Made by a program: the position numbers and the translations under genes. A stretch of 64,000 nucleotides of DNA, taken from positions 744,001 to 808,000 of the forward strand of contig JBBELK010000053.1 of the NCBI GenBank assembly GCA_037783545.1, given 5' to 3'. Below the pieces are notes generated by a model, which worked only from the letters and a program-made list of their open reading frames with translations, did not search any database and had not been told where the DNA came from. The first letter of the stretch is position 1. Each line of letters begins with the position of its first letter. Below, one piece after another: positions 1 to 64,000 of this stretch. Origin of the DNA: Henricia sp. BOLD:AAB3569. Its lineage: Eukaryota > Echinodermata > Asteroidea > Spinulosida > Echinasteridae.

Positions 1-43
1 AACTGTTCCGGCAGTGAGTTTTTGCTAGATTCGACGATAACTC
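1..43 (+). repeat. 205-bp satellite, left part of the monomer split by the LINE
   Basis: These 43 bases match the stretch of the satellite monomer running from the TTCCGGCAGTGAG segment to GATAACTC. The GTGAG variant here and the AAACGTG variant just beyond the LINE (from 3899) occur together in type 'M' monomers elsewhere, for example near 6530-6590 and 7555-7605. The two flanks therefore belong to one monomer. The array presumably continues to the left of the window. Confidence 0.95.
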
Positions 44-60
44 AATTTCAATTTCAATTA
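44..60 (-). repeat. LINE 3' tail, ATTGAA-type hexamer repeat
   Basis: On the minus strand the element ends in a little under three copies of a hexamer (AATTGA permutation) and then meets the satellite sequence at 43. Short 3' tandem repeats in place of poly(A) are known for CR1- and L2-type LINEs, where they take part in priming and 3'-end recognition by the reverse transcriptase. Confidence 0.75.
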
Positions 61-63
61 AGG

Positions 64-69
64 TTTATT
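64..69 (-). promoter_or_regulatory. LINE polyadenylation signal AATAAA
   Basis: AATAAA on the minus strand lies about 20 nt before the element's 3' end, a normal distance to a cleavage site. The rest of the 3' UTR (70-224) is AT-rich, with an AAT trinucleotide run at about 128-150. I see no other gene in it. Confidence 0.6.
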
Positions 70-224
70 TAAACACATCACCAAAGAAGAAGTCCTAGGA
101 CTTAAACACGTTGGTTTACATTTAAAAAATAACAATAATAATAATAATTATACTCATTAAACACGACACAATTAAATTTTCAATATAAAAAAAAATTCAT
201 ATTTATGACAAGACTAGATTTAAT

Positions 225-3200
225 TTAATTTAGTATGCGAATCATGGACGGAATTGGTGAATTTTGGTATCTCCGAGTCTTTATTTTCAACTGTTCAAGT
301 TGGCGTGTATTCCTGAGAGTATGCTGCGAGAAATAAGATGAGTTACGCTCAGGTGGCAAGAGATGGCGGTGCCTGTCAGAAACAAGTAAAGATTTTGCAA
401 ATTTCATAACCAATTGCTCCCTACGTTGATGTAATGAGTCAATTTTAAAAAGAGCCAATAATTCACGATAAGACAAAGTGGTTGGATAGGTAATTATACG
501 TAAAGCCCGTTTCTGCACCCTTTCAATGTTATGGTCCAGAACATTGGTGATCCCAGAGGACCACGTGACCACTCCGACTTCCAGTAGTGGACGAATGTAC
601 AGTTTATAAATCGTTATTAAGTCAGTAACCGCCACCTGATTTTTCTTCAGCTTACTTAAGATGTATAACCTTCGTGATGCATTTGTAATAATGTAACTTA
701 TATGTATGTCCCACTTAAGATTATTTTGTATGTTAACACCAAGAAGTTTCAAAGAAGACACAATTTCAAATTGCTCGGCATTAACTTGCAACTTAACAGG
801 AATTACTGGATTGCGAAGAAACGAAATTTGCATGGCCTTACATTTGGATGAGTTTAATTTCATATCGTTTGTATCACACCAATCCATGAGAATATTGATG
901 TCAGATTGCAAATTTGAGTGCCCCCCTCGGGGAACAACCTCAACTACACTGAGATCGTCAACGTACTTCCATCTGTACTGAGTGTCCACAGCAGCGTCGT
1001 TGACCATAGCCAAGAAGAGAATTGGTCCCAACTTGGTACCTTGTGGGACGCCACAAGTCAAGCTCAGTGGAGATGAGGTTTCACCCCGATAGCGAACACT
1101 TTGAGTTCGATCTCCAAGAAAACTAAAAACAGTAGGAAGAATTGCCGGATCAACCCCAAACCCAATAAGCTTTTCAGCCACCTTAGTGTGGTTAATGTGG
1201 TCAAAAGCCTTACTGAAATCAAATGTACACAAATTAACAGAGACACCACCCTTATCAATATTCCTATGTATTACGTCAAGCATATCAATTAGATAATGTG
1301 TAATAGAACTTTTCTTCATGTTACCATACTGTTGGGGATCAATATTGTGCCTAATATCACTCATAATGCAATCTGCTAAAAATCCTTCAAAAATTCTTGC
1401 CATGATCGGTGTTATGGATATAGGTCGCAATTTGTCAAAACTATTGGCACCAGTTACCTTTGGCACAGGACAAACAGAAGCGTTTTTCCAAACTGTTGGA
1501 AAACAGCCAAGTTTAAGACACGAATTAAAAATGTGAGTTAACGGCTCCGACATTTCATAGGCAAACTCTTTCAGCAAACGAACTGGAAAATCATTCGGAT
1601 GAGTTGCCTTGGATGTGTTTAATTGAGATAATTTCTTATAAACCTGAAAACGAAAAATTTCTGGTGGTGGAGAAGGAGCAGGTAAGTATGCCGTCAGTTG
1701 ATCAGTACTAAGTGCTGGAAGGCTTGAACAGATCATGGCAAAATGTCCGTTCAACTCATTGGCAACGTCAAGATCTGTTTTATCAACTGATGTAAGGGAA
1801 AATGGTCTTTTTTTAAAACCAGCCAAATCTCGAATTTGTCTGTGCCATTTTCCCGGTTCAGTTTGTTTCAGATGAGCAATTTTTTTGTCATAAAAGTTTC
1901 TTTTAGCTAACCTTATCATTCTCTGCACTTTATTACACAGTGATCTATAATTACTGGCATGCCGTTTGAAAGCAAGGTCACGCTGTACAATTGCCCTTTG
2001 TATTCCATCATTAAACCATGGTTTATCATTAGGTTTCCGTTTTATGGTGACTAATTCAAAACATTGTCTATAATTTACACCAATTATTTCCTGTAATTTA
2101 TCTACCATGTCATTGGGATCATTTACAGAATGCAAGTCCGCCCAGTCCATATGCGTTAACCATTGTCCAAACTTTCTGACTGACGAATCGCGAAAAGGCC
2201 TGAATGAAATTCTAGACGATCTTTGAGTTAGAGCAGTCCGTAGTGGTTTATATATGACAACAGCATGGTCACTGTTCCCAATGGGTGCTGCAATTACTGG
2301 ATTGTGGTAGTAATCACCTAGATCGGTCAATATTTTATCAAGCACCGCATTTTCTCGTGTAGGTTCATTCACCATTTGCTTCAGTAAAGTCTGTTGTTCC
2401 AATACATCCGTGTTCAAATCATTAAAATCACCCATTACAAGTAGTGATGCATTGTGGGTAGTCAGATTTATATGATCAACCATGGCAGTTACATGCTCAC
2501 TGAGTTCATCCTTGTATTGCGATCGAGGTGGTGAGTAGAGGATACAAATGTAGACGTCCCGTATAAATCGAAATGTCGACGAAGACTTTAAATGTAACCA
2601 CATCACCTCCAAATGTGAAGGCACAAAGTCGTTGAAAACTTGATTTGCTTTGATGTCCTGATGAACATACAAGGCAACGCCTCCTCCTTTACTGACCTCA
2701 CGATCTCGATTAAACAGTTGGAAAAAAGGAAGCTGGTGTGCACTGGCAGGATTAGTGGCAGAAAACCAGGTCTCAGTAACCCCAATCACTTGCATATTGT
2801 TGTTATAGGCAGACAGCCTTGCTTCAAAATCTCCCATCTTGTTACAGAGTGAACGAGCATTGAGTAACATAACAGTAGGCAAGAACTTTGGCAGCTGCGT
2901 TGCTCGAATGTTAATCAGGAAAGGTCTATCACAAGACCCGTGTGACTTAACAATACAATTCTGTCGCGTACTCGTTAATGTCGGGATACGATACAGTCCA
3001 TTCACAGTGTCAGTGGAACTAATTCTAGTAGCAGTTCTAGCAATGTGGCGTCCGGCTCTTTTCCCTCGGAAATGCAAAAGGGCATGCTTCTTGAGTGTTC
3101 TCAGCAGATGATAAGATGGTCGAGAGTTCAAACGAAATGAGAAGAGCTGTTGGCGTGAATAATACATTCGTTGCTCACCCCCAGATTCGGGAAACTGCTC

Positions 3201-3668
3201 ATTAAGTTGAGTCTCATTATAGTCGTCTCCAGGCCCTGGGTTAATTGAGATGTCCATGCACACAGTAACATCTAATGGAGGGTCTGGATCCGGAACAAAT
3301 AAAACAGTTTGCCCCCGCTTGGTCCATTTCAAAGATGCAATGGTCGGTCGAAATCCAAAACCTGGGTTGACTCTAACTCTTAGTCTTACTCGTACTGTTA
3401 GTTTTACAAGTACTACGTATACACACCTTCTATGATGTACATGAGTGTGTACAAAAGAGTACAAATACCTGCGTGTATTACATGAAGTCGGGAACACAAG
3501 CTGTCGACAGGCAATGTTGAATCCATTGTCTTTCATTTTACACAAGTTCCAGGTAGAATTCGTTACTATACTGACAGTTTCTCCAGATGTAAATGTACGA
3601 AGCAAGATTGCAGGAAGCAGCACAAAGTACATGAGATTTGTCAAAGTCGCCATTTTGTTCACCGCCAT
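225..3668 (-). CDS. LINE ORF: APE-type endonuclease plus reverse transcriptase, 1,147 aa
   Basis: This protein would nick target DNA and copy the element's RNA there (target-primed reverse transcription). Residues 1-260 are an element-specific N terminus: a hydrophobic stretch at about 8-26, a 2A-like DISINPGP at 139-146 and a basic region near 200-215. Residues about 264-475 are an apurinic-type endonuclease with LNARS (269-273), TET (E299), YSPP (378-381), MGDFND (412-417), LD (443-444) and SDH (466-468), so the expected catalytic residues are present. The reverse transcriptase spans about 725-985: RPISITP, QYGNMK, FDFSKAFD (D817), GVPQGTKLGP and YVDD (D904, D905). A C-terminal YIRPLLE...W and IERVQKRALRII region follows, as in CR1/L2/Jockey-type elements. 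I see no RNase H or CCHC motif. ATG at 3668 is the first in-frame ATG after a TGA seven codons upstream; the second (Met6, 3653) has the better Kozak context (AAAATGG). There is no stop or frameshift, so it may be active. Confidence 0.9.
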   Translation of the reverse strand: MAVNKMATLTNLMYFVLLPAILLRTFTSGETVSIVTNSTWNLCKMKDNGFNIACRQLVFPTSCNTRRYLYSFVHTHVHHRRCVYVVLVKLTVRVRLRVRVNPGFGFRPTIASLKWTKRGQTVLFVPDPDPPLDVTVCMDISINPGPGDDYNETQLNEQFPESGGEQRMYYSRQQLFSFRLNSRPSYHLLRTLKKHALLHFRGKRAGRHIARTATRISSTDTVNGLYRIPTLTSTRQNCIVKSHGSCDRPFLINIRATQLPKFLPTVMLLNARSLCNKMGDFEARLSAYNNNMQVIGVTETWFSATNPASAHQLPFFQLFNRDREVSKGGGVALYVHQDIKANQVFNDFVPSHLEVMWLHLKSSSTFRFIRDVYICILYSPPRSQYKDELSEHVTAMVDHINLTTHNASLLVMGDFNDLNTDVLEQQTLLKQMVNEPTRENAVLDKILTDLGDYYHNPVIAAPIGNSDHAVVIYKPLRTALTQRSSRISFRPFRDSSVRKFGQWLTHMDWADLHSVNDPNDMVDKLQEIIGVNYRQCFELVTIKRKPNDKPWFNDGIQRAIVQRDLAFKRHASNYRSLCNKVQRMIRLAKRNFYDKKIAHLKQTEPGKWHRQIRDLAGFKKRPFSLTSVDKTDLDVANELNGHFAMICSSLPALSTDQLTAYLPAPSPPPEIFRFQVYKKLSQLNTSKATHPNDFPVRLLKEFAYEMSEPLTHIFNSCLKLGCFPTVWKNASVCPVPKVTGANSFDKLRPISITPIMARIFEGFLADCIMSDIRHNIDPQQYGNMKKSSITHYLIDMLDVIHRNIDKGGVSVNLCTFDFSKAFDHINHTKVAEKLIGFGVDPAILPTVFSFLGDRTQSVRYRGETSSPLSLTCGVPQGTKLGPILFLAMVNDAAVDTQYRWKYVDDLSVVEVVPRGGHSNLQSDINILMDWCDTNDMKLNSSKCKAMQISFLRNPVIPVKLQVNAEQFEIVSSLKLLGVNIQNNLKWDIHISYIITNASRRLYILSKLKKNQVAVTDLITIYKLYIRPLLEVGVVTWSSGITNVLDHNIERVQKRALRIITYPTTLSYRELLALFKIDSLHQRREQLVMKFAKSLLVSDRHRHLLPPERNSSYFSQHTLRNTRQLEQLKIKTRRYQNSPIPSMIRILN

Positions 3669-3896
3669 TATGGAACATTGACGCAGTCACAGGACCAACA
3701 AAACTACAAAAACAGTGTCACAAGTCGAAAACTCGCTCTGAAATCTCCAATCCAGATTCACAAGACACACATAGTGAACGACCAATATTAATTAAAATTT
3801 GATGATTCAAAATATAAGAGATAAAACTGGATTTAAAACTACATCAAAACAACACTTTAAAAAAAACTGTGTGGCAGCTACAAACAGCGCCCTCTG
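3669..3896 (-). promoter_or_regulatory. LINE 5' UTR and presumed internal promoter
   Basis: This 228-bp leader lies between the element's 5' end and the ORF. Full-length LINEs need an internal promoter here, so the role is inferred. The 5' terminal bases contain AGAGGGCGCTG, similar to a CTCF-type core. Two ATGGCG boxes, YY1-like in form, lie at the start of the ORF (about 3648-3673). An out-of-frame ATG at 3678 opens a short overlapping upstream ORF that could reduce initiation at 3668. No TATA box is evident. Confidence 0.45.
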
Positions 3897-5407
3897 TCGG
3901 TCGGTTTAAACGTGAAATTGCTGAAATTTGCAGAACACGTTTGCGATATAGAGTTGTTTTAGCAGACAAAATTTGAAGTTTGTCTGGACATTCCTTCAGT
4001 TCCAAAATAGCGACCACTTCAGACGCAATGTTTCCCGAAAGCGGCGTCTGTTTGTGCGAAAAATGTTCCGGCAGAGAGTTTTTGCTAGATTCGACGATAA
4101 CTCGGTCGGTTTAAACGGGAAATTGCTGAAATTTGCAGAACACGTTTGGGATATAGAGTTGTTTTAGCAGACAAAATTTGAAGTTTGTTTGGAAATTCCT
4201 TCAGTTCCAAAATAGCGACCACTTCAGACGCAATGTTTACCGAAAGCGGCGTCTGCTTGTGCGAAAACTGTGCCGGCAAGGAGTTTTTGCTAGATTCGAC
4301 GATAACTCGGTCGGTTTAAACGGGAAATTGCTGAAATTTGCAGAACACGTTTGGGATATAGAGTTGTTTTAGCAGACAAAATTTGAAGTTTGTTTGGAAA
4401 TTCCTTCAGTTCCAAAATAGCGACCACTTCAGACGCAATGTTTCCCGAAAGCGGCGTCTGCTTGTGCAAAAACTGTGCCGGCAAGGAGTTTTTGCTAGAT
4501 TCGACGATAACTCGGTCGGTTTAAACGGGAAATTGCTGAAATTTGCAGAACACGTTTGCGATATAGAGTTGTTTTAGCAGACAAAATTTGAAGTTTGTCT
4601 GGAAATTTGTTAAGTTCCAAAATAGCGACCACTTCGGACGCAATGTTTCCCGAAAGCGGCGTCTGCTTGTGCAAAAACTGTGCCGGCAAGGAGTTTTTCC
4701 TAGATTCGACGATAACTCGGTTGGTTTAAACGGGAAATTGCTGAAATTTGCAGAACACGTTTGGGATATAGAGTTGTTTTAGCAGACAAAATTTGAAGTT
4801 TGTCTGGACATTCCTTCAGTTCCAAAATAGCGACCACTTCAAACGCAATGTTTCCCGAAAGCGGCGTCTGCTTGTGCGAAAACTGTGCCCGCAAGGAGTT
4901 TTTGCTAGATTCGACGATAACTCGGTCGGTTTAAACGGGAAATTGCTGAAATTTGCAGAACACGTTTGCGATATAGAGTTGTTTTAGCAGACAAAATTTG
5001 AAGTTTGTCTGAAAATTCGTTAAGTTCCAAAATAGCGACCACTTCAGACGCAATGTTTCCCGAAAGCGGCGTCTGTTTGTGCGAAAACTGTTCCGGCAGA
5101 GAGTTTTTGCTAGATTCGACGATAACTCGGTCGGTTTAAACGGGAAATTGCTGAAATTTGCAGAACACGTTTGGGATATAGAGTTGTTTTAGCAGACAAA
5201 ATTTGAAGTTTGTTTGGAAATTCCTTCAGTTCCAAAATAGCGACCACTTCAGACGCAATGTTTCCCGAAAGCGGCGTCTGCTTGTGCGAAAACTGTGCCC
5301 GCAAGGAGTTTTTGTTAGATTCGACGATAACTCGGTCGGTTTAAACGGGAAATTGCTGAAATTTGCAGAACACGTTTGCGATATAGAGTTGTTTTAGCAG
5401 ACAAAAT

Positions 5408-8400
5408 TTGAAGTTTGTCTGGAAATTCGTTAAGTTCCAAAATAGCGACCACTTCAGACGCAATGTTTCCCGAAAGCGGCGTCTGTTTGTGCGAAAACTG
5501 TTCCGGCAGAGAGTTTTTGCTAGATTCGACGATAACTCGGTCGGTTTAAACAGGGAAATTGCTGAAATCTGCAGAACACGTTTGCGATATAGAGTTGTTT
5601 TAGCAGACAAAATTTGAAGTTTGTCTGGACATTCGTTAAGTTCCAAAATAGCGACCACTTCAGACGCAATGTTTCCCGAAAGCGGCGTCTGCTTGTGCAA
5701 AAACTGTGCCGGCAAGGAGTTTTTGCTAGATTCGACGATAACTCGGTTGGTTTAAACGGGAAATTGCTGAAATTCGCAGAACACGTTTGGGATATAGAGT
5801 TGTTTTAGCAGACAAAATTTGAAGTTTGTCTGGACATTCCTTCAGTTCCAAAATGGCGACCACTTCAGACGCAATGTTTCCCGAAAGCGGCGTCTGTTTG
5901 TGCGAAAACTGTTCCGGCAGAGAGTTTTTGCTAGATTCGACGATAACTCGGTCGGTTTAAACGGGAAATTGCTGAAATTTGCAGAACACGTTTGCGATAT
6001 AGAGTTGTTTTAGCAGACAAAATTTGAAGTTTGTCTGGAAATTCGTTAAGTTCCAAAATAACGACCACTTCAGACGCAATGTTTCCCGAAAGCGGCGTCT
6101 GCTTGTGCAAAAACTGTGCCGGCAAGGAGTTTTTGCTAGATTCGACGATAACTCGGTTGGTTTAAACGGGAAATTGCTGAAATTCGCAGAACACGTTTGC
6201 GATATAGAGTTGTTTTAGCAGACAAAATTTGAAGTATGTCTGGACATTCCTTCAGTTCCAAAATGGCGACCACTTCAGACTCAATGTTTACCGAAAGCGG
6301 CGTCTGCTTGTGCGAAAACTGTGCCGGCAAAGAGTTTTTGCTAGATTCGACGATAACTCGGTTGGTTTAAACGGGAAATTGCTGAAATTTGCAGAACACG
6401 TTTGCGATTATAGAGTTGTTTTAGCAGACAAAATTTGAAGTTTGTCTGGACATTCCTTCAGTTCCAAAATGGCGACCACTTCAGACGCAATGTTTCCCGA
6501 AAGCGGCGTCTGTTTGTGCGAAAACTGTTCCGGCAGTGAGTTTTTGCTAGATTCGACGATAACTCGGTCGGTTTAAACGTGAAATTGCTGAAATTTGCAG
6601 AACACGTTTGCGATATAGAGTTGTTTTAGCAGACAAAATTTGAAGTTTGTCTGGACATTCCTTCAGTTCCAAAATGGCGACCACTTCAGACGCAATGTTT
6701 CCCGAAAGCGGCGTCTGTTTGTGCGAAAACTGTTCCGGCAGAGAGTTTTTGCTAGATTCGACGATAACTCGGTCGGTTTAAACGGGAAATTGCTGAAATT
6801 TGCAGAACACGTTTGCGATATAGAGTTGTTTTAGCAGACAAAATTTGAAGTTTGTCTGGAAATTCGTTAAGTTCCAAAATAACGACCACTTCAGACGCAA
6901 TGTTTCCCGAAAGCGGCGTCTGCTTGTGCAAAAACTGTGCCGGCAAGGAGTTTTTGCTAGATTCGACGATAACTCGGTTGGTTTAAACGGGAAATTGCTG
7001 AAATTCGCAGAACACGTTTGCGATATAGAGTTGTTTTAGCAGACAAAATTTGAAGTTTGTCTGGACATTCCTTCAGTTCCAAAATAGCGACAACTTCAAA
7101 CGCAATGTTTACCGAAAGCGGCGTCTGCTTGTGCGAAAACTGTGCCGGCAAGGAGTTTTTGCTAGATTCGACGATAACTCGGTCGGTTTAAACGGGAAAT
7201 TGCTGAAATTTGCAGAACACGTTTGCGATATAGAGTTGTTTTAGCAGACAAAATTTGAAGTTTGTCTGGACATTCCTTCAGTTCCAAAATGGCGACCACT
7301 TCAGACTCAATGTTTACCGAAAGCGGCGTCTGCTTGTGCGAAAACTGTGCCGGCAAAGAGTTTTTGCTAGATTCGACGATAACTCGGTTGGTTTAAACGG
7401 GAAATTGCTGAAATTTGCAGAACACGTTTGCGATTATAGAGTTGTTTTAGCAGACAAAATTTGAAGTTTGTCTGGACATTCCTTCAGTTCCAAAATGGCG
7501 ACCACTTCAGACGCAATGTTTCCCGAAAGCGGCGTCTGTTTGTGCGAAAACTGTTCCGGCAGTGAGTTTTTGCTAGATTCGACGATAACTCGGTCGGTTT
7601 AAACGTGAAATTGCTGAAATTTGCAGAACACGTTTGCGATATAGAGTTGTTTTAGCAGACAAAATTTGAAGTTTGTCTGGAAATTCGTTAAGTTCCAAAA
7701 TAGCGACCACTTCAGACGCAATGTTTCCCGAAAGCGGCGTCTGTTTGTGTGAAAACTGTTCCGGCAGAGAGTTTTTGCTAGATTCGACGATAACTCGGTC
7801 GGTTTAAACGGGAAATTGCTGAAATTTGCAGAACACGTTTGCGATATAGAGTTGTTTTAGCAGACAAAATTTGAAGTTTGTCTGGAAATTCGTTAAGTTG
7901 TGCCGGCAGGGAGTTTTTGCTAGCTTCGACGATAACTCGGTCGGTTTAAACGGGAAATTGCTGAAATTTGCAGAACACGTTTGGGATATAGAGTTGTTTT
8001 AGCAGACAAAATTTGAAGTTTGTCTGGACATTCCTTCAGTTCCAAAATGGCGACCACTTCAGACGCAATGTTTCCCGAAAGCGGCGTCTGTTTGTGCGAA
8101 AACTGTTCCGGCAGTGAGTTTTTGCTAGATTCGACGATAACTCGGTCGGTTTAAACGGAAAATTGCTGAAATTTGCAGAACACGTTTGCGATATAGAGTT
8201 GTTTTAGCAGAAAAAATTTGAAGTTTGTCTGGAAATTCGTTAAGTTCCAAAATAGCGACCACTTCAGACGCAATGTTTCCCGAAAGCGGCGTCTGTTTGT
8301 GCGAAAACTGTTCCGGCAGTGAGTTTTTGCTAGATTCGACGATAACTCGGTCGGTTTAAACGGAAAATTGCTGAAATTTGCAGAACACGTTTGCGATATA

Positions 8401-8627
8401 GAGTTGTTTTAGCAGACAAAATTTGAAGTTTGTCTGGAAATTCGTTAAGTTCCAAAATAGCGACCACTTCAGACGCAATGTTTCCCGAAAGCGGCGTCTG
8501 CTTGTGCAAAAACTGTGCCGGCAAGGAGTTTTTGCTAGATTCGACGATAACTCGGTTGGTTTAAACGGGAAATTGCTGAAATTCGCAGAACACGTTTGGG
8601 ATATAGAGTTGTTTTAGCAGACAAAAT
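5408..8627 (+). repeat. Satellite module H-to-S, longest (3,220-bp) version
   Basis: The monomer order is H I J K L M J K N L M O P Q R S. H is 206 bp with a diagnostic AAACAGGG and AAATCTGCAG. L is 206 bp with GCGATTATAG. P is 142 bp. The same order recurs at 20913, 31214 and 37595 at 3,014 bp, where the second L and M are replaced by one chimeric L/M monomer. The 206-bp difference is exactly one L monomer. This copy therefore keeps the L-M pair that the others lost by unequal exchange, or else gained it back. Confidence 0.8.
7871..8012 (+). repeat. Deleted satellite monomer type P (142 bp)
   Basis: A 63-bp internal deletion joins GTTAAGTT directly to GTGCCGGCAGG, and the monomer also has a private GCTAGCTTCG. 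The same junction is found in nine copies, always between an O and a Q monomer: 7871-8012, 23170-23311, 27382-27523, 33471-33612, 39852-39993, 44064-44205, 52092-52233, 52850-52991 and 60726-60867. The deletion thus arose once and spread with the higher-order unit. Confidence 0.9.
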
Positions 8628-9037
8628 TTGAAGTTTGTCTGGACATTCCTTCAGTTCCAAAATAGCGACCACTTCAAACGCAATGTTTCCCGAAAGCGGC
8701 GTCTGCTTGTGCGAAAACTGTGCCCGCAAGGAGTTTTTGCTAGATTCGACGATAACTCGGTCGGTTTAAACGGGAAATTGCTGAAATTTGCAGAACACGT
8801 TTGCGATATAGAGTTGTTTTAGCAGACAAAATTTGAAGTTTGTCTGGACATTCCTTCAGTTCCAAAATAGCGACAACTTCAAACGCAATGTTTACCGAAA
8901 GCGGCGTCTGCTTGTGCGAAAACTGTGCCGGCAAGGAGTTTTTGCTAGATTCGACGATAACTCGGTCGGTTTAAACGGGAAATTGCTGAAATTTGCAGAA
9001 CACGTTTGGGATATAGAGTTGTTTTAGCAGACAAAAT

Positions 9038-12000
9038 TTGAAGTTTGTTTGGAAATTCCTTCAGTTCCAAAATAGCGACCACTTCAGACGCAATGTTTCC
9101 CGAAAGCGGCGTCTGTTTGTGCGAAAAATGTTCCGGCAGAGAGTTTTTGCTAGATTCGACGATAACTCGGTCGGTTTAAACGGGAAATTGCTGAAATTTG
9201 CAGAACACGTTTGGGATATAGAGTTGTTTTAGCAGACAAATTTTGAAGTTTGTCTGGACATTCCTTTAGTTCCAAAATGGCGACCACTTCGGACGCAATG
9301 TTTCCCGAAAGCGGCGTCTGTTTGTGCGAAAACTGTTCCGGCAGTGAGTTTTTGCTAGATTCGACGATAACTCGGTCGGTTTAAACGGGAAATTGCTGAT
9401 ATTTGCAGAACACGTTTGCGATATAGAGTTGTTTTAGCAGACAAAATTTGAAGTTTGTCTGGACATTCCTTCAGTTCCAAAATAGCGACAACTTCAAACG
9501 CAATGTTTACCGAAAGCGGCGTCTGCTTGTGCGAAAACTGTGCCGGCAAGGAGTTTTTGCTAGATTCGACGATAACTCGGTCGGTTTAAACGGGAAATTG
9601 CTGAAATTTGCAGAACACGTTTGGGATATAGAGTTGTTTTAGCAGACAAAATTTGAAGTTTGTTTGGAAATTCCTTCAGTTCCAAAATAGCGACCACTTC
9701 AGACGCAATGTTTCCCGAAAGCGGCGTCTGCTTGTGCAAAAACTGTGCCGGCAAGGAGTTTTTGCTAGATTCGACGATAACTCGGTCGGTTTAAACGGGA
9801 AATTGCTGATATTTGCAGAACACGTTTGCGATATAGAGTTGTTTTAGCAGACAAAATTTGAAGTTTGTCTGGACATTCCTTCAGTTCCAAAATAGCGACA
9901 ACTTCAAACGCAATGTTTACCGAAAGCGGCGTCTGCTTGTGCGAAAACTGTGCCGGCAAGGAGTTTTTGCTAGATTCGACGATAACTCGGTTGGTTTAAA
10001 CGGGAAATTGCTGAAATTTGCAGAACACGTTTGGGATATAGAGTTGGTTTAGCAGACAAAATTTGAAGTTTGTCTGGACATTCCTTCAGTTCCAAAATAG
10101 CGACCACTTCAGACGCAATGTTTCCCGAAAGCGGCGTCTGTTTGTGCGAAAAATGTTCCGGCAGAGAGTTTTTGCTAGATTCGACGATAACTCGGTCGGT
10201 TTAAACGGGAAATTGCTGAAATTTGCAGAACACGTTTGGGATATAGAGTTGTTTTAGCAGACAAAATTTGAAGTTTGTTTGGAAATTCCTTCAGTTCCAA
10301 AATAGCGACCACTTCAGACGCAATGTTTACCGAAAGCGGCGTCTGCTTGTGCGAAAACTGTGCCGGCAAGGAGTTTTTGCTAGATTCGACGATAACTCGG
10401 TCGGTTTAAACGGGAAATTGCTGAAATTTGCAGAACACGTTTGGGATATAGAGTTGTTTTAGCAGACAAAATTTGAAGTTTGTTTGGAAATTCCTTCAGT
10501 TCCAAAATAGCGACCACTTCAGACGCAATGTTTCCCGAAAGCGGCGTCTGCTTGTGCAAAAACTGTGCCGGCAAGGAGTTTTTGCTAGATTCGACGATAA
10601 CTCGGTCGGTTTAAACGGGAAATTGCTGAAATTTGCAGAACACGTTTGGGATATAGAGTTGTTTTAGCAGACAAAATTTGAAGTTTGTTTGGAAATTCCT
10701 TCAGTTCCAAAATAGCGACCACTTCAGACGCAATGTTTCCCGAAAGCGGCGTCTGCTTGTGCAAAAACTGTGCCGGCAAGGAGTTTTTGCTAGATTCGAC
10801 GATAACTCGGTCGGTTAAAACGGGAAATTGCTGATATTTGCAGAACACGTTTGCGATATAGAGTTGTTTTAGCAGACAAAATTTGAAGTTTGTCTGGACA
10901 TTCCTTCAGTTCCAAAATAGCGACAACTTCAAACGCAATGTTTACCGAAAGCGGCGTCTGCTTGTGCGAAAACTGTGCCGGCAAGGAGTTTTTGCTAGAT
11001 TCGACGATAACTCGGTTGGTTTAAACGGGAAATTGCTGAAATTTGCAGAACACGTTTGGGATATAGAGTTGTTTTAGCAGACAAAATTTGAAGTTTGTCT
11101 GGACATTCCTTCAGTTCCAAAATAGCGACCACTTCAGACGCAATGTTTCCCGAAAGCGGCGTCTGTTTGTGCGAAAAATGTTCCGGCAGAGAGTTTTTGC
11201 TAGATTCGACGATAACTCGGTCGGTTTAAACGGGAAATTGCTGAAATTTGCAGAACACGTTTGGGATATAGAGTTGTTTTAGCAGACAAAATTTGAAGTT
11301 TGTTTGGAAATTCCTTCAGTTCCAAAATAGCGACCACTTCAGACGCAATGTTTACCGAAAGCGGCGTCTGCTTGTGCGAAAACTGTGCCGGCAAGGAGTT
11401 TTTGCTAGATTCGACGATAACTCGGTCGGTTTAAACGGGAAATTGCTGAAATTTGCAGAACACGTTTGGGATATAGAGTTGTTTTAGCAGACAAAATTTG
11501 AAGTTTGTCTGGACATTCCTTCAGTTCCAAAATAGCGACAACTTCAAACGCAATGTTTACCGAAAGCGGCGTCTGCTTGTGCGAAAACTGTGCCGGCAAG
11601 GAGTTTTTGCTAGATTCGACGATAACTCGGTCGGTTTAAACGGGAAATTGCTGAAATTTGCAGAACACGTTTGGGATATAGAGTTGTTTTAGCAGACAAA
11701 ATTTGAAGTTTGTTTGGAAATTCCTTCAGTTCCAAAATAGCGACCACTTCAGACGCAATGTTTCCCGAAAGCGGCGTCTGCTTGTGCAAAAACTGTGCCG
11801 GCAAGGAGTTTTTGCTAGATTCGACGATAACTCGGTCGGTTTAAACGGGAAATTGCTGATATTTGCAGAACACGTTTGCGATATAGAGTTGTTTTAGCAG
11901 ACAAAATTTGAAGTTTGTCTGGACATTCCTTCAGTTCCAAAATAGCGACAACTTCAAACGCAATGTTTACCGAAAGCGGCGTCTGCTTGTGCGAAAACTG

Positions 12001-13137
12001 TGCCGGCAAGGAGTTTTTGCTAGATTCGACGATAACTCGGTTGGTTTAAACGGGAAATTGCTGAAATTTGCAGAACACGTTTGGGATATAGAGTTGTTTT
12101 AGCAGACAAAATTTGAAGTTTGTCTGGACATTCCTTCAGTTCCAAAATAGCGACCACTTCAGACGCAATGTTTCCCGAAAGCGGCGTCTGTTTGTGCGAA
12201 AAATGTTCCGGCAGAGAGTTTTTGCTAGATTCGACGATAACTCGGTCGGTTTAAACGGGAAATTGCTGAAATTTGCAGAACACGTTTGGGATATAGAGTT
12301 GTTTTAGCAGACAAAATTTGAAGTTTGTTTGGAAATTCCTTCAGTTCCAAAATAGCGACCACTTCAGACGCAATGTTTACCGAAAGCGGCGTCTGCTTGT
12401 GCGAAAACTGTGCCGGCAAGGAGTTTTTGCTAGATTCGACGATAACTCGGTCGGTTTAAACGGGAAATTGCTGAAATTTGCAGAACACGTTTGGGATATA
12501 GAGTTGTTTTAGCAGACAAAATTTGAAGTTTGTTTGGAAATTCCTTCAGTTCCAAAATAGCGACCACTTCAGACGCAATGTTTCCCGAAAGCGGCCTCTG
12601 CTTGTGCAAAAACTGTGCCGGCAAGGAGTTTTTGCTAGATTCGACGATAACTCGGTCGGTTTAAACGGGAAATTGCTGAAATTTGCAGAACACGTTTGGG
12701 ATATAGAGTTGTTTTAGCAGACAAAATTTGAAGTTTGTTTGGAAATTCCTTCAGTTCCAAAATAGCGACCACTTCAGACGCAATGTTTCCCGAAAGCGGC
12801 GTCTGCTTGTGCAAAAACTGTGCCGGCAAGGAGTTTTTGCTAGATTCGACGATAACTCGGTCGGTTTAAACGGGAAATTGCTGATATTTGCAGAACACGT
12901 TTGCGATATAGAGTTGTTTTAGCAGACAAAATTTGAAGTTTGTCTGGACATTCCTTCAGTTCCAAAATAGCGACAACTTCAAACGCAATGTTTACCGAAA
13001 GCGGCGTCTGCTTGTGCGAAAACTGTGCCGGCAAGGAGTTTTTGCTAGATTCGACGATAACTCGGTTGGTTTAAACGGGAAATTGCTGAAATTTGCAGAA
13101 CACGTTTGGGATATAGAGTTGTTTTAGCAGACAAAAT
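9038..13137 (+). repeat. Five-monomer higher-order repeat, 1,025 bp x 4
   Basis: Type A monomers, recognised by GCGAAAAATGTTCC, start at 9038, 10063, 11088, 12113 and 13138, exactly 1,025 bp (5 x 205) apart. Composition of the four units: A' T N C2 N; A B C1 C2 N; A B N C2 N; A B C1 C2 N. Unit three has N in place of C1, a one-monomer exchange. Units of the same kind recur at 28549-30598 and 54632-55656, and partly at 35955-36979. A four-monomer (820-bp) version lies at 45846-46665. Confidence 0.88.
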
Positions 13138-13957
13138 TTGAAGTTTGTCTGGACATTCCTTCAGTTCCAAAATAGCGACCACTTCAGACGCAATGTTTCC
13201 CGAAAGCGGCGTCTGTTTGTGCGAAAAATGTTCCGGCAGAGAGTTTTTGCTAGATTCGACGATAACTCGGTCGGTTTAAACGGGAAATTGCTGAAATTTG
13301 CAGAACACGTTTGGGATATAGAGTTGTTTTAGCAGACAAAATTTGAAGTTTGTTTGGAAATTCCTTCAGTTCCAAAATAGCGACCACTTCAGACGCAATG
13401 TTTACCGAAAGCGGCGTCTGCTTGTGCGAAAACTGTGCCGGCAAGGAGTTTTTGCTAGATTCGACGATAACTCGGTCGGTTTAAACGGGAAATTGCTGAA
13501 ATTTGCAGAACACGTTTGGGATATAGAGTTGTTTTAGCAGACAAAATTTGAAGTTTGTTTGGAAATTCCTTCAGTTCCAAAATAGCGACCACTTCAGACG
13601 CAATGTTTCCCGAAAGCGGCGTCTGCTTGTGCAAAAACTGTGCCGGCAAGGAGTTTTTGCTAGATTCGACGATAACTCGGTCGGTTTAAACGGGAAATTG
13701 CTGAAATTTGCAGAACACGTTTGCGATATAGAGTTGTTTTAGCAGACAAAATTTGAAGTTTGTCTGGAAATTTGTTAAGTTCCAAAATAGCGACCACTTC
13801 GGACGCAATGTTTCCCGAAAGCGGCGTCTGCTTGTGCAAAAACTGTGCCGGCAAGGAGTTTTTCCTAGATTCGACGATAACTCGGTTGGTTTAAACGGGA
13901 AATTGCTGAAATTTGCAGAACACGTTTGGGATATAGAGTTGTTTTAGCAGACAAAAT

Positions 13958-15187
13958 TTGAAGTTTGTCTGGACATTCCTTCAGTTCCAAAATAGCGACC
14001 ACTTCAAACGCAATGTTTCCCGAAAGCGGCGTCTGCTTGTGCGAAAACTGTGCCCGCAAGGAGTTTTTGCTAGATTCGACGATAACTCGGTCGGTTTAAA
14101 CGGGAAATTGCTGAAATTTGCAGAACACGTTTGCGATATAGAGTTGTTTTAGCAGACAAAATTTGAAGTTTGTCTGAAAATTCGTTAAGTTCCAAAATAG
14201 CGACCACTTCAGACGCAATGTTTCCCGAAAGCGGCGTCTGTTTGTGCGAAAACTGTTCCGGCAGAGAGTTTTTGCTAGATTCGACGATAACTCGGTCGGT
14301 TTAAACGGGAAATTGCTGAAATTTGCAGAACACGTTTGGGATATAGAGTTGTTTTAGCAGACAAAATTTGAAGTTTGTTTGGAAATTCCTTCAGTTCCAA
14401 AATAGCGACCACTTCAGACGCAATGTTTCCCGAAAGCGGCGTCTGCTTGTGCAAAAACTGTGCCGGCAAGGAGTTTTTGCTAGATTCGACGATAACTCGG
14501 TTGGTTTAAACGGGAAATTGCTGAAATTCGCAGAACACGTTTGGGATATAGAGTTGTTTTAGCAGACAAAATTTGAAGTTTGTCTGGACATTCCTTCAGT
14601 TCCAAAATAGCGACCACTTCAAACGCAATGTTTCCCGAAAGCGGCGTCTGCTTGTGCGAAAACTGTGCCCGCAAGGAGTTTTTGCTAGATTCGACGATAA
14701 CTCGGTCGGTTTAAACGGGAAATTGCTGAAATTTGCAGAACACGTTTGCGATATAGAGTTGTTTTAGCAGACAAAATTTGAAGTTTGTCTGATAATTCGT
14801 TAAGTTCCAAAATAGCGACCACTTCAGACGCAATGTTTCCCGAAAGCGGCGTCTGTTTGTGCGAAAACTGTTCCGGCAGAGAGTTTTTGCTAGATTCGAC
14901 GATAACTCGGTCGGTTTAAACGGGAAATTGCTGAAATTTGCAGAACACGTTTGGGATATAGAGTTGTTTTAGCAGACAAAATTTGAAGTTTGTTTGGAAA
15001 TTCCTTCAGTTCCAAAATAGCGACCACTTCAGACGCAATGTTTCCCGAAAGCGGCGTCTGCTTGTGCAAAAACTGTGCCGGCAAGGAGTTTTTGCTAGAT
15101 TCGACGATAACTCGGTCGGTTTAAACGGGAAATTGCTGATATTTGCAGAACACGTTTGCGATATAGAGTTGTTTTAGCAGACAAAAT
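13958..15187 (+). repeat. Three-monomer repeat E F C, 615 bp x 2
   Basis: E (GTGCCCGCAAGG), F (GTCTGAAAATTCG, or GTCTGATAATTCG in the second copy) and a C-type monomer are repeated in tandem at 13958-14572 and 14573-15187. The block then returns to N A B C D. At 20093 and 47486 only one E F C unit is present, so this is a local duplication. Confidence 0.75.
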
Positions 15188-16189
15188 TTGAAGTTTGTCT
15201 GGACATTCCTTCAGTTCCAAAATAGCGACAACTTCAAACGCAATGTTTACCGAAAGCGGCGTCTGCTTGTGCGAAAACTGTGCCGGCAAGGAGTTTTTGC
15301 TAGATTCGACGATAACTCGGTTGGTTTAAACGGGAAATTGCTGAAATTTGCAGAACACGTTTGGGATATAGAGTTGTTTTAGCAGACAAAATTTGAAGTT
15401 TGTCTGGACATTCCTTCAGTTCCAAAATAGCGACCACTTCAGACGCAATGTTTCCCGAAAGCGGCGTCTGTTTGTGCGAAAAATGTTCCGGCAGAGAGTT
15501 TTTGCTAGATTCGACGATAACTCGGTCGGTTTAAACGGGAAATTGCTGAAATTTGCAGAACACGTTTGGGATATAGAGTTGTTTTAGCAGACAAAATTTG
15601 AAGTTTGTTTGGAAATTCCTTCAGTTCCAAAATAGCGACCACTTCAGACGCAATGTTTACCGAAAGCGGCGTCTGCTTGTGCGAAAACTGTGCCGGCAAG
15701 GAGTTTTTGCTAGATTCGACGATAACTCGGTCGGTTTAAACGGGAAATTGCTGAAATTTGCAGAACACGTTTGGGATATAGAGTTGTTTTAGCAGACAAA
15801 ATTTGAAGTTTGTTTGGAAATTCCTTCAGTTCCAAAATAGCGACCACTTCAGACGCAATGTTTCCCGAAAGCGGCGTCTGCTTGTGCAAAAACTGTGCCG
15901 GCAAGGAGTTTTTGCTAGATTCGACGATAACTCGGTCGGTTTAAACGGGAAATTGCTGAAATTTGCAGAACACGTTTGCGATATAGAGTTGTTTTAGCAG
16001 ACAAAATTTGAAGTTTGTCTGGAAATTTGTTAAGTTCCAAAATAGCGACCACTTCGGACGCAATGTTTCCCGAAAGCGGCGTCTGCTTGTGCAAAAACTG
16101 TGCCGGCAAGGAGTTTTTCCTAGATTCGACGATAACTCGGTTGGTTTAAACGGGAAATTGCTGAAATTTGCAGAACACGTTTGGGATAT

Positions 16190-16533
16190 TAGTCTGGGAG
16201 CATGTGCACTCCCGTGGGAATTTTGTGGTGAAAGCAAACTACCACTTTAGATTGGTCGAAGGAACCCTAAGGAACACCTAAACACATGTTGACAATCGCG
16301 GAAATTGCTGTGAGTCACCCTGTGAATTTTAAAACAAAATTAGCAAAAATCCCATTTGTTTGTGTATATATACGGTTAAAAAGGTGCAAATTATACTCTG
16401 ACCGAAAGATTGAGCAGCCTAATGTAATATTGTATCGGTAACGTGTGTAAACACTTATTGTGACAAGGCTAACTGCACCAGCCTCGATAAGAGCCGCTGA
16501 GGCAGGGTGCGCCACTCTGCCTGAAGTGCCTTC
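16190..16533 (+). repeat. Left terminal inverted repeat of the DNA transposon
   Basis: It aligns with the reverse complement of 19711-20066 from the first base to the AGGGTGCGCCACTCTGCC motif near the inner end. The outer 160 bp and the inner 70 bp are well conserved. The middle (about 16350-16465) is diverged and has indels between the arms. Confidence 0.85.
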
Positions 16534-16869
16534 TAGATGGGTACGGTTGTATATTTATGGGGAAAAAAGTACCCTAACCTGAAACAAATTCTAACAAAAG
16601 GTTTATCAAAGGTTTCTGGTCCTACTAATTGTGGTGAATGACAGGAAAAGTCCACCAAAATCAACCCACTGGAAATGGTTGGAATCTGGGTCAAATCCAA
16701 GATGGCCAAGTAAATCGCTGAAATGGCTGTAACATTTTTAACATTTGGAGTAGAACAGGGATTTAAATGTCTACCCTAGGGTTTTCAGGGCCTGGAAATT
16801 CACTGGTATCCATGAAATGTCAATACAACCAGTGACAAACAATACAAACTCAAAATGGCGGTCATTATT
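16534..16869 (+). other. Unique spacer in the left arm of the DNA transposon
   Basis: No counterpart in the right arm. No ORF of note, no motif I recognise. It contains AAGATGGCC (about 16700) and AAAATGGCG (about 16851), both YY1-like. It may be sequence captured by the element, or part of another, older insertion. Confidence 0.5.
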
Positions 16870-16882
16870 ACGTGGCATGGTA

Positions 16883-17162
16883 GGGGCGGTCGGGTTGGCG
16901 TACGGGTTCTTTCCTCGCCTTTCACCTCTGGCGTCCCGGGTTCGAATCCGGGGCGTGTATGTGGATTGGGTTTGCAGTCCCTACTTGACCGCGTGGGGTT
17001 TCCCCTAGGGTATTTCTCTGGGGGTTTTCCTTCTAAAACTGCAACTCCTTCTTTGTCATCTCAAGTTGATAATATAGTATAGTTAAAGCTAAAACCGTAT
17101 AGTTGATGGCATAAAGGGCCCTAGTTGCCGAAGATGCCATAAAATATACAACAACAACAACA
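16883..17162 (+). mobile_element. tRNA-derived SINE with ACA-repeat tail
   Basis: A 280-bp insertion lies between perfect 13-bp direct repeats ACGTGGCATGGTA (16870-16882 and 17163-17175). The head is tRNA-like: an A-box-like TTGGCGTACGGG at 16895-16906 and a perfect B box GGTTCGAATCC at 16939-16949. The body is not recognised. The 3' end has a stem-loop (ATGGCAT 17106-17112 with ATGCCAT 17134-17140) followed by an ACA-type tail to 17162. SINEs borrow the machinery of a LINE with a matching 3' end; the LINE in this window ends in ATTGAA repeats, so it is probably not the partner. The perfect duplications suggest it is young and inserted into the DNA transposon. Confidence 0.88.
16939..16949 (+). 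promoter_or_regulatory. RNA polymerase III B box of the SINE
   Basis: GGTTCGAATCC is identical to the canonical B box. It lies about 32 bp after the A-box-like sequence, the spacing expected of a tRNA-type internal promoter. Confidence 0.8.
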
Positions 17163-17175
17163 ACGTGGCATGGTA

Positions 17176-17262
17176 CGAGAATAACTTATCTACATGTAAC
17201 TGCTGATGTCAGATGTAGCTTCGTTTACTGGTCAGTAATGTACATAACATCATGCCTTCCTG
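17176..17262 (+). other. Spacer after the SINE in the left arm
   Basis: This is the continuation of the unique spacer once the SINE is removed. It holds no ORF or motif that I recognise. Confidence 0.4.
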
Positions 17263-17412
17263 TGGTATGGCTGGCTGCATATAGCCACCATACAAGCCGC
17301 TAAGGCACGGTGTGCCACCCTGCCAGAATTGCCTCTCTTAATTACAACATGCACCTCTAGGGTTGTTTTTGTGACGCGCGATTCAGGAGGTCAGCTCATC
17401 CCACGCAGGTAT
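17263..17412 (+). repeat. Inner left inverted-repeat segment, second copy of the GGCAGGGTGCGCCAC motif
   Basis: About the first 70 bp repeat the inner end of the left TIR (compare 16468-16533) at lower identity. The rest, including GCGATTCAGGAGG, pairs with the reverse complement of about 19640-19760 on the right. The left arm thus carries this motif twice, on either side of the unique spacer, while the right arm has it once and contiguous. Either the left arm was duplicated or the spacer was inserted with a duplication. Confidence 0.7.
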
Positions 17413-17440
17413 AATCAGGATAACAATCCAACAAACATGG

Positions 17441-19550
17441 CCAGCCCAGCCCACCCTGAAGCCATTCCAAACCAAGCCCGTGGCAAACCCTGCCCAAAGC
17501 CATCCCGACCCTGCCCAAAGCCATCCTGGCCCGGCCCGAAGTACTCTATTCCGGCCTGGCCCAAAGCCCTCAATCCCAGGTCAGCCTGAAGCCCTCTCAG
17601 CCCAGCTCGCAGCACCAAATCCAAGCCCGAAGCCATTCCAGCCCAGCCCGAAGCCTTTCCAACACAGCCTAAAGCCCTCCCAGCCCAGCCCGATAACCCT
17701 CTCAGCCCAGACGGAAGCCCTGAAGCCCAGCCCGAAGCCTTCCAAGCCCAGCCCGAAGCCTTGCAAACCCATCCCGATGCCTTCCAAGCCAAGCCCGAAG
17801 CCTTCTACTCCCAGCCCGAAGCCATCCCAGCCCATCCTGAAGCCCTCAAGCCCAGCCCGAAGCCCTCAAGCCCAGCCCAAAGCCACCCAAACCAAGCCAA
17901 AACCATTTTCCAGCCCAGCCCGAAGCCCTCCCAGCCCAGCCCGATAACCCTTCAAGCCTGATAACCCTCCCAGCCAGCCCGAAGCCCTGAAGCCCAGCCC
18001 GAAACCATCTCAGCCAAGCCCGAAGCCTTCCCAGCCCAGCCGGAAGCCCTGAAGCCCAGCCCGAAGCCTTCCAAGCCCAGCCCGAAGCCTTGCAAACCCA
18101 GCTCGAAGCCTTCCAAGCCAAGCCCGAAGCCTTCCAAGCCCAGCCCCAAGCCATCCCAGCCCGTCCTGAAGCCCTCGAGCCCAGCCCGAAGCCCTCAAGC
18201 CCAGCCCGAAGCCCTCAAGCCCAGCCCAAAGCCACCCAGACATAGCCCAAACCCTTTTCCAGCCCAGCCCGAAGCCCTCACAGCCAAGCCCGATAACCCT
18301 TCAAGCCTGATAACCCTCCCAGCCAGCCCGAAGCCCTGAAACCCAGCCCAAAACCATCTCAGCCCAGCCCGAAGCCTTCCCAGCCAGCCGGAAGCCCTGA
18401 AGCCCAGCCCGAAGTCTTCCAAGCCCAGCCCGAAGCATTCCAAGCCCAGTCCGAAGTCATCCCAGCCCAGCCTGAAGCCATCCCAGCCTAGCCCAGCCAA
18501 AGCCTTTCCAACCCAGCCTGAAGCCCTCCCAGCCCAGCCCGACAACCTTTCCAGCCCGATAACCCTCCCAGCCCGATAACCCTCCCAGCCCGATAACCCT
18601 TCCAGCCCGATAACCCTCCCAGCCAGCCCGAAGCCCTGAAGCCTAGCCGGAAGCTATCCCAGCCCAGCTCGAAGCCATCCCAGCCCAGCCCGAAGCCTTT
18701 CTAACCCAGCCCGATAACCCTCCAAGCCAGCCTGAAGCCCAGCCCGAAACCATCTCATCCCAGCCTGAAGCCTTTCCTGCCCAGCCCAGCCTGAAGCCCT
18801 CCCAGCCCAGCCCGATAACCCTTCCAGCCCGATAACCCTCCCAGCCAGCCCGAAGCCCTGAAGCCCAGCCCGAAGCCCTCCCAGCCCAACCCGAGGCCCT
18901 CCAAGCCTAGCCCGAAGCCTTCCAAGCCCAGCCCGAGGCCTTCCAAGCCCAGCCCGAAGCCCTCCCAGCCCTGCTGAAGCCTTGAAGCCCAGCCTGAAGC
19001 CCTCCCAGCCCAACCCGAAGCCCTCCAAGCCTAGCCCGAAGTCTTCCAAGCCCAGCCCGAGGCCTTCCAAGCCCAGCCCGAAGCCCTCCCAGCCCTGCTG
19101 AAGCCTTGAAGCCCAGCCTGAAGCCCTCCAAGCCCAGACTGAAGCCTTTCAAGCACGACCCGAAGCCCTGAAGCCCAGCCCGAAGCCTTCCAAGCCGAGC
19201 CCGAAGCCCCTGAAGCCCTCCAAACCAAGCCCAAAGCCCTCCCAGCCCAGCCCAAAGCCCTGAAGCCCAGCCCGAAGCCTTCGAAGCCCAGCCCAAAGCC
19301 CTCGAGCCCAGCCCAAAGCCTTCCGAGCACAGCCTGAAGCCCCCCTAACCGATCCCAAAGCTCTCCCAGCCCAGCCCAAAGCCATCCCAGTCCAGCCCGA
19401 AGCCATCCCAGTCCAGCCCGAAGCCATCCCTCCCCAGCCCTGACCAGCCGAGCCCGAAGCCAACCAGACAATCCCAGCCCTGCCCAGCCCCAGCCCAAAA
19501 CCGGCCCAGCCCAGCCTCAGCCCAGCCCCAACCCGGGCCAACCCGCCCCA
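17441..19550 (+). repeat. GC-rich 21-bp minisatellite, about 100 units
   Basis: Degenerate repeats share the core GCCCAGCCCGAAGCC with a typical 21-bp unit, plus shorter units with GATAACCCTCCC around 18540-18625. There is a second, longer periodicity: the TTGCAAACCC variant at 17761 recurs at 18090, the CGATAACCCTTC variant at 17942 recurs at 18291, and a roughly 124-bp duplication is seen near 18966 and 19090. Because 21 is a multiple of 3, long Pro/Ser/Lys frames on plus and Gly/Leu frames on minus stay open. They lack ATG starts and conservation, so I treat them as non-coding. The minus strand is rich in GGG runs, notably at 19490-19550. Confidence 0.92.
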
Positions 19551-19710
19551 ATACAGGACAAGGCACTGATCGACAACCACTCTGGAAACGCCTTCAAAAC
19601 AGTTCCGCTGGTCCAGGTGTACCTGTGATTGATACGGTTCAGCAATGCGCGAGATGAGCTAACCTCCTGAATCGCACGTCTCAAAACGGCCCTAGAAGTG
19701 CTGGTTCTAA
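19551..19710 (+). repeat. Inner right inverted-repeat segment
   Basis: About 19640-19710 pairs with the inner left segment (17330-17412), including CCTCCTGAATCGC, the complement of GCGATTCAGGAGG. About 19551-19635 next to the minisatellite is unique to this arm and holds no ORF or motif that I recognise. Confidence 0.65.
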
Positions 19711-20066
19711 GGGGGCATTTCTGGCAGAGTGGCGCACCCTGCCTTAGAGGCTCTTATGAAGGCTGGTGCAGTTAGCCTTGAAAGGAGAGGTGTTCACACA
19801 CATTACTGGCTGATAAAACGTGTTACATCCCTCAACCTCCTCGATTTTTCAGTAAGAAAGTTCTGATTAGAACCGCATATGTACAAAACAATGTCAATTT
19901 TGCTAATTTTGTTGTAACATTCACAGGGTGACTCAGAGCAATTTTCAGGATTGTCAACATGTGTTTTGGGGTTCCTCAGGCTCCTCTCGACCAATCTAAA
20001 GTGGTAGTTTGCTTTCACCACAAAATTCCCACGGGGGCCTATTTTGTTGCACATGCTCCCCGACTA
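19711..20066 (-). repeat. Right terminal inverted repeat of the DNA transposon
   Basis: The reverse complement aligns with 16190-16533. The perfect 49-bp block is at 19987-20035. It has about 12 bp more than the left arm just inside the end (ACAAAATAGGCC region) and further small indels. It abuts the duplicated TAT at 20067-20069. Confidence 0.85.
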
Positions 20067-20912
20067 TATAGAGTTGTTTTAGCAGACAAAATTTGAAGTT
20101 TGTCTGGACATTCCTTCAGTTCCAAAATAGCGACCACTTCAAACGCAATGTTTCCCGAAAGCGGCGTCTGCTTGTGCGAAAACTGTGCCCGCAAGGAGTT
20201 TTTGCTAGATTCGACGATAACTCGGTCGGTTTAAACGGGAAATTGCTGAAATTTGCAGAACACGTTTGCGATATAGAGTTGTTTTAGCAGACAAAATTTG
20301 AAGTTTGTCTGAAAATTCGTTAAGTTCCAAAATAGCGACCACTTCAGACGCAATGTTTCCCGAAAGCGGCGTCTGTTTGTGCGAAAACTGTTCCGGCAGA
20401 GAGTTTTTGCTAGATTCGACGATAACTCGGTCGGTTTAAACGGGAAATTGCTGAAATTTGCAGAACACGTTTGGGATATAGAGTTGTTTTAGCAGACAAA
20501 ATTTGAAGTTTGTTTGGAAATTCCTTCAGTTCCAAAATAGCGACCACTTCAGACGCAATGTTTCCCGAAAGCGGCGTCTGCTTGTGCAAAAACTGTGCCG
20601 GCAAGGAGTTTTTGCTAGATTCGACGATAACTCGGTTGGTTTAAACGGGAAATTGCTGAAATTCGCAGAACACGTTTGGGATATAGAGTTGTTTTAGCAG
20701 ACAAAATTTGAAGTTTGTCTGGACATTCCTTCAGTTCCAAAATAGCGACCACTTCAAACGCAATGTTTCCCGAAAGCGGCGTCTGCTTGTGCGAAAACTG
20801 TGCCCGCAAGGAGTTTTTGTTAGATTCGACGATAACTCGGTCGGTTTAAACGGGAAATTGCTGAAATTTGCAGAACACGTTTGCGATATAGAGTTGTTTT
20901 AGCAGACAAAAT

Positions 20913-23900
20913 TTGAAGTTTGTCTGGAAATTCGTTAAGTTCCAAAATAGCGACCACTTCAGACGCAATGTTTCCCGAAAGCGGCGTCTGTTTGTGCGAA
21001 AACTGTTCCGGCAGAGAGTTTTTGCTAGATTCGACGATAACTCGGTCGGTTTAAACAGGGAAATTGCTGAAATCTGCAGAACACGTTTGCGATATAGAGT
21101 TGTTTTAGCAGACAAAATTTGAAGTTTGTCTGGACATTCCTTCAGTTCCAAAATAGCGACCACTTCAGACGCAATGTTTCCCGAAAGCGGCGTCTGCTTG
21201 TGCAAAAACTGTGCCGGCAAGGAGTTTTTGCTAGATTCGACGATAACTCGGTTGGTTTAAACGGGAAATTGCTGAAATTCGCAGAACACGTTTGGGATAT
21301 AGAGTTGTTTTAGCAGACAAAATTTGAAGTTTGTCTGGACATTCCTTCAGTTGCAAAATGGCGACCACTTCAGACGCAATGTTTCCCGAAAGCGGCGTCT
21401 GTTTGTGCGAAAACTGTTCCGGCAGAGAGTTTTTGCTAGATTCGACGATAACTCGGTCGGTTTAAACGGGAAATTGCTGAAATTTGCAGAACACGTTTGC
21501 GATATAGAGTTGTTTTAGCAGACAAAATTTGAAGTTTGTCTGGAAATTCGTTAAGTTCCAAAATAACGACCACTTCAGACGCAATGTTTCCCGAAAGCGG
21601 CGTCTGCTTGTGCAAAAACTGTGCCGGCAAGGAGTTTTTGCTAGATTCGACGATAACTCGGTTGGTTTAAACGGGAAATTGCTGAAATTCGCAGAACACG
21701 TTTGCGATATAGAGTTGTTTTAGCAGACAAAATTTGAAGTATGTCTGGACATTCCTTCAGTTCCAAAATGGCGACCACTTCAGACTCAATGTTTACCGAA
21801 AGCGGCGTCTGCTTGTGCGAAAACTGTGCCGGCAAAGAGTTTTTGCTAGATTCGACGATAACTCGGTTGGTTTAAACGGGAAATTGCTGAAATTTGCAGA
21901 ACACGTTTGCGATTATAGAGTTGTTTTAGCAGACAAAATTTGAAGTTTGTCTGGACATTCCTTCAGTTCCAAAATGGCGACCACTTCAGACGCAATGTTT
22001 CCCGAAAGCGGCGTCTGTTTGTGCGAAAACTGTTCCGGCAGTGAGTTTTTGCTAGATTCGACGATAACTCGGTCGGTTTAAACGTGAAATTGCTGAAATT
22101 TGCAGAACACGTTTGCGATATAGAGTTGTTTTAGCAGACAAAATTTGAAGTTTGTCTGGACATTCCTTCAGTTCCAAAATGGCGACCACTTCAGACGCAA
22201 TGTTTCCCGAAAGCGGCGTCTGTTTGTGCGAAAACTGTTCCGGCAGAGAGTTTTTGCTAGATTCGACGATAACTCGGTCGGTTTAAACGGGAAATTGCTG
22301 AAATTTGCAGAACACGTTTGCGATATAGAGTTGTTTTAGCAGACAAAATTTGAAGTTTGTCTGGAAATTCGTTAAGTTCCAAAATAACGACCACTTCAGA
22401 CGCAATGTTTCCCGAAAGCGGCGTCTGCTTGTGCAAAAACTGTGCCGGCAAGGAGTTTTTGCTAGATTCGACGATAACTCGGTTGGTTTAAACGGGAAAT
22501 TGCTGAAATTCGCAGAACACGTTTGCGATATAGAGTTGTTTTAGCAGACAAAATTTGAAGTTTGTCTGGACATTCCTTCAGTTCCAAAATAGCGACAACT
22601 TCAAACGCAATGTTTACCGAAAGCGGCGTCTGCTTGTGCGAAAACTGTGCCGGCAAGGAGTTTTTGCTAGATTCGACGATAACTCGGTCGGTTTAAACGG
22701 GAAATTGCTGAAATTTGCAGAACACGTTTGCGATATAGAGTTGTTTTAGCAGACAAAATTTGAAGTTTGTCTGGACATTCCTTCAGTTCCAAAATGGCGA
22801 CCACTTCAGACTCAATGTTTACCGAAAGCGGCGTCTGGTTGTGCGAAAACTGTTCCGGCAGTGAGTTTTTGCTAGATTCGACGATAACTCGGTCGGTTTA
22901 AACGTGAAATTGCTGAAATTTGCAGAACACGTTTGCGATATAGAGTTGTTTTAGCAGACAAAATTTGAAGTTTGTCTGGAAATTCGTTAAGTTCCAAAAT
23001 AGCGACCACTTCAGACGCAATGTTTCCCGAAAGCGGCGTCTGTTTGTGTGAAAACTGTTCCGGCAGAGAGTTTTTGCTAGATTCGACGATAACTCGGTCG
23101 GTTTAAACGGGAAATTGCTGAAATTTGCAGAACACGTTTGCGATATAGAGTTGTTTTAGCAGACAAAATTTGAAGTTTGTCTGGAAATTCGTTAAGTTGT
23201 GCCGGCAGGGAGTTTTTGCTAGCTTCGACGATAACTCGGTCGGTTTAAACGGGAAATTGCTGAAATTTGCAGAACACGTTTGGGATATAGAGTTGTTTTA
23301 GCAGACAAAATTTGAAGTTTGTCTGGACATTCCTTCAGTTCCAAAATGGCGACCACTTCAGACGCAATGTTTCCCGAAAGCGGCGTCTGTTTGTGCGAAA
23401 ACTGTTCCGGCAGTGAGTTTTTGCTAGATTCGACGATAACTCGGTCGGTTTAAACGGAAAATTGCTGAAATTTGCAGAACACGTTTGCGATATAGAGTTG
23501 TTTTAGCAGACAAAATTTGAAGTTTGTCTGGAAATTCGTTAAGTTCCAAAATAGCGACCACTTCAGACGCAATGTTTCCCGAAAGCGGCGTCTGTTTGTG
23601 CGAAAACTGTTCCGGCAGTGAGTTTTTGCTAGATTCGACGATAACTCGGTCGGTTTAAACGGAAAATTGCTGAAATTTGCAGAACACGTTTGCGATATAG
23701 AGTTGTTTTAGCAGACAAAATTTGAAGTTTGTCTGGAAATTCGTTAAGTTCCAAAATAGCGACCACTTCAGACGCAATGTTTCCCGAAAGCGGCGTCTGC
23801 TTGTGCAAAAACTGTGCCGGCAAGGAGTTTTTGCTAGATTCGACGATAACTCGGTTGGTTTAAACGGGAAATTGCTGAAATTCGCAGAACACGTTTGGGA

Positions 23901-25448
23901 TATAGAGTTGTTTTAGCAGACAAAATTTGAAGTTTGTCTGGACATTCCTTCAGTTCCAAAATAGCGACCACTTCAAACGCAATGTTTCCCGAAAGCGGCG
24001 TCTGCTTGTGCGAAAACTGTGCCCGCAAGGAGTTTTTGCTAGATTCGACGATAACTCGGTCGGTTTAAACGGGAAATTGCTGAAATTTGCAGAACACGTT
24101 TGCGATATAGAGTTGTTTTAGCAGACAAAATTTGAAGTTTGTCTGGAAATTCGTTAAGTTCCAAAATAGCGACCACTTCAGACGCAATGTTTCCCGAAAG
24201 CGGCGTCTGTTTGTGCGAAAACTGTTCCGGCAGAGAGTTTTTGCTAGATTCGACGATAACTCGGTCGGTTTAAACGGGAAATTGCTGAAATTTGCAGAAC
24301 ACGTTTGCGATATAGAGTTGTTTTAGCAGACAAAATTTGAAGTTTGTCTGGAAATTCGTTAAGTTCCAAAATAGCGACCACTTCAGACGCAATGTTTCCC
24401 GAAAGCGGCGTCTGCTTGTCCGAAAAATTGCTGAAATTTGCAGAACACGTTTGGGATATAGAGTTGTTTTAGCAGACAAAATTTGAAGTTTGTCTGGAAA
24501 TTCCTTCAGTTCCAAAATGGCGACCACTTCAGACGCAATGTTTCCCGAAAGCGGCGTCTGTTTGTGCGAAAACTGTTCCGGCAGAGAGTTTTTGCTAGAT
24601 TCGACGATAACTCGGTCGGTTTAAACGGGAAATTGCTGAAATTTGCAGAACACGTTTGCGATATAGAGTTGTTTTAGCAGACAAAATTTGAAGTTTGTCT
24701 GGAAATTCGTTAAGTTCCAAAATAGCGACCACTTCAGACGCAATGTTTCCCGAAAGCGGCGTCTGCTTGTCCGAAAAATTGCTGAAATTTGCAGAACACG
24801 TTTGGGATATAGAGTTGTTTTAGCAGACAAAATTTGAAGTTTGTCTGGAAATTCCTTCAGTTCCAAAATAGGGACCACTTCAGACGCAATGTTTACCGAA
24901 AGCGGCGTCTGCTTGTGCGAAAACTGTGCCGGCAAAGAGTTTTTGCTAGATTCGACGATAACTCGGTCGGTTTAAACGGGAAATTGCTGAAATTTGCAGA
25001 ACACGTTTGCGATATAGAGTTGTTTTAGCAGACAAAATTTGAAGTTTGTCTGGAAATTCGTTAAGTTCCAAAATGGCGACCACTTCAGACGCAATGTTTC
25101 CCGAAAGCGGCGTCTGCTTGTGCAAAAACTGTGCCGGCAAGGAGTTTTTGCTAGCTTCGACGATAACTCGGTTGGTTTAAACGGGAAATTGCTGAATTTT
25201 GCAGAACACGTTTGGGATATAGAGTTGTTTTAGCAGACAAAATTTGAAGTTTGTCTGGACATTCCTTCAGTTCCAAAATGGCGACCACTTCAGACGCAAT
25301 GTTTCCCGAAGGCGGCGTCTGTTTGTGCGAAAACTGTTCCGGCAGTGAGTTTTTGCTAGATTCGACGATAACTCGGTCGGTTTAAACGGGAAATTGCTGA
25401 ATTTTGCAGAACACGTTTGCGATATAGAGTTGTTTTAGCAGACAAAAT
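20913..25448 (+). repeat. 4,536-bp higher-order module, copy 1
   Basis: Order: H I J K L M J K N L/M O P Q R S E U V W V X Y Z. The chimeric L/M monomer is at 22760-22964. The two V monomers (146 bp) are at 24337-24482 and 24688-24833. Private changes include TTGCAAAATGG near 21352 and GTCTGGTTG near 22836; its I monomer has CCTTCAG where the other copies have CGTTAAG. Confidence 0.85.
24337..24482 (+). repeat. Deleted satellite monomer type V (146 bp)
   Basis: A 59-bp deletion joins GTCTGCTTGTCCG to AAAAATTGCTG, removing the usual GCCGGCA...GTTTAAAC part including the palindrome. The same junction is found in 16 complete copies, beginning at 24337, 24688, 25654, 26415, 34638, 34989, 41019, 41370, 42336, 43097, 50364, 51125, 59965, 61893, 62244 and 63005. 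Most are followed by a W or X monomer, so it too was amplified as part of larger units. Confidence 0.9.
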
Positions 25449-28343
25449 TTGAAGTTTGTCTGGAAATTCGTTAAGTTCCAAAATAGCGACCACTTCAGAC
25501 GCAATGTTTCCCGAAAGCGGCGTCTGCTTGTGCAAAAACTGTGCCGGCAAGGAGTTTTTGCTAGATTCGACGATAACTCGGTTGGTTTAAACGGGAAATT
25601 GCTGAAATTCGCGGAACACGTTTGGGATATAGAGTTGTTTTAGCAGACAAAATTTGAAGTTTGTCTGGAAATTCGTTAAGTTCCAAAATAGCGACCACTT
25701 CAGACGCAATGTTTCCCGAAAGCGGCGTCTGCTTGTCCGAAAAATTGCTGAAATTTGCAGAACACGTTTGGGATATAGAGTTGTTTTAGCAGACAAAATT
25801 TGAAGTTTGTCTGGAAATTCCTTCAGTTCCAAAATAGGGACCACTTCAGACGCAATGTTTACCGAAAGCGGCGTCTGCTTGTGCGAAAACTGTGCCGGCA
25901 AAGAGTTTTTGCTAGATTCGACGATAACTCGGTCGGTTTAAACGGGAAATTGCTGAAATTTGCAGAACACGTTTGCGATATAGAGTTGTTTTAGCAGACA
26001 AAATTTGAAGTTTGTCTGGAAATTCGTTAAGTTCCAAAATAGCGACCACTTCAGACGCAATGTTTCCCGAAAGCGGCGTCTGCTTGTGCAAAAACTGTGC
26101 CGGCAAGGAGTTTTTGCTAGATTCGACGATAACTCGGTTGGTTTAAACGGGAAATTGCTGAAATTTGCAGAACACGTTTGCGATATAGAGTTGTTTTAGC
26201 AGACAAAATTTGAAGTTTGTCTGGAAATTCGTTAAGTTCCAAAATAGCGACCACTTCAGACGCAATGTTTCCCGAAAGCGGCGTCTGCTTGTGCAAAAAC
26301 TGTGCCGGCAAGGAGTTTTTGCTAGATTCGACGATAACTCGGTTGGTTTAAACGGGAAATTGCTGAAATTCGCGGAACACGTTTGGGATATAGAGTTGTT
26401 TTAGCAGACAAAATTTGAAGTTTGTCTGGAAATTCGTTAAGTTCCAAAATAGCGACCACTTCAGACGCAATGTTTCCCGAAAGCGGCGTCTGCTTGTCCG
26501 AAAAATTGCTGAAATTTGCAGAACACGTTTGGGATATAGAGTTGTTTTAGCAGACAAAATTTGAAGTTTGTCTGGAAATTCCTTCAGTTCCAAAATAGGG
26601 ACCACTTCAGACGCAATGTTTACCGAAAGCGGCGTCTGCTTGTGCGAAAACTGTGCCGGCAAAGAGTTTTTGCTAGATTCGACGATAACTCGGTCGGTTT
26701 AAACGGGAAATTGCTGAAATTTGCAGAACACGTTTGCGATATAGAGTTGTTTTAGCAGACAAAATTTGAAGTTTGTCTGGAAATTCGTTAAGTTCCAAAA
26801 TAGCGACCACTTCAGACGCAATGTTTCCCGAAAGCGGCGTCTGCTTGTGCAAAAACTCTGCCGGCAAAGAGTTTTTGCTAGATTCGACGATAACTCGGTC
26901 GGTTTAAACGGGAAATTGCTGAAATTTGCAGAACACGTTTGCGATTATAGAGTTGTTTTAGCAGACAAAATTTGAAGTTTGTCTGGACATTCCTTCAGTT
27001 CCAAAATGGCGACCACTTCAGACGCAATGTTTCCCGAAAGCGGCGTCTGTTTGTGCGAAAACTGTTCCGGCAGTGAGTTTTTGCTAGATTCGACGATAAC
27101 TCGGTCGGTTTAAACGTGAAATTGCTGAAATTTGCAGAACACGTTTGCGATATAGAGTTGTTTTAGCAGACAAAATTTGAAGTTTGTCTGGAAATTCGTT
27201 AAGTTCCAAAATAGCGACCACTTCAGACGCAATGTTTCCCGAAAGCGGCGTCTGTTTGTGTGAAAACTGTTCCGGCAGAGAGTTTTTGCTAGATTCGACG
27301 ATAACTCGGTCGGTTTAAACGGGAAATTGCTGAAATTTGCAGAACACGTTTGCGATATAGAGTTGTTTTAGCAGACAAAATTTGAAGTTTGTCTGGAAAT
27401 TCGTTAAGTTGTGCCGGCAGGGAGTTTTTGCTAGCTTCGACGATAACTCGGTCGGTTTAAACGGGAAATTGCTGAAATTTGCAGAACACGTTTGGGATAT
27501 AGAGTTGTTTTAGCAGACAAAATTTGAAGTTTGTCTGGACATTCCTTCAGTTCCAAAATGGCGACCACTTCAGACGCAATGTTTCCCGAAAGCGGCGTCT
27601 GTTTGTGCGAAAACTGTTCCGGCAGTGAGTTTTTGCTAGATTCGACGATAACTCGGTCGGTTTAAACGGAAAATTGCTGAAATTTGCAGAACACGTTTGC
27701 GATATAGAGTTGTTTTAGCAGACAAAATTTGAAGTTTGTCTGGAAATTCGTTAAGTTCCAAAATAGCGACCACTTCAGACGCAATGTTTCCCGAAAGCGG
27801 CGTCTGTTTGTGCGAAAACTGTTCCGGCAGTGAGTTTTTGCTAGATTCGACGATAACTCGGTCGGTTTAAACGGAAAATTGCTGAAATTTGCAGAACACG
27901 TTTGCGATATAGAGTTGTTTTAGCAGACAAAATTTGAAGTTTGTCTGGAAATTCGTTAAGTTCCAAAATAGCGACCACTTCAGACGCAATGTTTCCCGAA
28001 AGCGGCGTCTGCTTGTGCAAAAACTGTGCCGGCAAGGAGTTTTTGCTAGATTCGACGATAACTCGGTTGGTTTAAACGGGAAATTGCTGAAATTCGCAGA
28101 ACACGTTTGGGATATAGAGTTGTTTTAGCAGACAAAATTTGAAGTTTGTCTGGACATTCCTTCAGTTCCAAAATAGCGACCACTTCAAACGCAATGTTTC
28201 CCGAAAGCGGCGTCTGCTTGTGCGAAAACTGTGCCCGCAAGGAGTTTTTGCTAGATTCGACGATAACTCGGTCGGTTTAAACGGGAAATTGCTGAAATTT
28301 GCAGAACACGTTTGCGATATAGAGTTGTTTTAGCAGACAAAAT
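25449..28343 (+). repeat. 2,895-bp extension of the higher-order module, copy 1
   Basis: Order: S V X S S V X S M O P Q R S E. It follows directly on the 4,536-bp module, so 20913-28343 forms one 7,431-bp unit that recurs at 37595-45025. Within it the V X S S subunit is 761 bp long (X at 25800 and 26561). Confidence 0.82.
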
Positions 28344-28548
28344 TTGAAGTTTGTCTGGACATTCCTTCAGTTCCAAAATAGCGACAACTTCAAACGCAAT
28401 GTTTACCGAAAGCGGCGTCTGCTTGTGCGAAAACTGTGCCGGCAAGGAGTTTTTGCTAGATTCGACGATAACTCGGTCGGTTTAAACGGGAAATTGCTGA
28501 AATTTGCAGAACACGTTTGGGATATAGAGTTGTTTTAGCAGACAAAAT

Positions 28549-31213
28549 TTGAAGTTTGTTTGGAAATTCCTTCAGTTCCAAAATAGCGACCACTTCAGAC
28601 GCAATGTTTCCCGAAAGCGGCGTCTGTTTGTGCGAAAAATGTTCCGGCAGAGAGTTTTTGCTAGATTCGACGATAACTCGGTCGGTTTAAACGGGAAATT
28701 GCTGAAATTTGCAGAACACGTTTGGGATATAGAGTTGTTTTAGCAGACAAATTTTGAAGTTTGTCTGGACATTCCTTTAGTTCCAAAATGGCGACCACTT
28801 CGGACGCAATGTTTCCCGAAAGCGGCGTCTGTTTGTGCGAAAACTGTTCCGGCAGTGAGTTTTTGCTAGATTCGACGATAACTCGGTCGGTTTAAACGGG
28901 AAATTGCTGATATTTGCAGAACACGTTTGCGATATAGAGTTGTTTTAGCAGACAAAATTTGAAGTTTGTCTGGACATTCCTTCAGTTCCAAAATAGCGAC
29001 AACTTCAAACGCAATGTTTACCGAAAGCGGCGTCTGCTTGTGCGAAAACTGTGCCGGCAAGGAGTTTTTGCTAGATTCGACGATAACTCGGTCGGTTTAA
29101 ACGGGAAATTGCTGAAATTTGCAGAACACGTTTGGGATATAGAGTTGTTTTAGCAGACAAAATTTGAAGTTTGTTTGGAAATTCCTTCAGTTCCAAAATA
29201 GCGACCACTTCAGACGCAATGTTTCCCGAAAGCGGCGTCTGCTTGTGCAAAAACTGTGCCGGCAAGGAGTTTTTGCTAGATTCGACGATAACTCGGTCGG
29301 TTTAAACGGGAAATTGCTGATATTTGCAGAACACGTTTGCGATATAGAGTTGTTTTAGCAGACAAAATTTGAAGTTTGTCTGGACATTCCTTCAGTTCCA
29401 AAATAGCGACAACTTCAAACGCAATGTTTACCGAAAGCGGCGTCTGCTTGTGCGAAAACTGTGCCGGCAAGGAGTTTTTGCTAGATTCGACGATAACTCG
29501 GTTGGTTTAAACGGGAAATTGCTGAAATTTGCAGAACACGTTTGGGATATAGAGTTGTTTTAGCAGACAAAATTTGAAGTTTGTCTGGACATTCTTTCAG
29601 TTCCAAAATAGCGACCACTTCAGACGCAATGTTTCCCGAAAGCGGCGTCTGTTTGTGCGAAAAATGTTCCGGCAGAGAGTTTTTGCTAGATTCGACGATA
29701 ACTCGGTCGGTTTAAACGGGAAATTGCTGAAATTTGCAGAACACGTTTGGGATATAGAGTTGTTTTAGCAGACAAAATTTGAAGTTTGTTTGGAAATTCC
29801 TTCAGTTCCAAAATAGCGACCACTTCAGACGCAATGTTTACCGAAAGCGGCGTCTGCTTGTGCGAAAACTGTGCCGGCAAGGAGTTTTTGCTAGATTCGA
29901 CGATAACTCGGTCGGTTTAAACGGGAAATTGCTGAAATTTGCAGAACACGTTTGGGATATAGAGTTGTTTTAGCAGACAAAATTTGAAGTTTGTTTGGAA
30001 ATTCCTTCAGTTCCAAAATAGCGACCACTTCAGACGCAATGTTTCCCGAAAGCGGCGTCTGCTTGTGCAAAAACTGTGCCGGCAAGGAGTTTTTGCTAGA
30101 TTCGACGATAACTCGGTCGGTTTAAACGGGAAATTGCTGAAATTTGCAGAACACGTTTGGGATATAGAGTTGTTTTAGCAGACAAAATTTGAAGTTTGTT
30201 TGGAAATTCCTTCAGTTCCAAAATAGCGACCACTTCAGACGCAATGTTTCCCGAAAGCGGCGTCTGCTTGTGCAAAAACTGTGCCGGCAAGGAGTTTTTG
30301 CTAGATTCGACGATAACTCGGTCGGTTTAAACGGGAAATTGCTGATATTTGCAGAACACGTTTGCGATATAGAGTTGTTTTAGCAGACAAAATTTGAAGT
30401 TTGTCTGGACATTCCTTCAGTTCCAAAATAGCGACAACTTCAAACGCAATGTTTACCGAAAGCGGCGTCTGCTTGTGCGAAAACTGTGCCGGCAAGGAGT
30501 TTTTGCTAGATTCGACGATAACTCGGTTGGTTTAAACGGGAAATTGCTGAAATTTGCAGAACACGTTTGGGATATAGAGTTGTTTTAGCAGACAAAATTT
30601 GAAGTTTGTCTGGACATTCCTTCAGTTCCAAAATAGCGACCACTTCAGACGCAATGTTTCCCGAAAGCGGCGTCTGTTTGTGCGAAAAATGTTCCGGCAG
30701 AGAGTTTTTGCTAGATTCGACGATAACTCGGTCGGTTTAAACGGGAAATTGCTGAAATTTGCAGAACACGTTTGGGATATAGAGTTGTTTTAGCAGACAA
30801 AATTTGAAGTTTGTTTGGAAATTCCTTCAGTTCCAAAATAGCGACCACTTCAGACGCAATGTTTACCGAAAGCGGCGTCTGCTTGTGCGAAAACTGTGCC
30901 GGCAAGGAGTTTTTGCTAGATTCGACGATAACTCGGTCGGTTTAAACGGGAAATTGCTGAAATTTGCAGAACACGTTTGGGATATAGAGTTGTTTTAGCA
31001 GACAAAATTTGAAGTTTGTTTGGAAATTCCTTCAGTTCCAAAATAGCGACCACTTCAGACGCAATGTTTCCCGAAAGCGGCGTCTGCTTGTGCAAAAACT
31101 GTGCCGGCAAGGAGTTTTTGCTAGATTCGACGATAACTCGGTCGGTTTAAACGGGAAATTGCTGAAATTTGCAGAACACGTTTGCGATATAGAGTTGTTT
31201 TAGCAGACAAAAT
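28549..31213 (+). repeat. 1,025-bp five-monomer repeats, second locus
   Basis: A' T N C2 N (28549-29573), A B C1 C2 N (29574-30598), then A B C3, which leads into an H monomer at 31214. The first two units match those at 9038 and 12113 in type and order. At 13138 and 15393 the A B C3 triplet leads to D instead of H. Confidence 0.8.
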
Positions 31214-34200
31214 TTGAAGTTTGTCTGGAAATTCGTTAAGTTCCAAAATAGCGACCACTTCAGACGCAATGTTTCCCGAAAGCGGCGTCTGTTTGTGCGA
31301 AAACTGTTCCGGCAGAGAGTTTTTGCTAGATTCGACGATAACTCGGTCGGTTTAAACAGGGAAATTGCTGAAATCTGCAGAACACGTTTGCGATATAGAG
31401 TTGTTTTAGCAGACAAAATTTGAAGTTTGTCTGGACATTCGTTAAGTTCCAAAATAGCGACCACTTCAGACGCAATGTTTCCCGAAAGCGGCGTCTGCTT
31501 GTGCAAAAACTGTGCCGGCAAGGAGTTTTTGCTAGATTCGACGATAACTCGGTTGGTTTAAACGGGAAATTGCTGAAATTCGCAGAACACGTTTGGGATA
31601 TAGAGTTGTTTTAGCAGACAAAATTTGAAGTTTGTCTGGACATTCCTTCAGTTCCAAAATGGCGACCACTTCAGACGCAATGTTTCCCGAAAGCGGCGTC
31701 TGTTTGTGCGAAAACTGTTCCGGCAGAGAGTTTTTGCTAGATTCGACGATAACTCGGTCGGTTTAAACGGGAAATTGCTGAAATTTGCAGAACACGTTTG
31801 CGATATAGAGTTGTTTTAGCAGACAAAATTTGAAGTTTGTCTGGAAATTCGTTAAGTTCCAAAATAACGACCACTTCAGACGCAATGTTTCCCGAAAGCG
31901 GCGTCTGCTTGTGCAAAAACTGTGCCGGCAAGGAGTTTTTGCTAGATTCGACGATAACTCGGTTGGTTTAAACGGGAAATTGCTGAAATTCGCAGAACAC
32001 GTTTGCGATATAGAGTTGTTTTAGCAGACAAAATTTGAAGTATGTCTGGACATTCCTTCAGTTCCAAAATGGCGACCACTTCAGACTCAATGTTTACCGA
32101 AAGCGGCGTCTGCTTGTGCGAAAACTGTGCCGGCAAAGAGTTTTTGCTAGATTCGACGATAACTCGGTTGGTTTAAACGGGAAATTGCTGAAATTTGCAG
32201 AACACGTTTGCGATTATAGAGTTGTTTTAGCAGACAAAATTTGAAGTTTGTCTGGACATTCCTTCAGTTCCAAAATGGCGACCACTTCAGACGCAATGTT
32301 TCCCGAAAGCGGCGTCTGTTTGTGCGAAAACTGTTCCGGCAGTGAGTTTTTGCTAGATTCGACGATAACTCGGTCGGTTTAAACGTGAAATTGCTGAAAT
32401 TTGCAGAACACGTTTGCGATATAGAGTTGTTTTAGCAGACAAAATTTGAAGTTTGTCTGGACATTCCTTCAGTTCCAAAATGGCGACCACTTCAGACGCA
32501 ATGTTTCCCGAAAGCGGCGTCTGTTTGTGCGAAAACTGTTCCGGCAGAGAGTTTTTGCTAGATTCGACGATAACTCGGTCGGTTTAAACGGGAAATTGCT
32601 GAAATTTGCAGAACACGTTTGCGATATAGAGTTGTTTTAGCAGACAAAATTTGAAGTTTGTCTGGAAATTCGTTAAGTTCCAAAATAACGACCACTTCAG
32701 ACGCAATGTTTCCCGAAAGCGGCGTCTGCTTGTGCAAAAACTGTGCCGGCAAGGAGTTTTTGCTAGATTCGACGATAACTCGGTTGGTTTAAACGGGAAA
32801 TTGCTGAAATTCGCAGAACACGTTTGCGATATAGAGTTGTTTTAGCAGACAAAATTTGAAGTTTGTCTGGACATTCCTTCAGTTCCAAAATAGCGACAAC
32901 TTCAAACGCAATGTTTACCGAAAGCGGCGTCTGCTTGTGCGAAAACTGTGCCGGCAAGGAGTTTTTGCTAGATTCGACGATAACTCGGTCGGTTTAAACG
33001 GGAAATTGCTGAAATTTGCAGAACACGTTTGCGATATAGAGTTGTTTTAGCAGACAAAATTTGAAGTTTGTCTGGACATTCCTTCAGTTCCAAAATGGCG
33101 ACCACTTCAGACTCAATGTTTACCGAAAGCGGCGTCTGCTTGTGCGAAAACTGTTCCGGCAGTGAGTTTTTGCTAGATTCGACGATAACTCGGTCGGTTT
33201 AAACGTGAAATTGCTGAAATTTGCAGAACACGTTTGCGATATAGAGTTGTTTTAGCAGACAAAATTTGAAGTTTGTCTGGAAATTCGTTAAGTTCCAAAA
33301 TAGCGACCACTTCAGACGCAATGTTTCCCGAAAGCGGCGTCTGTTTGTGTGAAAACTGTTCCGGCAGAGAGTTTTTGCTAGATTCGACGATAACTCGGTC
33401 GGTTTAAACGGGAAATTGCTGAAATTTGCAGAACACGTTTGCGATATAGAGTTGTTTTAGCAGACAAAATTTGAAGTTTGTCTGGAAATTCGTTAAGTTG
33501 TGCCGGCAGGGAGTTTTTGCTAGCTTCGACGATAACTCGGTCGGTTTAAACGGGAAATTGCTGAAATTTGCAGAACACGTTTGGGATATAGAGTTGTTTT
33601 AGCAGACAAAATTTGAAGTTTGTCTGGACATTCCTTCAGTTCCAAAATGGCGACCACTTCAGACGCAATGTTTCCCGAAAGCGGCGTCTGTTTGTGCGAA
33701 AACTGTTCCGGCAGTGAGTTTTTGCTAGATTCGACGATAACTCGGTCGGTTTAAACGGAAAATTGCTGAAATTTGCAGAACACGTTTGCGATATAGAGTT
33801 GTTTTAGCAGACAAAATTTGAAGTTTGTCTGGAAATTCGTTAAGTTCCAAAATAGCGACCACTTCAGACGCAATGTTTCCCGAAAGCGGCGTCTGTTTGT
33901 GCGAAAACTGTTCCGGCAGTGAGTTTTTGCTAGATTCGACGATAACTCGGTCGGTTTAAACGGAAAATTGCTGAAATTTGCAGAACACGTTTGCGATATA
34001 GAGTTGTTTTAGCAGACAAAATTTGAAGTTTGTCTGGAAATTCGTTAAGTTCCAAAATAGCGACCACTTCAGACGCAATGTTTCCCGAAAGCGGCGTCTG
34101 CTTGTGCAAAAACTGTGCCGGCAAGGAGTTTTTGCTAGATTCGACGATAACTCGGTTGGTTTAAACGGGAAATTGCTGAAATTCGCAGAACACGTTTGGG

Positions 34201-35749
34201 ATATAGAGTTGTTTTAGCAGACAAAATTTGAAGTTTGTCTGGACATTCCTTCAGTTCCAAAATAGCGACCACTTCAAACGCAATGTTTCCCGAAAGCGGC
34301 GTCTGCTTGTGCGAAAACTGTGCCCGCAAGGAGTTTTTGCTAGATTCGACGATAACTCGGTCGGTTTAAACGGGAAATTGCTGAAATTTGCAGAACACGT
34401 TTGCGATATAGAGTTGTTTTAGCAGACAAAATTTGAAGTTTGTCTGGAAATTCGTTAAGTTCCAAAATAGCGACCACTTCAGACGCAATGTTTCCCGAAA
34501 GCGGCGTCTGTTTGTGCGAAAACTGTTCCGGCAGAGAGTTTTTGCTAGATTCGACGATAACTCGGTCGGTTTAAACGGGAAATTGCTGAAATTTGCAGAA
34601 CACGTTTGCGATATAGAGTTGTTTTAGCAGACAAAATTTGAAGTTTGTCTGGAAATTCGTTAAGTTCCAAAATAGCGACCACTTCAGACGCAATGTTTCC
34701 CGAAAGCGGCGTCTGCTTGTCCGAAAAATTGCTGAAATTTGCAGAACACGTTTGGGATATAGAGTTGTTTTAGCAGACAAAATTTGAAGTTTGTCTGGAA
34801 ATTCCTTCAGTTCCAAAATGGCCACCACTTCAGACGCAATGTTTCCCGAAAGCGGCGTCTGTTTGTGCGAAAACTGTTCCGGCAGAGAGTTTTTGCTAGA
34901 TTCGACGATAACTCGGTCGGTTTAAACGGGAAATTGCTGAAATTTGCAGAACACGTTTGCGATATAGAGTTGTTTTAGCAGACAAAATTTGAAGTTTGTC
35001 TGGAAATTCGTTAAGTTCCAAAATAGCGACCACTTCAGACGCAATGTTTCCCGAAAGCGGCGTCTGCTTGTCCGAAAAATTGCTGAAATTTGCAGAACAC
35101 GTTTGGGATATAGAGTTGTTTTAGCAGACAAAATTTGAAGTTTGTCTGGAAATTCCTTCAGTTCCAAAATAGGGACCACTTCAGACGCAATGTTTACCGA
35201 AAGCGGCGTCTGCTTGTGCGAAAACTGTGCCGGCAAAGAGTTTTTGCTAGATTCGACGATAACTCGGTCGGTTTAAACGGGAAATTGCTGAAATTTGCAG
35301 AACACGTTTGCGATATAGAGTTGTTTTAGCAGACAAAATTTGAAGTTTGTCTGGAAATTCGTTAAGTTCCAAAATGGCGACCACTTCAGACGCAATGTTT
35401 CCCGAAAGCGGCGTCTGCTTGTGCAAAAACTGTGCCGGCAAGGAGTTTTTGCTAGCTTCGACGATAACTCGGTTGGTTTAAACGGGAAATTGCTGAATTT
35501 TGCAGAACACGTTTGGGATATAGAGTTGTTTTAGCAGACAAAATTTGAAGTTTGTCTGGACATTCCTTCAGTTCCAAAATGGCGACCACTTCAGACGCAA
35601 TGTTTCCCGAAGGCGGCGTCTGTTTGTGCGAAAACTGTTCCGGCAGTGAGTTTTTGCTAGATTCGACGATAACTCGGTCGGTTTAAACGGGAAATTGCTG
35701 AAATTTGCAGAACACGTTTGCGATATAGAGTTGTTTTAGCAGACAAAAT
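31214..35749 (+). repeat. 4,536-bp higher-order module, copy 2
   Basis: The same monomer order and exact length as 20913-25448. It is followed not by the 2,895-bp extension but by a chimeric monomer (35750-35954: S-like first part, N-like second part) and then A' B C1 C2 N A B C3. The distance to the next copy is therefore only 6,381 bp. It has a private change at AAATGGCCACC near 34821. Confidence 0.85.
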
Positions 35750-37594
35750 TTGAAGTTTGTCTGGAAATTCGTTAAGTTCCAAAATAGCGACCACTTCAAA
35801 CGCAATGTTTACCGAAAGCGGCGTCTGCTTGTGCGAAAACTGTGCCGGCAAGGAGTTTTTGCTAGATTCGACGATAACTCGGTCGGTTTAAACGGGAAAT
35901 TGCTGAAATTTGCAGAACACGTTTGGGATATAGAGTTGTTTTAGCAGACAAAATTTGAAGTTTGTTTGGAAATTCCTTCAGTTCCAAAATAGCGACCACT
36001 TCAGACGCAATGTTTCCCGAAAGCGGCGTCTGTTTGTGCGAAAAATGTTCCGGCAGAGAGTTTTTGCTAGATTCGACGATAACTCGGTCGGTTTAAACGG
36101 GAAATTGCTGAAATTTGCAGAACACGTTTGGGATATAGAGTTGTTTTAGCAGAAAAAATTTGAAGTTTGTTTGGAAATTCCTTCAGTTCCAAAATAGCGA
36201 CCACTTCAGACGCAATGTTTACCGAAAGCGGCGTCTGCTTGTGCGAAAACTGTGCCGGCAAGGAGTTTTTGCTAGATTCGACGATAACTCGGTCGGTTTA
36301 AACGGGAAATTGCTGAAATTTGCAGAACACGTTTGGGATATAGAGTTGTTTTAGCAGACAAAATTTGAAGTTTGTTTGGAAATTCCTTCAGTTCCAAAAT
36401 AGCGACCACTTCAGACGCAATGTTTCCCGAAAGCGGCGTCTGCTTGTGCAAAAACTGTGCCGGCAAGGAGTTTTTGCTAGATTCGACGATAACTCGGTCG
36501 GTTTAAACGGGAAATTGCTGAAATTTGCAGAACACGTTTGGGATATAGAGTTGTTTTAGCAGACAAAATTTGAAGTTTGTTTGGAAATTCCTTCAGTTCC
36601 AAAATAGCGACCACTTCAGACGCAATGTTTCCCGAAAGCGGCGTCTGCTTGTGCAAAAACTGTGCCGGCAAGGAGTTTTTGCTAGATTCGACGATAACTC
36701 GGTCGGTTTAAACGGGAAATTGCTGATATTTGCAGAACACGTTTGCGATATAGAGTTGTTTTAGCAGACAAAATTTGAAGTTTGTCTGGACATTCCTTCA
36801 GTTCCAAAATAGCGACAACTTCAAACGCAATGTTTACCGAAAGCGGCGTCTGCTTGTGCGAAAACTGTGCCGGCAAGGAGTTTTTGCTAGATTCGACGAT
36901 AACTCGGTTGGTTTAAACGGGAATTTGCTGAAATTTGCAGAACACGTTTGGGATATAGAGTTGTTTTAGCAGACAAAATTTGAAGTTTGTCTGGACATTC
37001 CTTCAGTTCCAAAATAGCGACCACTTCAGACGCAATGTTTCCCGAAAGCGGCGTCTGTTTGTGCGAAAAATGTTCCGGCAGAGAGTTTTTGCTAGATTCG
37101 ACGATAACTCGGTCGGTTTAAACGGGAAATTGCTGAAATTTGCAGAACACGTTTGGGATATAGAGTTGTTTTAGCAGACAAAATTTGAAGTTTGTTTGGA
37201 AATTCCTTCAGTTCCAAAATAGCGACCACTTCAGACGCAATGTTTACCGAAAGCGGCGTCTGCTTGTGCGAAAACTGTGCCGGCAAGGAGTTTTTGCTAG
37301 ATTCGACGATAACTCGGTCGGTTTAAACGGGAAATTGCTGAAATTTGCAGAACACGTTTGGGATATAGAGTTGTTTTAGCAGACAAAATTTGAAGTTTGT
37401 TTGGAAATTCCTTCAGTTCCAAAATAGCGACCACTTCAGACGCAATGTTTCCCGAAAGCGGCGTCTGCTTGTGCAAAAACTGTGCCGGCAAGGAGTTTTT
37501 GCTAGATTCGACGATAACTCGGTCGGTTTAAACGGGAAATTGCTGAAATTTGCAGAACACGTTTGCGATATAGAGTTGTTTTAGCAGACAAAAT

Positions 37595-40500
37595 TTGAAG
37601 TTTGTCTGGAAATTCGTTAAGTTCCAAAATAGCGACCACTTCAGACGCAATGTTTCCCGAAAGCGGCGTCTGTTTGTGCGAAAACTGTTCCGGCAGAGAG
37701 TTTTTGCTAGATTCGACGATAACTCGGTCGGTTTAAACAGGGAAATTGCTGAAATCTGCAGAACACGTTTGCGATATAGAGTTGTTTTAGCAGACAAAAT
37801 TTGAAGTTTGTCTGGACATTCGTTAAGTTCCAAAATAGCGACCACTTCAGACGCAATGTTTCCCGAAAGCGGCGTCTGCTTGTGCAAAAACTGTGCCGGC
37901 AAGGAGTTTTTGCTAGATTCGACGATAACTCGGTTGGTTTAAACGGGAAATTGCTGAAATTCGCAGAACACGTTTGGGATATAGAGTTGTTTTAGCAGAC
38001 AAAATTTGAAGTTTGTCTGGACATTCCTTCAGTTCCAAAATGGCGACCACTTCAGACGCAATGTTTCCCGAAAGCGGCGTCTGTTTGTGCGAAAACTGTT
38101 CCGGCAGAGAGTTTTTGCTAGATTCGACGATAACTCGGTCGGTTTAAACGGGAAATTGCTGAAATTTGCAGAACACGTTTGCGATATAGAGTTGTTTTAG
38201 CAGACAAAATTTGAAGTTTGTCTGGAAATTCGTTAAGTTCCAAAATAACGACCACTTCAGACGCAATGTTTCCCGAAAGCGGCGTCTGCTTGTGCAAAAA
38301 CTGTGCCGGCAAGGAGTTTTTGCTAGATTCGACGATAACTCGGTTGGTTTAAACGGGAAATTGCTGAAATTCGCAGAACACGTTTGCGATATAGAGTTGT
38401 TTTAGCAGACAAAATTTGAAGTATGTCTGGACATTCCTTCAGTTCCAAAATGGCGACCACTTCAGACTCAATGTTTACCGAAAGCGGCGTCTGCTTGTGC
38501 GAAAACTGTGCCGGCAAAGAGTTTTTGCTAGATTCGACGATAACTCGGTTGGTTTAAACGGGAAATTGCTGAAATTTGCAGAACACGTTTGCGATTATAG
38601 AGTTGTTTTAGCAGACAAAATTTGAAGTTTGTCTGGACATTCCTTCAGTTCCAAAATGGCGACCACTTCAGACGCAATGTTTCCCGAAAGCGGCGTCTGT
38701 TTGTGCGAAAACTGTTCCGGCAGTGAGTTTTTGCTAGATTCGACGATAACTCGGTCGGTTTAAACGTGAAATTGCTGAAATTTGCAGAACACGTTTGCGA
38801 TATAGAGTTGTTTTAGCAGACAAAATTTGAAGTTTGTCTGGACATTCCTTCAGTTCCAAAATGGCGACCACTTCAGACGCAATGTTTCCCGAAAGCGGCG
38901 TCTGTTTGTGCGAAAACTGTTCCGGCAGAGAGTTTTTGCTAGATTCGACGATAACTCGGTCGGTTTAAACGGGAAATTGCTGAAATTTGCAGAACACGTT
39001 TGCGATATAGAGTTGTTTTAGCAGACAAAATTTGAAGTTTGTCTGGAAATTCGTTAAGTTCCAAAATAACGACCACTTCAGACGCAATGTTTCCCGAAAG
39101 CGGCGTCTGCTTGTGCAAAAACTGTGCCGGCAAGGAGTTTTTGCTAGATTCGACGATAACTCGGTTGGTTTAAACGGGAAATTGCTGAAATTCGCAGAAC
39201 ACGTTTGCGATATAGAGTTGTTTTAGCAGACAAAATTTGAAGTTTGTCTGGACATTCCTTCAGTTCCAAAATAGCGACAACTTCAAACGCAATGTTTACC
39301 GAAAGCGGCGTCTGCTTGTGCGAAAACTGTGCCGGCAAGGAGTTTTTGCTAGATTCGACGATAACTCGGTCGGTTTAAACGGGAAATTGCTGAAATTTGC
39401 AGAACACGTTTGCGATATAGAGTTGTTTTAGCAGACAAAATTTGAAGTTTGTCTGGACATTCCTTCAGTTCCAAAATGGCGACCACTTCAGACTCAATGT
39501 TTACCGAAAGCGGCGTCTGCTTGTGCGAAAACTGTTCCGGCAGTGAGTTTTTGCTAGATTCGACGATAACTCGGTCGGTTTAAACGTGAAATTGCTGAAA
39601 TTTGCAGAACACGTTTGCGATATAGAGTTGTTTTAGCAGACAAAATTTGAAGTTTGTCTGGAAATTCGTTAAGTTCCAAAATAGCGACCACTTCAGACGC
39701 AATGTTTCCCGAAAGCGGCGTCTGTTTGTGTGAAAACTGTTCCGGCAGAGAGTTTTTGCTAGATTCGACGATAACTCGGTCGGTTTAAACGGGAAATTGC
39801 TGAAATTTGCAGAACACGTTTGCGATATAGAGTTGTTTTAGCAGACAAAATTTGAAGTTTGTCTGGAAATTCGTTAAGTTGTGCCGGCAGGGAGTTTTTG
39901 CTAGCTTCGACGATAACTCGGTCGGTTTAAACGGGAAATTGCTGAAATTTGCAGAACACGTTTGGGATATAGAGTTGTTTTAGCAGACAAAATTTGAAGT
40001 TTGTCTGGACATTCCTTCAGTTCCAAAATGGCGACCACTTCAGACGCAATGTTTCCCGAAAGCGGCGTCTGTTTGTGCAAAAACTGTTCCGGCAGTGAGT
40101 TTTTGCTAGATTCGACGATAACTCGGTCGGTTTAAACGGAAAATTGCTGAAATTTGCAGAACACGTTTGCGATATAGAGTTGTTTTAGCAGACAAAATTT
40201 GAAGTTTGTCTGGAAATTCGTTAAGTTCCAAAATAGCGACCACTTCAGACGCAATGTTTCCCGAAAGCGGCGTCTGTTTGTGCGAAAACTGTTCCGGCAG
40301 TGAGTTTTTGCTAGATTCGACGATAACTCGGTCGGTTTAAACGGAAAATTGCTGAAATTTGCAGAACACGTTTGCGATATAGAGTTGTTTTAGCAGACAA
40401 AATTTGAAGTTTGTCTGGAAATTCGTTAAGTTCCAAAATAGCGACCACTTCAGACGCAATGTTTCCCGAAAGCGGCGTCTGCTTGTGCAAAAACTGTGCC

Positions 40501-42130
40501 GGCAAGGAGTTTTTGCTAGATTCGACGATAACTCGGTTGGTTTAAACGGGAAATTGCTGAAATTCGCAGAACACGTTTGGGATATAGAGTTGTTTTAGCA
40601 GACAAAATTTGAAGTTTGTCTGGACATTCCTTCAGTTCCAAAATAGCGACCACTTCAAACGCAATGTTTCCCGAAAGCGGCGTCTGCTTGTGCGAAAACT
40701 GTGCCCGCAAGGAGTTTTTGCTAGATTCGACGATAACTCGGTCGGTTTAAACGGGAAATTGCTGAAATTTGCAGAACACGTTTGCGATATAGAGTTGTTT
40801 TAGCAGACAAAATTTGAAGTTTGTCTGGAAATTCGTTAAGTTCCAAAATAGCGACCACTTCAGACGCAATGTTTCCCGAAAGCGGCGTCTGTTTGTGCGA
40901 AAACTGTTCCGGCAGAGAGTTTTTGCTAGATTCGACGATAACTCGGTCGGTTTAAACGGGAAATTGCTGAAATTTGCAGAACACGTTTGCGATATAGAGT
41001 TGTTTTAGCAGACAAAATTTGAAGTTTGTCTGGAAATTCGTTAAGTTCCAAAATAGCGACCACTTCAGACGCAATGTTTCCCGAAAGCGGCGTCTGCTTG
41101 TCCGAAAAATTGCTGAAATTTGCAGAACACGTTTGGGATATAGAGTTGTTTTAGCAGACAAAATTTGAAGTTTGTCTGGAAATTCCTTCAGTTCCAAAAT
41201 GGCGACCACTTCAGACGCAATGTTTCCCGAAAGCGGCGTCTGTTTGTGCGAAAACTGTTCCGGCAGAGAGTTTTTGCTAGATTCGACGATAACTCGGTCG
41301 GTTTAAACGGGAAATTGCTGAAATTTGCAGAACACGTTTGCGATATAGAGTTGTTTTAGCAGACAAAATTTGAAGTTTGTCTGGAAATTCGTTAAGTTCC
41401 AAAATAGCGACCACTTCAGACGCAATGTTTCCCGAAAGCGGCGTCTGCTTGTCCGAAAAATTGCTGAAATTTGCAGAACACGTTTGGGATATAGAGTTGT
41501 TTTAGCAGACAAAATTTGAAGTTTGTCTGGAAATTCCTTCAGTTCCAAAATAGGGACCACTTCAGACGCAATGTTTACCGAAAGCGGCGTCTGCTTGTGC
41601 GAAAACTGTGCCGGCAAAGAGTTTTTGCTAGATTCGACGATAACTCGGTCGGTTTAAACGGGAAATTGCTGAAATTTGCAGAACACGTTTGCGATATAGA
41701 GTTGTTTTAGCAGACAAAATTTGAAGTTTGTCTGGAAATTCGTTAAGTTCCAAAATGGCGACCACTTCAGACGCAATGTTTCCCGAAAGCGGCGTCTGCT
41801 TGTGCAAAAACTGTGCCGGCAAGGAGTTTTTGCTAGCTTCGACGATAACTCGGTTGGTTTAAACGGGAAATTGCTGAATTTTGCAGAACACGTTTGGGAT
41901 ATAGAGTTGTTTTAGCAGACAAAATTTGAAGTTTGTCTGGACATTCCTTCAGTTCCAAAATGGCGACCACTTCAGACGCAATGTTTCCCGAAGGCGGCGT
42001 CTGTTTGTGCGAAAACTGTTCCGGCAGTGAGTTTTTGCTAGATTCGACGATAACTCGGTCGGTTTAAACGGGAAATTGCTGAAATTTGCAGAACACGTTT
42101 GCGATATAGAGTTGTTTTAGCAGACAAAAT
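37595..42130 (+). repeat. 4,536-bp higher-order module, copy 3
   Basis: The same order and length as copies 1 and 2. One private base change is visible in the Q monomer near 40078 (GTGCAAAAACTGTTCC). Confidence 0.85.
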
Positions 42131-45025
42131 TTGAAGTTTGTCTGGAAATTCGTTAAGTTCCAAAATAGCGACCACTTCAGACGCAATGTTTCCCGAAAGC
42201 GGCGTCTGCTTGTGCAAAAACTGTGCCGGCAAGGAGTTTTTGCTAGATTCGACGATAACTCGGTTGGTTTAAACGGGAAATTGCTGAAATTCGCGGAACA
42301 CGTTTGGGATATAGAGTTGTTTTAGCAGACAAAATTTGAAGTTTGTCTGGAAATTCGTTAAGTTCCAAAATAGCGACCACTTCAGACGCAATGTTTCCCG
42401 AAAGCGGCGTCTGCTTGTCCGAAAAATTGCTGAAATTTGCAGAACACGTTTGGGATATAGAGTTGTTTTAGCAGACAAAATTTGAAGTTTGTCTGGAAAT
42501 TCCTTCAGTTCCAAAATAGGGACCACTTCAGACGCAATGTTTACCGAAAGCGGCGTCTGCTTGTGCGAAAACTGTGCCGGCAAAGAGTTTTTGCTAGATT
42601 CGACGATAACTCGGTCGGTTTAAACGGGAAATTGCTGAAATTTGCAGAACACGTTTGCGATATAGAGTTGTTTTAGCAGACAAAATTTGAAGTTTGTCTG
42701 GAAATTCGTTAAGTTCCAAAATAGCGACCACTTCAGACGCAATGTTTCCCGAAAGCGGCGTCTGCTTGTGCAAAAACTGTGCCGGCAAGGAGTTTTTGCT
42801 AGATTCGACGATAACTCGGTCGGTTTAAACGGGAAATTGCTGAAATTTGCAGAACACGTTTGCGATATAGAGTTGTTTTAGCAGACAAAATTTGAAGTTT
42901 GTCTGGAAATTCGTTAAGTTCCAAAATAGCGACCACTTCAGACGCAATGTTTCCCGAAAGCGGCGTCTGCTTGTGCAAAAACTGTGCCGGCAAGGAGTTT
43001 TTGCTAGATTCGACGATAACTCGGTTGGTTTAAACGGGAAATTGCTGAAATTCGCGGAACACGTTTGGGATATAGAGTTGTTTTAGCAGACAAAATTTGA
43101 AGTTTGTCTGGAAATTCGTTAAGTTCCAAAATAGCGACCACTTCAGACGCAATGTTTCCCGAAAGCGGCGTCTGCTTGTCCGAAAAATTGCTGAAATTTG
43201 CAGAACACGTTTGGGATATAGAGTTGTTTTAGCAGACAAAATTTGAAGTTTGTCTGGAAATTCCTTCAGTTCCAAAATAGGGACCACTTCAGACGCAATG
43301 TTTACCGAAAGCGGCGTCTGCTTGTGCGAAAACTGTGCCGGCAAAGAGTTTTTGCTAGATTCGACGATAACTCGGTCGGTTTAAACGGGAAATTGCTGAA
43401 ATTTGCAGAACACGTTTGCGATATAGAGTTGTTTTAGCAGACAAAATTTGAAGTTTGTCTGGAAATTCGTTAAGTTCCAAAATAGCGACCACTTCAGACG
43501 CAATGTTTCCCGAAAGCGGCGTCTGCTTGTGCAAAAACTCTGCCGGCAAAGAGTTTTTGCTAGATTCGACGATAACTCGGTCGGTTTAAACGGGAAATTG
43601 CTGAAATTTGCAGAACACGTTTGCGATTATAGAGTTGTTTTAGCAGACAAAATTTGAAGTTTGTCTGGACATTCCTTCAGTTCCAAAATGGCGACCACTT
43701 CAGACGCAATGTTTCCCGAAAGCGGCGTCTGTTTGTGCGAAAACTGTTCCGGCAGTGAGTTTTTGCTAGATTCGACGATAACTCGGTCGGTTTAAACGTG
43801 AAATTGCTGAAATTTGCAGAACACGTTTGCGATATAGAGTTGTTTTAGCAGACAAAATTTGAAGTTTGTCTGGAAATTCGTTAAGTTCCAAAATAGCGAC
43901 CACTTCAGACGCAATGTTTCCCGAAAGCGGCGTCTGTTTGTGTGAAAACTGTTCCGGCAGAGAGTTTTTGCTAGATTCGACGATAACTCGGTCGGTTTAA
44001 ACGGGAAATTGCTGAAATTTGCAGAACACGTTTGCGATATAGAGTTGTTTTAGCAGACAAAATTTGAAGTTTGTCTGGAAATTCGTTAAGTTGTGCCGGC
44101 AGGGAGTTTTTGCTAGCTTCGACGATAACTCGGTCGGTTTAAACGGGAAATTGCTGAAATTTGCAGAACACGTTTGGGATATAGAGTTGTTTTAGCAGAC
44201 AAAATTTGAAGTTTGTCTGGACATTCCTTCAGTTCCAAAATGGCGACCACTTCAGACGCAATGTTTCCCGAAAGCGGCGTCTGTTTGTGCGAAAACTGTT
44301 CCGGCAGTGAGTTTTTGCTAGATTCGACGATAACTCGGTCGGTTTAAACGGAAAATTGCTGAAATTTGCAGAACACGTTTGCGATATAGAGTTGTTTTAG
44401 CAGACAAAATTTGAAGTTTGTCTGGAAATTCGTTAAGTTCCAAAATAGCGACCACTTCAGACGCAATGTTTCCCGAAAGCGGCGTCTGTTTGTGCGAAAA
44501 CTGTTCCGGCAGTGAGTTTTTGCTAGATTCGACGATAACTCGGTCGGTTTAAACGGAAAATTGCTGAAATTTGCAGAACACGTTTGCGATATAGAGTTGT
44601 TTTAGCAGACAAAATTTGAAGTTTGTCTGGAAATTCGTTAAGTTCCAAAATAGCGACCACTTCAGACGCAATGTTTCCCGAAAGCGGCGTCTGCTTGTGC
44701 AAAAACTGTGCCGGCAAGGAGTTTTTGCTAGATTCGACGATAACTCGGTTGGTTTAAACGGGAAATTGCTGAAATTCGCAGAACACGTTTGGGATATAGA
44801 GTTGTTTTAGCAGACAAAATTTGAAGTTTGTCTGGACATTCCTTCAGTTCCAAAATAGCGACCACTTCAAACGCAATGTTTCCCGAAAGCGGCGTCTGCT
44901 TGTGCGAAAACTGTGCCCGCAAGGAGTTTTTGCTAGATTCGACGATAACTCGGTCGGTTTAAACGGGAAATTGCTGAAATTTGCAGAACACGTTTGCGAT
45001 ATAGAGTTGTTTTAGCAGACAAAAT
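42131..45025 (+). repeat. 2,895-bp extension of the higher-order module, copy 2
   Basis: The same order as 25449-28343 (S V X S S V X S M O P Q R S E), with the same length. It completes the second 7,431-bp unit, 16,682 bp from the first. Confidence 0.82.
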
Positions 45026-45845
45026 TTGAAGTTTGTCTGGACATTCCTTCAGTTCCAAAATAGCGACAACTTCAAACGCAATGTTTACCGAAAGCGGCGT
45101 CTGCTTGTGCGAAAACTGTGCCGGCAAGGAGTTTTTGCTAGATTCGACGATAACTCGGTCGGTTTAAACGGGAAATTGCTGATATTTGCAGAACACGTTT
45201 GCGATATAGAGTTGTTTTAGCAGACAAAATTTGAAGTTTGTCTGGACATTCCTTCAGTTCCAAAATAGCGACAACTTCAAACGCAATGTTTACCGAAAGC
45301 GGCGTCTGCTTGTGCGAAAACTGTGCCGGCAAGGAGTTTTTGCTAGATTCGACGATAACTCGGTCGGTTTAAACGGGAAATTGCTGAAATTTGCAGAACA
45401 CGTTTGGGATATAGAGTTGTTTTAGCAGACAAAATTTGAAGTTTGTTTGGAAATTCCTTCAGTTCCAAAATAGCGACCACTTCAGACGCAATGTTTCCCG
45501 AAAGCGGCGTCTGCTTGTGCAAAAACTGTGCCGGCAAGGAGTTTTTGCTAGATTCGACGATAACTCGGTCGGTTTAAACGGGAAATTGCTGATATTTGCA
45601 GAACACGTTTGCGATATAGAGTTGTTTTAGCAGACAAAATTTGAAGTTTGTCTGGACATTCCTTCAGTTCCAAAATAGCGACAACTTCAAACGCAATGTT
45701 TACCGAAAGCGGCGTCTGCTTGTGCGAAAACTGTGCCGGCAAGGAGTTTTTGCTAGATTCGACGATAACTCGGTTGGTTTAAACGGGAAATTGCTGAAAT
45801 TTGCAGAACACGTTTGGGATATAGAGTTGTTTTAGCAGACAAAAT

Positions 45846-46665
45846 TTGAAGTTTGTCTGGACATTCCTTCAGTTCCAAAATAGCGACCACTTCAGACGCA
45901 ATGTTTCCCGAAAGCGGCGTCTGTTTGTGCGAAAAATGTTCCGGCAGAGAGTTTTTGCTAGATTCGACGATAACTCGGTTGGTTTAAACGGGAAATTGCT
46001 GAAATTTGCAGAACACGTTTGGGATATAGAGTTGTTTTAGCAGACAAAATTTGAAGTTTGTTTGGAAATTCCTTCAGTTCCAAAATAGCGACCACTTCAG
46101 ACGCAATGTTTACCGAAAGCGGCGTCTGCTTGTGCGAAAACTGTGCCGGCAAGGAGTTTTTGCTAGATTCGACGATAACTCGGTCGGTTTAAACGGGAAA
46201 TTGCTGAAATTTGCAGAACACGTTTGGGATATAGAGTTGTTTTAGCAGACAAAATTTGAAGTTTGTTTGGAAATTCCTTCAGTTCCAAAATAGCGACCAC
46301 TTCAGACGCAATGTTTCCCGAAAGCGGCGTCTGCTTGTGCAAAAACTGTGCCGGCAAGGAGTTTTTGCTAGATTCGACGATAACTCGGTCGGTTTAAACG
46401 GGAAATTGCTGATATTTGCAGAACACGTTTGCGATATAGAGTTGTTTTAGCAGACAAAATTTGAAGTTTGTCTGGACATTCCTTCAGTTCCAAAATAGCG
46501 ACAACTTCAAACGCAATGTTTACCGAAAGCGGCGTCTGCTTGTGCGAAAACTGTGCCGGCAAGGAGTTTTTGCTAGATTCGACGATAACTCGGTTGGTTT
46601 AAACGGGAAATTGCTGAAATTTGCAGAACACGTTTGGGATATAGAGTTGTTTTAGCAGACAAAAT
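45846..46665 (+). repeat. Four-monomer (820-bp) version of the A-B-C-N unit
   Basis: A B C2 N, one C monomer short of the 1,025-bp unit, followed by A B C3 D E F C1' G' H (46666-48517). The loss of exactly one monomer fits an unequal exchange between neighbouring C1 and C2. Confidence 0.75.
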
Positions 46666-48305
46666 TTGAAGTTTGTCTGGACATTCCTTCAGTTCCAAAA
46701 TAGCGACCACTTCAGACGCAATGTTTCCCGAAAGCGGCGTCTGTTTGTGCGAAAAATGTTCCGGCAGAGAGTTTTTGCTAGATTCGACGATAACTCGGTC
46801 GGTTTAAACGGGAAATTGCTGAAATTTGCAGAACACGTTTGGGATATAGAGTTGTTTTAGCAGACAAAATTTGAAGTTTGTTTGGAAATTCCTTCAGTTC
46901 CAAAATAGCGACCACTTCAGACGCAATGTTTACCGAAAGCGGCGTCTGCTTGTGCGAAAACTGTGCCGGCAAGGAGTTTTTGCTAGATTCGACGATAACT
47001 CGGTCGGTTTAAACGGGAAATTGCTGAAATTTGCAGAACACGTTTGGGATATAGAGTTGTTTTAGCAGACAAAATTTGAAGTTTGTTTGGAAATTCCTTC
47101 AGTTCCAAAATAGCGACCACTTCAGACGCAATGTTTCCCGAAAGCGGCGTCTGCTTGTGCAAAAACTGTGCCGGCAAGGAGTTTTTGCTAGATTCGACGA
47201 TAACTCGGTCGGTTTAAACGGGAAATTGCTGAAATTTGCAGAACACGTTTGCGATATAGAGTTGTTTTAGCAGACAAAATTTGAAGTTTGTCTGGAAATT
47301 TGTTAAGTTCCAAAATAGCGACCACTTCGGACGCAATGTTTCCCGAAAGCGGCGTCTGCTTGTGCAAAAACTGTGCCGGCAAGGAGTTTTTCCTAGATTC
47401 GACGATAACTCGGTTGGTTTAAACGGGAAATTGCTGAAATTTGCAGAACACGTTTGGGATATAGAGTTGTTTTAGCAGACAAAATTTGAAGTTTGTCTGG
47501 ACATTCCTTCAGTTCCAAAATAGCGACCACTTCAAACGCAATGTTTCCCGAAAGCGGCGTCTGCTTGTGCGAAAACTGTGCCCGCAAGGAGTTTTTGCTA
47601 GATTCGACGATAACTCGGTCGGTTTAAACGGGAAATTGCTGAAATTTGCAGAACACGTTTGCGATATAGAGTTGTTTTAGCAGACAAAATTTGAAGTTTG
47701 TCTGAAAATTCGTTAAGTTCCAAAATAGCGACCACTTCAGACGCAATGTTTCCCGAAAGCGGCGTCTGTTTGTGCGAAAACTGTTCCGGCAGAGAGTTTT
47801 TGCTAGATTCGACGATAACTCGGTCGGTTTAAACGGGAAATTGCTGAAATTTGCAGAACACGTTTGGGATATAGAGTTGTTTTAGCAGACAAAATTTGAA
47901 GTTTGTTTGGAAATTCCTTCAGTTCCAAAATAGCGACCACTTCAGACGCAATGTTTCCCGAAAGCGGCGTCTGCTTGTGCAAAAACTGTGCCGGCAAGGA
48001 GTTTTTGCTAGATTCGACGATAACTCGGTTGGTTTAAACGGGAAATTGCTGAAATTCGCAGAACACGTTTGGGATATAGAGTTGTTTTAGCAGACAAAAT
48101 TTGAAGTTTGTCTGGACATTCCTTCAGTTCCAAAATAGCGACCACTTCAAACGCAATGTTTCCCGAAAGCGGCGTCTGCTTGTGCGAAAACTGTGCCCGC
48201 AAGGAGTTTTTGTTAGATTCGACGATAACTCGGTCGGTTTAAACGGGAAATTGCTGAAATTTGCAGAACACGTTTGCGATATAGAGTTGTTTTAGCAGAC
48301 AAAAT

Positions 48306-48517
48306 TTGAAGTTTGTCTGGAAATTCGTTAAGTTCCAAAATAGCGACCACTTCAGACGCAATGTTTCCCGAAAGCGGCGTCTGTTTGTGCGAAAACTGTT
48401 CCGGCAGAGAGTTTTTGCTAGATTCGACGATAACTCGGTCGGTTTAAACAGGGAAATTGCTGAAATCTGCAGAACACGTTTGCGATATAGGCCTAGAGTT
48501 GTTTTAGCAGACAAAAT
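48306..48517 (+). repeat. Type H monomer with a private 6-bp insertion (212 bp)
   Basis: GATATAG is followed by the extra bases GCCTAG before AGTTG at about 48491-48496, giving the only AGGCCT I noticed in the satellite. The other H copies (5408, 20913, 31214, 37595, 57297) are 206 bp. This copy can serve as a landmark in long reads. Confidence 0.85.
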
Positions 48518-51500
48518 TTGAAGTTTGTCTGGACATTCGTTAAGTTCCAAAATAGCGACCACTTCAGACGCAATGTTTCCCGAAAGCGGCGTCTGCTTGT
48601 GCAAAAACTGTGCCGGCAAGGAGTTTTTGCTAGATTCGACGATAACTCGGTTGGTTTAAACGGGAAATTGCTGAAATTCGCAGAACACGTTTGGGATATA
48701 GAGTTGTTTTAGCAGACAAAATTTGAAGTTTGTCTGGACATTCCTTCAGTTCCAAAATGGCGACCACTTCAGACGCAATGTTTCCCGAAAGCGGCGTCTG
48801 TTTGTGCGAAAACTGTTCCGGCAGAGAGTTTTTGCTAGATTCGACGATAACTCGGTCGGTTTAAACGGGAAATTGCTGAAATTTGCAGAACACGTTTGCG
48901 ATATAGAGTTGTTTTAGCAGACAAAATTTGAAGTTTGTCTGGAAATTCGTTAAGTTCCAAAATAACGACCACTTCAGACGCAATGTTTCCCGAAAGCGGC
49001 GTCTGCTTGTGCAAAAACTGTGCCGGCAAGGAGTTTTTGCTAGATTCGACGATAACTCGGTTGGTTTAAACGGGAAATTGCTGAAATTCGCAGAACACGT
49101 TTGCGATATAGAGTTGTTTTAGCAGACAAAATTTGAAGTATGTCTGGACATTCCTTCAGTTCCAAAATGGCGACCACTTCAGACTCAATGTTTACCGAAA
49201 GCGGCGTCTGCTTGTGCGAAAACTGTGCCGGCAAAGAGTTTTTGCTAGATTCGACGATAACTCGGTTGGTTTAAACGGGAAATTGCTGAAATTTGCAGAA
49301 CACGTTTGCGATTATAGAGTTGTTTTAGCAGACAAAATTTGAAGTTTGTCTGGACATTCCTTCAGTTCCAAAATGGCGACCACTTCAGACGCAATGTTTC
49401 CCGAAAGCGGCGTCTGTTTGTGCGAAAACTGTTCCGGCAGTGAGTTTTTGCTAGATTCGACGATAACTCGGTCGGTTTAAACGTGAAATTGCTGAAATTT
49501 GCAGAACACGTTTGCGATATAGAGTTGTTTTAGCAGACAAAATTTGAAGTTTGTCTGGACATTCCTTCAGTTCCAAAATGGCGACCACTTCAGACGCAAT
49601 GTTTCCCGAAAGCGGCGTCTGTTTGTGCGAAAACTGTTCCGGCAGAGAGTTTTTGCTAGATTCGACGATAACTCGGTCGGTTTAAACGGGAAATTGCTGA
49701 AATTTGCAGAACACGTTTGCGATATAGAGTTGTTTTAGCAGACAAAATTTGAAGTTTGTCTGGAAATTCGTTAAGTTCCAAAATAACGACCACTTCAGAC
49801 GCAATGTTTCCCGAAAGCGGCGTCTGCTTGTGCAAAAACTGTGCCGGCAAGGAGTTTTTGCTAGATTCGACGATAACTCGGTTGGTTTAAACGGGAAATT
49901 GCTGAAATTCGCAGAACACGTTTGCGATATAGAGTTGTTTTAGCAGACAAAATTTGAAGTTTGTCTGGATATTCCTTCAGTTCCAAAATAGCGACAACTT
50001 CAAACGCAATGTTTACCGAAAGCGGCGTCTGCTTGTGCGAAAACTGTGCCGGCAAGGAGTTTTTGCTAGATTCGACGATAACTCGGTCGGTTTAAACGGG
50101 AAATTGCTGAAATTTGCAGAACACGTTTGCGATATAGAGTTGTTTTAGCAGACAAAATTTGAAGTTTGTCTGGACATTCCTTCAGTTCCAAAATGGCGAC
50201 CACTTCAGACGCAATGTTTCCCGAAAGCGGCGTCTGCTTGTGCAAAAACTGTGCCGGCAAGGAGTTTTTGCTAGATTCGACGATAACTCGGTTGGTTTAA
50301 ACGGGAAATTGCTGAAATTCGCGGAACACGTTTGGGATATAGAGTTGTTTTAGCAGACAAAATTTGAAGTTTGTCTGGAAATTCGTTAAGTTCCAAAATA
50401 GCGACCACTTCAGACGCAATGTTTCCCGAAAGCGGCGTCTGCTTGTCCGAAAAATTGCTGAAATTTGCAGAACACGTTTGGGATATAGAGTTGTTTTAGC
50501 AGACAAAATTTGAAGTTTGTCTGGAAATTCCTTCAGTTCCAAAATAGGGACCACTTCAGACGCAATGTTTACCGAAAGCGGCGTCTGCTTGTGCGAAAAC
50601 TGTGCCGGCAAAGAGTTTTTGCTAGATTCGACGATAACTCGGTCGGTTTAAACGGGAAATTGCTGAAATTTGCAGAACACGTTTGCGATATAGAGTTGTT
50701 TTAGCAGACAAAATTTGAAGTTTGTCTGGAAATTCGTTAAGTTCCAAAATAGCGACCACTTCAGACGCAATGTTTCCCGAAAGCGGCGTCTGCTTGTGCA
50801 AAAACTGTGCCGGCAAGGAGTTTTTGCTAGATTCGACGATAACTCGGTCGGTTTAAACGGGAAATTGCTGAAATTTGCAGAACACGTTTGCGATATAGAG
50901 TTGTTTTAGCAGACAAAATTTGAAGTTTGTCTGGAAATTCGTTAAGTTCCAAAATAGCGACCACTTCAGACGCAATGTTTCCCGAAAGCGGCGTCTGCTT
51001 GTGCAAAAACTGTGCCGGCAAGGAGTTTTTGCTAGATTCGACGATAACTCGGTTGGTTTAAACGGGAAATTGCTGAAATTCGCGGAACACGTTTGGGATA
51101 TAGAGTTGTTTTAGCAGACAAAATTTGAAGTTTGTCTGGAAATTCGTTAAGTTCCAAAATAGCGACCACTTCAGACGCAATGTTTCCCGAAAGCGGCGTC
51201 TGCTTGTCCGAAAAATTGCTGAAATTTGCAGAACACGTTTGGGATATAGAGTTGTTTTAGCAGACAAAATTTGAAGTTTGTCTGGAAATTCCTTCAGTTC
51301 CAAAATAGGGACCACTTCAGACGCAATGTTTACCGAAAGCGGCGTCTGCTTGTGCGAAAACTGTGCCGGCAAAGAGTTTTTGCTAGATTCGACGATAACT
51401 CGGTCGGTTTAAACGGGAAATTGCTGAAATTTGCAGAACACGTTTGCGATATAGAGTTGTTTTAGCAGACAAAATTTGAAGTTTGTCTGGAAATTCGTTA

Positions 51501-51681
51501 AGTTCCAAAATAGCGACCACTTCAGACGCAATGTTTCCCGAAAGCGGCGTCTGCTTGTGCAAAAACTCTGCCGGCAAAGAGTTTTTGCTAGATTCGACGA
51601 TAACTCGGTCGGTTTAAACGGGAAATTGCTGAAATTTGCAGAACACGTTTGCGATTATAGAGTTGTTTTAGCAGACAAAAT

Positions 51682-53196
51682 TTGAAGTTTGTCTGGACAT
51701 TCCTTCAGTTCCAAAATGGCGACCACTTCAGACGCAATGTTTCCCGAAAGCGGCGTCTGTTTGTGCGAAAACTGTTCCGGCAGTGAGTTTTTGCTAGATT
51801 CGACGATAACTCGGTCGGTTTAAACGTGAAATTGCTGAAATTTGCAGAACACGTTTGCGATATAGAGTTGTTTTAGCAGACAAAATTTGAAGTTTGTCTG
51901 GAAATTCGTTAAGTTCCAAAATAGCGACCACTTCAGACGCAATGTTTCCCGAAAGCGGCGTCTGTTTGTGTGAAAACTGTTCCGGCAGAGAGTTTTTGCT
52001 AGATTCGACGATAACTCGGTCGGTTTAAACGGGAAATTGCTGAAATTTGCAGAACACGTTTGCGATATAGAGTTGTTTTAGCAGACAAAATTTGAAGTTT
52101 GTCTGGAAATTCGTTAAGTTGTGCCGGCAGGGAGTTTTTGCTAGCTTCGACGATAACTCGGTCGGTTTAAACGGGAAATTGCTGAAATTTGCAGAACACG
52201 TTTGGGATATAGAGTTGTTTTAGCAGACAAAATTTGAAGTTTGTCTGGACATTCCTTCAGTTCCAAAATGGCGACCACTTCAGACGCAATGTTTCCCGAA
52301 AGCGGCGTCTGTTTGTGCGAAAACTGTTCCGGCAGTGAGTTTTTGCTAGATTCGACGATAACTCGGTCGGTTTAAACGGGAAATTGCTGAAATTTGCAGA
52401 ACACGTTTGCGATTATAGAGTTGTTTTAGCAGACAAAATTTGAAGTTTGTCTGGACATTCCTTCAGTTCCAAAATGGCGACCACTTCAGACGCAATGTTT
52501 CCCGAAAGCGGCGTCTGTTTGTGCGAAAACTGTTCCGGCAGTGAGTTTTTGCTAGATTCGACGATAACTCGGTCGGTTTAAACGTGAAATTGCTGAAATT
52601 TGCAGAACACGTTTGCGATATAGAGTTGTTTTAGCAGACAAAATTTGAAGTTTGTCTGGAAATTCGTTAAGTTCCAAAATAGCGACCACTTCAGACGCAA
52701 TGTTTCCCGAAAGCGGCGTCTGTTTGTGTGAAAACTGTTCCGGCAGAGAGTTTTTGCTAGATTCGACGATAACTCGGTCGGTTTAAACGGGAAATTGCTG
52801 AAATTTGCAGAACACGTTTGCGATATAGAGTTGTTTTAGCAGACAAAATTTGAAGTTTGTCTGGAAATTCGTTAAGTTGTGCCGGCAGGGAGTTTTTGCT
52901 AGCTTCGACGATAACTCGGTCGGTTTAAACGGGAAATTGCTGAAATTTGCAGAACACGTTTGGGATATAGAGTTGTTTTAGCAGACAAAATTTGAAGTTT
53001 GTCTGGACATTCCTTCAGTTCCAAAATGGCGACCACTTCAGACGCAATGTTTCCCGAAAGCGGCGTCTGTTTGTGCGAAAACTGTTCCGGCAGTGAGTTT
53101 TTGCTAGATTCGACGATAACTCGGTCGGTTTAAACGGAAAATTGCTGAAATTTGCAGAACACGTTTGCGATATAGAGTTGTTTTAGCAGACAAAAT
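51682..53196 (+). repeat. Tandem duplication of the M O P Q block, 758-bp period
   Basis: The diagnostic TGTTTGTGTG of the O monomer occurs at 51963 and again at 52721, 758 bp apart. Two P monomers lie at 52092 and 52850. The first Q has the L-type GCGATTATAG ending (206 bp), so the crossover joined a Q to an L-type end. Elsewhere the block is single. Confidence 0.8.
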
Positions 53197-53401
53197 TTGA
53201 AGTTTGTCTGGAAATTCGTTAAGTTCCAAAATAGCGACCACTTCAGACGCAATGTTTCCCGAAAGCGGCGTCTGTTTGTGCGAAAACTGTTCCGGCAGTG
53301 AGTTTTTGCTAGATTCGACGATAACTCGGTCGGTTTAAACGGAAAATTGCTGAAATTTGCAGAACACGTTTGCGATATAGAGTTGTTTTAGCAGACAAAA
53401 T

Positions 53402-56400
53402 TTGAAGTTTGTCTGGAAATTCGTTAAGTTCCAAAATAGCGACCACTTCAGACGCAATGTTTCCCGAAAGCGGCGTCTGCTTGTGCAAAAACTGTGCCGG
53501 CAAGGAGTTTTTGCTAGATTCGACGATAACTCGGTTGGTTTAAACGGGAAATTGCTGAAATTCGCAGAACACGTTTGGGATATAGAGTTGTTTTAGCAGA
53601 CAAAATTTGAAGTTTGTCTGGACATTCCTTCAGTTCCAAAATAGCGACCACTTCAAACGCAATGTTTCCCGAAAGCGGCGTCTGCTTGTGCGAAAACTGT
53701 GCCCGCAAGGAGTTTTTGCTAGATTCGACGATAACTCGGTCGGTTTAAACGGGAAATTGCTGAAATTTGCAGAACACGTTTGCGATATAGAGTTGTTTTA
53801 GCAGACAAAATTTGAAGTTTGTCTGGACATTCCTTCAGTTCCAAAATAGCGACAACTTCAAACGCAATGTTTACCGAAAGCGGCGTCTGCTTGTGCGAAA
53901 ACTGTGCCGGCAAGGAGTTTTTGCTAGATTCGACGATAACTCGGTCGGTTTAAACGGGAAATTGCTGAAATTTGCAGAACACGTTTGGGATATAGAGTTG
54001 TTTTAGCAGACACAATTTGAAGTTTGTTTGGAAATTCCTTCAGTTCCAAAATAGCGACCACTTCAGACGCAATGTTTCCCGAAAGCGGCGTCTGTTTGTG
54101 CGAAAAATGTTCCGGCAGAGAGTTTTTGCTAGATTCGACGATAACTCGGTCGGTTTAAACGGGAAATTGCTGAAATTTGCAGAACACGTTTGGGATATAG
54201 AGTTGTTTTAGCAGACAAATTTTGAAGTTTGTCTGGACATTCCTTTAGTTCCAAAATGGCGACCACTTCGGACGCAATGTTTCCCGAAAGCGGCGTCTGT
54301 TTGTGCGAAAACTGTTCCGGCAGTGAGTTTTTGCTAGATTCGACGATAACTCGGTCGGTTTAAACGGGAAATTGCTGATATTTGCAGAACACGTTTGCGA
54401 TATAGAGTTGTTTTAGCAGACAAAATTTGAAGTTTGTCTGGACATTCCTTCAGTTCCAAAATAGCGACAACTTCAAACGCAATGTTTACCGAAAGCGGCG
54501 TCTGCTTGTGCGAAAACTGTGCCGGCAAGGAGTTTTTGCTAGATTCGACGATAACTCGGTTGGTTTAAACGGGAAATTGCTGAAATTTGCAGAACACGTT
54601 TGGGATATAGAGTTGTTTTAGCAGACAAAATTTGAAGTTTGTCTGGACATTCCTTCAGTTCCAAAATAGCGACCACTTCAGACGCAATGTTTCCCGAAAG
54701 CGGCGTCTGTTTGTGCGAAAAATGTTCCGGCAGAGAGTTTTTGCTAGATTCGACGATAACTCGGTCGGTTTAAACGGGAAATTGCTGAAATTTGCAGAAC
54801 ACGTTTGGGATATAGAGTTGTTTTAGCAGACAAAATTTGAAGTTTGTTTGGAAATTCCTTCAGTTCCAAAATAGCGACCACTTCAGACGCAATGTTTACC
54901 GAAAGCGGCGTCTGCTTGTGCGAAAACTGTGCCGGCAAGGAGTTTTTGCTAGATTCGACGATAACTCGGTCGGTTTAAACGGGAAATTGCTGAAATTTGC
55001 AGAACACGTTTGGGATATAGAGTTGTTTTAGCAGACAAAATTTGAAGTTTGTTTGGAAATTCCTTCAGTTCCAAAATAGCGACCACTTCAGACGCAATGT
55101 TTCCCGAAAGCGGCGTCTGCTTGTGCAAAAACTGTGCCGGCAAGGAGTTTTTGCTAGATTCGACGATAACTCGGTCGGTTTAAACGGGAAATTGCTGAAA
55201 TTTGCAGAACACGTTTGGGATATAGAGTTGTTTTAGCAGACAAAATTTGAAGTTTGTTTGGAAATTCCTTCAGTTCCAAAATAGCGACCACTTCAGACGC
55301 AATGTTTCCCGAAAGCGGCGTCTGCTTGTGCAAAAACTGTGCCGGCAAGGAGTTTTTGCTAGATTCGACGATAACTCGGTCGGTTTAAACGGGAAATTGC
55401 TGATATTTGCAGAACACGTTTGCGATATAGAGTTGTTTTAGCAGACAAAATTTGAAGTTTGTCTGGACATTCCTTCAGTTCCAAAATAGCGACAACTTCA
55501 AACGCAATGTTTACCGAAAGCGGCGTCTGCTTGTGCGAAAACTGTGCCGGCAAGGAGTTTTTGCTAGATTCGACGATAACTCGGTTGGTTTAAACGGGAA
55601 ATTGCTGAAATTTGCAGAACACGTTTGGGATATAGAGTTGTTTTAGCAGACAAAATTTGAAGTTTGTCTGGACATTCCTTCAGTTCCAAAATAGCGACCA
55701 CTTCAGACGCAATGTTTCCCGAAAGCGGCGTCTGTTTGTGCGAAAAATGTTCCGGCAGAGAGTTTTTGCTAGATTCGACGATAACTCGGTCGGTTTAAAC
55801 GGGAAATTGCTGAAATTTGCAGAACACGTTTGGGATATAGAGTTGTTTTAGCAGACAAAATTTGAAGTTTGTTTGGAAATTCCTTCAGTTCCAAAATAGC
55901 GACCACTTCAGACGCAATGTTTACCGAAAGCGGCGTCTGCTTGTGCGAAAACTGTGCCGGCAAGGAGTTTTTGCTAGATTCGACGATAACTCGGTCGGTT
56001 TAAACGGGAAATTGCTGAAATTTGCAGAACACGTTTGGGATATAGAGTTGTTTTAGCAGACACAATTTGAAGTTTGTTTGGAAATTCCTTCAGTTCCAAA
56101 ATAGCGACCACTTCAGACGCAATGTTTCCCGAAAGCGGCGTCTGCTTGTGCAAAAACTGTGCCGGCAAGGAGTTTTTGCTAGATTCGACGATAACTCGGT
56201 CGGTTTAAACGGGAAATTGCTGAAATTTGCAGAACACGTTTGCGATATAGAGTTGTTTTAGCAGACAAAATTTGAAGTTTGTCTGGAAATTTGTTAAGTT
56301 CCAAAATAGCGACCACTTCGGACGCAATGTTTCCCGAAAGCGGCGTCTGCTTGTGCAAAAACTGTGCCGGCAAGGAGTTTTTCCTAGATTCGACGATAAC

Positions 56401-57296
56401 TCGGTTGGTTTAAACGGGAAATTGCTGAAATTTGCAGAACACGTTTGGGATATAGAGTTGTTTTAGCAGACAAAATTTGAAGTTTGTCTGGACATTCCTT
56501 CAGTTCCAAAATAGCGACCACTTCAAACGCAATGTTTCCCGAAAGCGGCGTCTGCTTGTGCGAAAACTGTGCCCGCAAGGAGTTTTTGCTAGATTCGACG
56601 ATAACTCGGTCGGTTTAAACGGGAAATTGCTGAAATTTGCAGAACACGTTTGCGATATAGAGTTGTTTTAGCAGACAAAATTTGAAGTTTGTCTGAAAAT
56701 TCGTTAAGTTCCAAAATAGCGACCACTTCAGACGCAATGTTTCCCGAAAGCGGCGTCTGTTTGTGCGAAAACTGTTCCGGCAGAGAGTTTTTGCTAGATT
56801 CGACGATAACTCGGTCGGTTTAAACGGGAAATTGCTGAAATTTGCAGAACACGTTTGGGATATAGAGTTGTTTTAGCAGACAAAATTTGAAGTTTGTTTG
56901 GAAATTCCTTCAGTTCCAAAATAGCGACCACTTCAGACGCAATGTTTCCCGAAAGCGGCGTCTGCTTGTGCAAAAACTGTGCCGGCAAGGAGTTTTTGCT
57001 AGATTCGACGATAACTCGGTTGGTTTAAACGGGAAATTGCTGAAATTCGCAGAACACGTTTGGGATATAGAGTTGTTTTAGCAGACAAAATTTGAAGTTT
57101 GTCTGGACATTCCTTCAGTTCCAAAATAGCGACCACTTCAAACGCAATGTTTCCCGAAAGCGGCGTCTGCTTGTGCGAAAACTGTGCCCGCAAGGAGTTT
57201 TTGTTAGATTCGACGATAACTCGGTCGGTTTAAACGGGAAATTGCTGAAATTTGCAGAACACGTTTGCGATATAGAGTTGTTTTAGCAGACAAAAT
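53402..57296 (+). repeat. Satellite run S E N A' T N, A B C1 C2 N, A B C3 D E F C1' G'
   Basis: This part repeats the 1,025-bp units (54632-55656) and then the A B C3 D E F C1' G' block also seen at 46666-48305. It ends at the H monomer at 57297. TTTAGCAGACACAA near 54010 and 56050 is a point variant shared by two monomers about 2 kb apart. Confidence 0.75.
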
Positions 57297-60200
57297 TTGA
57301 AGTTTGTCTGGAAATTCGTTAAGTTCCAAAATAGCGACCACTTCAGACGCAATGTTTCCCGAAAGCGGCGTCTGTTTGTGCGAAAACTGTTCCGGCAGAG
57401 AGTTTTTGCTAGATTCGACGATAACTCGGTCGGTTTAAACAGGGAAATTGCTGAAATCTGCAGAACACGTTTGCGATATAGAGTTGTTTTAGCAGACAAA
57501 ATTTGAAGTTTGTCTGGACATTCGTTAAGTTCCAAAATAGCGACCACTTCAGACGCAATGTTTCCCGAAAGCGGCGTCTGCTTGTGCAAAAACTGTGCCG
57601 GCAAGGAGTTTTTGCTAGATTCGACGATAACTCGGTTGGTTTAAACGGGAAATTGCTGAAATTCGCAGAACACGTTTGGGATATAGAGTTGTTTTAGCAG
57701 ACAAAATTTGAAGTTTGTCTGGACATTCCTTCAGTTCCAAAATGGCGACCACTTCAGACGCAATGTTTCCCGAAAGCGGCGTCTGTTTGTGCGAAAACTG
57801 TTCCGGCAGAGAGTTTTTGCTAGATTCGACGATAACTCGGTCGGTTTAAACGGGAAATTGCTGAAATTTGCAGAACACGTTTGCGATATAGAGTTGTTTT
57901 AGCAGACAAAATTTGAAGTTTGTCTGGAAATTCGTTAAGTTCCAAAATAACGACCACTTCAGACGCAATGTTTCCCGAAAGCGGCGTCTGCTTGTGCAAA
58001 AACTGTGCCGGCAAGGAGTTTTTGCTAGATTCGACGATAACTCGGTTGGTTTAAACGGGAAATTGCTGAAATTCGCAGAACACGTTTGCGATATAGAGTT
58101 GTTTTAGCAGACAAAATTTGAAGTATGTCTGGACATTCCTTCAGTTCCAAAATGGCGACCACTTCAGACTCAATGTTTACCGAAAGCGGCGTCTGCTTGT
58201 GCGAAAACTGTGCCGGCAAAGAGTTTTTGCTAGATTCGACGATAACTCGGTTGGTTTAAACGGGAAATTGCTGAAATTTGCAGAACACGTTTGCGATTAT
58301 AGAGTTGTTTTAGCAGACAAAATTTGAAGTTTGTCTGGACATTCCTTCAGTTCCAAAATGGCGACCACTTCAGACGCAATGTTTCCCGAAAGCGGCGTCT
58401 GCTTGTGCAAAAACTGTGCCGGCAAGGAGTTTTTGCTAGATTCGACGATAACTCGGTTGGTTTAAACGGGAAATTGCTGAAATTCGCAGAACACGTTTGC
58501 GATATAGAGTTGTTTTAGCAGACAAAATTTGAAGTTTGTCTGGACATTCCTTCAGTTCCAAAATAGCGACAACTTCAAACGCAATGTTTACCGAAAGCGG
58601 CGTCTGCTTGTGCAAAAACTGTGCCGGCAAGGAGTTTTTGCTAGATTCGACGATAACTCGGTTGGTTTAAACGGGAAATTGCTGAAATTCGCAGAACACG
58701 TTTGCGATATAGAGTTGTTTTAGCAGACAAAATTTGAAGTATGTCTGGACATTCCTTCAGTTCCAAAATGGCGACCACTTCAGACTCAATGTTTACCGAA
58801 AGCGGCGTCTGCTTGTGCGAAAACTGTGCCGGCAAAGAGTTTTTGCTAGATTCGACGATAACTCGGTTGGTTTAAACGGGAAATTGCTGAAATTTGCAGA
58901 ACACGTTTGCGATTATAGAGTTGTTTTAGCAGACAAAATTTGAAGTTTGTCTGGACATTCCTTCAGTTCCAAAATGGCGACCACTTCAGACGCAATGTTT
59001 CCCGAAAGCGGCGTCTGTTTGTGCGAAAACTGTTCCGGCAGTGAGTTTTTGCTAGATTCGACGATAACTCGGTCGGTTTAAACGTGAAATTGCTGAAATT
59101 TGCAGAACACGTTTGCGATATAGAGTTGTTTTAGCAGACAAAATTTGAAGTTTGTCTGGACATTCCTTCAGTTCCAAAATGGCGACCACTTCAGACGCAA
59201 TGTTTCCCGAAAGCGGCGTCTGTTTGTGCGAAAACTGTTCCGGCAGAGAGTTTTTGCTAGATTCGACGATAACTCGGTCGGTTTAAACGGGAAATTGCTG
59301 AAATTTGCAGAACACGTTTGCGATATAGAGTTGTTTTAGCAGACAAAATTTGAAGTTTGTCTGGAAATTCGTTAAGTTCCAAAATAACGACCACTTCAGA
59401 CGCAATGTTTCCCGAAAGCGGCGTCTGCTTGTGCAAAAACTGTGCCGGCAAGGAGTTTTTGCTAGATTCGACGATAACTCGGTTGGTTTAAACGGGAAAT
59501 TGCTGAAATTCGCAGAACACGTTTGCGATATAGAGTTGTTTTAGCAGACAAAATTTGAAGTTTGTCTGGACATTCCTTCAGTTCCAAAATAGCGACCACT
59601 TCAAACGCAATGTTTCCCGAAAGCGGCGTCTGCTTGTGCGAAAACTGTGCCCGCAAGGAGTTTTTGCTAGATTCGACGATAACTCGGTCGGTTTAAACGG
59701 GAAATTGCTGAAATTTGCAGAACACGTTTGCGATATAGAGTTGTTTTAGCAGACAAAATTTGAAGTTTGTCTGGAAATTCGTTAAGTTCCAAAATAGCGA
59801 CCACTTCAGACGCAATGTTTCCCGAAAGCGGCGTCTGTTTGTGCGAAAACTGTTCCGGCAGAGAGTTTTTGCTAGATTCGACGATAACTCGGTCGGTTTA
59901 AACGGGAAATTGCTGAAATTTGCAGAACACGTTTGCGATATAGAGTTGTTTTAGCAGACAAAATTTGAAGTTTGTCTGGAAATTCATTAAGTTCCAAAAT
60001 AGCGACCACTTCAGACGCAATGTTTCCCGAAAGCGGCGTCTGCTTGTCCGAAAAATTGCTGAAATTTGCAGAACACGTTTGCGATATAGAGTTGTTTTAG
60101 CAGACAAAATTTGAAGTTTGTCTGGAAATTCGTTAAGTTCCAAAATAGCGACCACTTCAGACGCAATGTTTCCCGAAAGCGGCGTCTGTTTGTGCGAAAA

Positions 60201-61277
60201 CTGTTCCGGCAGAGAGTTTTTGCTAGATTCGACGATAACTCGGTCGGTTTAAACGGGAAATTGCTGAAATTTGCAGAACACGTTTGCGATATAGAGTTGT
60301 TTTAGCAGACAAAATTTGAAGTTTGTCTGGACATTCCTTCAGTTCCAAAATGGCGACCACTTCAGACTCAATGTTTACCGAAAGCGGCGTCTGCTTGTGC
60401 GAAAACTGTTCCGGCAGTGAGTTTTTGCTAGATTCGACGATAACTCGGTCGGTTTAAACGTGAAATTGCTGAAATTTGCAGAACACGTTTGCGATATAGA
60501 GTTGTTTTAGCAGACAAAATTTGAAGTTTGTCTGGAAATTCGTTAAGTTCCAAAATAGCGACCACTTCAGACGCAATGTTTCCCGAAAGCGGCGTCTGTT
60601 TGTGTGAAAACTGTTCCGGCAGAGAGTTTTTGCTAGATTCGACGATAACTCGGTCGGTTTAAACGGGAAATTGCTGAAATTTGCAGAACACGTTTGCAAT
60701 ATAGAGTTGTTTTAGCAGACAAAATTTGAAGTTTGTCTGGAAATTCGTTAAGTTGTGCCGGCAGGGAGTTTTTGCTAGCTTCGACGATAACTCGGTCGGT
60801 TTAAACGGGAAATTGCTGAAATTTGCAGAACACGTTTGGGATATAGAGTTGTTTTAGCAGACAAAATTTGAAGTTTGTCTGGACATTCCTTCAGTTCCAA
60901 AATGGCGACCACTTCAGACGCAATGTTTCCCGAAAGCGGCGTCTGTTTGTGCGAAAACTGTTCCGGCAGTGAGTTTTTGCTAGATTCGACGATAACTCGG
61001 TCGGTTTAAACGGAAAATTGCTGAAATTTGCAGAACACGTTTGCGATATAGAGTTGTTTTAGCAGACAAAATTTGAAGTTTGTCTGGAAATTCGTTAAGT
61101 TCCAAAATAGCGACCACTTCAGACGCAATGTTTCCCGAAAGCGGCGTCTGTTTGTGCGAAAACTGTTCCGGCAGTGAGTTTTTGCTAGATTCGACGATAA
61201 CTCGGTCGGTTTAAACGGAAAATTGCTGAAATTTGCAGAACACGTTTGCGATATAGAGTTGTTTTAGCAGACAAAAT
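57297..61277 (+). repeat. Rearranged copy of the H module
   Basis: H I J K L, then a chimeric J/K-like monomer (58324-58528), N (58529), L, M, J, K, E, U, V, U, L/M, O, P, Q, R. The early part follows the standard order, the middle has an L-to-L duplication, and the K-to-E and V-to-U joins are not seen elsewhere in the window. Several exchanges must have occurred here. Confidence 0.7.
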
Positions 61278-62389
61278 TTGAAGTTTGTCTGGAAATTCGT
61301 TAAGTTCCAAAATAGCGACCACTTCAGACGCAATGTTTCCCGAAAGCGGCGTCTGCTTGTGCAAAAACTGTGCCGGCAAGGAGTTTTTGCTAGATTTGAC
61401 GATAACTCGGTTGGTTTAAACGGGAAATTGCTGAAATTCGCAGAACACGTTTGGGATATAGAGTTGTTTTAGCAGACAAAATTTGAAGTTTGTCTGGACA
61501 TTCCTTCAGTTCCAAAATAGCGACCACTTCAAACGCAATGTTTCCCGAAAGCGCCGTTTGCTTGTGCGAAAACTGTGCCCGCAAGGAGTTTTTGCTAGAT
61601 TCGACGATAACTCGGTCGGTTTAAACGGGAAATTGCTGAAATTTGCAGAACACGTTTGCGATATAGAGTTGTTTTAGCAGACAAAATTTGAAGTTTGTCT
61701 GGAAATTCGTTAAGTTCCAAAATAGCGACCACTTCAGACGCAATGTTTCCCGAAAGCGGCGTCTGTTTGTGCGAAAACTGTTCCGGCAGAGAGTTTTTGC
61801 TAGATTCGACGATAACTCGGTCGGTTTAAACGGGAAATTGCTGAAATTTGCAGAACACGTTTGCGATATAGAGTTGTTTTAGCAGACAAAATTTGAAGTT
61901 TGTCTGGAAATTCGTTAAGTTCCAAAATAGCGACCACTTCAGACGCAATGTTTCCCGAAAGCGGCGTCTGCTTGTCCGAAAAATTGCTGAAATTTGCAGA
62001 ACACGTTTGGGATATAGAGTTGTTTTAGCAGACAAAATTTGAAGTTTGTCTGGAAATTCCTTCAGTTCCAAAATGGCGACCACTTCAGACGCAATGTTTC
62101 CCGAAAGCGGCGTCTGTTTGTGCGAAAACTGTTCCGGCAGAGAGTTTTTGCTAGATTCGACGATAACTCGGTCGGTTTAAACGGGAAATTGCTGAAATTT
62201 GCAGAACACGTTTGCGATATAGAGTTGTTTTAGCAGACAAAATTTGAAGTTTGTCTGGAAATTCGTTAAGTTCCAAAATAGCGACCACTTCAGACGCAAT
62301 GTTTCCCGAAAGCGGCGTCTGCTTGTCCGAAAAATTGCTGAAATTTGCAGAACACGTTTGGGATATAGAGTTGTTTTAGCAGACAAAAT

Positions 62390-63911
62390 TTGAAGTTTGT
62401 CTGGAAATTCCTTCAGTTCCAAAATAGGGACCACTTCAGACGCAATGTTTACCGAAAGCGGCGTCTGCTTGTGCGAAAACTGTGCCGGCAAAGAGTTTTT
62501 GCTAGATTCGACGATAACTCGGTCGGTTTAAACGGGAAATTGCTGAAATTTGCAGAACACGTTTGCGATATAGAGTTGTTTTAGCAGACAAAATTTGAAG
62601 TTTGTCTGGAAATTCGTTAAGTTCCAAAATGGCGACCACTTCAGACGCAATGTTTCCCGAAAGCGGCGTCTGCTTGTGCAAAAACTGTGCCGGCAAGGAG
62701 TTTTTGCTAGCTTCGACGATAACTCGGTTGGTTTAAACGGGAAATTGCTGAATTTTGCAGAACACGTTTGGGATATAGAGTTGTTTTAGCAGACAAAATT
62801 TGAAGTTTGTCTGGACATTCCTTCAGTTCCAAAATGGCGACCACTTCAGACGCAATGTTTCCCGAAGGCGGCGTCTGTTTGTGCGAAAACTGTTCCGGCA
62901 GTGAGTTTTTGCTAGATTCGACGATAACTCGGTCGGTTTAAACGGGAAATTGCTGAAATTTGCAGAACACGTTTGCGATATAGAGTTGTTTTAGCAGACA
63001 AAATTTGAAGTTTGTCTGGAAATTCGTTAAGTTCCAAAATAGCGACCACTTCAGACGCAATGTTTCCCGAAAGCGGCGTCTGCTTGTCCGAAAAATTGCT
63101 GAAATTTGCAGAACACGTTTGGGATATAGAGTTGTTTTAGCAGACAAAATTTGAAGTTTGTCTGGAAATTCCTTCAGTTCCAAAATAGGGACCACTTCAG
63201 ACGCAATGTTTACCGAAAGCGGCGTCTGCTTGTGCGAAAACTGTGCCGGCAAAGAGTTTTTGCTAGATTCGACGATAACTCGGTCGGTTTAAACGGGAAA
63301 TTGCTGAAATTTGCAGAACACGTTTGCGATATAGAGTTGTTTTAGCAGACAAAATTTGAAGTTTGTCTGGAAATTCGTTAAGTTCCAAAATGGCGACCAC
63401 TTCAGACGCAATGTTTCCCGAAAGCGGCGTCTGCTTGTGCAAAAACTGTGCCGGCAAGGAGTTTTTGCTAGCTTCGACGATAACTCGGTTGGTTTAAACG
63501 GGAAATTGCTGAATTTTGCAGAACACGTTTGGGATATAGAGTTGTTTTAGCAGACAAAATTTGAAGTTTGTCTGGACATTCCTTCAGTTCCAAAATGGCG
63601 ACCACTTCAGACGCAATGTTTCCCGAAGGCGGCGTCTGTTTGTGCGAAAACTGTTCCGGCAGTGAGTTTTTGCTAGATTCGACGATAACTCGGTCGGTTT
63701 AAACGGGAAATTGCTGAAATTTGCAGAACACGTTTGCGATATAGAGTTGTTTTAGCAGACAAAATTTGAAGTTTGTCTGGAAATTCGTTAAGTTCCAAAA
63801 TAGCGACCACTTCAGACGCAATGTTTCCCGAAAGCAGCGTCTGCTTGTGCAAAAACTGTGCCGGCAAGGAGTTTTTGCTAGATTCGACGATAACTCGGTT
63901 GGTTTAAACGG
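62390..63911 (+). repeat. Tandem X Y Z V units, 761-bp period
   Basis: X monomers (AAATAGGGACC) start at 62390 and 63151, 761 bp apart, with Y (GCTAGCTTCG and GCTGAATTTTG) at 62595 and 63356. The period is 3 x 205 + 146, the same as the V X S S unit at 25654-27176 although the partner monomers differ. Confidence 0.75.
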
Positions 63912-64000
63912 GAAATTGCTGAAATTTTGCAGAACACGTTTGGGATATAGAGTTGTTTTAGCAGACAAAATTTGAAGTTTGTCTGGAAATTCGTTAAGTT

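Follow-up and report, generated by a model that had tools for sequence, protein, structure and literature searches.

The closest described systems are the cascading superHORs of orangutan alpha satellite, i.e., the 58-mer of the Y chromosome and the 59-mer of chromosome 13 (PMC12428378, PMC11276891), and as far as the excerpted literature reaches, units exceeding 50 monomers are reported for great apes and humans only (the orangutan 58-mer and others, and a human 52-mer). The 205-bp satellite array described here, which lies in a stretch of 64,000 nucleotides that was analyzed as a whole (the window), is best read as a cascading higher-order repeat of the same size as these primate superHORs, with monomers diverging by just 4%. 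Units comprise 57–59 monomers in both systems, monomer types repeat within the unit (44 types in the orangutan 58-mer, 36 distinct slot sequences among 57 slots here, of which 17 occur in two or more slots) and the divergence between copies is 0.25% in both, the value here being the mean for monomers within a slot and that for the orangutan coming from the excerpted part of PMC12428378. In contrast, 46 of 67 orangutan copies are canonical according to the same excerpt, whereas the array in the window is pieced together from fragments and contains a single copy that is nearly complete. Moreover, the orangutan arrays are primate alpha satellite, which has a monomer of 171 bp and a CENP-B box in part of its monomers, whereas the satellite in this window has a 205-bp monomer and no CENP-B box. 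The primate definition of a higher-order repeat, as excerpted from PMC11630843, asks for corresponding monomers less than 5% apart and for 20–40% divergence within the unit; here corresponding monomers are 0.25% apart, but the divergence between 205-bp slots has a mean of 3.95% and a maximum of 7.8%. Among insects, the satellite of Chrysolina carnifex has a similar monomer length (211 bp) and forms higher-order units, but such insect units are dimers or trimers (2–3 monomers) in the excerpted account compared to 57 monomers here (PMC8122249).

The window consists of a tandem array of the 205-bp satellite on one strand, in which 280 monomers were parsed and which is interrupted by two transposable elements. 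The satellite fills positions 3897–64000 except for the DNA transposon, so that the interval 20913–45025, on which the original prediction was centered, is only part of the array, and the presence of satellite at positions 1–43 indicates that the array carries on past the retroelement. The features are as follows.

1–43, plus strand: satellite remnant left of the retroelement
44–3896, minus strand: non-LTR retrotransposon within the satellite, outside the repeat, with an open frame of 1,147 aa at 225–3668
3897–16189, plus strand: satellite array left of the transposon, 205-bp monomer, five segments of the 57-slot unit
16190–20066, no strand assigned: DNA transposon within the satellite, outside the repeat, with long imperfect terminal inverted repeats and an apparent 3-bp target duplication (TAT)
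20067–64000, plus strand: satellite array right of the transposon, 205-bp monomer, thirteen segments of the 57-slot unit
20077–31197, plus strand: the only near-complete run through the unit, 11,121 bp, beginning at slot 16 and ending at slot 14 with 56 of 57 slots covered
20913–25448, plus strand: 4,536-bp module, copy 1
31214–35749, plus strand: 4,536-bp module, copy 2, differing from copy 1 by 6 bases
37595–42130, plus strand: 4,536-bp module, copy 3, differing from copy 1 by 6 bases and from copy 2 by 2
20913–28343, plus strand: 7,431-bp unit, copy 1
37595–45025, plus strand: 7,431-bp unit, copy 2, 7 mismatches to copy 1
37579–45214, plus strand: segment of 39 monomers, slots 20 to 57 followed by slot 1
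54411–58307, plus strand: segment of 19 monomers, slots 6 to 24

Of 281 anchor spacings, 279 measure 205, 206, 146 or 142 bp, one measures 212 bp and one spans the transposon. The opposite strand of the window gave no anchor match, in contrast to the (peri)centromeric satellites of Tribolium madens with their macro-dyad symmetries, which likewise form long arrays of a short satellite but show large-scale inversions in the excerpted description (PMC13081366). No complete reading frame of at least 160 aa overlaps positions 3900–64000, no RNA family reached its gathering score and ARAGORN predicted no tRNA. The nearest named relatives of the retroelement are from sea urchin, so that the DNA probably belongs to a marine animal. 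Two patterns of the transposon gave no match in viral_contigs. For the satellite itself, exact searches with one pattern of 25 and one of 23 bases gave no match in viral_contigs and genome_contigs, and a blastn search with 824 bases gave none in plasmids or phages, which carries little weight because these collections hold viral, bacterial and archaeal sequence. Five monomer fragments used as text queries were not found in the literature, and titles and beginnings of abstracts on 205-bp higher-order satellites, sea urchin and echinoderms revealed no such array.

The original prediction of multi-kilobase higher-order repeats was borne out, and the repetition turned out to be bigger and more coherent than first read. 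The 4,536-bp module is present three times (at 20913, 31214 and 37595) at equal length and without gaps, the 7,431-bp unit occurs twice (at 20913 and 37595), and the proposed sub-periods of 1,025, 761 and 758 bp match with at least 99% over at least one period at 3, 4 and 1 places, respectively. The 280 monomers form 18 pieces of one circular unit of 57 slots and 11,326 bp, with a parse identity of 99.85% (82 edits in 55,914 bp). The number of segments is 18 at jump costs of 8, 12 and 20, and it increases to 21 at a cost of 5 and to 22 at a cost of 3. Each of the 57 canonical adjacencies was observed at least twice; nevertheless, the number 57 is a reconstruction from this window, because just one nearly complete pass is present and the other segments are fragments, and an alternative form of 52 slots, in which slot 14 is joined to slot 20, appears at two joints. 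Other parts of the prediction had to be adjusted. Each of the six landmarks is found 16 bases into a matching monomer, which is of type O (206 bp) in five cases and a 212-bp relative in the case of 48306, and the spacings of the landmarks are in order 11.6 (with the 3,880 bp of the transposon subtracted), 10.3, 6.4, 10.7 and 9.0 kb, which agrees with the lower bound of the proposed range of 6.4–10.7 kb and raises its upper bound to 11.6 kb. The proposed number of about 25 monomer types depends on the cut-off: there are 69 exact sequences, 34 clusters at up to 2 edits (25 of them with at least two members) and 25 clusters at up to 3 edits.

The prediction had been said to fail if monomer clustering showed no recurring order; a recurring order was found, the longest repeated run of types being 22 compared to 3–5 in 200 shuffles. 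Furthermore, the parse score is 346, compared to 1,582 ± 27 for shuffled monomer order (100 shuffles). In a hold-out test the copy at 20077–31197 (56 monomers) was used to predict the order of the other 224 monomers, which resulted in a score of 350 (20 jumps, 190 edits), compared to 1,329 ± 23 when all monomers were shuffled and 784 ± 16 when blocks of three monomers were shuffled (500 shuffles each). This test rules out that the monomer order is due to chance. Within a slot, monomers differ by 0.25% (mean of 501 pairs), and between slots by 3.97%; order beyond chance together with a higher identity between copies than within the unit characterizes a higher-order repeat in the general sense, and the recurrence of monomer types inside the unit makes it a cascading one. 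That the satellite is an ordinary homogeneous one, locally duplicated in a few places, and that the higher order is read into noise might be suspected since the monomers differ by just 4% and the type calls thus rest on some 20 variable sites (22 have a minor base of at least 5%), but the shuffle tests, a hold-out score far outside the shuffle range and the contrast of within-slot and between-slot divergence make this extremely improbable.

The joints between segments suggest how the array was formed. All 16 joints outside the transposon are in monomer register, and the edits are concentrated at the segment ends, with 42 of 82 in 36 end monomers and 40 in the other 244. At 9 of the 16 joints the joint monomer is imperfect, and 7 of these 9 improve if they are taken as the chimeras predicted from out-of-register homologous exchange, whereas for those at 58308 and 60300 the predicted chimera gives no improvement. 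With the predicted donors the total number of edits drops from 33 to 13, compared to 26.0 ± 3.1 with random donors (P = 7.5e-5); the sides tested were picked for being imperfect, and the random-donor control was run on the same sides. The remaining 7 joints, which are without an imperfect monomer, are uninformative on exchange beyond their register. We consider it likely (roughly 85%, a figure that leaves out any centromere role) that the array is a higher-order repeat and that it arose through homologous exchange. About 57 monomers in fixed order (11.3 kb), which go back to nested smaller duplications, would have been copied as a block. Homologous exchange between copies out of alignment, be it unequal crossing-over, gene conversion or break-induced replication, would later have shortened and lengthened the blocks. 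Such exchange would keep the joints in monomer register and homogenize the copies to about 0.25%. The joints are known from the assembly, and simple monomer variation could have been mis-joined into apparent modules; base errors could account for part of the 82 edits. This is improbable given that each of the three 4,536-bp copies carries private bases and that no two of them have the same neighbors on both sides (the left neighbor is common to copies 2 and 3, the right one to copies 1 and 3). The seven joint monomers that fit chimeras of the two expected slots also speak against it, although a mis-join within a shared monomer could mimic some of them.

The monomer length may be related to nucleosome positioning. 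In the tandem monomer, harmonic 20 of the A/T-dinucleotides (10.25 bp) is the strongest, and none of 5,000 shuffles reached its strength; the probability that any A/T harmonic of such strength appears in shuffles is p = 0.005. The test was run only after the peak had been noticed, and because a tandem monomer allows whole-number harmonics only, a count of exactly 20 periods follows in part from the design of the test; a single monomer cut at five places gave fitted periods of 10.17 to 10.42. For GC-dinucleotides the signal is weak (p = 0.04 at harmonic 20; p = 0.13 in the 9.3–10.8 band). The satellite thus has the A/T-dinucleotide period near 10 bp used as a mark of rotational phasing, and a period near 10.25 bp may be taken as a sign of nucleosome rotational phasing, from which we infer that each monomer could set one rotationally phased nucleosome. 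A similar A/T-dinucleotide periodicity of about 10 bp was described for the monomers of maize CentC, a 156-bp centromeric satellite, on which CenH3 nucleosomes were mapped according to the excerpt (PMC3053214), whereas the 205-bp satellite is known here from sequence alone. Three further monomer features were examined. The consensus site that comes closest to a CENP-B box agrees with it at 8 of 9 essential bases (p = 0.055; 0.016 if the full consensus is also counted) and carries T in place of the core C in about 70 monomers; it was rejected as evidence of a box. A protected segment found no support, the widest interval free of variable sites being 40 bp (p = 0.19), and neither did folding of a single-stranded monomer into a hairpin (z = −1.56; 12 of 200 shuffles did as well).

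The original prediction compared the array to centromeric arrays of other animals. This comparison holds for the higher-order structure, but neither for the within-unit divergence of 4% nor for the CENP-B box, of which the satellite contains no site with all nine essential bases on either strand of the window, the sole full match lying in the retroelement (2558–2572), about as expected by chance. The likeness to centromeric arrays is a structural one. The chances that the array is in a (peri)centromeric location are about even, and a kinetochore function is plausible but less likely than not. Nearly as probable as such a location is a heterochromatic satellite that plays no part in the kinetochore, be it in pericentric or subtelomeric position or on a sex or B chromosome; its higher order would be a neutral by-product of unequal exchange. 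This alternative concerns function only and shares its anatomy with the reading preferred here, so that the confidences in the two overlap. It is supported by the directly observed exchange signatures, as unequal exchange alone is enough for higher-order repeats in the Smith model (PMC8997354, as excerpted), and such repeats by themselves are thus no indicator of a centromere. The incomplete CENP-B box, the apparently intact retroelement and the DNA transposon inside the array point the same way. Very low divergence between copies, a monomer of nucleosome scale and a strong A/T period, on the other hand, fit many centromeric satellites in the same excerpt, but these are weak arguments against a satellite without kinetochore role because pericentric satellites can have such features too.

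As a summary, a cascading higher-order repeat, probably produced by homologous exchange, would provide a unit comparable to those of primates in what is probably an invertebrate, with low divergence and readable joints, by which models of satellite evolution, such as unequal exchange versus break-induced replication, would become testable outside primates. Moreover, the 205-bp satellite is a ready probe for locating the centromeres of the source animal. It is conceivable, though rather unlikely, that an invertebrate, probably marine and of or near the echinoderms, has its centromeres on giant cascading higher-order repeats, which would have arisen independently of those of primates. With a monomer of nearly 20 helical periods, rotational nucleosome phasing would be kept in them across monomers in any order. 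If true, satellite exchange under centromere constraint would generally lead to large cascading units, also without CENP-B.

The array in the window consists of a 205-bp satellite arranged in tandem on a single strand; a search with a fuzzy anchor gave 282 sites on the plus strand and 0 on the opposite strand. The 281 spacings between these sites are 205 bp (236), 206 bp (18), 146 bp (16), 142 bp (9), 212 bp (1) and 4,085 bp (1, spanning a DNA transposon). The monomers of 146 and 142 bp have lost 59 and 63 bp internally, with a breakpoint ambiguity of 2 and 1 bp, respectively. Two elements are inserted in the satellite:

44-3896, minus strand: non-LTR retrotransposon whose 1,147-aa frame at 225-3668 is uninterrupted
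16190-20066: DNA transposon of 3.9 kb, in which the terminal inverted repeats are imperfect and about 350 bp long, with an apparent 3-bp duplication, TAT

The type analysis was performed on 280 monomers, leaving out the spacing that spans the transposon and the partial end monomers; together they make up 55,914 bp of the 56,227-bp array to the right of the retroelement.

From the type string of this window, a circular unit of 57 slots, i.e., monomer positions, was written down and the 280 monomers were placed on it by a dynamic programme in which each jump is costed. This resolved the array into 18 segments of a unit of 11,326 bp, with a score of 346 compared to 1,582 ± 27 in 100 shuffles, and slot-specific consensuses fit with 82 edits over 55,914 bp (99.85%). 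The segment number is 18 at jump costs of 8, 12 and 20, rising to 21 at a cost of 5 and 22 at a cost of 3. As the order came from this same window, a hold-out test was made, with the 56 monomers of the pass at 20077-31197, which is nearly complete, as reference and the remaining 224 monomers as test set. The score was 350, compared to 1,329 ± 23 when the order was shuffled 500 times and 784 ± 16 in 500 shuffles keeping three-monomer blocks, and 179 of the 224 test monomers are identical to a monomer of the reference pass. Moreover, all 57 slot adjacencies were found at least twice. Against 57 as the unit size stand the single nearly complete pass and a 52-slot form at two joints, the borders between segments.

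The recurring order is also apparent from the types themselves: the longest repeated run comprises 22 types, compared to 3 to 5 in 200 order shuffles, and the conditional entropy of the type order is 1.33 bits compared to 3.02 ± 0.05 in 500 shuffles. Of the original prediction, the 4,536-bp module in three copies (6, 6 and 2 bases apart), the 7,431-bp unit in two copies (7 bases apart) and the sub-periods of 1,025, 761 and 758 bp were recovered. All six landmarks assigned to one monomer type exist: five are in monomers of type O (206 bp), and the sixth, at 48306, is in a relative of 212 bp. Their spacing after subtraction of the transposon, given as 6.4 to 10.7 kb, holds at the low end and has to be corrected to 11.6 kb at the high end, because subtracting 3,880 bp from 15,505 bp leaves 11,625 bp for the first interval. 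The number of monomer types, put at about 25, varies with the cut-off chosen.

Between 205-bp monomers of the same slot the mean difference is 0.25% (501 pairs), compared to 3.97% between monomers of different slots (27,229 pairs). Forty-two of the 82 edits fall into the 36 segment-end monomers and 40 into the other 244. The spacing table shows that the monomer register is kept at all 16 joints outside the transposon, which is not expected from free end-joining, and at nine of these 16 the joint monomer is imperfect. Misaligned copies exchanging inside a monomer would leave a joint monomer that starts as the left partner's next slot and ends as the slot on the right. Chimeras of these predicted donors reduce the edits from 33 to 13 in total, compared to 26.0 ± 3.1 for random donors (P = 7.5e-5), and improve seven of the nine imperfect joints. 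The joints at 58308 and 60300 show no gain and fit no single exchange of the predicted kind, and are perhaps older or double exchanges; at 50143 the left monomer retains one edit without explanation. The 16 joints represent 15 distinct slot jumps, the jump from slot 14 to 20 being seen twice, probably as a single event passed on by copying. Unequal crossing-over, gene conversion and break-induced replication predict such joints alike, and the data favour none of the three.

Within the transposon no complete ORF reaching 160 aa was found. It contains a degenerate 2-kb minisatellite of CCCAGCCCGAAGC-like units (17440-19550), and the region 18001-20000 has a GC content of 61% and a GC skew of -0.37. 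A further segment (16880-17165) with GGTTCGAATCC and a CAACAACAACAAC tail is presumably SINE-like, GGTTCGAATCC being taken as a tRNA-like B box; neither Rfam nor ARAGORN reported this segment.

The 1,147-aa frame of the retroelement encodes a reverse transcriptase domain; a match to an endonuclease scores under Pfam's cut-off. The 3' end of the element carries short TTGAAA-like repeats and the target duplication is at most 2 bp. Among 7,999 candidates scored, 23 related proteins were found, the best being protein P0001 (53% identity over 86%); the best named relatives are from Strongylocentrotus purpuratus (55% over 37%) and Lytechinus variegatus (40% over 65%), and weaker ones include medaka and stick insect. 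These relatives would suggest a marine animal in or near the echinoderms as the host; mobile elements are, however, poor indicators of origin. The retroelement is apparently intact and therefore perhaps recently active. Residues 137-147 of the frame (3228-3260, minus strand) read CMDISINPGPG, which resembles the NPGP core of ribosome-skipping 2A peptides, but with S replacing the usual E. Such peptides occur in non-LTR elements of marine invertebrates.

For the A/T-dinucleotides of the tandem monomer, the top Fourier component is harmonic 20 of the 205-bp monomer (10.25 bp), with a strength matched at this harmonic by 0 of 5,000 dinucleotide-preserving shuffles and at any harmonic by 0.5%. The GC-dinucleotide version is weak (p = 0.04; 0.13 over the 9.3-10.8 bp band). 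A tandem sequence permits whole-number harmonics only, and a single monomer cut at five places gave fitted periods of 10.17 to 10.42 bp; the 205 bp are therefore close to, but not necessarily exactly, 20 A/T periods. The A/T phase holds along the monomer within about 90 degrees, and the signal peaks in 61-bp windows starting at 120 to 180. Many satellites have an A/T period of about 10 bp favouring rotational phasing of nucleosomes (review, PMC8997354), and in maize CentC nucleosome positions track the A/T-dinucleotide period (PMC3053214); by analogy, the satellite may carry phased nucleosomes. The CENP-B box, a centromere-protein site with nine essential bases, is absent from the satellite (eight of these nine at the best consensus site, p = 0.055), the sole full match in the window sitting in the retroelement. 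It is therefore from its architecture only that we infer a centromere role for the array.

Repeated use of monomer types within a unit is termed a cascading higher-order repeat by the GRMhor authors (PMC11630843), and the 57-slot unit is one in this sense, because 17 of its 36 distinct slot sequences serve more than one slot. Six slots recur at +22, five at +5 and three at +4 slots; these are older duplications inside the unit. Among the matches listed in the open-licence literature, mostly titles and abstract starts, there was no invertebrate unit of comparable size, for which no priority is claimed; the units of an insect example comprise two or three monomers (review, PMC8122249) compared to 57 slots here. 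In monomer number and internal recurrence the unit resembles the orangutan Y 58-mer with 44 monomer types (PMC12428378, which also names an 84-mer and others), the 59-mer of orangutan chromosome 13 (PMC11276891) and the human 52-mer named in the title of PMC12385485. It also shares low divergence between copies with the 58-mer, for which 0.25% is given among canonical copies (46/67). Since its within-unit divergence of 3.95% misses the 20-40% of the primate definition (PMC11630843), one of its numerical criteria, the 57-slot unit of this sea star is a variant of the primate-type large higher-order repeats.
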